DNA from: Siphonodentalium dalli
Lineage: Eukaryota > Mollusca > Scaphopoda > Gadilida > Siphonodentaliidae
Reading direction: 5' to 3'
Length of the DNA stretch: 64,000 nucleotides
Assembly: GCA_032622095.1 (NCBI GenBank)
Contig: CP136064.1
Span: 186,230,209 to 186,294,208 of the forward strand
In this document: piece by piece, positions 1 to 64,000 of the stretch
Layout: the number at the start of each line of letters is the position of its first letter
How positions within the stretch are numbered: the first letter of the stretch is position 1
Program-made: the position numbers and the translations under genes
Notes under the pieces: model-generated
What the model was told of the DNA's origin: nothing
Database searches by the model: none
What the model saw: the letters and a program-made list of their open reading frames with translations, nothing else

Positions 1-940
1 CGTAATAATATGCGAGGGAGAAAGGTTACAAGAACTTGGACCAGTTAACCTCCATCAGTTCGTCAGTGACGTCACTGGGTCGCAACAACGTTACAACGAC
101 AGCGTCCTTAGAAACGTCAACATCCACAACGTATTTTCGTGCAATCGTTGGCGACACCTTTCTAAAAGATCAAACGATGCGCCCCAAAACGCACTCAAAT
201 AGAATTGTTCAATGTTCAGTTGGTGAAGCCAATAACTTGATTAAGCAATTGGCAGTTTTTTTTACTATAAAGTATACGATATTCTTCCGTGATCTGGTGC
301 ATTCACACTGCCGATCTTGGTGCTAACTAGTGCTAGTGCCATATGAAGTTTCGTGATGATCGGATGGGGGATAACCTCTGCAGGGTGTGTTAAATTATTT
401 AGTGATGCAAAGAGTAAAATCCAAGATGGCTGCCGCAGCCATGTTTTTCGTCAAAAATCGTTAAAATTTGACAGCTCACATCTAGAGATGATCCTAAACC
501 CAGATATCAAATATCGTTGAAATTGGTCAAAGTTTGTTTTAACATCATGGTTTTATTTTATTATCGTTTTTGTTAATAGTCTTTTTATTATTTGGAAAGT
601 TTACATTTAACTATTTAAATCTGAGCCTTTCCATGTCAATGTGCATTGATAGATCCTTGATGAAAACATTTAGCAAGCTGACCTTTTTTTATTACCCATT
701 GGTGTTATCCATCAGTATTAACTAATGGTGAACTCAAACCCCCTACCAAGATTTAGGTGCATACCTATTACACAATAGAAGCATTCTTAAAACCTTTTGT
801 CCCATTATTTTGAAGAAAAATGACACCAGGAAATTGTGTAAGCCGGGCTGCTGAACCAGCCACCCACCCCCGCCCAGTGTTCGAAACAAATTTGCAGACC
901 CCCCCCCCCCTGATAAAATACATTTAAATTTTGTCGATGG
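1..940. other. No gene seen; probably intron of the leftward calmodulin-like gene
   Basis: I see no exon, RNA gene or recognisable transposon here. The short open frames have no family resemblance. The leftward calmodulin-like gene still lacks its third and fourth EF-hand exons at position 1936, so this stretch is most simply its intron, running off the window. A C-run lies near 900-910. Confidence 0.4.
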
Positions 941-1107
941 ATAAACAGAACATCCGCATAGTGCAGCTGAATAGATAATTTATTTTGCTCGTATGTGGGC
1001 ATCTATATGGGTCGCATTGAGGCTCGCCAAATAGATGCCCACATAGGCCTACTCGCAAAAATAAATTCATTATTCAGCTACACCATGCGGATATTCTCTA
1101 TGTTTAT
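941..1107. repeat. Imperfect hairpin, MITE-like
   Basis: About 65 bases at the left (starting ATAAACAGAACATCCGCATA) pair imperfectly with the complement of the right end, which finishes GCGGATATTCTCTATGTTTA. The loop lies near 1005-1030. The shape is that of a small fold-back MITE. It abuts the next fold-back repeat. Confidence 0.55.
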
Positions 1108-1560
1108 TATATGACTGTCATTATTTTTCCCTAAATACCACTATCGTTTGGTGATAGTTATCCGATAAATCGGATCATGATAGTATCGTGATCCGATTCC
1201 ATATCATGCGTGTCTGAAAATGTGAACGAGGCTTCTGAAATACTACTTGAGACTTTAATCTTAAAATTGTTGTTGTTGATTAAATTGTTGCGATTCGTTT
1301 ATTAAATTTGAATTCAACGGATCCCTTTAAATAAAAAAATTCCGAGGTTGATTATAATAATTAAGATAAATTGGTCATATAACAAACATATTATTACTAC
1401 AGTGAAGTTATCTGAGTATCAGAATCACATCTCGTTGAGAAGGTGAGATCCGGATCAGACTCGCAGCCTGTGGCAGCTCGTCTGATTCGGGATCTCACCT
1501 CAGTTCTCAACTTGGCGTGATATGGAGACTCAGATCACTTCGCTGTAGTGATAATCTCTA
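1102..1560. mobile_element. Fold-back MITE, copy a (second copy at 47507-47930)
   Basis: A strong hairpin occupies about 1394-1553, with arms reading CAGTGAAGTTATCTGAGTAT and the complement near 1530-1553. Inside it is GGTGAGATCC and its complement GGATCTCACC. The flank ATTATATGACT at 1110 and the general layout recur at 47507-47930. No open frame spans it, so it is non-autonomous. The exact ends are uncertain. Confidence 0.55.
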
Positions 1561-1935
1561 TATACCATACAATGAAATGTATAGCGCACGTGGTTGCTTC
1601 AATTGCCATCAGTTTGTTTTTAATGTCTGCCCAGATGTACTTCAACTTTTGACTTAAAAAGTGGACTGTTGAAATGTATCTTATTTCATACTTGTGTATT
1701 ATATACCCAACATGATGATAATATTTTAATTTGCTTTCATTGTATACAGTTCTTCTGGACAGAGACATTCTGTGGTAAATATAATAAGAATGCAATTCTG
1801 GCTTTACGTTATTGAAAACGTGCCCCAATTTATGAGTAATAATCTATATATGTATGCTGCATGTGAAACTAAATATATAAAAAAAACAATTACTTTTGTT
1901 TAGACTTGCACGCGCGTATATATTCTGTTACATAC

Positions 1936-3753
1936 CTTCGGTATCAAAATCATTCACCATTTCTTGTAGTTCTGCTTGCGTAGGGTTTTGCCCTAGGGAT
2001 CTCATGACCGTTCCCAGTTCCTTGTTTGAGATGGTCCCATTACCATCGGAGTCGAACAAGTTGAATGCATCTTTGAATTCTGGAGGAAGATTTCATACAT
2101 GTATGTATATGTACATACAATTGTTATTTGCATTACACCGTTATTGTTTTCCTGTATACATAGTAAACATATAACCTTTAATGTGTTCACTCTCGATCAC
2201 CGAAGCAAGGACATTTGAAGTAATGAACACCCATATACTGAGTCCCTGTCTCCATAAATCTGATATATATAAACAATCCCAATCCGTAATGCATTTAAGT
2301 ATTTACATATCAGTTATAAACGACGGATTGAACCACGATAAACAAAATCAGCAAAATCAGCACTCGGGGTTCATCCATGCAGTTTGCTGAATTTTTCTCG
2401 CCGTCAAAATCCCACGACCGCATTGAAACCGCCGTTCATTTCTTACGTATATACAGTGTTAGTGGCATGCGTGTTGTATACTATATGTGACATACTATTT
2501 CGTGGCATTGGGCGGAGAATTTAGCTACCCACTGTTAACTATATTGTATTGCTATGCATTTTATTTACACGGTGATTTAGGAGACAAATAATATCGTGTA
2601 GATATCAGTTTAATTTAAAAGATTGTCAACAACGGCTGTTTGCTCACGGTTTAACATTGGGTGTTGAACACTCAAGCATTCAAGATAGTCAATAAAGTTA
2701 GTTTGGCAAACAATATTCTCACTGTCGAAACATCCTTTAAATATTGCCAACTAAATAATTGATCGATACTTCCTTAATGTAGAAATATTAGTTTATAAAT
2801 ATAACGTACCTGAAATTTGTTCATCTGTTAACTTTTCAACCTTTGAGGGGAAAAATAAATAGATCAGCACATGGAAGGCCACGACAGAAACAGGGAAACA
2901 CTCGATGCGTATAACATTCCCAATAAGAGATCCCGTAAAACGACATAAAATAAAAACGGTTGTAAACATCCCATGTAATAGTTAATATGAGTTGACGTGG
3001 TTGGGGTTATACTATTCGCAGCAGTTTACATTATCAATGGTTTCGAAATTTTCGTTGTGGTTTAATATATTCACTGTTAGAAAAATGCCCGTCGCTTTAA
3101 CGGTGTCATACCGCGCAACATCGCTGCCCACCTTGGACCGTTAAACATGACCTTTTTCCGATGGAAAATATTCGTTTTACCGGTTCCTCGATTCGCCAGT
3201 AAAACTGCATTTTCATTCTTAAAACCCACCGATAAACGTCCCAAAAACAGACAGCATATTTACCCCATAAGTATACAAGCAACAACACTCTTAAGAAGAC
3301 AGGTTTAAGTCGAAAGATTTTAACTTGAAAATTCAGGCGCCGTCACCTTCCAAGTATCCGACGGTCGGATGATGCATGTTCCTTCTCTCCTGCAAATATG
3401 CTCATATTAAACTTATTTCAAAAACACAAATAAGCCCATATCGGCATTATAATTTGAAACTAAATTATACGCTCGTATGAGCCTGAATCGACTGAATTAC
3501 ACCAGATTACATGTACGCTCTTCACAATGTGTTTTCACTGTTACATGTGGCCCGCGCCATAAAAAGGAATAACGAGAATAACTCCACTATGGGCTTATTT
3601 CAGAATCAAATAAGTCCAATGTGAACCTATGTGAACATTTAGATCCAATGTGAACCTATTTGCACGCGGTTATATTGGATCACCAGATTGTCGCGCTAAA
3701 TTCAAAAGGATTACTAATATAAATTGGTCGTAAAAAGAGAGAACACATACCAT
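1936..3753 (-). CDS. Calmodulin-like gene (leftward, 5' part; continues off the left edge)
   Basis: Three minus-strand exons are visible. Exon 1 is the start codon alone (3753-3751) followed by donor GTATGT. Exon 2 (2840-2810, 31 nt) encodes [10 protein letters not shown] plus one base, after acceptor AAAG and before donor GTACGT. Exon 3 (2079-1936, 144 nt) encodes EFKDAFNLF, then EF-hand loop [12 protein letters not shown], then the [14 protein letters not shown] helix, ending at donor GTATGT. Exon lengths and phases match the rightward paralogue exactly. An intron directly after the Met codon is the known metazoan calmodulin arrangement. Calmodulins are cytosolic calcium sensors that bind amphipathic target helices. 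EF-hands 2-4 are not in the window, so intactness is unknown. The start exon is a single codon and is the weakest part of the model. Confidence 0.85.
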
Positions 3754-5827
3754 CTTGAATTGAGTATCCTTCCGTTGGACCACGATATAACCGATTTTAG
3801 ACTGACATTCTGAGTATCACTATACTATACTGCAGGGTGAATTCTATATTTGAGGACTCGACAATACGTGTGTATACTGGTAACGGAGCAAATCGCAACA
3901 TATAATAGAGATATTGTCTGTTAAGACCATTAAATCTTCGGTATTAATCATAAGAAACATTGTTCAAATATCAGAGCGCGTCGTATAATCCGAGATTAGG
4001 ATATAAAGTTACGGATTTACCTCCACGACCAATCAGTTCTAATAGGCTTTTGTATAGCTATGTACATGTGCATTGTAAATGTCGGACAAATGCGACACCT
4101 GATATACATTCTTATACATTGTGTATGTACTAAGACAATAATCTCTCGGTGTAGACCCATACATATATTATTTTATTTATTAAATATGACATTTTTTTGG
4201 TCCCGAATGGCATGTTATCGAACTAGGCTATATACTATCTAAGAGATCTCTCGAGTGTATCACGAACGGGAAGTTACAAATTGTTGACCTAATCTGACCT
4301 AATCACTAAAAGAGGTGAGCAGAATAATTGGGTGAGCTTGATAAATAACACGTTTTTGTGGTAGTTTATACCATAGTTGACAATGACCAGCATTATTTGG
4401 TTGTAATTAATCGATTCTGATAACTATTTAAAGCGTATTTTGAAGAAATGTTATTGTTGTTGTAACTTGATGATATGGGGACCATCTGATCGGATTGAGT
4501 ACCGATGAAATGATAACTTTGTTAACTGTAAACGATTATTGCTGGGCCAGATTCAACTCTATAGAGAAGGTTACTGATCGCAAGAGTTAAACAAATTAAC
4601 TATGCTGTTCCATACAAATCCGTATGGGACGAATAATCCATACGGATCTCGTTGGCGTCAAATAACGTTCATGACGTTTGCCTCAACAATGAAACCGGAG
4701 CTATACAATAAAAGAATCATCACAAATGACAAAACTAGCACTATTTGTGCCCAAAATAAACATTGTATAAGCCTGTATTATTCAATGCACGGATTCTAAG
4801 ACGGGTGAAGTGTATAATAAACACAGAACGATACATGTGTTCATTGGTTTGTTGATACGGCTGCGCCTTCGTTCTATTCTTTCGCGCTAGCACTCCTGCC
4901 TTATCAACAAACCCACCAACACATTCGTGTCATTCTGTGAATGTTTTAACTTAATAACGATTTAACCACTGCATGTCTTTTAAGCAACTGGATATTTTAT
5001 TATTTATAATTGTAGTGCCGATCTTAGTTATGGCCAATATGCGTAATGTTATCTTAATTGTGTTGATGTTATATAAATGCGCATTGAAACTAATTGCTGA
5101 AAAATGCCTTTCTTAAATGCATATACTATATATACTAATAATAGTTGATCATCGTCATTCTTATGTAAATATAATATATTCAGCGGTCAACGTCAGGGAC
5201 GTGGCTAGAGGGTCTCCGCTAGGGTGTCCACAACCTGCACATCGCTGCCTTGAACCAGATCTGTAAAACCAAGGTTCACGAAAATCAAATTGTACCCCCC
5301 CCCCCCCCGCCATGCAACACATGAAGACAAGCGAGAATATATCGCAATCGATATATCTATACCCAATTATAATATACGCAATTCAAACATACACGAATAC
5401 GTCTGTATAACAATCTATCTTCGAACATAAATGAAGGCGAATCTTTGCCTTTAGAAATACTTGATAGTGACAATAATAGTCGAGCAATTGAAAGTATATA
5501 AAGGAATCCGTTCCGCGCGGACTCGTCGCAAAGAGAAAACGTATATTTGTATGTAACTCTTTCCATGGCGAGTTTCATTGTTCAGAATCGGAAAATCTTT
5601 GCAGTAAATAAATAATTCATGTAAACATTTACACTGCGAAATGCCACATATAAAGACCGATTATGTTTGCATTTGTCTCGGGCCCATATTTGATTCTCGA
5701 GGGATATCGCGTGCATGGGTTCCGTGGTTAAATAAAAACAAGCCCGAGCGTGCGACTGCATTTTATGTATGTCCGTATAGTATAGCTATATAGTGAACAC
5801 GGGACAGTATTTCAAATAGAGCGAAGT
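3754..5827. promoter_or_regulatory. Divergent intergenic spacer between two calmodulin-like genes
   Basis: The two calmodulin-like genes start at 3753 (minus) and 5828 (plus), so this 2.1-kb spacer should hold both promoters. A TATA-rich stretch (TATAGTATAGCTATATAG) lies about 40-60 bases before the plus-strand start. The spacer also holds a hairpin repeat (4823-4938) and a 14-base C-run (5295-5308). I see no coding exon in it. The promoter role is inferred from gene positions only. Confidence 0.45.
4823..4938. repeat. Short fold-back repeat
   Basis: The left arm contains TTCATTGGTTTGTTGATA and the right arm contains TATCAACAAACCCACCAA. The outer parts ACAGAACG and CATTCTGT also pair, giving imperfect 36-base arms around a loop of about 45 bases. 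It is probably a small non-autonomous repeat. Confidence 0.5.
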
Positions 5828-7289
5828 ATGGTGAGTATATATATATATATATACAATGTAATGTCTTTTTTTTCACTCAAATCGTATAATTTTAATGAAC
5901 ATACTCATTGTTGTCATACATCGTGTTTATAAACATGCATGCACGAACAATTAACGGTTACCCATGCAGTTCCTCATACGGTGAATTGAACTATCCGCGT
6001 GGTTCCAGTATAGTATATACCACGGCACTGTATCGTGTAAACATATTTTATTTCTGACCAGTTATCGACAAACAAATGATGAATCTGTTATAGAAAACGG
6101 ATATGATGGTATATATTATATGGCCGATTCGATACTCTGGAAGATTTGTTTGTTTGTATTTTGTTTGTTTGTTTGTTTGTTTTTTGCAACATTTCGTTGT
6201 AGAAAAACATAATTATTATGGTGCCAGCATATGAAAGGGAACGCACGTATAAAATTCATCTCCAGCATGCAAAGCTAATAACATAATAAGTAAAATGTCG
6301 GTAGTTCCACGTGTAACGATGCCACTGTATACATGTAATTCGACTGTAATTTGACCTGTATATGAACTAATTATTGGAATAATGCGAAAATTCAGAAAAT
6401 TTCACTAATTTCTCAATATTTTGCGGTTTTAGTAAACGCCTGATAAAAGTCGTTCTATTGGGAACTTTTAAACCAAATTTTTAGAGAATATAGAGTAAAC
6501 ACAGTACTATCGGAATATCGCAAAGGAGTTCCGTGCATAATTACCCCTCAGACTGCCGAAGCTGCCGTCAATAAATTCTCTCTTCGCACATCTGGCTTCG
6601 CATGCGTTTCACGAAAATGAAACTGTTTTATGAAAAACTTCATGTTTTAACTGACAACTGAAGCATGTGAGAGGGCGAGGTGATACTCTTTCATGTCTAT
6701 TGTGACATGTTGAACCTAATCCATATGCTAGGGTTTCTTCAAAAGTTGTCTGAAAATGCCACCACTGCCTGCTATATATGCGACTTGGTTTGGAGAACAA
6801 AATCACCGGAGTGAAGGAGAAGATCTCTCGATCTTTTCGACCATCCCGGGCGCTTCGCACCCTTCTACTCTCATTCAACAAAATCACTTCGCTTCGTGCC
6901 CATCTACTACCCTTACAAAATCATAAATTGAAAATGCCTTCAAATCGCTGTATATATATCTTTATTTCCTCCATTCACGGAGAGTTATGAATAATATAAA
7001 TTGACAAAAGGAAATTCAAATAATACAAGAACAGTAAGCATATATACAGTGGACATAACAACAAAGAATAGTCGCTAGGTGTTCAGCAAGCATACCCACA
7101 CACGCATGCACCATGTATATATTGATGCGAACAGACACCCATCGTACATACTCGCACGCCATCATACATGCAAAACCCACTCTAATACATGCATGCACAC
7201 ATACATATCAATACTCACACACAGACAGATATTCATACACGCATAAAACATACATGCAATACATATACATGTGCTCATATGCCACGGTG

Positions 7290-7333
<44 letters not shown>

Positions 7334-10300
7334 AGCGCGCAGACATACATACATACATCGCACAGACGCATGGCCCATCGTCAGTGATGACACACATCAG
7401 CACACACACCCTCACACACAGCCGACCGTCCGCAGGCTATAGCGTATAAACACAAGCACATATACACAGCTTAAATACTGGAGTCTGCTGACACACATAT
7501 AGGTAGACAGTTATCTAATTGACTGTATGTACACAGATGCATATATGCATATACAATGTATGGTTCATGAACATGAAATAGTATTTTGACACATGTATTA
7601 GATTTTGTACTATGCAATCAAGGTTTTGTTGAGTTTCTTAGCTGTTGCTCTTATAACTTGACGTCCGCGTTGTCGATTAGACTTGTTGTCTGAATTGTGT
7701 GATAAGCATGCCACAGGCAATATGTGCTACAGACCATGAAGTCTGTGAACATGTCAGCTTCACAAATGATATCGAATAATTCTCTTGGCCGTGCAGTGAG
7801 GAATACATTTAATTGGATATCTGGACTGAGGCTATCCAGTTTTAGAATACATGGAATATCGAATTTATTCATCAGTTCATACCATATATCATTGCGGTAT
7901 TCCGCAATCGCTGGGCAATTCATAATAACATGTAAGGGGAGATCATCGTAATCCCCACCACACTTGCTACAAGTTAGTGATACGGACCCAGTACAAGCTA
8001 TGATTCCACCCACAGTCAGGTATGCTATTTTGTGTCTTGGGAATTTTCGACAGCAGCGCCACAGGTGAGAGACAGTTAACTTTGGATTTATGTTATGAAA
8101 GCGATGGAGTGATTGTCGCTCGCCGCGCTTTCCCATTCGGATTCTGTATAATCGGAAATTGCCTTGCGCACTATACCTTTCCAAATCTGCTTTGTTGGGA
8201 AATCACTATGAGATACATAATTGGTGAGGTATGGCATCAACTGGTGGCTCTCTATGATATCTACAATGTCGGCAATGAATGAATACTTAGAAACACCAGT
8301 TATGAAGAAAGAGTGCAGCCTTAGCAAGAATACAGATTTGGCTGCCTTCTCTGTACTGAGAGTACACAAGCTGCTGAAAAATAGGAGCTTCTTTTTTTCA
8401 ATAAAACTTTGAGCGTTTCCGATACCCATTAACCCTTCTGCGATGTTGGTACGTGTTTGATAATGAAGACCTTGAATCTTTTTAAGACAAAATCGGTGCG
8501 TTCTTTCCAGAGACAAAATATCAGAATCAGTCATACCACACAGCAGTTCGCATCCGAAGAGGCCCCTTGGTAAAACGATGGATGTGTATAATTTCCTACT
8601 GCTTGTTGGGGTTATACCACCTGCATACATACCTATGTTCGACAGTGAGAAATAGCTTGATCTGAGTTTGTTTTTTATTACGTCTATGGCGTTACCTTTG
8701 TGATTGAATTTGTGTATAGGGACGCCTAAGTGAACCAAACTCTCGACCTCAGACAGTTGTTTTCCACAAAGAGTCCATGCCCTATTACAACTAGCCTTAG
8801 TGTGCTCGTTCTTGCTTTCATTGAAGACAATAACTACTGTCTTTTGTTCATTATATTTATATCTCCATTTGCGACTGTAGTTTGTGCATATATTCATTAG
8901 GTGCTGCAGGCCATTTTCCGAAACAGAGATCAAGGTCATATCATCGGCTTGTGTCGGGCATGAACAATTTATAGAGAACATATTTAGTCCTGCTCCCGAA
9001 TTTGCAAGCTCTGTTAAGAGCTGATCAACGAAGATCATGTAGAACAAAGGTGAAATGACTCCCCCTTGTTTTGTTCCCTGCTCTATCTGAAATTTTCTGG
9101 ACTGACAATTCCCATATTTTACATGACAAGAAGTACCTGTAAGCATTTGATGAAACAGTAGCCATATTTTCTCATCAAAACCGAGGAGATGAAGTTTATA
9201 GAGAAGACCATTTATCCATACGGTATCAAATGCCTTCTGTACATCAAGGAAACATGTGAACAACTTACTGTCGTTTTCTGATGCAAATTCTTTAGATTCG
9301 TAAATAAGAAACGAGTTCATGAGACAGTTGATACCCTTCTGAAAACCGTGTTGCAATGCATGTACTTTGATCATATCAGGAACACGATACTCTAGTCTTA
9401 ATAAAATTATTTTTTCGAGCAATTTGTAAATGGCAGGGAGCAGGGTTATCGCGCGATAGCTGTCAAATAACTTTCGGGGTTTGTTGCCTCCTTTGTACAG
9501 AGGAACGATTATCCCAATCTTAGCCGGTTCTGGTATATGAGAAAACATCATGATACCCGTCAATAGTGCAGTTAGGCATTTGATCAATGCTGTACCACCA
9601 AGGACCAAGTGTTCATTATAAACATTATCCCACCCCGAAGCTTTGTTCAAGTTGAGTGTTTTGAGCGTGTTCTCGACTTCATCTTCAAGTACAGGTTCAG
9701 TGACATATTTAGAGTTACTCCCCGTTTTACAATATTGGCCATTTGCGAGGTCTGCGACGGTGTCGTTCACAATTTGAAGGTGGTTCTCGTCAAAGCTATC
9801 ATGTACCAATGGTTTGTATAGTGACTCAAAGTAGTCGGCCCATCCATCTGATATTTCTGAGGAATTTCTTAAAGTTGCCCCGTTGTATTCAAAAATCTTG
9901 TTTGGTCTATTCTCATAATTTCGCCTAGAATTTATTATTTTAAAGAATGACCCTTGATCTACTTCAGCAGCGGTGTCTAGCTCATTGTTACGATCACTCA
10001 AATTTTGATTGCAACATTGCCTAAACTCACGTCTGAAGGCGCATTTTCTAGACTTATATTCTACATATAATGCATGATCCACTTCCCGAGGTCTACCAGC
10101 AGTGATCCAATTCCGTCTGCTTGTTGTCATGTGAGCGTGCAAGTCCTTCAAGTGACTGTTCCAAAACGGTTTGAGGTGGCTTTTGAATGTTTTTTGTGGA
10201 ATTATTTCACTCGACGCTCGTTGAATTGCTGAAATAATATTATTATAAAGAGCGTCTACATCGCCTCTGCTATTTATGTTATAGCTGTGTGGAAGAAGCG

Positions 10301-13300
10301 ATGCTAGAGTGTATTTATACTGACTCATTAAGTTTGGTGAGGATCTAAATTTCTTCCAGTTATACAAGGGGGTCGAGTTAGATCTCCGTTTGGAACTGTC
10401 GGCTTGAATGTCACATCTGAATAAACATACAATTGGTCTATGGTTAGAAATATCAGTAACGTCATCATCAATAATTTCAGCATACACGAGAGTCATATAA
10501 ATGTCTCTCTGTGAATAAAACACATAATCAATAGACGTGCCCTCACCACCAGTGGCAGGAACAAAAGTTGCTTTTCTGCCAGCGCAAAGGTTACTTTCAT
10601 TTACTGGTACAAACTGTTTTGGTTCGAGTACTCTGCGGAGAGAGTTGTCTCGCGGACGTGATCTTGAAAGAGTACAATTGAAATCGCCCATGATAATAAC
10701 ATGACCTAGAGAAAAGTAAGTATCTATGATATCACCGAGCGCTTGTGTATATTGTAAATGAAATTCGTCTGTATAGTTGGTTGACGGTAGATACACTTGG
10801 AATATGTATAGGTAATCTGCATCAGGTAATTCAACTTGGATACCACAAATTCTATCGTCATCAATTTGTATGGTTGATACATAGGGGTCTAGAATATCTT
10901 TCCATATAAGGGCCACGCCACCTTTATGTCTCCCCCGCTGATGGGGTAGCCTTTGAGAGAAATCACACACAATGTGACATTTGTAGTTGACTAGCATAGG
11001 TTCGAGTATATGAGAGTTGTGTTCGTGTAGCCAATGTTCACTGATACCACAAATATCTATGTTCCTCTCGTGAATCATGTCATTCAAGAAGGCACCGGAT
11101 ATGGAATCAGCCGATGCCGAAAGACCAGTACAATTCCAAGTGGCTATAGCTATCTGTGCGTGTGACATTGTCAATTACAGTAGAATATACAACATGAGTA
11201 CAATGAGGTATAACAAGAAAAAGAAGCCAGAGTAGCATAAACCATATGACATAATTATATGTTCAATTCCCATTATACTGGGTTTGTCGTCTATCGAAAT
11301 CATTTTGAGAAAGCCAGAGTCGACAGAATACTTGACGCGGCCAGAAGTTCTTATTGATTACTTTTGTCATGTCATCTTCGTGTATATTTAATCTGGCAGA
11401 AACAGTATGTTCTTTCCTACTATGCATCATGCGAACAATTGAGAACCGAACGCCGGCGTCAGTGAGATAGTCCTGAATGGCTTCGGGAGTAACACTGTCG
11501 AGCATGTTACCGACAAATACTCGGATCGTATTTATCGGCGTGTTGTGTTTTATGCTCAATGAACTTTCCGTCTGACTATCACTTGGTGGCGACCTGTGTC
11601 TCCTGTGGTGTTGTACGACGGGCGACGTTGTTGGAGATTGTCGTCATTTTCAAAAGTCGTTGGTGGTCGCTTTTGATTAGGAGTGCTTGTGTCGTTTCTC
11701 TGTCTCGAAGTATTGCCTTGTCCTTTATTCCCATTTCGAGTGACTTCAGAATATGTGCGATTTGTGTACGATTCATCGAAGTCGTCAACTGGAATAGAGT
11801 TATAGGACTTAGTTGTCTGGCCGTTTGGACTGCTGGTAATTTGTGTGTTGGGACTAGCATTTAGTAACTGTTGATTAAACATCTGCTGTTGATTGTACAT
11901 GTGGTTTAATCTATCATTGATTCCATTCATAGTATGAGTGGTGAAGTCCTGGAAAAGGCCGGCAATCTCTCGTGAGAATTTGTTTAGTTTTATATTCATT
12001 TTATCCATACATTTTAACTCAATGCGTTCATCAGTTTCAGTTGGTTTTGGTTCAGATTCCGGAGTCGCATTAACACTTTCATCGCGTGGCGAGTTAGCAT
12101 CATCGTGTAAGGAATTTGAGTTGTCGTCCGTGTTTTCGTCTGAATTTATTTTAGAATCCGTAGCATCCTTGTTTGGATCACAAATTTTCACATTCTGTTT
12201 TGGAACTTTTTGTTGTTTTTGTTTATTTTTGCCTTTGAGTGTTCCTATGTACCCTGTGTTGGAATTAACAGATCTTGTCAGCGACTGTATTTCATCGCGC
12301 ATTGATTCCTTGTCCATTTTAATATCTCGTATGTCACTTTTCAGTTTCGAGACTCCTGAGCATCTTTCATCGGCCGTACGCTCGATATCAAGCTGATTCA
12401 CTTCAATTTGTTCCTCAATTTTATCAATTCTCTCGGATAGCTGGTTTAAGAGTGTGTCATTGTTATTCATTCTGGCCATGAGAGTATTCATCGCTTTGGC
12501 TAGTTTGGCAGAATATGTTTTATTTTGCTCCTTCATTTCCGAAACAGTTTTATATAAATCTGATAAGCTGTGAACTGGTCCAAATTGAGTCGAGTTAGCA
12601 ATATTTTCCAATATCTCCTTTGGCGAATTAGAAATTTCAGAATACTCGGGTATGTCATGTTGATTGCTGATCATAACTTTAGGAGCTGTTAACAAATCTG
12701 ATATATGGTCTGGTTTCTCGTCGAGAATGCACAACATCATTTGATAAATGTCGTGGGAATATTTCACCGCAAGCGTTGTTTCCCTGTCAGCTGACATTTC
12801 TCGATTGACTCGCCTCTGCTTGAGGGAGGAGTTAAGATTAATGTCAAGTCTTCCAGATTTTGCCAATTTGATTATTTCCTCGAATACGGAGGCTCGCATT
12901 TCTTTTAGAGTTGCAGCACGCCACTGTGTTGCATTTAATAGGACATCGACAACATTCCCTTTTGGCGTATTCCGAACATACTGTAGAACCCATGAAAGAT
13001 ATGTGCTGAAATCAACTGTCGTGGGCCCCGTTTCTGTTAATTTAACAAAGGTAGCAGAGAGGTCTATGGGTTCCCGCAAATTTATAGAAGCCATCTCGTT
13101 TAGTTTTTCCATTGCTTCATCACAATTAATGTTATCATCACGATGGCAGGGAACTGATGAGCTTTCAGTGTCTAGCGTCTGATTTTCGCATACATGCGCA
13201 CATGATGGCACGATGTCATTTGTGTCAAACCCAGGAACATTATTGTCCGGTCCATAGAGAACCCTATCTGTTTCCGTGAATATTCCTTCCATGCTCAATT

Positions 13301-16300
13301 AGTTAAGTTGAGTGCCTGATCAGAGAATATGCAGTCACACGATCATACCGGTAATTCAGTGTCATGTCATTAAGACCGTCGATGTATTGTGTGTACTATG
13401 TTCACTGAACCATGACATTTTCCCACGGTCAAGGGTCTAATACTATACGGAATCTGGTGAGTACAGTTCACGAAACAGTGCAAGCATGTAGGGAAAACAT
13501 GGCGGCACACATAAACAATAGAAGTATCAATGGCTTCGAACTTTGATGAGTCGTCGGTAGCAAAAAATGTATATTACCATCGTCGATCGTCCCATCTCGG
13601 ATCATGATTCTGGTCAGTGGAATATCCGCTGATATTCTGTAGTGCAATAGAGTCGATAAGTAGCTACATCTTTAAGAAAAATTAGATAGTAATCGAACTA
13701 GAAAAATACATGACTTGTAAACAATCTAACCTACAAAAAATTCAAGTTTAGAGTAATTCGGAAGGTCATTTTATACCATATAAAACGGAACCAATAAAGA
13801 GCGTTTATGTTCTCATTACATGACCGCAAATATGTCGTTTTCAATCTACATCGATGTGTTAAGATGGAGATGCACGTTTTGCATAAATACAGCAAAATAT
13901 GGCAAGAGATTTCAACAAAGTATTTCTTTCGATCTATCTGGCGAACAATCTTGAATTTCACATCTTCGTTGTATGTAGAATCTGAGCATTTATTAAGAGA
14001 CAACAAAAACTCCAGGCATAAGAACTTCGCTTTTTGGGTATTAACCGTCATCTGCCGACTGAATAACTGGAAATTTCTGTTTGTGTGCCAACTCGGCTAG
14101 CTGCACTTTCTCATCTTTTTTTCGTCTAGTTGATGGAACACCACGGTCGTTTAGGAAGGTTTTTAGTTCGCTGTCTGTACATCAACTGGTCATGCTTCTA
14201 TTTTATATACCCCATAAAACTTCCGTTAGATGTTCTCACTTGTGTTTCAACAATTCACCGAAAGTGACGACGTGTCATGTATACTAAACATGTGTGATAT
14301 ACGGCATGAATTTGGCAAAGTATGACTTGTGTTCACTGCGTGCTCACCAAAGAATCACAATAGACTGTAACAACACCCGTGATGTTTTACTTCAACTTTC
14401 AAAAGAGGAAGTTTGAACACATTTTGTATTGTTTTTTTTTTTTTAGCCTAGAACAAAATCCAATGATTGCGTCCATTAAAAACCTTTTTGGGCAAAAGCG
14501 CCGGTACACGATAAAGAGCGTTTTCATTTATAATCATTTTTACTTGTTTGCAAAACTGATGTATATTGTTTTGTGAATGCTAATTGGTCACGCTATTTAT
14601 TTTACGTATTTTTTTCCCGTTCTATTTGAACATTTGTTACACAGGCTTCACGATTATTAACTTCAACTGATAAGCGCCGACTGCTGCGTATGCGCGCAAC
14701 AGTTTGTCTCAAATAAATTGTTATAAAAACACAGGTTTATGGCCGCGGACATAAGCCGATTAAGTGTGACGTAATTTATCCACGAACTTGACAAATGGAG
14801 ATTCTATCACCATTCGACACGAAAATGGGACCTTTAAACAGACAAGTTGCATTTTCGTCGAACACGAAAAAGCGAATTTATTGACGGCAGCTTCGGCAGT
14901 CTGAGGGTTAATTAATACCAAATGCACAGAACTCCTTTATGATATTCCGATAGTACTGTGTTTACTCTATATTCTCTGAAAATTTGGTGTAAAAATTCCC
15001 AATAGAACGACTTTTATCAGGCGTTTACTAAAACCGCAAAATATTGAGAAATTAGTGCAATTTTCTGAATTTTCGCATTATTTCATCGCATAAAATCAAT
15101 TAAAATACGACAAGCAACTGGAAATGTTTTTGAACATTCTAGAAGGGGTACATGTCCCTGATATATGTTTAAAATTTATCGCGTAAACTATGACAGATAC
15201 CAAAGTTATAATTAGTTTTATAGACCCACCCTAAATCCCCCATAGTAAATGCATGCAGCCGTAAAGCACGTGGCTTTGTTTGGATAGTTTCTGGCCCACA
15301 ATGCATCATTCTCGCTATCTGTAAAATGGTCTATATATATATTTGAATGCTATTTACGGGCAAATTTCGGTAGTATATATCGCCATGCACAGGTGGAACC
15401 AAATAGTTTTTACTTCTCGTGCACAGTTGGTTGTGTTGCAGGTGCATCTTGCATGCGTCCGCTTAATGACACAGTGCAACTACTCCATGTATCGAAAAGC
15501 CTGTACAAAAATGCCCATATAATTTGCGAGTGTCTGAATCCGGCCAATAAGCGGATGCAATTTCCCAGAGGGGTGAATGTATAATACTGATTTCGGTTGT
15601 ATATTAGGGCGTTGTGACATGTATGATATGTGAAGAATATAACAAGGACATTCGATGCGAAATTAGATCTAGGCTATATACATGTGTCTGATATGATACA
15701 TAGATTCCACGTGATCGACATATTTATAGCTAGGCTACGATAGCTGTGGTCGTGATTTTCAGGTGCACTTTCCACTGGAGTCGATCTCAACCCCTGGATA
15801 CAGCATGGATGCTTATTTCTTTACCGGCTTTTGTAAGTTGCGTTCCACACCTGTTTTGACAATTCAAGACAATGCTATATGGGAAATACAACACAACATC
15901 ATCAGTGCCACAGTGGGACTAGCTGACCCATTTCTTCCAAATATATATAGGCTTAATTATAGGTTTCTAAATATAAATACACTCTTAAAACTCAAGTGTT
16001 ATGTACAACATTTCCAAGGTTTTGTACACTAATAGCACTTTGAGTGTACGAACAACACTCATACAAGTTTAACACTATATATGTGTTGGAAATGAATTGT
16101 AACACATTCATGATTAAGTGTTCGGTAACCACTTGGATGTGTTGGGCTAAAGACTTAAAGGTGTTTGCGTAACACCTTTCAAATGTCACTGTTGAATATG
16201 TCCAACACCCACAGGTGTCCAGCAATAAACTACTGGAAAACATGTTAGCAACCTATGTTTTTCTCTTCCAGTTATCCAACATTGGTCATGACTCTTTTTT

Positions 16301-19300
16301 TTTAATTTTTTAATTTTTATTGAATAACATTTGAACATACGTATACATAGCTAATACAAGTTACATCTAAAGAATGCATTAATATGCAAACACACGCCTA
16401 TCGCTCTGTCTTGCGCTCTCTACAGACATACCAGCTTTCATACGTAACTTACATACAATCCCGACTGAGGCCACGTTCACGAACCGGGATACCTTGTCAG
16501 GGGAATACGTAGCATTTGACTTACATGTCAAAGATTTGCTAAATATGGAGTATAAACTACGAGTATTATTTTCAGTCATTGCCGTCTATTATATATTGGA
16601 CTGTTTCGAAGCCTGGAAATATATATGCGCTCATGGAATTTTAGAGATTTCAGACATACAATATAAAACTATTTTTAAGGGTCAACTGTGTAATCGGTAT
16701 TTGTGTTTAGTATCTAAAATAAAATGTTCTAATGCTAAAATAATATACATTAAGAATTCAAGATATATCATTCATATGTGCTGGAATTGGCTTTAATTTG
16801 ACGAATCGCGTGGAAATTTGGCGTGCAATTTGTCGAGGTGTATGAACGTAGCCTTAGTCCCGTGGGTGAAGGTCGGCTGTTATCGGTGGTGAACAAGTAG
16901 ATATAGTTTCTTTAACAGAGTATAAGAACATGTGATGTGGGTATATATATACACAATGGAAGTAATAATTAGTTATGTGCTCTGGTCGACATTTCTGTAT
17001 TCATTCATGGCCAACTAAGGACGGCTATGAATAGTGGGAGTAATATAATAGTAGCAATAATAACATTTCTGGTGATAGGAGTAATTATTGTGCATTTTCT
17101 TTCACGGCAAATTTGAACAAGAACCAGTCTTTTTCGAACTCTTCCAATTTAAATTCACGGCGTGCATTATATTTTTCACATTTATATCGAAAGCGTAAAT
17201 CTCCTTGGAATGACGAAATTGTTAATTTTTCTGGTGTGAATTTTGTTCTATAGATATATTGTTTTACTAAGAGCCAGAATAAATTAGTGGTATAATTGTC
17301 ATTTACACAGCGGGACCCAATTATCATTATTCGTTTAGTCGCTTGCAATTTGACGTTGTTTCGGTTACCCCATGAATGTATGTCTGTCAGAAAAGTTTGA
17401 ACGTGTTCACATTCCCAAAATATATGTGATATGCTTTCCTTCTTGTCTTTGCAACGCACGCATGTATCATCTTGTCGAATTTTGGCTATTTTCAGGAAGC
17501 TATTAGTTGATATAATTCTAGAGTTAATTCTATACTGAAGCCATTGAATCTTTGTGTCAGGCGTCGTGGAAAATGGTAGTTTATTGTATATATTCCAGTC
17601 AATTTCTTCTTCGCCTATTTCTATTTGCCATTTTGCATGGGAAGTGGGTACATGGCAATCGTGGTTTAATATGTCATAGAAATCGCGTCCTCCGCGAGGA
17701 TTTCTGAGTAGGGTCACAAAATTATCTGGGAGGGTGGGCATCGGGCTTCGGACAATGGGTTTTGAGATTTTGTTTGAGTAAAAGATAAGCTGTGGTCGGA
17801 TACTATTTAAGATAAGGAAGTTTGTACGTATTTTGTAAGTTGAGTATATCGTTTCAGTCGTATGGAAATTGCCGATTTCTTGTAACAGATCGTGTACAAA
17901 ATATATTCCCTCCTTGCGCCATGCAGCAAAATTGATAGGGCTTCCATTCATTTTTATATTGGCGTTGTTCCAGAGAGTGCATGTAGATATGTTTACATTT
18001 CTAATATTTTTTTCTAGGAAATTTGCCCATGCTATAAGTACGTCGCGCCAAAAGTGATTTTGAACCTTTTTCGCTTTACTGTAAAAATATGAATAATGAT
18101 AGGTGAGGAAAAAAGGGTCTTTAAGAATAGGGAGTTCTGTCAACGGGGCCCATTTAGAGCTTTTGTTCACTAAACGCCTGATCCATGTTATTTTCATGGA
18201 AGTGATGAAGTTTTTAATATCTACCATCTTGAGGCCACCTTGTTTATAGTCTTGGCATAACAGTTTTCTCTTGACTCGGTCACGCTTGCTGCCCCACACA
18301 AAGTTAAAAAACAATGATTCTAGTCTATGTACAAATTGTGGTTCTGGGTTGGGGAGCGATATGAATAGGTGAGTAAGTTTGGGGAGTATGAGAGATTTAA
18401 TCACCGTTATTCTACCTAGCGGGGTAAGTAATCTGTGCTTCCAAATTTCAATGGATCTTGTTATGTCGTCGAATTTTTTTTCGTAATTATCTGACATTAA
18501 GTTTAAGTTTGTATTAAAGCGGATACCAAGTAGGTCGAAAGAATCTGAAAATTTTATATTGAGGTCTGGGCATATATGGTCACTTCGCCCTGTATAGCAA
18601 CCAATCCACGACGCCTGACATTTACTAGGGTTGATCCATAAACCAGAAATTTGTGCGAAAACGTCAAGAATGTGATATGCTTCTCTTACACTTGGTTCAT
18701 TGCCGTCCAGGATGAGTGTCGTGTCGTCTGCGTATTGGGTTAATCTGTATTCTTCACCACCGAGGGTTATACCTTTAATATTTCTATTATTTCTAACCAT
18801 GAGTGCTAGCACTTCCGCGCATATTAAAAAAATATAGGGTGAAATTGGGTCTCCCTGTCGACAGCCTCGAGAAATAATAAAATTTTGTGATATATGCCCA
18901 TTAACGAGAACGGAAGAATTTATATTTTTATAGAACACTGAGATCCATTTTTTAATCGAGTCACCGAAATTAAACATATCAAGGCATTTATGTAGAAATT
19001 TCCATGACACAGAATCAAATGCCTTTTCAAAGTCAACGAGAAGAAGAAGCCCTGACTTATTTTTTATTTTCGTATTATAAATAATGTCATATATTAGCCT
19101 TGTATTGTCGCCGATATATCTGCCTTTTAGGAATCCAGTCTGATCAGGATTGATAATGTTTGGTAGTACGGTTTTTAATCTTTCGGCAATACACGATGAT
19201 GCTAATTTATAGGTACAGTTTAATAAGGTTATTGGTCTCCAGTTCTTTAAAAGTTGGCGATCGTTGACTTTCTTTGGAATGAGTGTAATCAGGCCTTGTT

Positions 19301-22300
19301 TTTGTGTGATGGACAATTCTCCAGCGTCAAAGGATTCGTTTAGTGATTCACATAGAATTTGACCTAAATCTGACCAAAAGAATTTCCAAAATTCATACTG
19401 ATAACCATCTAGGCCACTAGATTTGCCATTTTTAGATTTCTTCAAAGCTGTTGTAAGTTCATTTAGAGTTATGGGACCTTCAATATTTTGCGCAGACATT
19501 GGTGAAAGGGTGGGGTTGTCCAAATCAGAAAACACAGTGTCGGTGTGATAGCTATTGATTGGTTTTGAAGAGTATAGTGTCTGGTAAAAATTACGAGTCT
19601 CTTCTAAGATATCGTTTTGGTTTGTAAGACTATCCCCATTTAATTTTGTAAGATTGGTCAGGGTTTTTGATATGCAATTCCGTTTTTCAAGATTGAGAAA
19701 ATATTTTGTTGGTTTTTCCCCATCTTCGACCCAAATAGCTCTGGACCTAATCATAGCTCCTTTTGATCTTTCTTTCCTTAGTTGACAGAGTACCCCTTCC
19801 GTTTTTTGTAGTGTTTCTATAAGTTCTTCTCTTCTAACATCATCTAAATTACTCTGATCTAGGGCCATCAATGTTTCTGCTTGGGCTTTTTTAAGTGCGG
19901 TTTCTTGAAATTCCCATTTTTGTCTTTTACTCTTTTGTGTAGTTCAAAGCTAAAATTATTGTTGAAGAGGATTGCCACTCCGCGAGACTGGGATGAATAT
20001 GGTGCCATTTCCATCTTATATCCCCATTCTGCTGTAATTATTTTCTCTTGCTCTGTTGTAAAGTGGGTATCTTGTAGACAGTATATTGAGGACTTCAAAT
20101 TTCTGAGGTATCGGAATACATCACGGCGTTTTTCGGCTTGATTTAACCCTCGGCAGTTAGAAGACATAATTTTTATAGACATTTGATCATGATATAGGCA
20201 CGCAGACGACAAGACACTCGACCAGGTTGGGCTATCCAGATAGCATTACAGAAATGATTACATAGGTATTGTATATATGTGAGTAGACCCTTACATATAG
20301 TTATACCACCGATTTCAGTCGAACAGCGAAAACATATTGCAAAACATACATTCAACATACATGCATACACAAAAACAATAATAAATACAATTCGGTAGAA
20401 GACTACCATGAGTACGATCAAAGAGACCGCCCTGTGTGACCGAGAATATTATGGTCAGTTATGCTATTTGGAATAAAAATTAGCCATATTGTTATTTAAT
20501 AATGGTTTGTATTTTAAGTGATAATGTCAATCATTTGGAAATGGGGCAAATATATTGTCTACACGAATATCATATATAATCTAAGTCTGTAGCAGACTAG
20601 AGTCACAATGTGTTCATGCACACTCACAATTTCAAGCATTTTCATTTTTATTTTATTTTTGGAATTGGTGATTATGAACACCGTGTGTATCTTTAATCTC
20701 CAACATTTAGAGCTATTATTGGAATATCGAATGGGAGACTTTTAGGCAGGATATTTTGCAACGGGTATAGAGGGCTGTTGTTGAAGTTCAGACAAACGTT
20801 TTGTCATGCCACACGTAACAATTATAATAGCCTCAACTCCCTTTACGATTTTTCATTTTAAGAAGCGTAGAGTAATAAGAACTTTTCAGTCGTGTAATAT
20901 TAGCCTTATTTGAAACATGTCGCATATTGTATTCAAATATATGTTTTTTTTAAGCAGTAACGATGGGTTATATGTGGGGGTGCATGGGGCATAGTAAAAA
21001 ATAAATAACATGTTACATTCCAGTGTTGGTCATGTGACTACTATATCCAGAAGTGATCTTTGTTCATGATGAGTTTACAAAGGCTTTGATGATAATTGGG
21101 TCGCTAGACAAGTGAAATACACAAATACTCATGCTGTGTGAGTTTGCGTTCAAGCTAGGATCATGTGGTTGGTGGCCTATTTTGGATTCAGGTCATACAA
21201 ACTTGGAGGTATATTGAGATCGTCGGTTCTGTGTCATTTGTATTTGTGGATTTTAACTTACTTGTGGACTTATACTCTTTTCAATCGAGGTATATATGCG
21301 TATTATATATGATGAGTGAGTGTGCATCATTTTAAAAGAAATTAAGCTTAGGCTTGCATAGGATTTACATGTTAAGACACACGAATCATGGGCTGTATAT
21401 CAGTCTATATTGAGGAAGCGGTCGAATTTTGAGTCGAAATCTCAATACAAGTGTGCAACATATATTATATGAGCTATTTGTCAAATAGAATCAGCTGTGT
21501 TGAGATTCTCATTTTGGAATCCGACTCCCATCCCCGGTGACCTGGAAGTTACAAGAGGAGATATTTATTTTTGCCAAGTTAGCTACTAGGTATGTGTGGG
21601 TTATAAACAGATCATGGCTGTTTCAACATATGGGTGTTTCGCAATCTTATTGGGTGGGGGGGGGGGGGGGGGTGTTGGTCGGTTTTGGCCGGGGACCTTC
21701 GTGTTGAGCCATGCTCAGTCATTATAATGTAATTTTTTTGAGAAATCAGATAAGAGCTGGTTCAATATAGGTAATGTGTGCATTTATTTAAACCTGGAAT
21801 TTGGTAAACTATTAGAGTTGTATCTCGATTGTTACCCCCCCCCCCCTTGTTTAAATTTTAACAGTCTTTGACATAAAATTGGTCATGGGGCGTTGGATCC
21901 AGAATTAATTATACAAAATAGGTACACCAGCTCAAATCAAGGTCAGGTATATTCACATACCTAAAAGGAAATTATAGTTATAAACTTGTTTGTTTAACAA
22001 GACTTGATTTCAACTCATTTTTACAATTTCTTGGAAAATTTACATTAGGATCAACCAAAACCAGCCAGCCCCTCCCCACTCAGGGTAATACATGAAGGAA
22101 TGAACAATTATGACATGTATAAGAAAACACAAATTAAAATATGTACAATGGTGCAGGATAACTCTTTGCTGACTTAACTTCTGATAATGGTGTCAAGGTA
22201 TGCTTCAGTAGAGAACTTTTGAATGTTACCATTTTTTGTTTTGCAGAATAGCTTTCCATTGGAAATCCAGGAGTTCTGAATATTGTCTGCTCTGAAAGCT

Positions 22301-25300
22301 TTCCTAAGAAGGTAGTAATTAAAGGGTGTAGCGTCTTCAATAATGGAAATTCCAGTCTGTTTCAGACACTTCCTTGACTCAATTACCAGCAGTTTTGTTT
22401 CACGTGTGACGAATTTAACAAGAATTGGACGGGGGCCTTTCCTCTTTTCGCCACTGCTTGCTGCCCCATTTGTCTCGCCTGCTTCCACTGCATTTCTTCC
22501 AACTCTATGTGCTATAGAAATGTCTGTTCTTTGGGTTCCCATTTTCATTTTATTGTTTAATATGTCTAAGGTTTTGTTTGCACAGTCATGTCGAGTTTCT
22601 CTATCCTTTGATTCTGGAATACCATAAATTCTCACACTATCTTTCCTCCCTTGTTGTTCTAAGTCATTTATTTTCTGTTTTAAAGACAGACACTCTTCTT
22701 TCCACTGGCCATGTTGAGTTTCAACTACATCAAGAATATTTCTTCTTTCTTTTTCAAGATTTCCAATTTTTTCTTCCAACTTGTGTATCTTGTCATTAAA
22801 TTGACAAATAATTTCAGTTTTGAATTGGCTCACCATTTTTCCAAACTCTGCTACTTGCATTTTCTGCTCCGCCGAATATTTCTCATGGTTAGTTTGGGAT
22901 GCTGTTGATAAGTTGTCAACTCTTTTTATTATGTCTGACAGTTGCTCTGGAATGGAATTGGAACCAAGGATCGGGGACGGAGGTGTCGTTCCTTGTTTAT
23001 CAAGAAAATTCATTAAAGTCAACTGTTTTTTCGGCGAAGGGTTCATACTGTCTTCGCTCTCAATGGTAGAATTCTTATCAGTACCTTTACCTTTATTGCG
23101 GTCTTTCCGACTCCGTTTAGACGCCATCAGCAAGTAATACATTTTCGTTGATTGTTTACAGTGCGAACAATATGGCGGCCACCAGGCGGTCACGTCATCA
23201 AATTATTTAGTGTAGTAAGTCGTCATAATCAACACTCAAATTGAGTTTTGAGTTAATTCCCATGATGTATTTGTTGATTACCTTAGCATCGGTCCGATAT
23301 CTGTCCAAGATCTTAGATCGAAAATTTAGAAATAGCTAAATAATAGTATTTTCATTTGTCATGATTTGAAACACGACCGATCGAAGTAGTCGCGTAACCG
23401 GAAGTCATGACTCTTGATCAGAATGGAATCACCACTAATATTGATCAGTTGATCAATTTGCATCTTGTTTTATCATTTGTAACTGTGGAGTGTGGACTCT
23501 CAGTGTCACGTCATTCTTCACTTAGTGGTCCGAAGTTAAGGGTGGATACACACAATGTCACACATGCATGTAATTTCTGTATGTAAAATACATGTATTTT
23601 ACATGGCCACACCAATAATTGACAACATTAATCACCTGCGCGCGAGCGGTTCATTGTTAACATGCCAGACAAGTGAGTAGCGATAAGCGAAGTCAAACTG
23701 TCTGCTATCAGGACATTTAAGGCCAGTCCAAAATATGTCTTCTCTTACGGATGTGAAAATTAGTCAAGTCTGTGTGATATCTGGCATTATATTAATGCAC
23801 GAACACCAGAAGCGACACGTCTGACATATACAGGCTTGATATAGAACATGTTCCACCATGATGCTTGTTTGGCGTGGGGTCTCGAAAGTTTCAAATCGCT
23901 GAGGGACTTAGTTGAATGTATCGGTCGGAATAATCTGGGCAAGAAGGTACAATATAATATGTTTTACTTAAATAGCTCAGAGTTGGCCACCCCGCCTGGT
24001 AGCTTTCGGGATCATATATAGCCCCAAGTCCGGGATCATATATAGCCCCTGCGTCTGGGAAATCCCGATCCACCACTGCTATAAATATCAAGAGAGGACT
24101 GGTAATTATTTAAATATATAAATATATGCATGGGTTGTGCCACGAACATTTATTTTAAGTGGCCTAGCGACTCGGTCCACGATAGCGGTTTCTCTACATT
24201 CCGACTTAATTGGAACTAGAACTCAGTGCGGTCAACACATCGGCAATTATTGGGTTGTCAGTGGACATATATTACATTGTCTGTATGATCGACGTAAAAC
24301 GTCAAATACACGATAATTAAAGAGATTACATGCATGTGTGTATCCACCCTAAACGGCAAAGTATAAAACAAGATGCAAATTGATCAATTTATCAATATTG
24401 GTGGTGATTTCACCCTGAGCAAGAGAGCCAAGTCTAATGTAAGACATGCATGTGGAAGAGATAAAAACAAAAACATGTATAGGCATGATCAATACTTTAA
24501 ACAATGGTGGACAATAAACAGTGTTACTCCATATAGATAATTCCACAACGAGGCGCCAACCAAATGGCGTGCCATAGAAACGTCATATACTAATTTGCAT
24601 GTAAGTGCAATTTCAAATGTCCCTTATCATCGTAGTGTCAATGCTACTCTTAAAAGGTGGCATTCCGATTTCAGAACTCTGCGAAGGTGTTACAATTGTT
24701 ACAATTTTTTTAGTTTATGTATGCAATCTTGTTGATTTTTAAATTTCACTTATAGTGTTGACTATTTTTAAACACATCTGTTGCTGTTATCTATTATATA
24801 TTTTGGAACTTCTGTCAGCATTTCGGCCTGATCCCACAGTTTCCGCAGCTCTCGGGTCTTGAATGGTTGCGATGGTTCCCATGCATCGGAATGATACATC
24901 TATGTCTTTATAAACGTTGATTTTCATGATATTGTGCAAAATTTAAATCGGTTAGATGCAGAATCTGTGTTTTAAAACAATAAACTATATATACCATCGG
25001 TGTTACAAGATACGGCCGCGCTATATTAATTGGATGATACACCATTGTCTAACCCCTTTCAAGACATCACGAATTCATGCCAATTCTTTGATCCTGATAC
25101 AGATTATAATGATTTTATAGTGTGAATATTGTGAAAAGGTGACACATCGAACGCTTGGGAACTCTTTCATTTTGTCCAAAATAACTTCTCAGTTTATGAA
25201 TGCATGGTGCACCTCGTACGAGTCTCTTAAATAAAACGAATTATTTATATCTATTTTAGGTTGAACATTTGACAGACGAACAGATTGCAGGTAATTGATA

Positions 25301-28300
25301 GTTTAGTACTTGTGTATATACCTGTATACTATACGGTCGATAGTATTCTTGATACAATTAACGACCACGGACGCATGGTGTATAATTATAATGTACAGAG
25401 AGAGCATTGCTAACCCGTTAAGCAAATGGTCGAATCTCACACCCTATATAATTATGTGACGGTATTTCATTTTCTGAAGACATTTCATCTTTTAAGTCGT
25501 GGGCCGGATTCTTCGTATCTAGTTTAAATCACCGAGTTTAAACCAGGTTTAAAACTTCATTGGCGGGCCAGCCAAACCGGGTCTAAGTGGGCATTTTGGG
25601 CCGTTCGGTGGCTGATTCGGTAAGATGCAATTAAACTATACTCTGTTATCAGGCGGATAACAATTAAGTAAGCCGGTAAAATGATTATTGACCGCCCTCA
25701 ATTAACGCGAACAAGCTAGCACACATTTATAACAACCGTCGTGTTAGAATGAATTAATTGTGACATGAATACTAAGGGTGGATACACACATGCATGTAAT
25801 CTCTGTAATTATCGTGTATTTGGCGTTTTACATGGATCATACAGACAATGTAATATGTGTCCACTGACAATCCAATAATTGCCGACGTGTTGACCGGACT
25901 GAGTTCTAGTTCCAATTAAGTCGGAATGTAGAGAAACCGCTATCTTGGACCGAGTCGCCAGGCCACTTAAAATAATTGTTCGTGGGATAACCCATATGGT
26001 GGACGTTCTATTTAAATAATTACCAGTCCTCTCTTGATATTTATAGCAGTGGTCGATCAGGATTTCCCAGACGCAGGGGCTATATATGATCTCCGACATG
26101 GGGCTATATATGATCCCGAAAGCCACCAGACGGGGGTGGCTAACTCTGAGCTATTTAAGTAAAACATATTATATTGTACCTTCTTGCCCAGATTATTCCG
26201 ACCGATACATTCAACTAAGTCCCTTAGCTATTTGAAGCTTTCGAGACCCCACGCCAAACAAACGTCATGGTCGAACATGTTCTATATCAAGCCTGTATTA
26301 TATGCCAGACGTGTCGATTCTGGTGTTCGTGCATTAATAAAATGCCAGATATCACACAGACGTGACTACTTTCCGCATCCGTAAGAGAAGACATGTTTTG
26401 GACTGGCCTTAAATGTCCTGATAGCAGACAGTTTGACTTCGTTTATCACTACTCACTTGTCTGGCATGTTAACAATGAACCGCTCGCGCGCAGGTGATTA
26501 ATGTTGTCAATTATTGGTGTGGCCATGTAAAATACATGTCTTTTACATACAGAAATTACATGCATGTGTGTATCCACCCTAAGCCGCCACGCTCACCTTA
26601 TAGACACGCCGTCAATCGATAGTATGTATGGTCTGGCTGGACAAGGTTTCAACCTGATATGACGAATTTGTTTGTTTTTTTGTTTAACCCCTTCAGTGCC
26701 AAGTCCGATTTTTGTATCAACCCATATTTCCTTGATCATTTTTTCAAATTTATTGATTATAATAATGTGATGCATTGATGGAAAGAGCTCGGAATTGGCA
26801 CTGAAAGGGTTAAACATGTTTTATTCGTAGTTCAATATAAAATGGATTGGGGCACAAGAGTAGTATGAGCCACTTGTTGACGTCAATCGTAAAATTGGGC
26901 ATAAGTGTATTTTGAGTATGTTAGTACTATAGTACTATATATTTGAGAATGGTTGATAAAATTGGGCGTAAGTATATTTACGATATTTGAGGTTCACATT
27001 GCTTTGTGGCCGTATACAAATAAAACCAATTCATAGAACAGTATGTGTGTATATTGTTGTTTTGTAATCTCGGCCGACTAAATAATCTCAGCTTAAGACG
27101 GCTTATGTGTTTAAAGGTTCAGACAGGCATACATCTTACTGAAAATAATATCGGCCGACTATTAAATGGCGGACACATCAACTAAATAATCTCAGCTGTT
27201 TATCGCGTTAATGCTAATACGTCACATAATCTTATCACACGTACATATTAGCAGCTTATCGAACTATGCATACATACGCTCAAATAATATGTACAAGTGG
27301 GTATACATGCAATACTTGAAGTTACTTTGATGTTATTGTTATTTTGAACAAACTGAAAGCATGATGATGCAAGAAATTTTCAATTTGTTATGCTTATCGC
27401 TGTACCAATTGATTGTTTGTAATCAACGACAAAATGACCAACACGCCGAGAATGATTCATACCATGCTGATGATAAACACTGGAATGTATGCATTCATAC
27501 TGATGGTGACAATGGCCAAGATTACAGCGACTCGGACCAGTCCATCAGACGCCGTCCCGTCTATTCCATCATATAATTGTCTCCACAATGTTTTACCTGA
27601 AATAATTTGACGTCGTTGCTCTTACATAAATAATAAAGAGTGTTTATTCTTTACTTCTCTATCACGATGAAGTTATTGAGCATCGTGTATCGCTATTTCA
27701 CCAGAGGTCACACGTTAGATCGTGTACACGTATATACATATGTAACATCAGACTAAACAAAGCTGATATGTTTCGATTATTCGCGATTGTGACTGTAAAT
27801 AGGTCTATCGAGTATATGGCATATAGCGCCTCTTACCCGCACCTATTCATGCGCGTACACAATGTGTACGTGTCGGAGCACAAGACATCCAAATAATGAG
27901 TATTAGCTCGTAGTAAAGGAACGCTCTTTATTCATATTTCAGCATAAATGGCATCCGTGTATTATCGAGAATTATTGGAAAACATAGTAATGCGATAGCG
28001 AACATCAAACGAGTCTGCGCACGCATATATGTCAAAAGATACAATAGCAGTCATTGGTCAATTTATCCACGGTGTCAGCTCAGTACACAATCGGCACGAA
28101 GCCGGAGGTCAACTCAGTACACAATCGATTTCATCATGTCACCAGGTTACACATATCTATATAATAGAGTGTTCATATTGAAATCACTCATAATTGCATT
28201 GACATTTGGATAGGTAGGTTGTATTGTAGCCAATGTGATAAATTTGTATCCAGTACAAACAACACGAAGAGACGTTGTGAACGACAGCCTGAACTAACCA

Positions 28301-31300
28301 CGTTTCCCTTGTTTCTGTGCATAGAAGAACGCTCGATTTCACTGATTATATAGGAAAATGAAGTATCAATGTGAAGAGTGCTTAAGTGTCTATGCTTGGC
28401 AAGATAGTTTGAAGCGTCATATCAAAGTTAAACACACGCCTTCAGAACAATAACAACAACAATAACAGTATAATCAGCCACAACAACAACAACAACACCA
28501 CCAACAACAACAACAACAACAGTATCATCAGCAACAACAACAACAGTATCATCAGCCACAACAACAACAACAACAGTATCATCAGCCACAACAACAACAA
28601 CAACAACAACACCAACAACAACAACAGTATCATCAGCCACAACAACAACAACACCAACAACAACAACAACACCAACAACACCAACAACAACAACAACAGC
28701 CACCAAGCGACATAACATCCTGCTTTGATGATCCAATGGCCAAAATCCAGGAAGATTTTATTTTCAAGCATCCATTCACGGCATGTGTAAGTGGACCGAC
28801 ATCTAGTGGGAAGACGTACTTCGTGAAAACCTTGCTACAAAAGTCTGCCTCAAAAATATCACCCGCACCTGACAGAATAATATGGTTTTATAAATATTGG
28901 CAGCCCCTATATGACGAAATAAAGTATACCGTCACCCCTCATGTCAACTTTATACGAGGAATACCAGCAAACTTGGATTCTCTTATCAACCCCCGGTATA
29001 AAAATCTAGTTATACTCGATGACTTGATGCAAGCTTCATCAAAAGACCAGAGAGTTAATGATTTGCATTCCGAAGGAAGTCACCATTTGAACTTATCTTT
29101 GATAAGTTTGAACCAGAATTTCTAGTACAACAAAGATCCAACGCAACGACGAAATTGTCAATATTTGGTATTGTTCAATAACCCAATCGACAAGGGATTA
29201 ATTTCAACATTATCAAGACAGATGTATCCTGAATGTCCTCAGCGTATGGTTCGAGAGTTTTCGGAAGCGACGAGTGAACCGTACGGTTACCTACTGGTGG
29301 ATTTAAAAGCCGCAACACCGGACACATTACGTCTGCGACAGAATGTACTAAAAAGGGACACGAACCAACATATGGGTGAATGGAATGGCATGAAATACGA
29401 TGACAGAGAACACCCAGATGAACAGAATGGGATGAAAAAACATACAAAAGACACTGAGACCCAGGGTCAATAGAATGCGATGAAATACGATGACAGAGAA
29501 CTCCCTGGTCAAGGCATAGCATATAATTATATTGTGCCCCAGGGTCAACATAATGGGTATACTAAGGACATAAGGCCACCTGGTGAGCTCGATGAAATTA
29601 ATAAGAAGAACCGTCAAAACATAGACATTCGAGAAGACATGTCGTAACCTTGTAATGACTGCGGGCTTTTGTTCCAAGATCATTATGATGTTCAGAGGCA
29701 CGTAAAAAACTGGTGTAAAGAAAATAAGTTAAAACGAAAATTAACTGAGGACACGGATGATAGTCAGAATAAGAAAATTAAATTGAATGAAGATGAATAC
29801 TTCAAAAGTTTGTGTGATGAGAGTAGAGATAAAACACATGAGGAATGGAGTGATAAAGTGGAAACGTATAAGGCAAATGGCTCGACAGAAGCAAAAGAAC
29901 AAGCTGACAAGGACCTTAAAAGTGAACACATGAGGCAATTTATGAATGGTTATGCTTGGACAATAGTAGCGTATCTGCAGCTGCGCAATGGGACTCTGCA
30001 CAACAGAGTCATGGATAAAGTCGACAAATATTTGAATAATAGTTATGAAGATCGTGATGCAGTGAAAATGTCAATATTAAAGTACAAACCGATGCTAGAA
30101 ACATTCATGGACGAAACAAATGACACTTCTGACGAAAGTGATGACAATTCGGACGATTAAATTTCAATAAACTTCATCAACATGATATTCTCGTTTTCGT
30201 TAAATATCTATAAGCGGGGAGAGAGTGAGTGGATTATTGGGAATTGTAGAGTGAGAAACGATACGTAATGATAAAAGGCGCATTAAGAGCCCGAAAATTT
30301 TAACTTTAAATATTGTTCTGTGTCATTTTAACTTTCAACCACAGCGCTTGTATTGTTAACATTCATTCATAATGAGTGTCTTGTGTCCCTTTAGAGTGTA
30401 TTGTGTTCCTTTAATATTCAAACACCAAAATTGCATCACGTTCCTTGTTTCGTGTCACTTTAACTCCTTGAGTGTATTGCCCCTTCTAATGATGTCATAG
30501 CATGGGTACATGCAAGACAGTATAACACTATGACTATGTCTGTATCTGTTGTTGGGAAGATGTGAAATATAAATTTCAGTTCATTCGTGTAGTAATTTCG
30601 TATGAATGAAACACTCTTCATTCGTGTATTACCAACAGGAAGTTGTACTATTTTTCAAAGCAATCACGATGTGTAAAATTTTCATTAAATTACAATAAAC
30701 CAAGGGCTAAGGTGTAACAGGTTTATGGTCAAATAACCCAGAGTGACTTAATTCACAATGAAGTGGACAAACAATACATCTTGCATCTACAGTGGAGTCT
30801 ACTTCATTGTGAATTAAGTCACTCTGGGTTATTTGACCATAAACCTGTTACACCTTAGCCCTTGATTTATTGTAATTTAATGAAAATTTTACACATCGTG
30901 ATTGCTTTGAAAAATAGTACAACTTCCTGTTGGTAATACACGAATGTAGAGTGTTTCATTCATACGAAATTACTACACGAATGAACTGAAATTTATATTT
31001 CACATCTTCCCAACAGATACAGACATAGTCATAGTGTTATACTGTCTTGCATGTACCCATGCTATGACATCATTAGAAGGGGCAATACACTCAAGGAGTT
31101 AAAGTGACACGAAACAAGGGACGTGATGCAATATTGGTGTTTGAATATTAAAGGAACACAAGACACTCTAAAGGGACACAAGACACTCATTATGAATGAA
31201 TGTTAACAATACAAGCGCAGTGGTTGAAAGTTAAAATGACACAGAACAATATTTGAAGTTCAAATTTTCGAGCTCTTAAAGCGCCTTTTATCATTACGTA

Positions 31301-34300
31301 TCGTTTCTCACTCTACAATTCCCAATAATCCACTCACTCTCTCCCCGCTTATAGATATATAACGAAAACGAGAATATCATGTTGATGAAGTTTATTGAAA
31401 TTTAATCGTCCGAATTGTCATCACTGTCGTCAGAAGTGTAATTTGTTTCGTCCATGAATTTTTCTAGCATCGGTTTGTACTTTAATATTGACATGTTCAC
31501 TGCATCACGATCTTCATAACCATTATTCAAATATTTGTCGACTTTATCCATGACTCTGTTGTGCAGAGTCCCATTGCGCAGCTGCAGATACGCTACTATT
31601 GTCCAAGCATAACCATTCATAAATTGCCTCATGTGTTCACTTTTAAGGTCCTTGTCAGCTTGTTCTTTTGCTTCTGTTTCTGTCGAGCCATTTGCCTTAT
31701 ACGTTTCCACTTTATCACTCCATTCCTCATGTGTTTTATCTCTACTCTCATCACACAAACTTTTGAAGTATTCATCTTCATTCAATTTAATTTTCTTATT
31801 CTGACTATCATCCGTGTCCTCAGTTAATTTTCGTTTTAACTTATTTTCTTTACACCAGTTTTTTACGTGTCTCTGAACATCATAATGATCTTCGAACAAA
31901 AGCCCGCAGTCATTACAAGGGTACGACATGTCTTCTCGAATGTCTATGTTTTGACGGTTCTTCTTATTAATTTCATCGAGCTCACAAGGTGGCCTTATGT
32001 CCTTAGTATACCCATTATGTTGACCCTGGGGCACAATATAATTATATGCTATGCCTTGACCAGGGAGTTCTCTGTCATCGTATTTCATCGCATTCTGTTG
32101 ACCCTGGGTCTCAGTGTCTTTTGTATGTTTTTTCATCCCATTCTGTTCATCTGGGTGTTCTCTGTCATCGTATTTCATGCCATTCCATTCACCCATATGT
32201 TGGTTCGTGTCCTCTTTTAGTACATTCTGTCGCAGACGTAATGTGTCCGGTGTTGCGGCTTTTAAATCCACCAGTAGGTAACCGTACGGTTCACTCGTCG
32301 CTTCCGACAACTCTCGAACCATACGCTGAGGACATTCAGGATACATCTGTCTTGATAATGTTGAAATTAATCCCTTGTCGATTGGGTTATTGAACAATAC
32401 CAAATATTGACAATTTCGTCGTTGCGTTGGATCTTTGTTGTAGTAGAAATTCTGGTTCAAACTTATCAAAGATAAGTTCAAATGGTGACTTCCTTCGGAA
32501 TGCAAATCATTAACTCTCTGGTCTTTTGATGAAGTTTGCATCAAGTCATCGAGTATAACTAGATTTTTATAACGGGGGTTGATAAGAGAATCCAAGTTTG
32601 CTGGTATTCCTCATATAAAGTTGACATGAGGGGTGACGGTATACTTTATTTCGTCATATAGGGGCTGCCAATATTTATAAAACCATATTATTCTGTCAGG
32701 TGCGGGTGATATTTTTGAGGCAGACGTTTGTAGCAAGGTTTTCACGAAGTACGTCTTCCCACTAGATGTCGGCCCACTTACACATGCCGTGAATGGATGC
32801 TTGAAAATAAAATCTTCCTGGATTTTGGCCATTGGATCATCAAAGCAGGATGTTATGTCGCTTGGTGGCTGTTGTTGTTGTTGTTGGTGTTGTTGTTGTT
32901 GTTGTTGGTGTTGTTGTTGTTGTTGTTGTGGCTGATGATACTGTTGCTGTTGTTGTTGGTGTTGGTGTTGTTGTTGTTGTGGCTGATGATACTGTTGTTG
33001 TTGTTGTTGTTGTGGCTGATGATACTGTTGTTGTTGTTGTGGCTGATGATACTGTTGTTGTTGTTGTTGGTGGTGTTGTTGTTGTTGTTGTGGCTGATGA
33101 TACTGTTGCTGTTGTTGTTGTTGTTCTGAAGGCGTGTGTTTAACTTTGATATGACGCTTCAAACTATCTTGCCAAGCATAGACACTTAAGCACTCTTCAC
33201 ATTGATACTTAATTTTCCTATATAATCAGTGAAATCGAGCGTTCTTCTATGCACCTATATTTATATAGAACAGAAACAAGGGAAACGTGGTGGACTAGTT
33301 AACTAGTTCAGGCTGTCGTTCACAACGTCTCTTCGTGTTGTTTGTACTGGATACAAATTTATCACATTGGCTACAATACAACCTACCTATCCAAATGTCA
33401 ATGCAATTATGAGTGATTTCAATATGAACACTCTATTATATAGATATGTGTAACCTGGTGACATGATGAAATCGATTGTGTACTGAGTTGACCTCCGGCT
33501 TCGTGCCGATTGTGTACTGAGCTGACACCGTGGATAAATTGACCAATGACTGCTATTGTATCTTTTGACAGATATGCGTGCGCAGACTCGTTTGATGTTC
33601 GCTATCGCATTACTATGTTTTCCAATAATTCTCGATAATACACGGATGCCATTTATGCTGAAAGATGAATAAAGAGCGTTCCTTTACTACGAGCTAATAC
33701 TCATTATTTGGATGTATTGTGCTCCGACACGTACACATTGTGTACGCGCATGAATAGGTGCGGGTAAGTGGCGCTATATGCCATATACTCGATAGACCTA
33801 TTTACAGTCACAATCGCGAATAATCGAAACATATCAGCTTTGTTTAGTCTGATGTTACATATGTATATACGTGTACACGGTCTAACGTGTGACCTCTGGT
33901 GAAATAGCGATACACGATGCTCAATAACTTCATCGTGATAGAGAAGTAAAGAATAAACACTCTTTATTATTTATGTAAGAGCAATGACGTCAAATTATTT
34001 CAGGTAAAACATTGTGGAGACAATTATATGATGGAATAGACGGGACGGCGTCTGGTGGACTGGTCCGAGTCGCTGTAATCTTGGCCATTGTCACCATCAG
34101 TATGAATGCATACATTCCAGTGTTTATCATCAGCATGGTATGAATCATTCTCGGCGTGTTGGTCATTTTGTCGTTGATTACAAACAATCAATTGGTACAG
34201 CGATAAGCATAACAAATTGAAAATTTCTTGCATCATCATGCTTTCAGTTTGTTCAAAATAACAATAACATCAAAGTAACTTCAAGTATTGCATGTATACC

Positions 34301-37300
34301 CACTTGTACATATTATTTGAGCGTATGTATGCATAGTTCGATAAGCTGCTAATATGTACGAGTGATAAGATTATGTGACGTATTAGCATTAACGCGATAA
34401 ACAGCTGAGATTATTTAGTTGATGTGTCCGCCATTTAATAGTCGGCCGATATTATTTTCAGTAAGATGTATGCCTGTCTGAACCTTTAAACACATAAGCC
34501 GTCTTAAGCTGAGATTATTTAGTCGGCCGAGATTACAAAACAACAATATACACACATACTGTTCTATGAATTGGTTTTATTTGTACACGGCCACAAAGCA
34601 ATGTGGACCTCAAATATCGTAAATATACTTACGCCCAATTTTATCAACCATTCTCAAATATATAGTACTATATAGTACTAACATACTCAAAATACACTTA
34701 TGCCAAATTTTACGATTGACGTCAACAAGTGGCTCATACTACTCACATGTTACAAAACTTAATGAGCCCCTCTCCGGTATACATTTGTACTAAACAATTA
34801 GTTTAACAAAGTGGCACAATAAGTAACGTATTTACAGCTTCATGTGGTGAATGGGAAAGATGATTGATGGAAGATTGTAACAGATTATTGAGGAAGGATG
34901 AAATAAGAATGATGAAGGGGCCGGTGCCAACGCCGATTGTGTTTGCTATGCTGAGGCGAAACACATATGTTTTGATTGATAATTAATTTATTATCGTGAA
35001 ATGCGAATGTGTACATTAGAACCGCTGTCTAGGATTTAAGCCACGGAATTAGCTGTTTAACGACGGTTTAAACCTGGAGGTTTCCGTAAACCATGTTTTC
35101 ACCAGAGATGAAGAATCCACGCCACTCAGTTGATAATTACAAATTTCTGCCAATCGAAACACACGTGTAGATTACAAATGACCTGATAAATAGTATATGT
35201 CTTAAACTTCCATGCGCGGACAGCGCATGTACAGAACACTGGTACGATGAATGTTTTTCCTTTCGTTAACAGAGTATAAGAACGCTTTCAATGTGTTCGA
35301 TAAGGATGGCAGCGGTAAAATCACGACGAAGGAGATTGGCACAGTGCTCAGGACACTAGGACATAATCCGACGGAGAGGGAGCTGAAGGAGATGGTTGAA
35401 AAGGTGGATCTCAACGGTAATGTATTAACCCTTCAATGACGGGATCTTCCTGAATTTTTGCGAAAACCCTGTGCCAATGCATTCTCTTCTATATGCGAGT
35501 CGACCATAGGTCGCCTCGCATATATAAGAGAATGCATTGACCTAACAAATTTTACATTATTTTTTATAATTGCTAAATAATGTAAGAAAAAAAAATTAAA
35601 CTAATAATAAAAATTGTTAAAGAATGTAAGAAATAATGATAAAAAATTATAATTATTGTTAAAAAATTAAGAAAAAATGATAAAAATCTTTAAAGAATTT
35701 AAAAATTATAAAAATGATAAAATTGTTAAAGAATATATGACAACATGTTAAGAATTGTTATAGAATGTAAGATAATATTATAAAAAATGATAAAAATTGT
35801 TAAAGAATGTAAGAAAAAATTAAAAAAATTATTAAAGAATGTAAGAACAAAATGATAAAAAATGTTAGGCCAATGCATTCTCTTATATATGGGAGACGAC
35901 CTATGGTCGACTCGCATATATAAGAGAATGCATTGGCACAGGATCTTTAATGTTGCGCCAGCGCAGCTCCCACCATTAAAGGGTTAAAGGGGCCCAAGGC
36001 ACTCGCAGTGGGTAAATGTGCAAAAAATATAACAATCTGTAAGAACATCACCACTAAGAACATGGAGAAATGGGAAAGAGTTCTCCAGTAACTAATTAGA
36101 ATATTATGTAAAAAAAATGTTATAGCGATTTGACAGCAAACAGCAAAATAATGTAATAAGTTCAAATATTTTAGTCAGAATATTTTATGACCTTTTCCAA
36201 TGTTTACAGTCAAGTTTCGTTAATTCCGCTGTAATAGTAATGTTTACATATCAATGGTTTTGCCATACGAAATCTCATTACTTTATTTAATTTATTAATA
36301 GTGAAAATAAGAACAAAGTTAAAGTTTTCATATAGTTGTTGATGATCTATAGTTATTTTACATACTTCGCATGAACCCCGTTTGAAGGCATTTAGTCCCT
36401 TTAATAATATTTTGTGACATACATGTGCATACCATGGCTAGTATGCTACATGAGGATTGTCCAAGCAAATTGAAAAAAATCAGAGTTGACGAGAATTTCG
36501 AATAAGTGTTGACGAATGAACATAACAGAGAATAACATTGCCGAATTAAATCCGATCTGACTCCATGCAATTTAGTAAAATATTCCTGTACACATTTTCT
36601 GCTTATTGCCAGGGGAATTACAAACAAAAATTATTGCAGTCAATGTTTAGGACGCTCTTTACTATTGGCTGTTCATGGACAAGGAACCCATACATGCTCT
36701 TTAGACGAGAGATTATTTAAAGTTTTTAGCACCTGACCAAAATTCGAAAACATTATAAAACTGCTTCAGTTTTTTATGTCAACTAAGATGGATCATCCTC
36801 AGGTATTTGGCACAGTAGACCCCGACACCCAAAAGACATATGTGACCCTCCATATCAAATCCAGTCGGAAGTCGGGATTGTTTTACCCTGTGCCAATGCA
36901 TTCTCTTATATATGCGAGTCGACCATAGGTCGCCTCGCATATATAAGAGAATGCATTGGCTTAACAATTTTTTATCATGTTTTTTAAATAAATGTTTCTT
37001 ACAATTTTTAGGACATAAAATAAAAAAAACATCCATTACCCTGCAGGGAGCCCCACACATATATAGAAGCACACAGAAGAGTGTCGTCTGCTCATGTTTG
37101 TCTGGGGCTCTGTATGGGTGAAATTATAAAATTGTTATACAAGAACAAATTATTAAAATTGTAAAAAATTGTTAGGCCAATGCATTCTCTTATATCTGCA
37201 TGCGAGGCGACCTATGGTCGACTCGCATATATAAGAGAATGCATTGGCACAGGGTAAAAAAAAATCCCGACTTCCGACTGGATTTGATATGGCGGGTCAC

Positions 37301-40300
37301 ATATATATATAAGTCTTATATATGTGTCTTTATGGTGGTGGGGTCCATTGTTCCAAATACCGGTGGGTCATCTTATAAGGTTCTGAGATGCAATCGAGTT
37401 GTATATGATGAAGAACAGGGTTATGTGATTCCTGACTAAAATTACAGCACAATGTTGCTCGGTGCGTACTGTAATATTAAGTTTTATTTTACCTCACTTT
37501 AACACGCTTGTCATCCTATAATCCCCGCAGCGGGCAGTAAACCCCGGTGCGGGCGTCAGTAAACCGCACATCGGGCAATAAAAGTTAGACTTTTCCATAC
37601 CAGGGCTAGTCTAATTAGTCAAAAGTAGTCGATTTAGAAGTTATACTAACCAACGGAAGACGTATGTGACAAGCAATACTTATTTATGCTGTGACAGGAG
37701 TTTAGAGAAAATTCAGATACCAGTTCTCGAGAAAAAATACAATCTTAGTCGAGCGCATTCGGAATCTCTGGGTAAATTTAAGTTCCATGCAGGGGGTGGG
37801 GTCTGAAAACTTTTCAGGCACGTATGCTGATTTTTACCTTTTGACCCTGTTGGGACCCACCCACCCCCGCGTCCAAATAATTTTTGTTTCCATTTTCGGT
37901 AGTTTTTTCCGACCATTTTGGACACCCACCCCCCTTTTAACACTAAAACAGATTTGCGGGGGGAAATTCACGGTAAACAGCTGTATATGAATTTCTGTGC
38001 ATATTATTTGTCATGGATGTTAACATTGATATGTAAATAGGAACGAGTCATTTTGGGGTCAATCTGCCAACAAAAAACATGGCTGCCAGCGGCCATCTTG
38101 GATTTCAAAATACAACACGATAGCTGCCTGCAGTCAGTTTAGCAGTTAGAATTACATTATATCTCTTATTCTAAGGTGTTTTAAGCCAAACTCATTGCAA
38201 AAACAGTCAAAAAACTTGCAGGAAAATTTGTTTTTGAGTTGCAGAAAAAATTCTTTGTTGGTCCCATCGACCACCCACCCACCCCGGCATACGTGCCCGG
38301 GAAAAATTGCCCCCCCCCCCCTGTTCCATGCAGCAAAACTTTCACTGCAGACATTTCTCGAGAACTTTGAGCAGTATATATGGGACACTCTATCCTTGAC
38401 GTGTTTTGATACTAAAAGTACCAAATCCCTATCCAGTAACTCGAATAAAGACATCTTTCCAAACATACCGTACATCGATAAAGTAAAACGTAATGCGGAC
38501 AGGAGTAAAAACTCCGACGCGGGCAAAAAGCATTCCCGCAATGGGGTTTACTCAAACACCGTGGAGTGTCTCAAGCAATTGTCAATATTTTCCTACTTAA
38601 ATGCAGCAAATTCCAATGTGAATGTAGGTTTAGTTTCCTAAATTATTTGTATCAATGGAACGTTGACAACGTTGTCCAAATTTATTACCACGCACTCATC
38701 TTGGACCTGAAAACACACAAAATCGAAACATGGAAGCTTATTCTCACACTTCATCGAGCCTTTAGTCACTTTATGGAGCTTTATTCGTCGAACTGTTAAC
38801 AGTTGGTTGAAGCTGTGTTCACCATGCACCTCGTGGAGCCGGAGTTGTGTCCGAAGAAAAACAATTAAAAACAAAATTTCCCTCAAAACAAACCTACCTG
38901 TACTCTTCACTCGTGCCCGCAACGGGGTTTACCCAATAATTGCCCGCAGCGGGTATTATATGACCAACGTGATTAAGGAGGAGCCCCAATCGTGAATTAA
39001 AAACAAATATCAATTTCAAACTACCAATTTGAAGGGGAAAATTATTATCCTCTCTAATTAATGTATGCTATAGTACTATAACAACACATGTTCACCCTCA
39101 CAATATGAGAGCTACGTTCAGATTATTTAAAAAAAAAAAGTGGTTTAAACAAGATAAAAATTAAAATTTTCTGAGGGTGAACAAGTGTTGTCATAGTACT
39201 ATAGCATGCATTGGTGATAGCCTATAATGATTTCCTTCGAATTAATAGTATGAACTTGAGATTATTTGAAAATTAATGAATGGGGCGCCTCCTTAAGACA
39301 CTGCGTTAATTCCCCATTGGATTCTATAACTCATTTGACATTGGTTCCCCGGGAAGACAATCCTCAATCCTTTCCACTCAAGCACAGTCATCATTTTCAT
39401 ATTGGTACATGCAATTTGCGGTATGATCTAGTTGAACTGTTTTGATTGTGTTCGGGACATCTCTTAAGAAACGAATGTAGCTTGCGTGTGTTTTATTAAA
39501 GGATATATAGTGCTATCAGGCACCTGGGAGTATGTGCATGGAGTCATCTTGGCCAACAAAGTGTGATGTCGGTTGTGGTGTGTTATATTGTGATATGAAA
39601 CATATGACCCAATTGACAGAAAACTGTTGAGCAATAACGAACATTATTTAGTGAATGCTATGGAAATAGTATTCAATGAGTTCCCATTGACATCAATTTA
39701 CAGGTGATGGCAAAATCGGGTTCGGAGAGTTTCTTAACGTCATGGTGGCCAGAGGGAAGATCGGAGATAGCACAGACAGTATCAAGGATGCGTTCAGAGT
39801 TTTCGATAAAGAAGGTAATGGATTCATCAGTACAGCGGAGTTACGTCACGTGATGGTGAACATGGGAGATAGACTGACGGACGAGGAGGTGGATGAATTG
39901 ATTAAGGCTGCGGATATGGATGGAAACGGAACGGTGGATTATAATGGTGAGTTGCGGCATCATACATATGCGTGACTAGAAGTATTTGCTTGGGGTGTCC
40001 ACCTTAGGTTACACTGGTCAAATAGGGTTCGGAGTGACATCTAGCGGATGTATATAGGAGAGAATAAAATAGACACTGGGCCCTGATTGGCCAATAGCCT
40101 TGTGTGCTTTTCGCATAAAAAAAATCATCACACCTCTTCCCTATTATTTCCCATAGGTAAAATAACCATTGGCACAGGAATTAACCCTTTGTAGTGAAGT
40201 TTGAATTTTTTGATGTGGTCTAAAATATGACAGTATTTTTTTATGCGGTTCTGACACTAGTTACGAAAACACAAGATTACTCCAGTCACTAGAAATCATT

Positions 40301-43300
40301 CCATTCACTTTTACCCAGGGCAATTTACTCGTTGTAGCCGAGCGTAATGAATGGAATCGGCCCTTGGTGGTGCCATAGGAGCGGTGGAGTAAATATGATT
40401 AAATACGTAATCGGTATGTGAGTACCGGTTATATTTTTTGTAGGATGTATGTTTTCGCGAATTTTATCTTCGCGGATGTCTCATTGATGCAGTATGTAAC
40501 TTTTATGGCCGCATTAATTGCTTTCGATATTTAAGTGTGAACAATGACTGGGCCACTCTTGAAGATTTTATTGAGTCGGGGAATATAACGCATAATATTA
40601 CATGTAACATTGCTGAATTATGTGTCAGTTGGAATGTAGAATATAGGTCGTATTGCGAAGTATCGGGTGTTTATGTAATCCGATTAGTATATTTTTGGTC
40701 CGCATTTAGAGGCCTTTCTGATGTGATGAATGAGAAACCGTTAATGATAAGCAGTACCGTAGTTAAGTGTTGTGATAATTTGAAGGTTTATAGTTGTTTT
40801 AACGGAATTCGGAGGTGGTGCATTCATGAAACCTTGAAGGAATTATGAATAATTGTCCTCCAATAATCGTAGCCATGGATTAATTCTCTCAACAATTTAG
40901 TTGTTTTAATAATAGGTGGTGAATGAAACCTTGTCTGAAATTATTAATAACGAGTCACGAGATTGTATGTAAACCATTCAGTGTTCAGTGGCCTTAGATT
41001 GCATGGCTTCTGTCAGTACATTTGTTTTTTATATATAATATGTTCATCGGGAACCAGTATTTTTGTTGCGCACTTGGATGGACTAAATGTGATTGGAAAC
41101 GTACTGTATTTTCGTATTTGGACCATGTAACGAATATCGACAATTTTGGCCTGATTATTAATTATTCTGCATGCTATTTCATGCACTATTCATACCTATA
41201 TTTCAATAGAAATTAGAACAAATAACAAAGAAAAGATGCATTACAGCCGATAACAATTCAAATGTCGCATAAGAGAGCCGAGAAACTAACATTTTAGTGT
41301 ATTTGCCGAGAGCTGTCATTGCGTCAACATAATAACGTGTTAATAGTCAATGCGTTCGTCATTTTTTTGGCAATGTGTGTGTGGTTATTGGTGTATTAAT
41401 GCAATGGCCGTTGCAAGTTTGACGATGAACCTTTCAACCAATTGGAACGTATGTGCCCTTTGTGGACACATATCATACGTGACGTATGGTGTCTAAATAC
41501 TTCATAATTATCATAACCTTAGTTCGGCACGTCTGATTTTATAAAATGTTTTCACTAGCTTTCTCACTGAGCGCACACTATACACACAATGTTTTTTTTT
41601 ATATACATATAATCAACTACATAGCCGTGACCTATATTTATACAACATTTTTCATTATCACTAGAATAAAGCTCCAATATATTTTATATATGCAGCCTAA
41701 TAATATGATGTTGAGGCGTTACTATTTCTGACTATGGGTTTCTTGTTGTTAGGTGTGGGGCATGCTACAACGCGATAGCGACGATGTGCTTAACCTATCT
41801 TAACCACAACCCCATTGAGTTGGAAATTTCCAATTGATACCACAAATGTTACAGGTGCTCCGAAATTTCCAACCTAGCACCAGTGTATCGTTGGATAACT
41901 TCCAACTGGTGATCATTTGGACACAAAGTATGTTTGAATCATGTCTAGTAACATCATTGTGGTTGGAAACATGAATTATTATCTTTGGTTTGAAATTCGC
42001 ATCTGTTGTAATTTATTCAGTCATGAAATATCCAATCAGTTTGAAAAAACAAACACGTTGGGATGGGCCACCACAACCCACTTGTTGGTAGTATTTTTCC
42101 GGTCGTGCATATATAAGTCATATTTTGGGATGATTTACATATAGATTCTTACAAATGTGTTTACAGTGAACTAGCTCTGTAGTAAGCCATATATATTGCA
42201 CATCGGAAATTCACTTTAATATTAATCATTGTTCTTCATTGACAGAATTTGTTGAGATGATGAATTGAACATTACATCAATGTGCTGAAGGAAGAAGATC
42301 GCACTTCCTCGATGTTGCTTCGAGGCTTGGTGTTCTACGTTCTACAAAATCTCAACAATAAACAAAGACACAAGTGGCACCTGCACGAGCACAAAAGGCG
42401 AACATACATGTAACCTGATGACGTGTTCGTGCATGTTATATACATGCTATCCTGTGTTAAGAAGTCCTCAACATCTGGATAGTTATTCAATATAGCTGCT
42501 ATATAACATGTGCTATAATGGAAGTCTACGGGAATTAATTTTCCATTTTTCACCAATATGCAGGACAATGTTTTCACCACGGAGATGCAATTTCTGCCGA
42601 TAAACTGAATGGCATAAAGTTGCGAATTAACACGAAACAGACAGACGTGTGGGCATGTTTATTTCAACACTCATTCATGACAAATTAAGAATACTAGAAG
42701 TTCCATGATATGGAGTTATTGAATTAACTGAATTCAATCTCAGAACATTCTCTTGTTTATAATTGATCAGGGCATTCAAACCCGAATCTGCCACAGCCTC
42801 TTTTGATTTAACCCTTTCCATACCAAATGGATTCTTACACTCAGTTATAACAGTATACATTGGAATGGTCTATTATTCATCTGGAGGGGTTTGCAGAATA
42901 AAATAAGCAGACGAGAGATAATATATGTTCAGAAGGAAATATATTTATAGTCGAGGGAAATGTTGAGATAATAAGTTGACAAAAAGACATATGGTCGTTT
43001 ATTGAACTTATTATCCGAACATATGATGAGGGATAACTATACCCGTCAATGAGTATTTAGAATATGAGGGGTTAATATTTATTCTTCTTCTTTTTGTTGA
43101 CTATACAACAATATAATGTTCTAACTTCTAATACAACAATTTACAAGTCTTTCTAGAGGTGAGTTACTTTTAAGCGAAATCACGATACCTTAGAAATGCA
43201 AGCATGTGCCACGTTGAAATTAAATTTATATAGAATACGGAAATTGGTTTACTGACATTAGAGCTATAAAACTAAATTTCTATAATCAAGATGGATATTT

Positions 43301-46300
43301 ATGTCGTTTTTCAAACACCAGCGCCGCCATTATTATTTTTTTCCAAAAATATTTATGTTCTTGAATGTTGCATACAGGCGCTGGGTTTTTTTCTTTCTAA
43401 AATCGCTAGGATTGGCCAAACACCGCGAACATGACAACTTTAGAAAAATAACGGTACTTTTTCGTAACGCCCTCAGTTTGCCATACCAGCTTCATAGCAT
43501 TTCAGCAGTGCCCCGACACCATAGCAGACTAGCAGGACCACTTGACATGGGGTGAGCACCCTGTTTTCCAGGTTTTGTCACAGGGGCCTGTAACGCGCTC
43601 CGCTGTCCGCCCCCCTTTTGCACTGCCCATATACGCCGCCCTCTATACGCGCCTTCTTCGCGTTAATGGAACATTATATAGACAAGGGGCACTGTAGAAA
43701 TTCAACGTTTCACCATCGCTCGGGAGTCGCACAATTTAGCCCATTCACCCCAGTAATGATAACGATATATACTCGGATGGATCGGCAAAGAATTCATCTT
43801 TCAATAAATACCACAAACTCCCATCAGAAACATTCATACACGTTGCATTTGATTAAATTTTAACCACCGAATATTGTCTCCGGAGAGCGTATTTTTTCGA
43901 TTTGATCCGGCTCAGTAGCAATGGACGCCAAGCGTCTCTAAATTAACCACCCATACAGTTTACTATCATTAAAAATCGGTCAAACGATCAACTAAATATC
44001 TGGAACGTAGTTATTTCTTGTCGGCTAATAATTTATTTACTCATACAAATCAACACATTGTCAGTAATCAATTTCTATAGAGGAGAAATCTGTCGATAAT
44101 TCCAACATTTTTTCATTTTTTTTTACAAGTCGCACCGCCCCTCATTTAAATATTCATTGTGACTTGACCTCGATTAGAATACTGGACGCTGATTGGCTGT
44201 TCTACTATTTTCATTTTAGTAACCGCGAAGTTTAAAATCGATGCAATATTGACATGTCGAACTCGTGGTCTGCATGATAAATTTGTAAAAAATAATGTCG
44301 TTCAAAGCTATATATTAACTGGTAATTTCGTAACCATTGCAACAAAAACTAATTGCATAGGATGAATTTTATATTGTAAATCGAATATGTATGTTTTACA
44401 ACTCAACTTAGAAGAACATTCCAGTGAAATATAAGAACTAAATTGTCAAATATAAAGACATTTTTTTATAGAAGTTTTAATAAACCATTCAATAGCCACA
44501 GTAGCTATCTGGCAATGCCAGAAGGATTAATACAATCGTAAATGTCCAAATATTAAAATATGTATTAATCCGAATAGTCTAATTTGTTGGACTAATGTTT
44601 GACATCTCGTGTGTATCAACAATAGCGAATCAAATTTTAAACGGAGACAACAAACTGTCTGACTGTCGTGCGAGCGGCTTTTTTCTCTGCGTGGCACTGA
44701 ATTCAGCTACATTTCCATCTACAGCTGTTCTAAATTCTGGCATATACACATACAAATAATAGAACAAAATATAACGAACGAATTATATTCCACACGAATA
44801 TCCAACCGAAATAGCATACATGTGAAAACAAACTTTCAATAGACTGTCCCCACAGCAGTCTGATTCAGTCTCTCGCATCACGCGTGGTTAGTGGTTGCAG
44901 GAAAAAAGCGTGCGAATTTGATGACGGAAGAATCATAATATTTTGATACTCGATTCGAGTGGATGGATACAGCAAGGGCCAGAATAATTCGCTTTTTCGC
45001 CAATCGTGCGCCTTTGACAGTTTGGTACTGTATCGTATCTCGCTCATAATAAATATCGAGATGACAATATATGCATAAATACAAATATGTTTAAAGTGAG
45101 GTCCCCTCTTTGGGTATGTATTATAGATAAATATCCTTTCTAATGAGGCTGCACGGATTCATTGCTTGACTCGTAGAAATCGTTGATCCGCGCCTATCTG
45201 GATATATGCCTCTCCATTCAGGGACGGGATTTGGGGATGGCACTGGGGAGTCACTGGTGCGACATCATCGCTATTTCGATAGCCAATGGCTGTATATAAA
45301 TAAGCACTTGTTCAATTGTTGATTTGCATGTACTTCAAGATGTGTATACTTATTCGTATAATTTGTTTTGTTCCACAATTGATATTGACTTGCATAATAT
45401 AATACTCTCTTTCTTCCGCATGTATATAATCTCCAATCACGGATACATTTTCTTTGACATAACTCCACCAAAAAAAATTGAAAGTTAAACTTAAATTAAT
45501 TTATGATATCCATATTAGTTTCCATGTATATGTACAGACGTTCAGTGCTACGACATAACCAAATGGTCGTAATCAGGGCCCCACATAACAACACCTTAGA
45601 AACCCCCCATTATGTCTGCAAATAACATAACTTTGAGTGAGGTAAGGGACACGCGTACGCATGACTTCGCGGCGAAATGGTCTCAAATAGAAGGAGACGA
45701 ATTTGATCCCGACAGCATCCAACTCTGGAATCAAAATACCTGCCAATATCTCTCGCCCACAGAGGGTAAAGAATTTCTCTCAAATAACATAAAATTCTCT
45801 CTTTTTGGCATAAATTGAAGAAGCCTTAACGCAAATTATGAAGACCTGAAAAACCTACTCTGTGATTTGAATTCAGAAGAATATATGTTTGATGTTATCG
45901 CCCTGACAGAAATATTCAATGTGCATAGATCCTCAGACTTCTCACTTCCAGGATATCATCCCTTAGAATTTAATACTCGACCCGATGGCGACGATGGCAG
46001 AGGCGGTGTTGGTATCTATATATATACATCAAGAAAAATATACAATACAAACTAAAACCCGACTTGACAATATTTATACCCCACGTAATACAAACAATAT
46101 TTGTAGAAATACACCGAGGAGCGAACGATACTTACATAATAGGATGTATTTATAGACCAAATACAGCACCGAAGGCCGACTTGGACAAATTTATGTTGAA
46201 ATTCGATAATATCTTAGAGAAATTGAAAAAAGCCAAGTCTTACATAATAGGAGACCTCAACATTAACCTTCTCAATTTCGATACGCATGCAAAAACTAAC

Positions 46301-48236
46301 GATTTCATAAACAATGTTTTTACAAGAGGATTCATGCCCATGATTACGAAACCTACAAGATTAACCGAACACTCTGCCACCATAATTGATCATATCTATA
46401 CCAACAAAATGCAAGATAGTCACCAAACAGTGATAATTACCTGCGATGTTTCCGATCATTTCGGTATATTCATCTCTGAAGCAAACAAGCAGAAACCCTT
46501 AAACCCCTCCCATAAAAAAGCTACATATAGGAACTATAATATTAATAATGTCCATATATTCAAAAACTTGTTAAAATCGTGTAAATTTGACTCAGTTCTC
46601 AGTTGCAACTCATCTGAAAAGGCATATGAATGTTTTTTAGACATATACATGACCGCGCACGACCTAGCTTTTCCGCTCGTAACACGGAAAGTACCCAAGA
46701 ATTATATCAAACGCGCACCATGGATGACATCTGGACTAATCAAATCATCAATCACCAAACAAGAACTCTACTGTAATAAACTGAATTCGCCTTCGGACAC
46801 AAATAAAATTGCCTACATAAATTATCGTTAACTATATAATAAACTAATTAGGAAAAGTAAAAATAGTTATTATTCTGACTGTCTAGAACAAAATAAAAAT
46901 GATATAAAAAACACATGGAAAATTCTTAAAAAATGCCATCAATAAAAATCAAAAATCGTGTAACTATCCTAAGATATTTAATGATAACAATATAGAGCTA
47001 TCTGACCCAAACATAATAGCCAAAACATTTAATGACTACTTTTCAAATATCGGTGAAAACACTAGCAGTTCTATTCATTCTGAAACCTCAGACGCAGACT
47101 TTACTGACTACCTTCGAAATAGACAAGCAAACGAATTATAAATCGAACCCACATCCATTCAGGAAATAATATTAACATGTTATTCCACTGTATACTTTTA
47201 TAACGGAATGGGAGAATCCATTTAGTATCGAAAGAGTTAAATGAATCAATCACTTGCATGATGGCGTAGTTTCGTTTCTGGAAGATATAGTTTTAGAAAA
47301 ATGCCTTTGCTCTCAAGGTTGATATCTTACCCCAGTTCGGTCGAACTCGGTCAACTAAGTGTCAGCCAAGAAAAATATATAACTCGACATGATGTGGTGA
47401 TCGCCCAAAACTCACACCCCGTGAACTGAAATTCCTAATTAACCCTCTCTATACTGAATGGATTCTTCCACTCAGTTTTAAAGGTATACAATGGAGTGGT
47501 CTATTATTATATGACTATCGTTTTTCTTTCCCCAATAGCGCTATTGTATAGCGACCATTTCCTGACCATCGGGTCAGCTACAGTTTGATCCGATGTCATT
47601 CCACCCTTCTCTATCTCGCATACTGCGCATGTCCGTAAAAAGCCTGGCGATTTATTATACAAAAATGGTTTCTTCTTTATTCTTGTTACCCGTGGCCTAC
47701 GTGTGGTTTCATTTCACAATTAATTGTGCTTTTTAAATGAAAAGCATGTCATATAATAAACCTGTTATCGCTGCAGTGATATGCTCTGGGCTTCGCGTCA
47801 CGTCTCGTTGAAGATGTCAGATCGCTGGATCAAACTCGACGCCTGTGGCGGCTCGTTTGATCCAGCGATCTGACCTCTTCAACTCGACGTGATACTTCGC
47901 CCAGATCAATTCACTGCAGCGATAAGATGTATTATTAATCCGGTGGGGTTTCATGAAATATAAGCAGATGGCATGAAATAATAGTACAGAAGGAGTCCTT
48001 ATTTATTTGAGGGACATGTTCAGATAATAAGGTCGTTTGTTGAAATTATTATTTGGACATTTCCTAAGGGATAACTACTCATCAATGATTATTTAGCATA
48101 TAAATGGTTAATGCATGCATAGATACTCGCTTGTGTGTGAGCTACTACATGCGCTACAATTGATCCTATTTGTGTTGTTACAGAATTCATCGACGATCTT
48201 TGTGAAATGATTAATGATGGTTTCTTCAACAAATGA
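5828..48236 (+). CDS. Calmodulin-like protein gene, complete, with alternative last exons
   Basis: Exons: 5828-5830 (ATG, donor GTGAGT), 25260-25290, 35273-35416, 39704-39946, then either 42246-42268 or 48184-48236. All junctions have AG/GT borders and matching phases. With the proximal end the coding length is 444 nt, 147 residues, against 148-149 for classical calmodulin. The four EF loops are [36 protein letters not shown] and [12 protein letters not shown]; loop 4 is completed by the last exon. Divergence from calmodulin is concentrated in the central linker ([14 protein letters not shown]). It is probably a calcium sensor, but a calmodulin-like paralogue rather than the canonical protein. 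Intron 1 is 19.4 kb and intron 2 is 10 kb, both filled with transposons including palindrome P1. The single-codon exon 1 is inferred from context. Confidence 0.88.
6191..6330. repeat. Diverged fragment resembling the MITE at 48431-48843
   Basis: Phrases such as CGTTGTAGAAAA, GCCAGCATATGAA and AAGTAAAATGTCGGTAGTTCC recur in the same order, with mismatches, inside the Harbinger-like MITE at 48431. The ends are not visible. Confidence 0.4.
6379..6578 (+). repeat. Inverted repeat, left copy (partner at 14874-15082)
   Basis: About 200 bases containing TAAACGCCTGATAAAAGTCG and CTGCCGAAGCTGCCGTCAAT recur as the complement at 14874-15082. The pair brackets the LINE at 7.6-13.3 kb. It may be two MITE copies in opposite orientation, or ends of a larger element that captured the LINE. 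Confidence 0.6.
7085..7400. repeat. Microsatellite-rich tract (CA/TACA-type and TA repeats)
   Basis: CA-rich and TACA/CATA-like repeats run from about 7085 to 7290, then an alternating TA run of about 40 bases (7290-7331), then CA-rich sequence again. The open frames across it are low-complexity artefacts. It lies just beyond the 3' end of the minus-strand LINE. Confidence 0.8.
7651..8184 (-). CDS. C-terminal part of LINE ORF2, shifted frame, zinc motif
   Basis: This open frame overlaps the end of the main ORF2 and supplies the missing C-terminus: [28 protein letters not shown], then [19 protein letters not shown] (C-x2-C-x9-H-x4-C), the zinc-binding motif common after the reverse transcriptase of many LINEs. 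It has no start of its own. The frameshift lies between about 8184 and 8088. Confidence 0.75.
   Translation of the reverse strand: MERYSAQGNFRLYRIRMGKRGERQSLHRFHNINPKLTVSHLWRCCRKFPRHKIAYLTVGGIIACTGSVSLTCSKCGGDYDDLPLHVIMNCPAIAEYRNDIWYELMNKFDIPCILKLDSLSPDIQLNVFLTARPRELFDIICEADMFTDFMVCSTYCLWHAYHTIQTTSLIDNADVKL
8088..11168 (-). CDS. LINE ORF2: APE endonuclease and reverse transcriptase
   Basis: The true ATG is at 11168 ([17 protein letters not shown]). The endonuclease spans about residues 1-240, with [32 protein letters not shown] and ISNHRPI. The reverse transcriptase follows at about 490-790: [51 protein letters not shown] and the active-site box QADDMTLIS (Gln replaces the usual Tyr or Phe before ADD). 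It makes the target nick and primes reverse transcription of its own RNA. The reading frame leaves the family pattern near 8130, and the expected C-terminus continues in another frame (7651-8184), so one frameshift has occurred. Otherwise it is open over more than 1000 codons, which suggests a young copy. Confidence 0.88.
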   Translation of the reverse strand: MSHAQIAIATWNCTGLSASADSISGAFLNDMIHERNIDICGISEHWLHEHNSHILEPMLVNYKCHIVCDFSQRLPHQRGRHKGGVALIWKDILDPYVSTIQIDDDRICGIQVELPDADYLYIFQVYLPSTNYTDEFHLQYTQALGDIIDTYFSLGHVIIMGDFNCTLSRSRPRDNSLRRVLEPKQFVPVNESNLCAGRKATFVPATGGEGTSIDYVFYSQRDIYMTLVYAEIIDDDVTDISNHRPIVCLFRCDIQADSSKRRSNSTPLYNWKKFRSSPNLMSQYKYTLASLLPHSYNINSRGDVDALYNNIISAIQRASSEIIPQKTFKSHLKPFWNSHLKDLHAHMTTSRRNWITAGRPREVDHALYVEYKSRKCAFRREFRQCCNQNLSDRNNELDTAAEVDQGSFFKIINSRRNYENRPNKIFEYNGATLRNSSEISDGWADYFESLYKPLVHDSFDENHLQIVNDTVADLANGQYCKTGSNSKYVTEPVLEDEVENTLKTLNLNKASGWDNVYNEHLVLGGTALIKCLTALLTGIMMFSHIPEPAKIGIIVPLYKGGNKPRKLFDSYRAITLLPAIYKLLEKIILLRLEYRVPDMIKVHALQHGFQKGINCLMNSFLIYESKEFASENDSKLFTCFLDVQKAFDTVWINGLLYKLHLLGFDEKIWLLFHQMLTGTSCHVKYGNCQSRKFQIEQGTKQGGVISPLFYMIFVDQLLTELANSGAGLNMFSINCSCPTQADDMTLISVSENGLQHLMNICTNYSRKWRYKYNEQKTVVIVFNESKNEHTKASCNRAWTLCGKQLSEVESLVHLGVPIHKFNHKGNAIDVIKNKLRSSYFSLSNIGMYAGGITPTSSRKLYTSIVLPRGLFGCELLCGMTDSDILSLERTHRFCLKKIQGLHYQTRTNIAEGLMGIGNAQSFIEKKKLLFFSSLCTLSTEKAAKSVFLLRLHSFFITGVSKYSFIADIVDIIESHQLMPYLTNYVSHSDFPTKQIWKGIVRKAISDYTESEWESAASDNHSIAFIT
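11263..11559 (-). CDS. RRM-like C-terminal segment of the LINE ORF1, shifted frame
   Basis: Ninety-eight codons without an ATG at the beginning: the open frame begins at a TTG that overlaps the ORF1 stop codon. It contains [17 protein letters not shown], typical of an RRM-type first strand, and ends [19 protein letters not shown], a pattern like the end of many LINE ORF1 proteins. It is most likely the ORF1 C-terminus in the -1/+2 frame rather than an independent gene. ORF2 starts about 95 bases downstream. Confidence 0.6.
   Translation of the reverse strand: MSIKHNTPINTIRVFVGNMLDSVTPEAIQDYLTDAGVRFSIVRMMHSRKEHTVSARLNIHEDDMTKVINKNFWPRQVFCRLWLSQNDFDRRQTQYNGN
11556..13292 (-). CDS. LINE ORF1 protein, coiled-coil (about 578 aa)
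   Basis: This is the RNA-binding/chaperone-type ORF1 expected upstream of a LINE ORF2. A start ATG ([11 protein letters not shown]) lies at 13292. The middle holds a heptad-rich segment (about residues 255-360, with [18 protein letters not shown]) followed by a Lys-rich stretch, then an acidic and Asn/Gln-rich tail ([12 protein letters not shown]). No zinc knuckle is seen in this frame. It ends at a TGA (11558-11556) that overlaps the next open frame, which carries the RRM-like domain. The protein is therefore either split by a frameshift mutation or continued by frameshifting. It would act in the LINE ribonucleoprotein. Confidence 0.75.
   Translation of the reverse strand: MEGIFTETDRVLYGPDNNVPGFDTNDIVPSCAHVCENQTLDTESSSVPCHRDDNINCDEAMEKLNEMASINLREPIDLSATFVKLTETGPTTVDFSTYLSWVLQYVRNTPKGNVVDVLLNATQWRAATLKEMRASVFEEIIKLAKSGRLDINLNSSLKQRRVNREMSADRETTLAVKYSHDIYQMMLCILDEKPDHISDLLTAPKVMISNQHDIPEYSEISNSPKEILENIANSTQFGPVHSLSDLYKTVSEMKEQNKTYSAKLAKAMNTLMARMNNNDTLLNQLSERIDKIEEQIEVNQLDIERTADERCSGVSKLKSDIRDIKMDKESMRDEIQSLTRSVNSNTGYIGTLKGKNKQKQQKVPKQNVKICDPNKDATDSKINSDENTDDNSNSLHDDANSPRDESVNATPESEPKPTETDERIELKCMDKMNIKLNKFSREIAGLFQDFTTHTMNGINDRLNHMYNQQQMFNQQLLNASPNTQITSSPNGQTTKSYNSIPVDDFDESYTNRTYSEVTRNGNKGQGNTSRQRNDTSTPNQKRPPTTFENDDNLQQRRPSYNTTGDTGRHQVIVRRKVH
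13340..14873. other. Intron 1 sequence, no gene recognised
   Basis: The start may hold the 5' UTR of the adjacent LINE. Two overlapping open frames of about 100 codons lie at 13731-14100 on opposite strands; neither resembles a known family and both are probably chance. The phrase AATAAAGAGCGTTTATG at 13793 resembles a motif conserved in P1 and P2. Confidence 0.4.
14874..15082 (-). repeat. Inverted repeat, right copy (partner at 6379-6578)
   Basis: This is the complement of the repeat at 6379-6578 with scattered mismatches and small indels. It includes ATTGACGGCAGCTTCGGCAG and CGACTTTTATCAGGCGTTTA. No open frame is associated with it. Confidence 0.6.
15083..16470. other. Intron 1 sequence, no gene recognised
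   Basis: The open frames here are short and unlike known proteins. Around 16000-16220 the word AACAC or its complement recurs irregularly (for example GTGTTATGTACAACA and TCCAACACCCACAGGTGTCC), which looks like old repeat DNA. T-rich sequence follows at 16290-16320. Confidence 0.35.
16471..16852. mobile_element. Possible MITE related in its ends to the 48431 element
   Basis: The left end GGCCACGTTCACGAACC and the complement of the right end, GGCTACGTTCATACACC, resemble each other and the GGGTACGTTCAGACAC end of the MITE at 48431. The interior differs and no clean target-site duplication is seen. Confidence 0.35.
17085..19871 (-). CDS. LINE ORF2 (L1/Tx1-like): reverse transcriptase and zinc motif
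   Basis: An open frame of about 928 codons, with the first in-frame ATG just inside ([16 protein letters not shown]). It starts in the linker between endonuclease and RT ([20 protein letters not shown] is the usual pre-RT motif). RT motifs in order: [73 protein letters not shown], then [18 protein letters not shown]-terminal zinc motif, [18 protein letters not shown], is intact (C-x2-C-x8-H-x4-C). The frame has no stops, so decay is recent, but the endonuclease is truncated upstream and the copy is presumably immobile. Confidence 0.88.
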   Translation of the reverse strand: MMALDQSNLDDVRREELIETLQKTEGVLCQLRKERSKGAMIRSRAIWVEDGEKPTKYFLNLEKRNCISKTLTNLTKLNGDSLTNQNDILEETRNFYQTLYSSKPINSYHTDTVFSDLDNPTLSPMSAQNIEGPITLNELTTALKKSKNGKSSGLDGYQYEFWKFFWSDLGQILCESLNESFDAGELSITQKQGLITLIPKKVNDRQLLKNWRPITLLNCTYKLASSCIAERLKTVLPNIINPDQTGFLKGRYIGDNTRLIYDIIYNTKIKNKSGLLLLVDFEKAFDSVSWKFLHKCLDMFNFGDSIKKWISVFYKNINSSVLVNGHISQNFIISRGCRQGDPISPYIFLICAEVLALMVRNNRNIKGITLGGEEYRLTQYADDTTLILDGNEPSVREAYHILDVFAQISGLWINPSKCQASWIGCYTGRSDHICPDLNIKFSDSFDLLGIRFNTNLNLMSDNYEKKFDDITRSIEIWKHRLLTPLGRITVIKSLILPKLTHLFISLPNPEPQFVHRLESLFFNFVWGSKRDRVKRKLLCQDYKQGGLKMVDIKNFITSMKITWIRRLVNKSSKWAPLTELPILKDPFFLTYHYSYFYSKAKKVQNHFWRDVLIAWANFLEKNIRNVNISTCTLWNNANIKMNGSPINFAAWRKEGIYFVHDLLQEIGNFHTTETIYSTYKIRTNFLILNSIRPQLIFYSNKISKPIVRSPMPTLPDNFVTLLRNPRGGRDFYDILNHDCHVPTSHAKWQIEIGEEEIDWNIYNKLPFSTTPDTKIQWLQYRINSRIISTNSFLKIAKIRQDDTCVRCKDKKESISHIFWECEHVQTFLTDIHSWGNRNNVKLQATKRIMIIGSRCVNDNYTTNLFWLLVKQYIYRTKFTPEKLTISSFQGDLRFRYKCEKYNARREFKLEEFEKDWFLFKFAVKENAQ
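19868..20182 (-). pseudogene. Truncated APE endonuclease N-terminus of the L1/Tx1-like LINE
   Basis: An ATG at 20182 begins [19 protein letters not shown], followed by [15 protein letters not shown] and [17 protein letters not shown], the first half of a LINE endonuclease. After KDKNGNF the sequence departs from the family, and the later catalytic parts (the GDFN-like and SDH-like motifs) are absent. The frame ends at 19868, overlapping the RT frame by four bases. An internal deletion near 19905 has fused the endonuclease to the pre-RT linker out of frame. Confidence 0.75.
20431..22173. other. Intron 1 sequence between LINE pieces
   Basis: I find no gene here. A 17-base G-run lies at 21656-21672 and a C-run near 21836-21846. 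The 2-kb gap between ORF2 and the ORF1 at 22.2 kb is too long for a normal L1/Tx1 element, so the two may be separate insertions. Confidence 0.4.
22174..23127 (-). CDS. LINE ORF1 protein, L1-type (coiled coil, RRM, C-terminal domain)
   Basis: I chose the ATG at 23127 ([15 protein letters not shown]), which begins a basic N-terminus; the frame is open further upstream without clear coding character. The order is a basic head, [12 protein letters not shown], a coiled coil (about residues 75-160, [20 protein letters not shown]), then the RRM-like core ([45 protein letters not shown]) and a C-terminal domain ([18 protein letters not shown]). This matches the nucleic-acid-binding ORF1p of L1-type LINEs. 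No ORF2 follows within 2 kb, so it may be an orphan or belong to the element at 17-20 kb. It is uninterrupted over about 317 codons. Confidence 0.8.
   Translation of the reverse strand: MASKRSRKDRNKGKGTDKNSTIESEDSMNPSPKKQLTLMNFLDKQGTTPPSPILGSNSIPEQLSDIIKRVDNLSTASQTNHEKYSAEQKMQVAEFGKMVSQFKTEIICQFNDKIHKLEEKIGNLEKERRNILDVVETQHGQWKEECLSLKQKINDLEQQGRKDSVRIYGIPESKDRETRHDCANKTLDILNNKMKMGTQRTDISIAHRVGRNAVEAGETNGAASSGEKRKGPRPILVKFVTRETKLLVIESRKCLKQTGISIIEDATPFNYYLLRKAFRADNIQNSWISNGKLFCKTKNGNIQKFSTEAYLDTIIRS
23540..24349 (+). mobile_element. PIF/Harbinger-like MITE, copy A
   Basis: The 810-bp element begins GGGTGGATACACAC and ends GTGTGTATCCACCC, flanked by the trinucleotide TAA on both sides (23537-23539 and 24350-24352). 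A 3-bp TWA duplication with G-rich termini is typical of PIF/Harbinger elements. It has no transposase frame. The word GGATCATATATAGCCCC occurs twice inside. Copy B lies inverted at 25776-26579. Confidence 0.82.
24353..25259. other. Intron 1 3' end, no feature beyond exon 2 acceptor
   Basis: Nothing recognisable lies here apart from the pyrimidine-rich acceptor just before exon 2. There is no open frame of note. Confidence 0.4.
25260..25290 (+). CDS. Calmodulin-like gene, exon 2
   Basis: The exon is preceded by acceptor TTTTAG and followed by donor GTAATT. It encodes [10 protein letters not shown] plus the first base of a Glu codon, the N-terminal helix before EF-hand 1. At 31 nt it has the same length and phase as exon 2 of the leftward paralogue. 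It sits between two inverted copies of a Harbinger-like MITE. Confidence 0.9.
25776..26579 (-). mobile_element. PIF/Harbinger-like MITE, copy B (inverted relative to A)
   Basis: This 804-bp element is the complement of copy A over its whole length, with scattered differences. It has the same GGGTGGATAC terminal repeats and again TAA on both sides (25773-25775 and 26580-26582). It is non-autonomous. With copy A it brackets calmodulin exon 2. Confidence 0.82.
26682..26815. mobile_element. Small MITE with 25-bp terminal inverted repeats
   Basis: The left end GTTTAACCCCTTCAGTGCCA pairs with the right end TGGCACTGAAAGGGTTAAAC. The element is 134 bp and non-coding. Similar AACCCTTTNA-type ends occur near 35426, 35978, 40183, 42809 and 47445, so this is a common end type in this genome. 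Confidence 0.6.
27361..27576 (+). CDS. Candidate small ORF of P1, left arm (71 aa)
   Basis: An ATG-initiated frame ([10 protein letters not shown]) with a Cys/His/Asp-rich middle ([20 protein letters not shown]). I recognise no family. It is preserved in the other arm with a single residue change, but both arms share ancestry so this is weak evidence. A second overlapping frame is equally conserved. AATAAA-bearing sequence follows at about 27631. Confidence 0.3.
   Translation: MMMQEIFNLLCLSLYQLIVCNQRQNDQHAENDSYHADDKHWNVCIHTDGDNGQDYSDSDQSIRRRPVYSII
28358..30160 (+). pseudogene. Packaging-ATPase-like zinc-finger fusion gene, P1 left arm, with in-frame stops
   Basis: One reading frame of 601 codons with the start ATG present but five in-frame stops (28451, 28463, 29123, 29471, 29645). 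Domain order: C2H2 finger at residues 5-26 (C5, C8, H21, H26); a Gln/His tract encoded by CAA repeats; a P-loop ATPase with Walker A GPTSSGKT (about 146-153) and Walker B LVILDDLM (about 217-224); a second finger at about 431-455; a charged helical domain; and an acidic tail DDNSDD. The Walker motifs and the following NQNFYY and [11 protein letters not shown] pattern resemble A32/FtsK-HerA-type genome-packaging ATPases. AATAAA lies at 30166-30171. A TATA-like stretch present in the other arm is deleted here. It is broken and presumably not expressed as one protein. Confidence 0.72.
28451..28697 (+). repeat. CAA-type trinucleotide tract inside the P1 left gene
   Basis: CAA repeats interrupted by CAGTATCATCAGCCA-type units encode the Gln/His tract. 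The mirrored tract at 32868-33127 has a different repeat arrangement, as expected of slippage. The antisense poly-Leu and poly-Val frames are artefacts. Confidence 0.85.
30161..31401. repeat. Centre of palindrome P1: 3' flanks of both genes and spacer
   Basis: The arms meet here. The last matched bases are ATTCACAATGAAGT (ending 30764) and ACTTCATTGTGAAT (from 30801), with a spacer reading GGACAAACAATACATCTTGC onward. The arms hold the shared block ATTTCAATAAACTTCATCAA just after each stop and several phrases (GATGTCATAGCATGGGTACA) that recur in P2. There is no gene in this stretch. Confidence 0.8.
31402..33213 (-). pseudogene. Packaging-ATPase-like zinc-finger fusion gene, P1 right arm, nearly open
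   Basis: Mirror copy of the left-arm gene, 604 codons in one frame. The codon at the start position (33213-33211) is ATT rather than ATG, and there is one in-frame stop at 32613-32611, between the Walker A and Walker B segments. All other left-arm stops are absent. Domains are in the same order: finger, Gln/His tract (about 33125-32868), ATPase, second finger [22 protein letters not shown], acidic C-terminus. A TATA-like box lies just upstream (33268-33254), and a minus-strand AATAAA at 31396-31391. In a DNA virus or Polinton the ATPase drives DNA into capsids; here no capsid gene accompanies it. Confidence 0.72.
32868..33127 (-). repeat. CAA-type trinucleotide tract inside the P1 right gene
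   Basis: Complementary TTG repeats with TGGCTGATGATACTG-type interruptions. It is the mirror of 28451-28697 but differs in unit number and order. Confidence 0.85.
33254..33268 (-). promoter_or_regulatory. TATA-like element upstream of the right-arm ATPase-like gene
   Basis: On the minus strand this reads CTATATAAATATAGG, about 45 bases before the start-codon position. The left arm has lost this stretch by a small deletion. The promoter role is inferred. Confidence 0.4.
34024..34239 (-). CDS. Candidate small ORF of P1, right arm (71 aa)
   Basis: Mirror copy of the frame at 27361-27576 with one residue difference (Thr for Ile near the C-terminus). The function is unknown. It lies between the arm's outer end and the ATPase-like gene, in the same direction as that gene. 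Confidence 0.3.
   Translation of the reverse strand: MMMQEIFNLLCLSLYQLIVCNQRQNDQHAENDSYHADDKHWNVCIHTDGDNGQDYSDSDQSTRRRPVYSII
34750..35272. other. Intron 2 end, no feature seen
   Basis: Unique-looking intron sequence between P1 and exon 3. It ends in the pyrimidine-rich acceptor of exon 3. Confidence 0.4.
35273..35416 (+). CDS. Calmodulin-like gene, exon 3 (EF-hand 1)
   Basis: The exon follows acceptor TTAACAG and ends at donor GTAATG. It encodes EYKNAFNVF, loop [12 protein letters not shown], the helix [20 protein letters not shown] and the start of loop 2 (DLN). At 144 nt it equals the leftward gene's exon 3. Confidence 0.93.
35468..35942. mobile_element. Fold-back MITE with a nested hairpin at each end, copy 1
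   Basis: Each end is itself a hairpin of about 70 bp: GCCAATGCATTCTCTT, a GCGAGTCGACC / GGTCGCCTCGC loop region, and AAGAGAATGCATTGG. The two ends are inverted copies of each other (CCCTGTGCC at the left, GGCACAGG at the right). The AT-rich centre is built from degenerate AATGATAAAAATTGTTAAAG words. It is non-coding. Copy 2 lies at 36885-37255. Confidence 0.75.
36781..37373. mobile_element. Larger inverted repeat containing fold-back MITE copy 2
   Basis: The outer arms run inward from about 36781 and 37373 (CAGGTATTTGG against CCAAATACCGG; CAGTCGGAAGTCGGGATT against AATCCCGACTTCCGACTG). Inside, at 36885-37255, lies the same nested-hairpin unit as copy 1, with ACCCTGTGCCAATGCATT and its complement. 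The extension of pairing beyond the MITE ends means this copy is part of a longer palindrome. Confidence 0.7.
37517..38960. mobile_element. Putative DNA transposon with GC-rich terminal inverted repeats
   Basis: The left end TATAATCCCCGCAGCGGGCA matches the complement of the right end with two mismatches (TATAATACCCGCTGCGGGCA), followed on both sides by a GTAAACCCCG-type block. A further copy of that block lies at 38535-38560. An inner imperfect palindrome spans about 37770-38340, including C-rich runs. No transposase frame is recognisable, so it is non-autonomous or decayed. Confidence 0.6.
38977..39292. mobile_element. MITE flanked by TTAA
   Basis: The left end GGAGGAGCCCCA and the right end TGGGGCGCCTCC are inverted repeats. 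TTAA occurs directly outside both (38973-38976 and 39293-39296). A second inverted pair inside (TGCTATAGTACTATA and TAGTACTATAGCA) gives a long stem. TTAA duplications are typical of piggyBac-type elements, but no transposase is present. Confidence 0.7.
39704..39946 (+). CDS. Calmodulin-like gene, exon 4 (EF-hands 2-4)
   Basis: The exon follows acceptor TTTACAG and ends at donor GTGAGT. Its 243 nt encode the rest of loop 2 (GDGKIGFGE), the central linker, loop 3 ([12 protein letters not shown]), the exiting helix [20 protein letters not shown] and loop 4 up to [11 protein letters not shown]. The loop-4 Glu ligand comes from the next exon. Position 3 of loop 3 is Glu instead of the usual Asp or Asn. 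Confidence 0.95.
39947..42245. other. Intron 4 of the calmodulin-like gene
   Basis: No gene or complete transposon is recognised. The phrase ATTGGCACAGGAATTAACCC at 40170 resembles ends of the fold-back MITEs at 35-37 kb. The 103-codon frame at 40537 has no family resemblance. Confidence 0.45.
42246..42268 (+). CDS. Calmodulin-like gene, proximal last exon
   Basis: The exon follows acceptor TTGACAG. Joined to exon 4 it completes loop 4 and ends EFVEMMN then TGA, close to the canonical calmodulin ending. An AATAAA lies at 42357-42362, about 90 bases past the stop, so this exon can form a complete 3' end. Confidence 0.85.
42357..42362 (+). terminator. Poly(A) signal AATAAA of the proximal calmodulin-like 3' end
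   Basis: A canonical AATAAA sits about 90 bases downstream of the proximal stop codon on the same strand, a normal distance for a short 3' UTR. Confidence 0.5.
42809..43077 (+). repeat. Interspersed repeat R, uninterrupted copy
   Basis: Starts TAACCCTTTCCATACCAAAT and ends near GAGGGGTTAAT. The same sequence occurs at 47438-48115, where about 420 bp are inserted after GTCTATTATT. This copy therefore represents the empty site. It is non-coding. Confidence 0.65.
43078..45560. other. Sequence between the two candidate last exons, no gene seen
   Basis: No recognisable coding exon, LINE or MITE. The short frames are unlike known proteins. If the distal last exon is used, this is intron. Confidence 0.4.
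45612..47150 (+). pseudogene. LINE fragment: endonuclease region, 3' part missing (copy 1 of a family)
   Basis: Plus-strand frames broken by stops near 45818, 46050 and 46831 encode a short N-terminal segment, then an APE endonuclease: [72 protein letters not shown] and [12 protein letters not shown]. The sequence stops before any reverse-transcriptase motif, where repeat R-like sequence begins at about 47178. Loss of the 3' half is unusual for a LINE, which normally loses its 5' end, so later deletion or insertion is likely. Copy 2 at 60.3-63.7 kb retains the RT. Confidence 0.75.
47178..47240 (-). repeat. Inverted fragment of repeat R
   Basis: This is the complement of the start of repeat R (GTATACTTTTATAACGGAAT, ending AAAGAGTTAA). 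With 47438 it forms an inverted pair, so repeat R ends may act as the terminal repeats of a MITE. Confidence 0.5.
47438..48115 (+). repeat. Interspersed repeat R, copy interrupted by a fold-back MITE
   Basis: Same sequence as 42809-43077 but split. The first part ends GTCTATTATTA at about 47510, and the second part resumes TATTATTAATCCGG at about 47930. The insert is the fold-back MITE copy b. Confidence 0.65.
47507..47930. mobile_element. Fold-back MITE, copy b, inserted in repeat R
   Basis: The main hairpin is at 47764-47925: TTATCGCTGCAGTGAT against its complement ATCAATTCACTGCAGCGATAA (split by a small bulge), and CAGATCGCTGGATCAAAC against GTTTGATCCAGCGATCTG. It resembles 1102-1560 in layout and flanks. 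ATTATTA on both sides is a candidate target duplication by comparison with the empty copy of repeat R. Confidence 0.65.
48184..48236 (+). CDS. Candidate alternative distal last exon of the calmodulin-like gene
   Basis: The exon follows acceptor GTTACAG and begins AATTC in the same phase as the proximal last exon. Joined to exon 4 it would encode [18 protein letters not shown] then stop, giving a 157-residue protein. The EF-loop Glu and the FIDDLCEMI helix are preserved, so this is a genuine calmodulin-type last exon. It is either an alternative exon or the only surviving piece of a duplicated gene. I see no clear AATAAA before the MITE at 48431. Confidence 0.65.
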
Positions 48237-48430
48237 TCTTTCACCCACACGACCTGACCCGCTAGATGTTACGATGGCGTCACGGACCGACAGTCAGATG
48301 CACCGAATGTTTGTGCCAAATTCGTCATCTCCATTCAGGAACTTGGCTAGAAGGCCGACACCGCTTGGAGTATAGGTGAATGGATCGTGACCGGTGATCT
48401 CATGAATATGCAATTATTTTATCTGGTTTA

Positions 48431-48843
48431 GGGTACGTTCAGACACTGGTAAGTTTGCACGGTATATGGTTTGCAGGCATCGTCGTAGAAAACGATATTA
48501 TGCCAGTATATGAATGGAAACATGCATATAAAATGCATCTGTACCACAACTATAACTACTTGAGAAGTAAAATCTCTGTAGTTCCATCTGTATAGTGATG
48601 CTACCGGAATTTGCCTTTAAATAACATGAAATTATCTCGCAAGATTCAATCATACAGGTATTTGAAGGAAAATGCCAGTAGCACCGTTACAAGTGGAACT
48701 ACAGAAATATTACTTCTCACGTCGTTCGCTTTAGTAAAGATGCATATCGTATGCATGTTTCCGTTCTTATTCTGGCACCATGTGGTTCTGGCGAAATTCT
48801 TGCAATACATACCGTGCAAAGTTGCCAGCGTATGAACGTACCC
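48431..48843. mobile_element. PIF/Harbinger-like MITE
   Basis: The left end GGGTACGTTCAGACACTGG and the right end CCAGCGTATGAACGTACCC are imperfect inverted repeats, extended by TTTGCACGGTAT against ATACCGTGCAAA. TTA flanks both sides (48428-48430 and 48844-48846), a TWA duplication as in PIF/Harbinger. It is 413 bp long with no transposase. Confidence 0.78.
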
Positions 48844-49006
48844 TTACTATCAGTTCCAGGTCTTACACGAGTCACTGTTTGTGTTACTGTCGGAATTTCA
48901 CATTGATTCACGATATTCAAGCGCTTGCAGCATGTGTTTTCCCAGTCGGATTTCCGTATAATTATAGTAGTGTTATCACCAGAAGAATAGCTGGCTCGTT
49001 AGTGTC

Positions 49007-49205
49007 ACATCTAAAAATAGAATTTGTGGGTCTAAAATTGGTTGTACTAAAATATTCCCAAAATATCAAAAACCCAAAAAAAAATTCAAAACTTCCAAAA
49101 TTTATTTTTTCCAAAAAATTTCAAAACTTCCAAAAAATTTCAAAATCCCCAAATTTCAAAAAAAGAAAAAATTTCAAAACCCCCCAAAATTATTTCTCTA
49201 AAAAA
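49007..49205. repeat. Terminal A-rich block of P2, left (partner 56945-57165)
   Basis: The phrase GGTCTAAAATTGGTTGTACT followed by AAATATTCCC and degenerate TTCAAAA words occurs at each outer end and again beside the centre (53650-53700, and inverted at 54080-54130). Each arm is thus bounded by the same block in direct orientation. Confidence 0.7.
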
Positions 49206-49567
49206 AAAGTTTAAATAAAAAATTTATAACGAGTTTTCGGTTTCTGATAATCTCGATATTAAAAAATGTCGAATGTTAAATTATTTGCGCGTAATATCTT
49301 TCGTTATTTTTTTTGTTCAAATATTTTTCATGAAATTATTAATCGATGTTTAGAAACAGCTTTATTGGACATTGTGACCATCGATATGAATGCATACATT
49401 CCAGTGTTTATCGGACGCAGTTCATATAATTGTCATACCTGAAAATAGACACCATTACTTTTACATAAATAATAAAGAGCGTTTATTCTTTACACTCTCT
49501 CTATCCCAGATGAAGTTATTGAGTATATGACAGGTGTGTATTATCGTGAATTATTGGAAGTATTGAG

Positions 49568-49783
49568 ATGTACTATCTTGAATCACGAGTGGACGAAAAG
49601 GGTAATGTGAAATTACAACCCTCCAGAATGAATTGTCATATTCGATGGAACATATTATGTACACGTAATCACACACGCGACATTGGTGGTAACAATGTGT
49701 CTTTCACACCTTTGCTTTACCAAATGAATTCTATTATTTCCCCGGTCACAGTTATATGCTGTTCAGAAAACATATCGATTTAA
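49568..49783 (+). CDS. Candidate small ORF of P2, left arm (71 aa)
   Basis: An ATG frame (MYYLESRVDEKGNVKLQPSR) ending CCSENISI. No family is recognised. It runs opposite to the other genes of its arm and follows the conserved motif GTATTATCGTGAATTATTGG by about 10 bases, which may be its promoter region. It is identical in the other arm. Confidence 0.35.
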   Translation: MYYLESRVDEKGNVKLQPSRMNCHIRWNILCTRNHTRDIGGNNVSFTPLLYQMNSIISPVTVICCSENISI

Positions 49784-50492
49784 TGTCTGAACAAACTGGT
49801 TAGTATCAATTAAGGTTGATAAACTGTGTCATTCACACGATAATTAGTTATCCAAAACATGCATACGACCAGGTCACTCAATAATAGAAATTGATTCGGT
49901 GTCATTGTTATAACAACATTACGTAATAACCACTTATCGCCCCACATTCATACTTACGCTTTGGACATTTTATCAGTTTATCACGTGATCACTAAATGTG
50001 GCAATCGGGTATCCTCCGATGCCTGCAATATATTATTTATAATAATTGGACTCATTGATCTCACGTGAATAATACTCTTAGTTGTTCCAATAAAATAGTT
50101 ATCAAATTCGATCACCAATAGATTTGACTGTGGAATGTAATGACCTTTAACTTATTTATCGATCTAAAGGGACACTCATTATGAATGAATGTTAACAATA
50201 CAAGCGCACGAATGAAGAGCGTTGAACATATACGAAATTACTACACGAATGAATTGAACCTTGAAATTTATATTTCACATCTTACCAACAACAGCTACAG
50301 ACATAATCATAGTATTATACTGTCTTGCATGTACACACGCTATGACATCATTAAAGGCGGACAATCCACTCACGGTGTGACAACAGATACGGACATAGGC
50401 ATAGTGTTATACAGTCTTCTATGTACCCACGCTATGACACCATTAACGTACATTGGATGTTAGGTCTATGACTCTTGAGTATGCACCAATCA

Positions 50493-50845
50493 ATGAGCAA
50501 ATGAGCAAAAAAATGAGCAAATGAGCAAAAAAATGAGCAAATGAGCAAGAAAATGAGTAAATGAGCAAGAAAATGAGCAAGCAAATGAGCAATAAAAATG
50601 AGCAAATGAGCAAAAAAATGAGCAAATGAGCAAGAAAATGAGTAAATGAGCAAGAAAATGAGCAAATGAGCAAGCAAATGAGCAATAAAAATGAGCAAAT
50701 GAGCAAAAAAATGAGCAAATGAGCAAGAAAATGAGCAAATGAGCAAGAAAATGAGCAAATGAGCAATAAAAATGAGCAAATGAGCAAGAAAATGAGCAAA
50801 AAAATGAGCAAATGAGCAAAAAAATGAGCAAATGAGCAAAAAAAT
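50493..50845. repeat. TGAGCAAA satellite in the P2 left arm
   Basis: About 350 bases made of ATGAGCAA units separated by A-runs or AATAA. Shorter arrays of the same unit lie at 53478-53572 and, inverted, at 54196-54285 on either side of the palindrome centre. The Cys/Ser/Phe-rich frames on the minus strand are artefacts. Confidence 0.85.
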
Positions 50846-52030
50846 GTAATTCTGCTGTGGTTAAGCAGTCCATTATTTAGGGCGTACCCGTATGTAGGCC
50901 TATCAGTGGATGAATAGTCTGCCGGAGAAGTACTGTGTAGACAGGTCTTGCCGGTAAGAGAGTCAGACGAGAAGTGAAGGCTCGGCTATTAAAACATAGT
51001 AATGCGATAGCGAACATCAAACGAGTCTGCGCACGCATATCTGTCAAAAGGATACAATAGCAGTCATTGGTCAATTTATCCCCGGTGTCAGCTCAGTACC
51101 CAATCGGGACGAAGCCGAAGGTCAACTCATTTTTTTTTGCTCATTATAGTACGTCACTTGGACATTTTATCAGTTTATCACGTGATCACTAAATGTGGCA
51201 ATCGGGTATCCACCGATGCCTGCAATTTATTATTTATAATAATTGGACTCATTGATCTCACGTAAATAATACTCTTAGTTGTTCCAATAAAATAGTTATC
51301 AAATTCGATCACCAATAGATTTGACTGTGGAATATAATGACCTTTAACTTATTTATCGATCTATGTTAGAACATGGTCTTAACAAAAAACTTGACCATAA
51401 CAAAAATTACCTTACTTTTATGCATGAATCTAATTAGACCATACGTAAATATTGTCAGCTTATCGTCTGATGAGCAAATCCGATGTTTATCAAAAATAGT
51501 ACAACTTCCAGTTGGTAATTACTCTTACGAATGAAGAGCGTTGAACATATACGAAATTACTACACGAATGAACTGAAATTTATATTTTCACATCTTACCA
51601 ACAACAGATACAGACATAGTCATAGTGTTATACTATCTTACATGTACCCATGCTATGACATCATTCGAAGGGGCAATACACTCAAGGAGTTAAAGTGACA
51701 CGAAACAAGGGACGTGATGTAATATTGGTGTTTGAATCTTAAAGGAACACAAGACACTCTAAAGGGACACTCATTATGAATGAATGTTAACAATACAAGC
51801 GCACGAATGAAGAGCGTTGAACATATACAAAATTACTACACGAATGAATTGAACCTTGAAATTTATATTTCACATCTTACCAACAACAGCTACAGGCATT
51901 ATCATAGGGTTATACTGTCTTGCATATACACACGCTATGACATCATTAAAGGCGGACAATCCACTCACGGTGTGACAACAGATACAGACATAGGTATAGT
52001 GTTATACAGTCTTCTATGTACCAATGCTAT
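50846..52030. repeat. Mosaic insertion in the P2 left arm
   Basis: Absent from the right arm. 51000-51125 matches P1 near 27986-28110 (GCGATAGCGAACATCAAACG). 51158-51363 duplicates 49960-50165. 51482-51757 matches the P1 centre flank near 30905-31205. 51758-52030 duplicates 50165-50447. It looks like recombination between P1-like and P2-like relatives. Confidence 0.7.
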
Positions 52031-52180
52031 GACATAATTAAAGGGGGATAATACACGCACGGTGTGGAATGTTAAAGTGACACGCGGTAAGGGACGTGAT
52101 GTAATATTGGTGAAACCCCCTCCCAGCTTATAGATATATAACGAAGACGAGAATAACATGTTGATGAAGTTTATTGAAAT

Positions 52181-52750
52181 TTAATCATTGTCTGAATCTT
52201 CGACCGTTAGATTTACTTCTAAGAGTTTCTTGAATTTTCTCATCGCTTCATCTGCAGCCCATTCATTATTATATCCGTGTTTGGTCAGTTTGACCATTTT
52301 CTTCATGATCATGGTATGTATGCGTGATGTTTTCAATCGATACTGGTATTCTATTAATCGTCTATAACTTTTGAGAAACAGAGCAAACTCTGTGTCGATG
52401 GTATCCTCTTTTCCCGACATGCTCTCATCTCCCGAAATGCTCTCTTCTTCTTTCACATCATTGGTGACGCGTTTCATCATACTTTTGAATGTGTCCATCT
52501 CGTTGACACATCGCGCAGCTTTCTTAAGACCGAATACCGTTCTACTACCGACGCCATTACCATCTTCTGAATCTGATAGCGTTCCACGTTCATCTTCATC
52601 TGAATCTAGAACCGCTTCGTCAGATTCATCGGTATCTTCTCCGAAGAGAGTTGGTTTTGTCTCGGACATAACTCCGTGTTTAATCTGTGTATGTCTTTGT
52701 AGATTGTAGTTCGTCGATAAAATAATGCCACATAAATCACACCCGTGCAT
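52181..52750 (-). CDS. C2H2 zinc-finger acidic protein, P2 left arm (189 aa)
   Basis: Starts MHGCDLCG with a C2H2 finger (C4, C7, H20, H25). A long acidic Ser/Asp/Glu-rich linker follows (DTDESDEAVLDSDEDERG), then a basic helical domain (about residues 120-180, FLKSYRRLIEYQYRLKTSRI and AADEAMRKFKKLLE) and an acidic end VEDSDND. The layout matches the C-terminal part of the P1 fusion gene (finger, charged linker, helical domain, acidic tail), so the two are probably homologous. It may be a virion- or DNA-associated protein, but the function is unknown. The minus-strand AATAAA lies at 52175-52170. The protein is identical to the right-arm copy and intact. Confidence 0.75.
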   Translation of the reverse strand: MHGCDLCGIILSTNYNLQRHTQIKHGVMSETKPTLFGEDTDESDEAVLDSDEDERGTLSDSEDGNGVGSRTVFGLKKAARCVNEMDTFKSMMKRVTNDVKEEESISGDESMSGKEDTIDTEFALFLKSYRRLIEYQYRLKTSRIHTMIMKKMVKLTKHGYNNEWAADEAMRKFKKLLEVNLTVEDSDND

Positions 52751-52931
52751 TATCGCGAATTATTGGAAGAACCATCACTCTTATAAGTAGCGATAAAAAG
52801 AGAGAATAAGGTGTGGTATACAACCGTCGCTCTAAGAGTACGTTCGTCCCGGGGCTAGGGTATAGATATTTGACCGCCGGTGATTCAATTAATGCCAATT
52901 TATCAGTATGGTACTCTATGTATTCATTCAT
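52737..52931 (-). CDS. Short middle frame, P2 left arm (64 aa)
   Basis: An ATG just after the stop of the 107-residue gene (MNEYIEYHTDKLALIESPAV). After about 45 residues it differs from the right-arm copy because of one base in a T-run, and it overlaps the start of the 189-residue gene. The differing C-termini mean at least one copy is altered or the frame is not a gene. Confidence 0.35.
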   Translation of the reverse strand: MNEYIEYHTDKLALIESPAVKYLYPSPGTNVLLERRLYTTPYSLFLSLLIRVMVLPIIRDNARV

Positions 52932-52938
52932 GATTTGG

Positions 52939-53262
52939 CTAATCGTATGACACTGGTCTTTTCATTTTCTTCTTATTATTAGACAAACCTCCAACAGACA
53001 CTCTCTTGTTGGTTTGTTTGGACGCTTTACGTGTGTTTGTCAACTTATTTGCTGCAACTTCAGCCTTAGCCATTTCAATCGCTTGAGCGATGGGTGTCAC
53101 CACGTTAATAAGTGGTTTTAGAACGTCTTCTTCACTATCACTATTTTTAGTTCTGTCAATAAAGTATCGACCCTGATTATCTGGTATTAACTTCCCATCA
53201 ACCATATCTCTGAAATGTTTTCTCCACATTTCAAGATCTGCTGGAATATACGGGATCGACAT
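52939..53262 (-). CDS. Unrecognised 107-aa protein, P2 left arm
   Basis: Starts MSIPYIPADLEMWRKHFRDM and ends with a basic, Lys/Asn-rich tail (NNKKKMKRPVSYD). The middle contains VVTPIAQAIEMAKAEVAANK, predicted helical. The PYIP-W-HF start is reminiscent of small proteins that accompany packaging-ATPase-like genes in invertebrate genomes, but this is from memory and uncertain. A TATA-like box lies upstream at 53334-53325. It is identical to the right-arm copy and intact. Confidence 0.7.
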   Translation of the reverse strand: MSIPYIPADLEMWRKHFRDMVDGKLIPDNQGRYFIDRTKNSDSEEDVLKPLINVVTPIAQAIEMAKAEVAANKLTNTRKASKQTNKRVSVGGLSNNKKKMKRPVSYD

Positions 53263-53689
53263 GTTTCTTCAAAATGTACAAGTCACTCTTTTTTCTGCAT
53301 TTTATTTTAGAAAGTTTATCGCCTCTTATAAAAATCGATTATTGGCCATGAATGCCAAATGCACCATGATAGTTATCGATGTCAATAATGCGTTTCGTTG
53401 AGATCTTGATTGAGTATGCACCAATCAATTAACAATGACACAGAATATCACACAAAGTATATTCAAGGGGGTGAGAAAAATGAGCAAATGAGCAAATAAA
53501 TGAGCAAATGAGCAAATAAATGAGCAAATGAGCAAAAAAATGAGCAAATGAGCAAATAAATGAGCAAGCAGGATGTTATGTCGCTTGGTGGCGGAGGTAG
53601 CATCACCAAATTACCCTCGGGGGACCTCATTCTGCCATCTAAAAATAGAATCTTTGGGTCTAAAATTGGTTGTACTAAAATATTCCCAA

Positions 53690-54075
53690 AAACCCAAAAC
53701 TTCAAAAATTTCAAAAAACTTCAAAAATTTCAAAAAATTTCAAAAACTTCAAAAATTTCAAAAACTTCAAAAATTTCAAAAAACTTCAAAAATTTCAAAA
53801 ACTTCAAAAATAAGACCCCGGCGGCGGTCGCCGCAGTAAAATACAGCAATGCCGCCGCCGCAGTAAAATACAGCAATGCCGCCGCCGCCGCCGGCGGCGG
53901 CGGACCCCGCAGTAAAATACCGCAATGCCGCCGCCGCCGGGGTCTTATTTTTGAAGTTTTTGAAATTTTTGAAGTTTTTTGAAATTTTTGAAGTTTTTGA
54001 AATTTTTGAAATTTTTGAAGTTTTTGAAATTTTTTGAAATTTTTGAAGTTTTTTGAAATTTTTGAAGTTTTGGGT
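53690..54075. repeat. Centre of palindrome P2: TTCAAAAA arrays around a GCC-rich core
   Basis: Arrays of AAAACTTCAAAAATTTC (53690-53810) and their complement (53945-54070) flank a core of GCC/GGC repeats (53818-53942). The unit GCAGTAAAATAC(A/C)GCAAT occurs three times in the core. The centre can fold into a very stable GC-rich hairpin. Frames through it are low-complexity. Confidence 0.8.
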
Positions 54076-54423
54076 TTTTGGGAATATTTTAGTACAACCA
54101 ATTTTAGACCCAAAGATTCTATTTTTAGATGGCAGAATGAGGTCCCCCGAGGGTAATTTGGTGATGCTACCTCCGCCACCAAGCGACATAACATCCTGCT
54201 TGCTCATTTATTTGCTCATTTGCTCATTTTTTTGCTCATTTATTTGCTCATTTGCTCATTTATTTGCTCATTTGCTCATTTTTCTCACCCCCTTGAATAT
54301 ACTTTGTGTGATATTCTGTGTCATTGTTAATTGATTGGTGCATACTCAATCAAGATCTCAACGAAACGCATTATTGACATCGATAACTATCATGGTGCAT
54401 TTGGCATTCATGGCCAATAATCG

Positions 54424-54433
54424 ATTTTTATAA
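54424..54433 (+). promoter_or_regulatory. TATA-like box of the 107-aa gene (right arm)
   Basis: TTTTTATAAG lies about 65 bases upstream of the ATG at 54497. The mirrored site is at 53325-53334. A second TATAAG lies at 54975-54980, about 30 bases before the 189-residue gene. The promoter role is inferred. Confidence 0.4.
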
Positions 54434-54496
54434 GAGGCGATAAACTTTCTAAAATAAAATGCAGAAAAAAGAGTGACTTGTACATTTTGAAGAAAC

Positions 54497-54820
54497 ATGT
54501 CGATCCCGTATATTCCAGCAGATCTTGAAATGTGGAGAAAACATTTCAGAGATATGGTTGATGGGAAGTTAATACCAGATAATCAGGGTCGATACTTTAT
54601 TGACAGAACTAAAAATAGTGATAGTGAAGAAGACGTTCTAAAACCACTTATTAACGTGGTGACACCCATCGCTCAAGCGATTGAAATGGCTAAGGCTGAA
54701 GTTGCAGCAAATAAGTTGACAAACACACGTAAAGCGTCCAAACAAACCAACAAGAGAGTGTCTGTTGGAGGTTTGTCTAATAATAAGAAGAAAATGAAAA
54801 GACCAGTGTCATACGATTAG
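54497..54820 (+). CDS. Unrecognised 107-aa protein, P2 right arm
   Basis: Mirror copy of 52939-53262 with the same protein sequence. The ATG lies about 65 bases after TTTTTATAAG (54424-54433). It is first of three frames pointing away from the centre; the next begins 7 bases after its stop. Basic C-terminus, no membrane segment or Cys motif; possibly nucleic-acid binding, by composition only. Confidence 0.7.
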   Translation: MSIPYIPADLEMWRKHFRDMVDGKLIPDNQGRYFIDRTKNSDSEEDVLKPLINVVTPIAQAIEMAKAEVAANKLTNTRKASKQTNKRVSVGGLSNNKKKMKRPVSYD

Positions 54821-54827
54821 CCAAATC

Positions 54828-55010
54828 ATGAATGAATACATAGAGTACCATACTGATAAATTGGCATTAATTGAATCACCGGCGGTCAAATATCTATACC
54901 CTAGCCCCGGGACGAACGTACTCTTAGAGCGACGGTTGTATACCACACCTTATTCTCTCTTTTTTATCGCTACTTATAAGAGTGATGGTTCTTCCAATAA
55001 TTCGCGATAA
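54828..55010 (+). CDS. Short middle frame, P2 right arm (60 aa)
   Basis: Same first 45 residues as the left-arm frame, then a different end (SDGSSNNSR). Its stop overlaps the next start codon as TAATG. The tight spacing looks like a gene series, but the TATA-like box of the following gene lies inside it. Doubtful. Confidence 0.35.
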   Translation: MNEYIEYHTDKLALIESPAVKYLYPSPGTNVLLERRLYTTPYSLFFIATYKSDGSSNNSR

Positions 55011-55579
55011 TGCACGGGTGTGATTTATGTGGCATTATTTTATCGACGAACTACAATCTACAAAGACATACACAGATTAAACACGGAGTTATGTCCGAGA
55101 CAAAACCAACTCTCTTCGGAGAAGATACCGATGAATCTGACGAAGCGGTTCTAGATTCAGATGAAGATGAACGTGGAACGCTATCAGATTCAGAAGATGG
55201 TAATGGCGTCGGTAGTAGAACGGTATTCGGTCTTAAGAAAGCTGCGCGATGTGTCAACGAGATGGACACATTCAAAAGTATGATGAAACGCGTCACCAAT
55301 GATGTGAAAGAAGAAGAGAGCATTTCGGGAGATGAGAGCATGTCGGGAAAAGAGGATACCATCGACACAGAGTTTGCTCTGTTTCTCAAAAGTTATAGAC
55401 GATTAATAGAATACCAGTATCGATTGAAAACATCACGCATACATACCATGATCATGAAGAAAATGGTCAAACTGACCAAACACGGATATAATAATGAATG
55501 GGCTGCAGATGAAGCGATGAGAAAATTCAAGAAACTCTTAGAAGTAAATCTAACGGTCGAAGATTCAGACAATGATTAA
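55010..55579 (+). CDS. C2H2 zinc-finger acidic protein, P2 right arm (189 aa)
   Basis: Identical in protein sequence to 52181-52750. The finger is CDLCGIILSTNYNLQRHTQIKH; the acidic linker and basic C-terminal helices follow. AATAAA at 55585-55590 directly follows the stop, in the same block (ATTTCAATAAACTTCATCAA) that follows the P1 ATPase-like gene. Identity of both copies implies a recent dimer or continuing gene conversion. Confidence 0.75.
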   Translation: MHGCDLCGIILSTNYNLQRHTQIKHGVMSETKPTLFGEDTDESDEAVLDSDEDERGTLSDSEDGNGVGSRTVFGLKKAARCVNEMDTFKSMMKRVTNDVKEEESISGDESMSGKEDTIDTEFALFLKSYRRLIEYQYRLKTSRIHTMIMKKMVKLTKHGYNNEWAADEAMRKFKKLLEVNLTVEDSDND

Positions 55580-56381
55580 ATTTCAATAAACTTCATCAAC
55601 ATGTTATTCTCGTCTTCGTTATATATCTATAAGTGGGGAGGGGGTTTCACCAATATTACATCACGTCCCTTACCGCGTGTCACTTTAACATTCCACACCG
55701 TGCGTGTATTATCCCCCTTTAATTATGTCATAGCATTGGTACATAGAAGACTGTATAACACTATACCTATGTCCGTATCTGTTGTCACACCGTGAGTGGA
55801 TTGTCCGCCTTTAATGATGTCATAGCGTGTGTACATGCAAGACAGTATAATACTATGATTATGTCTGTAGCTGTTGTTGGTAAGATGTGAAATATAAATT
55901 TCAAGGTTCAATTCATTCGTGTAGTAATTTCGTATATGTTCAACGCTCTTCATTCGTGCGCTTGTATTGTTAACATTCATTCATAATGAGTGTCCCTTTA
56001 GATCGATAAATAAGTTAAAGGTCATTACATTCCACAGTCAAATCTATTGGTGATCGAATTTGATAACTATTTTATTGGAACAACTAAGAGTATTATTCAC
56101 GTGAGATCAATGAGTCCAATTATTATAAATAATATATTGCAGGCATCGGAGGATACCCGATTGCCACATTTAGTGATCACGTGATAAACTGATAAAATGT
56201 CCAAAGCGTAAGTATGAATGTGGGGCGATAAGTGGTTATTACGTAATGTTGTTATAACAATGACACCGAATCAATTTCTATTATTGAGTGACCTGGTCGT
56301 ATGCATGTTTTGGATAACTAATTATCGTGTGAATGACACAGTTTATCAACCTTAATTGATACTAACCAGTTTGTTCAGACA

Positions 56382-56597
56382 TTAAATCGATATGTTTTCT
56401 GAACAGCATATAACTGTGACCGGGGAAATAATAGAATTCATTTGGTAAAGCAAAGGTGTGAAAGACACATTGTTACCACCAATGTCGCGTGTGTGATTAC
56501 GTGTACATAATATGTTCCATCGAATATGACAATTCATTCTGGAGGGTTGTAATTTCACATTACCCTTTTCGTCCACTCGTGATTCAAGATAGTACAT
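56382..56597 (-). CDS. Candidate small ORF of P2, right arm (71 aa)
   Basis: Mirror copy of 49568-49783, with an identical protein. It points toward the palindrome centre, converging on the 189-residue gene. The function is unknown. Confidence 0.35.
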   Translation of the reverse strand: MYYLESRVDEKGNVKLQPSRMNCHIRWNILCTRNHTRDIGGNNVSFTPLLYQMNSIISPVTVICCSENISI

Positions 56598-57187
56598 CTC
56601 AATACTTCCAATAATTCACGATAATACACACCTGTCATATACTCAATAACTTCATCTGGGATAGAGAGAGTGTAAAGAATAAACGCTCTTTATTATTTAT
56701 GTAAAAGTAATGGTGTCTATTTTCAGGTATGACAATTATATGAACTGCGTCCGATAAACACTGGAATGTATGCATTCATATCGATGGTCACAATGTCCAA
56801 TAAAGCTATTTCTAAACATCGATTAATAATTTCATGAAAAATATTTTAACAAAAAAAATAACGAAAGATATTACGCGCAAATAATTTAACATTCGACATT
56901 TTTTAATATCGAGATTATCAGAAACCGAAAACTCGTTATAAATTTTTTATTTAAACTTTTTTTTTAGAGAAATAATTTTGGGGGGTTTTGAAATTTTTTT
57001 CTTTTTTTGAAATTTGGGGATTTTGAAATTTTTTGGAAGTTTTGAAATTTTTTGGAAAAAATAAATTTTGGAAGTTTTTAAATTTTTTTTGGGTTTTTGA
57101 TATTTTGGGAATATTTTAGTACAACCAATTTTAGACCCACAAATTCTATTTTTAAATGTGACACTAACGAGCCAGCTATTCTTCTAT

Positions 57188-58078
57188 CACCCCATGCATC
57201 CGGATATGCTCGTAGCGGAAGACATGCTCGTAGCGGAATAACCACATGGCCCGCGATTTGCACACCGTTCACGGTTAGACACACGTTGCACCGAAACCAA
57301 CACATACCAGTGGTTGACGGTGGTGGTACTATTTGTGGTTATAATTTACCCAACTGTACATCAAACTTCTTTAAACATGGACGCAGTTTAATCCTATTTT
57401 ACCGGGAAGTTAGGCCAAAAATTGTGGCAAAATTTGCATTTCTTACATAAAATTATGATTTCCGTGGTAACAGCCCAGACAATATAGTCTTTGCATACAT
57501 TGCTATTTCCGCGCATATTCCCTTAATATAATAGACAACATTTTCAGTCATGTTTCTACATTTTCCATAGTAAAATATTACCATATATGCAGGTCATAGC
57601 AAGAACATATGGTATGTCCATAGCAGTGGTTTTACGTTTGCTATAGACATGCCCCAAAATCAAGTGATTGCCTCCATGGAAACTAATTTTTCGGGCACTA
57701 ATATGATTGACATCGCAAACATGTCCAGTTCATTTTGAAACTAAGATATCATACTTTGAGAGACTGTATGTTATATAATGTGTCAATGCAAAGATTCATT
57801 AAAATGTGATAAAACTTATATCGAGTAAGTATTTCAGGTCTTAATTTTCGTATAAAACCCGATTATCGAACAGTAATATGCAAATTGCGGAAACCACAAC
57901 CGCTCATTTATGTAGACCGATTATCGCTGTTAACGTTTAAAAAAAAATCAACGTAAACTTAACCGTGTTTTTATGAAATAACTTACGACAACTAAAGACG
58001 ATGTGCAAATCGCGGGCCAAGTGGTTATTCCGCTACGAGCATGTCTTCCGCTACGAGCATGTCCGGATGCATGGGGTG
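57188..58078. mobile_element. DNA element with about 80-bp terminal inverted repeats
   Basis: Starts CACCCCATGCATCCGGA and ends TCCGGATGCATGGGGTG. The inverted repeats include the 15-mer ATGCTCGTAGCGGAA twice in tandem and GGCCCGCGATTTGCACA. It is 891 bp with no recognisable transposase, so the superfamily is not assigned. The P2 right duplication ATCACC overlaps its left end, so P2 inserted at or into that end. Confidence 0.7.
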
Positions 58079-58989
58079 TTTATGTCGTCTAATCTGATTT
58101 CACCAGCGTCTCTTATCCAGATATATGGACAGTGAATTTATGGTACATGTACGAAACTGACAAATACGATTTTTTCACATTATCAAACTTATACTACTTC
58201 AAAACCAGGGTTAACACTTGTTGTTTAAACTCTATATGACGAATCAGACATTGGGGCTAAATTACCCCTGCAAAAATGCCATGGCTCTACCGAGTACAAT
58301 GTTTTTCATATTTGGTTCCCCTCTGTGGCAATCGGCGACAACAAACTAATTTGGTATTTTTAAATCACACCATGAGAAACCTCGTATCACGGAGATAATT
58401 ATATGTAAAGTTTAAGGAAATCGGCGACAACAAATACGTTATCAATTTTGATTGTTTGCAACTGGTAACCAACAGGCCTGGATGGTAAGCTGTTATCAAT
58501 TTACCAGTAGTATTTGATTGACCACGAGTCCGGGGGAGGAATAGGATACACTGGCATGGTTCTGCCCAGTGGGAGAAAATAGTGATATCTGAACATGGTA
58601 ATTGCTAAAAATTCAGTGCCATGGTTTGACTCGGTGAGTGGAAAAAGTTTGAAATATGATCTTGAAAATTGCTAATTCCGAGCATCCAGACTTGCCTCAA
58701 GCTTTCAAAGTACTGGAATTTTTCAAACCGACACCAGCACCGATGTTGGAAAATGTCCGACTGATAGCTATTTCAGTCAATTTTTGTTTACCTATTGGAG
58801 GAAAATTTGCAAATATTGGTCTAAAACAACAAATTCCCCAATAAATTGTTGGAAAATCAAACCATGAGAACAATATCAACTTATTGTTAGTGCGCAATTG
58901 CCAACTAATGTTGAACATTTTGACCACCCCCCCCCCTCCTGCACGTGCGCGCGACTGCAGGTGAGAATATACCGTTACCAGGCAGCTCG
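58079..58989. other. 3' flank of the WSC-domain gene, no feature seen
   Basis: No gene is recognised. It may contain the 3' UTR of the minus-strand WSC-domain gene. A 10-base C-run lies near 58927. Confidence 0.4.
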
Positions 58990-61900
58990 CTATGCTATGT
59001 TTTGTCCGCTAATGACGCCATACCTCACAGCTCTGTACAACGGCCTCAAGTCTGAAAGAAGAACGATAGCGAATACTGAAACTGTCACCGCCATAAATCC
59101 CATACCAATAGCGACGCTATTTCCGCTGGTATCGTAAACAGACACAAGCTTTCGGTTATAGATCTTTTCGTCTGCAGGGATGGCAACAGTCGCTTGGGAA
59201 CGGTTGTTAGTCTTTATGTCTACGTCTGTGGACGCAACAGAATTGTTGCTCGTTCTGAAACTGTTCACACACCGACAACTACACAGCATTTTGGTGCTTG
59301 TCGATATCGTACTATTTTCAGTTGTTAGTGTCCCTGAATCTGTTGTAGTAAGTACATCAGGCGAAGAAGTAATTGCTGTAGAAAATAAAAATGGAAAATA
59401 AAATTTCTGCACGATAAATACAGAGCCAATTTCTCCCCCGCTACAGACTAAACTGAAAAAAATGAAGAACGTGTAGGAATTCTGCTCTTAACTATAGTAA
59501 AAAGTTCTTTTTTCAAAAGTAAGGTTTGATCCAATATACCAAAAATGATCGTAATATGCCATGCAACTCACACACGAGTGTTTATATTCTGTTAAATATT
59601 TGTACAAACTTTAATGTATACATTAAAAATGTATTTGAATTTGTTGAATGCATATTGGACATTTTGTTAAATGTATTTTGGACATTTATTTCAATCACAA
59701 ACTCAATTTGTGTTATTTGACTGAAACTCCAGTATCCATATGCATGCCGCCAACGGCACAAAGTAGAACGCATGCGTGTTGCTGCGAATTTATGATGCCT
59801 GCATGGGTGAGAAATGACAACGATCTCTTCACAAGTCAGGATTTGATTACAGTTTATTACATGTACTTAAGATTATAATCCCTACACTTTCGTTATATTG
59901 CACCGCATAATTCCTTGTTTCAATGGAACATTGCAGTTGGTGCTACAACGCTACGAACGAAAAAAACGCAGATAACAAAAATAAATCTCTATTAACGTCC
60001 ATCTAACATCTATCGCCTATACTAATATGTATATATGTATATGATTCCCATCAAATTGTTCTGTACATGTTTTATGTTCTGTTATTCCGTATTGCTCAAG
60101 ATGATATTGTTGTGTGACGAGGATGTGCACGTTAGGTCTCTTTACACGGACACGGTACAAAATATGCCGGAAAATAAAAGTACATTGCTGACTTGGGGTA
60201 AAATATATAACTCTAATATAATTTCAGACAATGGTTATCGATAGGCTATCTGTATGTGAGCTCCAGGGTGATGACTATAATTTTGCTACCGTATATATAA
60301 GGGCGATGACTGTGACAACGGGAGTAACATTTACGACATTCTGAATCACCAATCAGACTATTATGCCCCACTTCAAATCAAGGAGAAATTATCAATTGAA
60401 AGGAAGACGACGTCTCTCCTTGGGCTGAATGTACTGCCGAAGTTTGACCGCGAACTGGGACTCATTTGTTGACCTCCTACGTAATATTCAACCATCAGGG
60501 GAAAACATATTTGACATAATTGCGCTATCTGAAGTCTTTAGGGTGAGTGACACATTCATGTTAGAATGATATCACCATTTCGAGTACAAATCCCGTCCCG
60601 ACAATGATGACGGAAGGGGTGGGGTCGGAATTTTCATTAAAAGTAGCCTTAAATATAAAATTAGGAATGATCTCTCGATATTCATTCCCCACGTTATTGA
60701 AACATTATTTGTAGAAATAAATCCTGGTAAAAAATATTCATACATTGTAGGCTCTATATACCGACCTAACACTACCCCGCTCGCTGATATAGAAACCTTC
60801 TCTAATCAGCTAGCTTGACAATGTTATTATCAAACTTAACGAACTAAACGCAAAAGTATACATCGTAGGTGATCTTAACATAGACTTACTGCATTCTGAT
60901 TCACACAGCAAAACCAATGCTTTCATCAGTAATATGTTCGAACGTAGATTCATGCCAGTGATTACTAAACCAACGAGCATATAGCTGAATTCTCAGCGAC
61001 TCTCATTGACCACATTTACACAAATAGCATATCCAACTGCAAATTTTACAGTGGAATCATCCTATCGGACGTCTCCGACCACTTCGGTACATTCCACGTC
61101 GAAACCAATGATACCAACTCAAAGAAGGACGAAAATCAAACAACAACTCGAATAATGTCCGAAAACAATATAGCAAAATTTAATAATCTCCTGTATATAA
61201 TCATTTATTCGAAGAGGTCTTCCTATACCACGACGCAGATCTAGCATATAACGCCTTTTTGTGCAGCTACTCATTATTCTTCTTTCCAACAATTAAACGA
61301 AAACCACTAAACAAGTACGCTAAACGGGAACCATGATCGATAACTAAAGGACTCATTCAATCATCAGTGAAAAAAAAGCAAATTGTACACCAATAAATTT
61401 AAATTTCCAACAGATGAAGACATAGATAAATACAAAATCTATTGAAGAATATACAACCAATTAAAACGGTTGTGTAAAAACCAATATTACGACAATATTC
61501 TCAAGGAAAATCAAGCAAACATGCGAGCGCTTGGACGATACTGAAAGACGCCCTTAAAATATCTCATGTTCTGAATACCTTTCCTACCGAATTTTCAAAA
61601 GGTGCCGGTAACGGAAAAATGTCTGACCCGACAACTATCTCATGCGCATTCAACACATATTTCGCTGACATTGGGAGAATTACTGCAAAAAAACGTAACA
61701 CAGATTCCAGGGATGAACTTCACTGATTACCTACCGGGGCAGTATGAAAATAACCTTTTTATTTTCGCAACAAACAGAGATGAACTAATATCACTTTGCT
61801 CGAAACTATCTAATAAAACTTGGACAGATATAAACGATGTCTCTGTGAAACTAATAAAACAAACAATCAATGAAACGGTTTGACCACTCACACATATTTT

Positions 61901-63840
61901 TAATCTCTCATTTTCTCAGGGAATTGTGCCCGAGAAAATGAAAATATCTAGAATAATGCTTATATACAAAAAAGGCGAGCGCGATCAGATTGAAAATTAT
62001 AGACCAATAAGCATATTACCTGCATTTTCCAAAATAATGGAAAAAATAATCAACGCTCGGCTTTCAACTTTCCTCAACAAACATAAAATTCTTCATGAAC
62101 ACCAGTATGGCTTTCGTAAGACACCTTTTGACAACATAAGTCACGAAATTGTACTTAGAAAGCTCGATCACTATGGGATAAGGGAAATCGCTAATGACTT
62201 GTTCAGAAGTTACTTACATGACAGACGACAGTATGTAGAAGTCAACGATCATCAATCGGGAAGGTTGACTATGGAATGTGGAGTACCACAGGAATATATC
62301 CTCGGCCCATCCTATTTCTAATGTATGTCAATGACATGCCCAACAGTACCAATCTCAAACTTCTGTCATTTGCTGACGACACAACGTTATATATACACAT
62401 CAGAGAATAATAATAAAACCATTCAGAATAAGATAAACGACGAACTAGATAAAATATGCCGCTGGTGCTGTAGTAACCGACTATCCCTCAATGAATAAAA
62501 AACTAAATATATGTTATTGCATTCACAAAACAATGATTTTAAACGGGCAGATCTGCGAATTAAATTGAATAAAAAGGAATTAGTTCGTGTAAGTAATCAA
62601 AACCAGGAGAAATCACTTAAATTACTTGGCATAATCATTAAGTTGACGAAAATCTTACTTTCAAATACCACATAACAATGTTAACCAGAAAAAATATCAC
62701 ACGCAATATACTGTCTAGATAAAGCCAAACGATTTCTCCCAAAAAGCGCACTAAAAACTCTTTTTCTCCTTAATTCATGTGCACAGTCATCTCCTGTACG
62801 GAATACTAATCTGGGGACACGTTTCAGCATCAGGGTCTCTTTTTCGGCTACAGAAAAAAGCAGACCGGATCTTATGCAATAAAAGATATCGCAGTCATAC
62901 AGAGCTGTTGTTTAAAATTCTAAAACTTCTTAAATTCCATGACCTGTATCATCTGCAAATTGCACTGTTCATGTACGATTGGAAAAACAAAAAAATCTCC
63001 CGCCAGTTTTCGAAAGTTTATTTAAGTATACCCCAATATCAACCACACGACAGTCCGGCAATTTGGCTATTACAATTCCAAGGACGAATTTCTCCCAAAT
63101 TCTACCAAGATACTCATTCCCGTGTGTGGAACTGCTTGGACCCAACACACAAATTTACAGCTAGCAGAACCATCTTTAAATCTTCCATACGTATAAATGT
63201 GCAATCACACTATAATAACTCAGTAAATTGTGACAACGCGGAATGCCGAGATTGTAGAAAGTAATTGGAACAATAAGTATACATGTATTATGTATAATTG
63301 CGCTTAAGAGACGTGTCCTCGTCATGTGCCGTAACCCTGGATTACTCACCATTTATGGGCACAAATCCATGGACACATAATTGTATAGACATATATTTAA
63401 TCATAGCTGCCCAAAAAAAAATGGATAAATAAAACACAACCCCGAAGTTTAACAAATTCGCTCAACCACAGCTGACCTTCATGCAACATCTCGATTGTCG
63501 CACAACATTTGATCGCCATCTACTTATTCTCTATTGTGTATAAGGGGCGGCAGGAAGACGGCCTGTATTGGCCATGCCGCTCCTGTGCACATTTTCAGGA
63601 TATCTTATTATGTTTTTGTATTATGTATTAAATTTGTGCAAATAAACAATCCAATCCAATCCAAAAACATGTTATTACCTGGAACATCATAGACGCTATT
63701 GGCCCAGTTACCACCACATGTGGTGTTGGTGTCAGCCGGACAAACCTCAAAACATTCGCTGTCAGGGATTGCACCGTATCTTCCATATGTCAGTCCACAA
63801 TAGCATTCTGTGCGGTACTGGAGACCGGCGTAGTTGTATC
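58990..63840 (-). CDS. WSC-domain single-pass membrane protein, last two coding exons
   Basis: Exon n-1 (63840-63679, 162 nt) lies between acceptor TTTTAG and donor GTAATA. It encodes most of a WSC domain (YNYAGLQYRTECYCGLTYG, then CPADTNTTCGGNWANSVYDV), a Cys-rich carbohydrate-binding fold. The last exon (59375-58990) joins in phase (VYDVP|A) and encodes a Ser/Thr-rich stalk (SSPDVLTTTDSGTLTTENST), a short Cys cluster (CSCRC), a linker, one membrane helix (AIGMGFMAVTVSVFAIVLL) and a cytoplasmic tail of about 20 residues, ending in TAG. The protein probably sits in the plasma membrane with a glycosylated ectodomain. Earlier exons lie outside the window. The 4.3-kb intron contains a decayed LINE. 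Similar WSC or lectin-like stalk proteins are, as I recall, expanded in molluscs. Confidence 0.8.
59376..60299. other. Intron sequence of the WSC-domain gene
   Basis: No feature is recognised apart from the pyrimidine-rich acceptor of the last exon. The frames are short. Confidence 0.4.
60300..63663 (+). pseudogene. Decayed LINE, copy 2 of the 45.6-kb family, with 3' tail
   Basis: Plus-strand remnant with many frameshifts and stops. Endonuclease traces: IFDIIALSEVFRV, GRGGVGIFIKSS, IFIPHVIETLFVEINPG, LIDHIYTN and SDVSDHFGTF (60490-61110). RT traces: MKISRIMLIYKKGERDQIEN, YRPISILPAFSKIMEKI, HQYGFRKTPFDNIS and SFADDTTLYI (61926-62390). The C-terminal region at 62779-63264 (LLYGILIWGHVSASG, LQKKADRIL) is open. 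The 3' end carries AATAAACAATCCAATCCAAT, a short CCAAT-unit tail of the type known from CR1/L2-like LINEs. It lies within the intron of the WSC-domain gene, in opposite orientation. Confidence 0.8.
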
Positions 63841-64000
63841 CTAAAATGGGCACATATATAAATTTACTGGTTCTGACATTGCGCCATTGTGTTAATGGAA
63901 TAACGTACATGTAATACTTCAATCAGCGTCCGCCCGTATAAGTACTCCGTAGAACACTGGCAACTGTCGTATCAGCCAAGACATCGCGCCAATGACAACA

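Follow-up and report, generated by a model that had tools for sequence, protein, structure and literature searches.

Palindromic, gene-doubled elements of probable Polinton origin in the scaphopod Siphonodentalium dalli

Closest described systems

The closest described systems are the Polintons or Mavericks (polintoviruses, adintoviruses). An excerpt of PMC12220804 attributes their 6-bp target duplication to the rve integrase, and an excerpt of PMC8097293 gives the end motifs of vertebrate Mavericks as (AG)3//(CT)3 or (AGT)2//(ACT)2. We analysed a window of 64,000 nt from Siphonodentalium dalli (Scaphopoda; assembly GCA_032622095.1, contig CP136064.1, 186,230,209-186,294,208, forward strand), in which two elements, P1 and P2, share with Polintons the 6-bp target site duplications (TSDs) and the terminal inverted repeats. 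P1 has AGT-type ends and a degenerate gene of the packaging-ATPase type, and P2 has a small gene that also occurs in a 17-kb Polinton. However, elements of the P1/P2 type are 5-10 kb long, not 15-20 kb, are without polymerase and integrase, and consist mostly of inverted repeat with the genes present twice. Among the matches listed in the open-access literature, there was no report of palindromic Polintons.

Palindromic defective adenovirus genomes (SYREC) are symmetric left-end recombinants. They resemble the present elements in the protein-primed linear genome type, in the mirroring of one end and in the need for a helper, but they are molecules of infection, whereas P1 and P2 are chromosomal and the assembly contains many copies of the P2 family. 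Foldback transposons (FB, Galileo) also have very long inverted repeats but other transposase families, and they are not known to carry doubled virus-type genes. The genome of self-complementary parvovirus vectors, like the sequence of our elements, is complementary to itself, but these vectors are engineered and replicate by hairpin priming. Fold-back inverted chromosome duplications, as described in an excerpt of PMC3907307, comprise a direct copy, a single-copy spacer and an inverted copy, with microhomology at the turn; this layout is shared with our elements, but there it belongs to chromosome breaks, and ours are mobile elements inserted in the manner of an integrase. A stem-loop copying model for miniature inverted-repeat elements (Izsvak et al., cited in PMC8268682), in which the nascent strand folds back and is its own template, was proposed for short elements and tandem repeats; the excerpt of PMC8268682 discusses palindromes in miniature elements, and Polinton is a mere label in it.

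Structure and genes of the two elements

Self-alignment of the window confirmed the palindromes that a sequence-only reading had described for both elements, and ORFs were located in both arms of each (Table 1). As that reading had claimed, P1 is a single 7.9-kb palindrome: 26858-34744 aligns with its own inverse over 7938 columns at 97.2% identity, and alignment of its arms (26858-30768 with 30797-34744) shows 61 substitutions among 3908 aligned bases, besides 43 gap columns. The arms extend to the element ends as terminal inverted repeats, and the ends, AGTAGT//ACTACT, are the vertebrate-Maverick motif (AGT)2//(ACT)2. At the P1 centre, the sequence extends 38 nt past the arm before it turns back, and these 38 nt belong to a sequence that four other copies (L014, L017, L019 and L011) carry further; no TSD or Polinton end was seen there.

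For P2, the claim of two inverted arms held as to the palindrome but not as to full symmetry. Positions 48981-50446 pair with 55719-57185 (99.25%), 51758-56002 pairs with its own inverse (97.5%), inverted pairs cover 84% of the element, and the arms differ by 27 substitutions. The 1.3-kb stretch 50447-51757 has no partner, and P2 is therefore a palindrome with one gap. Since two other copies (L040 and L041) keep this stretch in both arms, the right arm of P2 in the window has most likely lost it, between 284-bp direct repeats (D7). P2 arms also extend to the element ends as terminal inverted repeats, and the ends, AGAAGA//TCTTCT, are a variant of the Maverick motifs (AG)3//(CT)3 and (AGT)2//(ACT)2. 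TSD copies are exact for P2 and match at 5 of 6 bases for P1; together with the Polinton-like ends, they indicate that each element was inserted as one unit.

The non-coding blocks said to be shared by P1 and P2 were recovered as 12 same-strand and 12 opposite-strand matches (at least 60 nt, E<=1e-6), and with the same thresholds none of 100 shuffled P2 sequences had any match to P1. The termini of the two elements, which had been called similar, are related but not identical (AGTAGTATG and AGAAGAATAG). The gene-doubled palindromic architecture, the kinship of the two elements and the virus-like genes are all upheld.

Table 1. Coordinates of the two elements and their parts, in window positions
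Feature	Position	Strand	Remarks
P1, palindromic Polinton derivative	26859..34743	.	ends (AGT)2...(ACT)2; self-alignment
P1 TSD, left copy CACAAG	26853..26858	.	one base differs from right copy
P1 TSD, right copy CACATG	34744..34749	.	
P1 centre	30769..30796	.	28 nt separating the innermost matched arms
Zinc-finger / poly-Q / A32-like ATPase / zinc-finger gene, P1 left arm	28358..30160	+	degenerate, 3 in-frame stops after poly-Q part
Zinc-finger / poly-Q / A32-like ATPase / zinc-finger gene, P1 right arm	31402..33225	-	degenerate, 1 in-frame stop after poly-Q part
P2, palindromic Polinton derivative	48981..57185	.	in young multi-copy palindromic family
P2 TSD, left copy ATCACC	48975..48980	.	
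P2 TSD, right copy ATCACC	57186..57191	.	exact
Stretch confined to P2 left arm	50447..51757	.	in both arms of L040, L041
C2H2 zinc-finger ORF, P2 left arm	52181..52759	-	189 aa from ATG
Small-protein ORF, P2 left arm	52939..53268	-	107 aa from ATG; also in 17-kb Polinton
P2 centre, GC-rich hairpin sequence	53811..53956	.	common, with variation, to five P2-type places read
Small-protein ORF, P2 right arm	54491..54820	+	DNA identical to left copy
Zinc-finger ORF, P2 right arm	55001..55579	+	DNA identical to left copy

The gene that P1 carries in both arms is predicted to encode a packaging ATPase of the A32 type with zinc fingers on either side, and both copies are degenerate. An open relative of this gene (L010, 593 aa) matches Pox_A32 with 26.8 bits against a Pfam cut-off of 22.8. 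Viral contigs searched with the ATPase yielded no relative, solved structures searched by sequence gave no match, and PHROGs gave no useful match, the best ones lying in the glutamine-rich part. Among 12 near-full copies of the P1-type gene, pN/pS was 0.83 overall. Shared variants comprised 19 non-synonymous and 9 synonymous changes, and single-arm variants 141 (14 of them stops) and 34; selection on the gene during spread was not significant in this comparison (Fisher p 0.14). The packaging ATPase is absent from P2. The zinc-finger protein of P2 is related to the P1 protein in the latter's C-terminal part and has a weak zf-C2H2 match, under the Pfam cut-off; no homologues of it were found.

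Copies and candidate helpers in the same genome

Copies and related elements elsewhere in the genome carry L numbers (L009, L040 and so on), and element junctions were read by eye; of nine views in an automatic junction comparison, one gave a template context. The other copies of P1 and P2 type are not all ordinary monomers: many are full or partial palindromes. The P2 family has 41 matches at 24 places with 99-100% identity, the inverted gene pair is found in 15 of the 24, and its many copies are spread over all nine contigs. Exact 6-bp TSDs flank all seven insertions of this family with both ends found, and the five P2-type places read have one centre in common. L040 and L041 are symmetric over the 7 kb read of each (arms 99.0 and 99.2% alike), and four ORFs are open in each of P2, L040 and L041. 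Only 3 coding variants, all non-synonymous, occur among 10 arm rows of five P2-type places, and the copies are too alike for a selection test. P2, not P1, is the young, amplified family. The P2-type palindrome appears to have moved as a palindrome, because its 24 places are near-identical, its TSDs exact and its centre common.

The TSD census covered 18 independent insertions for which both ends were found: 15 have exact 6-bp TSDs and the other three match at 5 of 6 bases. By structure, 15 are full or partial palindromes (13 with exact TSD), L018 being counted weakly among them, and three are 17-kb Polintons (two exact). L018 was set aside as a case of palindrome; an ordinary monomer that suffered an internal deletion would account for it equally well.

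Palindromes are known to arise as artefacts in some library and sequencing methods, and fold-back reads or false joins in the assembly could imitate our elements. However, the arms have diverged in both P1 and P2, the flanks carry matching 6-bp duplications that differ from place to place, and the inverted pair recurs among the P2-type places; we reject an artefact, and its probability is negligible. Slightly less improbable, but also rejected, is that two ordinary copies lie head to head or nested, or that an inverted duplication arose in the chromosome after insertion. Duplications do occur in this genome: L009, about 1.15 Mb away, is a second P1 copy with P1's flanks, one of which sits about 1 kb off the element in L009. 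Two transpositions were rejected for this pair; the flanks are common to both, and P1 and L009 are therefore one insertion, duplicated. Against head-to-head insertion or duplication in place, a single 6-bp duplication surrounds the whole element wherever both ends are found, the five P2-type places share their centre, and the P1 centre has neither target duplication nor Polinton end. The P2 centre does hold terminal-repeat-like sequence (53636-53708), but it has no end motif and is alike in all five places.

Polintons of 17 kb occur in the same genome; their ends are related to those of our elements, and they have genes for a B-family polymerase, an integrase and a capsid-type protein. The helper candidates L020/21, L022/23 and L024/25 are ordinary Polintons whose inverted ends measure 1.7-2.5 kb and are 96-99% identical. 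L020/21 has matches to DNA_pol_B_2 (1.6e-34) and rve (1.1e-11) and a chromodomain, with the polymerase frame of L020 interrupted by a stop; L022 has a capsid-type ORF, whose relative P0121 has double jelly-roll matches and a modelled double jelly-roll. The three 17-kb elements that were read may not be intact, and transposition is deduced from sequence. DNA matches of at least 200 nt between P1/P2 and L020-L025 lie in terminal, non-coding and small-gene parts and, in L024, also in the ATPase gene. The inner terminal block of P1 (about 0.9 kb) is 92-95% like L020-L023, and its outermost 0.3 kb 80-82% like L022/L023; at the level of end type, the AGAAGA of P2 is also found in L014, L017, L018 and L024/25. 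In P1 and P2 themselves, no polymerase or integrase ORF was found, nor any capsid ORF (double jelly-roll major capsid, penton). Neither element is a self-sufficient form of Polinton; we read both as palindromic Polinton derivatives that lack polymerase and integrase and presumably depend on a helper.

Origin and meaning of the palindromes

We consider it quite probable that P1 and P2 are non-autonomous Polinton derivatives which were palindromic before insertion and were moved by a helper, P2 having arisen once and then spread. In a linear DNA of Polinton type, one end together with nearby genes would have been copied back on itself, either by fold-back of the replicating strand or by replacement of one end with a copy of the other, which would place the same terminal repeat at both ends. 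Both ends of the palindrome would then still be valid for a helper, whose polymerase is protein-primed and whose integrase would duplicate 6 bp of the target on insertion. P2 would have had a single origin and spread in palindrome form. What we infer is fold-back as the origin step and dependence on polymerase, integrase and perhaps capsid supplied by a helper.

Breakpoints of the inverted arms differ among P1, L011, L013, L014, L015, L016 and L017, and such differing breakpoints with spacers would be expected from fold-back or end replacement. By-eye reading found short junction microhomology, of 1 base in P1 and 3 in L016, which counts against our reading. End replacement is known from poxviruses and Streptomyces chromosomes. 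Here, terminal repeats would expand by recombination, the right end giving way to a copy of a second molecule's left end with no single-strand fold-back; it would give the same product, and the long spacers in L011, L014, L015 and L017 fit it equally well. However, the 38-nt turn of P1 better matches an intrastrand turn, and the GC-rich hairpin at the P2 centre is a natural turning point, so that we hold this recombination route to be rather unlikely.

The partial palindromes may also have descended from one full palindrome. L011 and L015, the strongest case, have one spacer end in common and could go back to a shared ancestor that was palindromic and later underwent deletions. In a tree, arms of the same element pair in 5 of 8 elements (P1 pair support 63), the exceptions being L009, L011 and L017; of 93 cells of shared variants, 63 are in both arms, compared with a mean of 20% under random pairing, and in P1 and L009 shared variants occur as often in one arm as in both (6:6, 7:5). 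Such arm likeness would also result from gene conversion. That arms of the same element are generally more alike than arms of different elements fits host gene palindromes kept by arm-to-arm conversion, with the mobile ends incidental; but the many copies on all nine contigs, the separate target duplications, the Polinton ends and the virus-type genes make this scarcely credible.

On the helper-dependent reading, P2 might, as a tentative and rather doubtful proposal, be a self-complementary Polinton satellite whose palindrome exploits the helper's protein-primed replication. Its single strand would fold into a hairpin of about 5 kb from which an end could be regenerated, and its arms would correct each other. 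The doubled genes (zinc-finger, small virion-associated protein) would act on the helper or on packaging, and the element would compete with the helper, as virophages and defective interfering genomes do, and spread through the germ line.

Replication and maintenance of long palindromes are generally regarded as difficult. The moving unit here nevertheless appears to be a palindrome of about 10 kb. Palindromic derivatives could escape surveys: according to excerpts of the two papers, one study removed Polinton-like elements of <10 kb (PMC4028283) and another retained an insert size of 6-80 kb (PMC12220804). Moreover, the elements offer sequence evidence on Polinton replication, which would be linear, end-primed and apt to turn back, and they suggest a class of Polinton satellites.

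Palindromic units and their insertion

P1 and P2 are palindromic units. The sequence-only reading had taken each for two inverted arms, and self-alignment of the window bore this out for P1, which is a single palindrome. For P2 the palindromic pairing stood, with a gap where one stretch has no partner in the opposite arm (table). The non-coding blocks that the two were said to have in common were recovered on both strands, and none of 100 shuffled P2 controls contained such blocks. The terminal-repeat-like sequence beside the P2 centre looks as though a small terminal-repeat palindrome might lie there.

Features in and around P1 and P2 (window positions)
Feature	Position	Observation
P1	26859-34743	26858-34744 and its reverse complement match at 97.2%
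P2	48981-57185	palindromic element
P2 arm pair	48981-50446 with 55719-57185	self-alignment
P2 arm pair	51758-56002 with itself	self-alignment
P2 unpaired stretch	50447-51757	no partner in opposite arm, self-alignment
Beside P2 centre	53636-53708; 54059-54131	resemble P2 outer terminal repeat
Directly left of P1	23559-26570	separate inverted repeat, about 797 bp (93.5%) around 1.4 kb; also aligned by L002, the duplicated flank at L009
Three-copy repeat	35466-36972	GCCAATGCATTCTC..., apparently self-complementary
AT-rich repeat	35568-35864	
Reverse-transcriptase or endonuclease ORFs	8088-11168; 17085-19868; 46193-46831	look like non-LTR retrotransposons

P1 starts with AGTAGTATG and ends with CATACTACT, between CACAAG and CACATG, and P2 runs from AGAAGAATAG to CTATTCTTCT with ATCACC on both sides. 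The AGAAGA end type of P2 is present too in the P1-type places L014, L017 and L018 and in L024/25, a 17-kb Polinton of the same genome; among the 17-kb Polintons read, none with the own end of P2 was found. Exact 6-bp target-site duplications (TSDs) flank the P1-type insertions L011, L014, L015, L016, L017 and L018 and the 17-kb Polintons L020/21 and L022/23; P1, L013 and L024/25 have one mismatch, and at L010, L012 and L019 the two ends were not both found. L009 was treated as a duplicated region and left out of the tally because its flanks match those of P1 (97.5 and 99%, one flank about 1 kb off the element); L026-L028 also stand outside it. Eight further P2-type copies were followed up. 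In six of them the sequence retrieved took in both ends, and all six carried exact and different TSDs (AGTAAC, ATGGTG, CTCGTT, GCTGTT, GATGTG, AATTAG); at C9:47.54 and C7:171.90 Mb it did not take in both. With P1 and P2 included, TSDs are exact in 15 of 18 insertions, and the units were inserted with Polinton-type TSDs.

Polinton relatives and gene content

The window lies at C4:186230209-186294208 in a genome of 2.23 Gb and nine contigs (C1-C9). The three 17-kb Polintons have inverted ends of 1.7 kb (L020/21), 2.0 kb (L022/23) and about 2.5 kb (L024/25) that are 96-99% alike. L020/21 matches DNA_pol_B_2, rve and a chromodomain, L023 matches DNA_pol_B_2, and L022 has a weak adenovirus-protease match under the cut-off; neither L024 nor L025 showed a long polymerase ORF. 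Some relatives of the capsid-type ORF in L022 are named F54H12.2-like, and its structure was assessed through one relative, P0121, whose model (pLDDT 86.4) matches the major capsid proteins of PBCV-1, Sputnik and mavirus as well as viral capsid models. The inner terminal block of P1 (about 0.9 kb) and those of L020-L023 are 92-95% alike; over its outermost 0.3 kb, P1 is 80-82% like L022 and L023. At 2485-6820 of L024, which has P1-type ends, lie inverted blocks together with the gene region for the zinc-finger ATPase.

In L010 the P1-type gene is an open frame of 593 codons. Its product has a zinc finger on the N-terminal side, then a glutamine-rich stretch and a domain like the A32 ATPase (Pfam Pox_A32, 26.8 bits, cut-off 22.8), and a zinc-finger region on the C-terminal side; the zinc-finger matches are under their Pfam cut-offs. 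The protein has 130 relatives, the 120 listed including scallops, Mya, Mytilus and Pinctada; among the matches listed, the best named ones are from scallops, so the source is an animal and probably a mollusc. The identity of the P1-type protein to the L022 ATPase is 34% over 156 columns. The two gene copies of P1 carry 3 and 1 in-frame stops after the glutamine-rich part. Across 20 rows, single-arm variants comprise 127 non-synonymous, 34 synonymous and 14 stops, and those in at least two insertions 19, 9 and 0; the two spectra do not differ significantly (p 0.14). The P1-type gene decays after insertion.

The first P2 ORF is similar to the C-terminal region of the P1 protein (identity 22%, E 4e-8 as a single comparison), and the second shares 82% identity across 71 residues with a portion of an L021 ORF. 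Between the P2 arms, the copies of each ORF are identical at 579/579 and 330/330 bases, with zero substitutions over 52127-53517 and 49358-50399.

Probable histories of the two families

A search with 54300-55600, in which the best 40 of 2218 candidates were scored, gave at least 41 matches to the P2 gene region at 99-100% in at least 24 places (C1 3, C2 6, C3 1, C4 1, C5 1, C6 6, C7 1, C8 1, C9 4). Among these best 40, the region forms an inverted pair in 15 of 24 places, always minus then plus, spaced by 3.7 kb at C6:91.29 Mb and by 0.2 to about 1 kb elsewhere; two of the 15 (C2:129.50 and C2:129.57 Mb) have a third copy (minus, plus, plus). The other nine places have a single copy, and in L034, the one of these that was read, the other arm is without genes in the stretch read. 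L040 and L041 are symmetric across the 7 kb read. Each of their arms has the 1.3-kb stretch that is unpaired in P2, and arm-to-arm likeness is 99.0% in L040 and 99.2% in L041. Four P2-type elements measure 9639, 10280, 9993 and 9535 bases end to end. The same P2 palindrome recurs at many places. Five places (P2, L034, L036, L041, and L040 with L035) have a common centre in which a GC-rich hairpin varies; P2, L040 and L041 keep all four ORFs open and differ in them by 0-2 residues; and divergence between elements (10 arm rows, five places) is 0.1-0.4% in and around the genes and 1.3% over 51758-52118. The best explanation for these copies, the common centre, the open ORFs and the low divergence is that the palindrome arose once and then moved as a whole. 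P2 is young.

Complete arms of P1-family elements stop near arm position 3911. The start of the inverted second arm varies, lying at about 3911 in P1, 2304 in L011, 2044 in L013, 2869 in L014, 3144 in L015, 2149/2576 in L016 and 2603 in L017; L019 has a single gene copy and the right end, the second arm being absent in the stretch read. The P1 centre extends for 38 nt into sequence that runs on in L014, L017, L019 and L011, before it reverses direction. Such a structure is the expected product either of end replacement or of a fold-back that leaves a single-copy spacer, the latter being described for chromosomes (PMC3907307). In a tree of 20 arms, own arms pair in P1 (support 63), L013 (92), L014 (86), L015 (85) and L016 (98), and are unpaired in L009, L011 and L017. 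Shared-variant cells fall in both arms in 63 of 93 cases; 200 random arm pairings, with L009 left out, gave a mean of 20% and a largest value of 55%. For P1 and L009 alone, both arms to one arm stand at 6:6 and 5:7. A common palindromic ancestor is possible for L011 and L015, since they share a spacer end. Long inverted arrangements of P1-type terminal blocks, with arms 98-99% alike, occur in L026, L027 and L028 (C6:145.51-145.53 and 160.60-160.61 Mb), and L027 has a further palindrome inside.

Mechanism and classification

The palindromes may have originated by fold-back, polymerase and integrase would be supplied by a helper, and P1 and P2 might also be packaged. In function they would resemble the palindromic defective genomes of end-primed viruses. 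Among the matches listed from the open-access literature, no report of palindromic Polintons was named. Polintons have their own polymerase/integrase and capsid genes, whereas P1 and P2 have neither of these two tested features, and they are therefore filed as non-autonomous Polinton derivatives with a new architecture.
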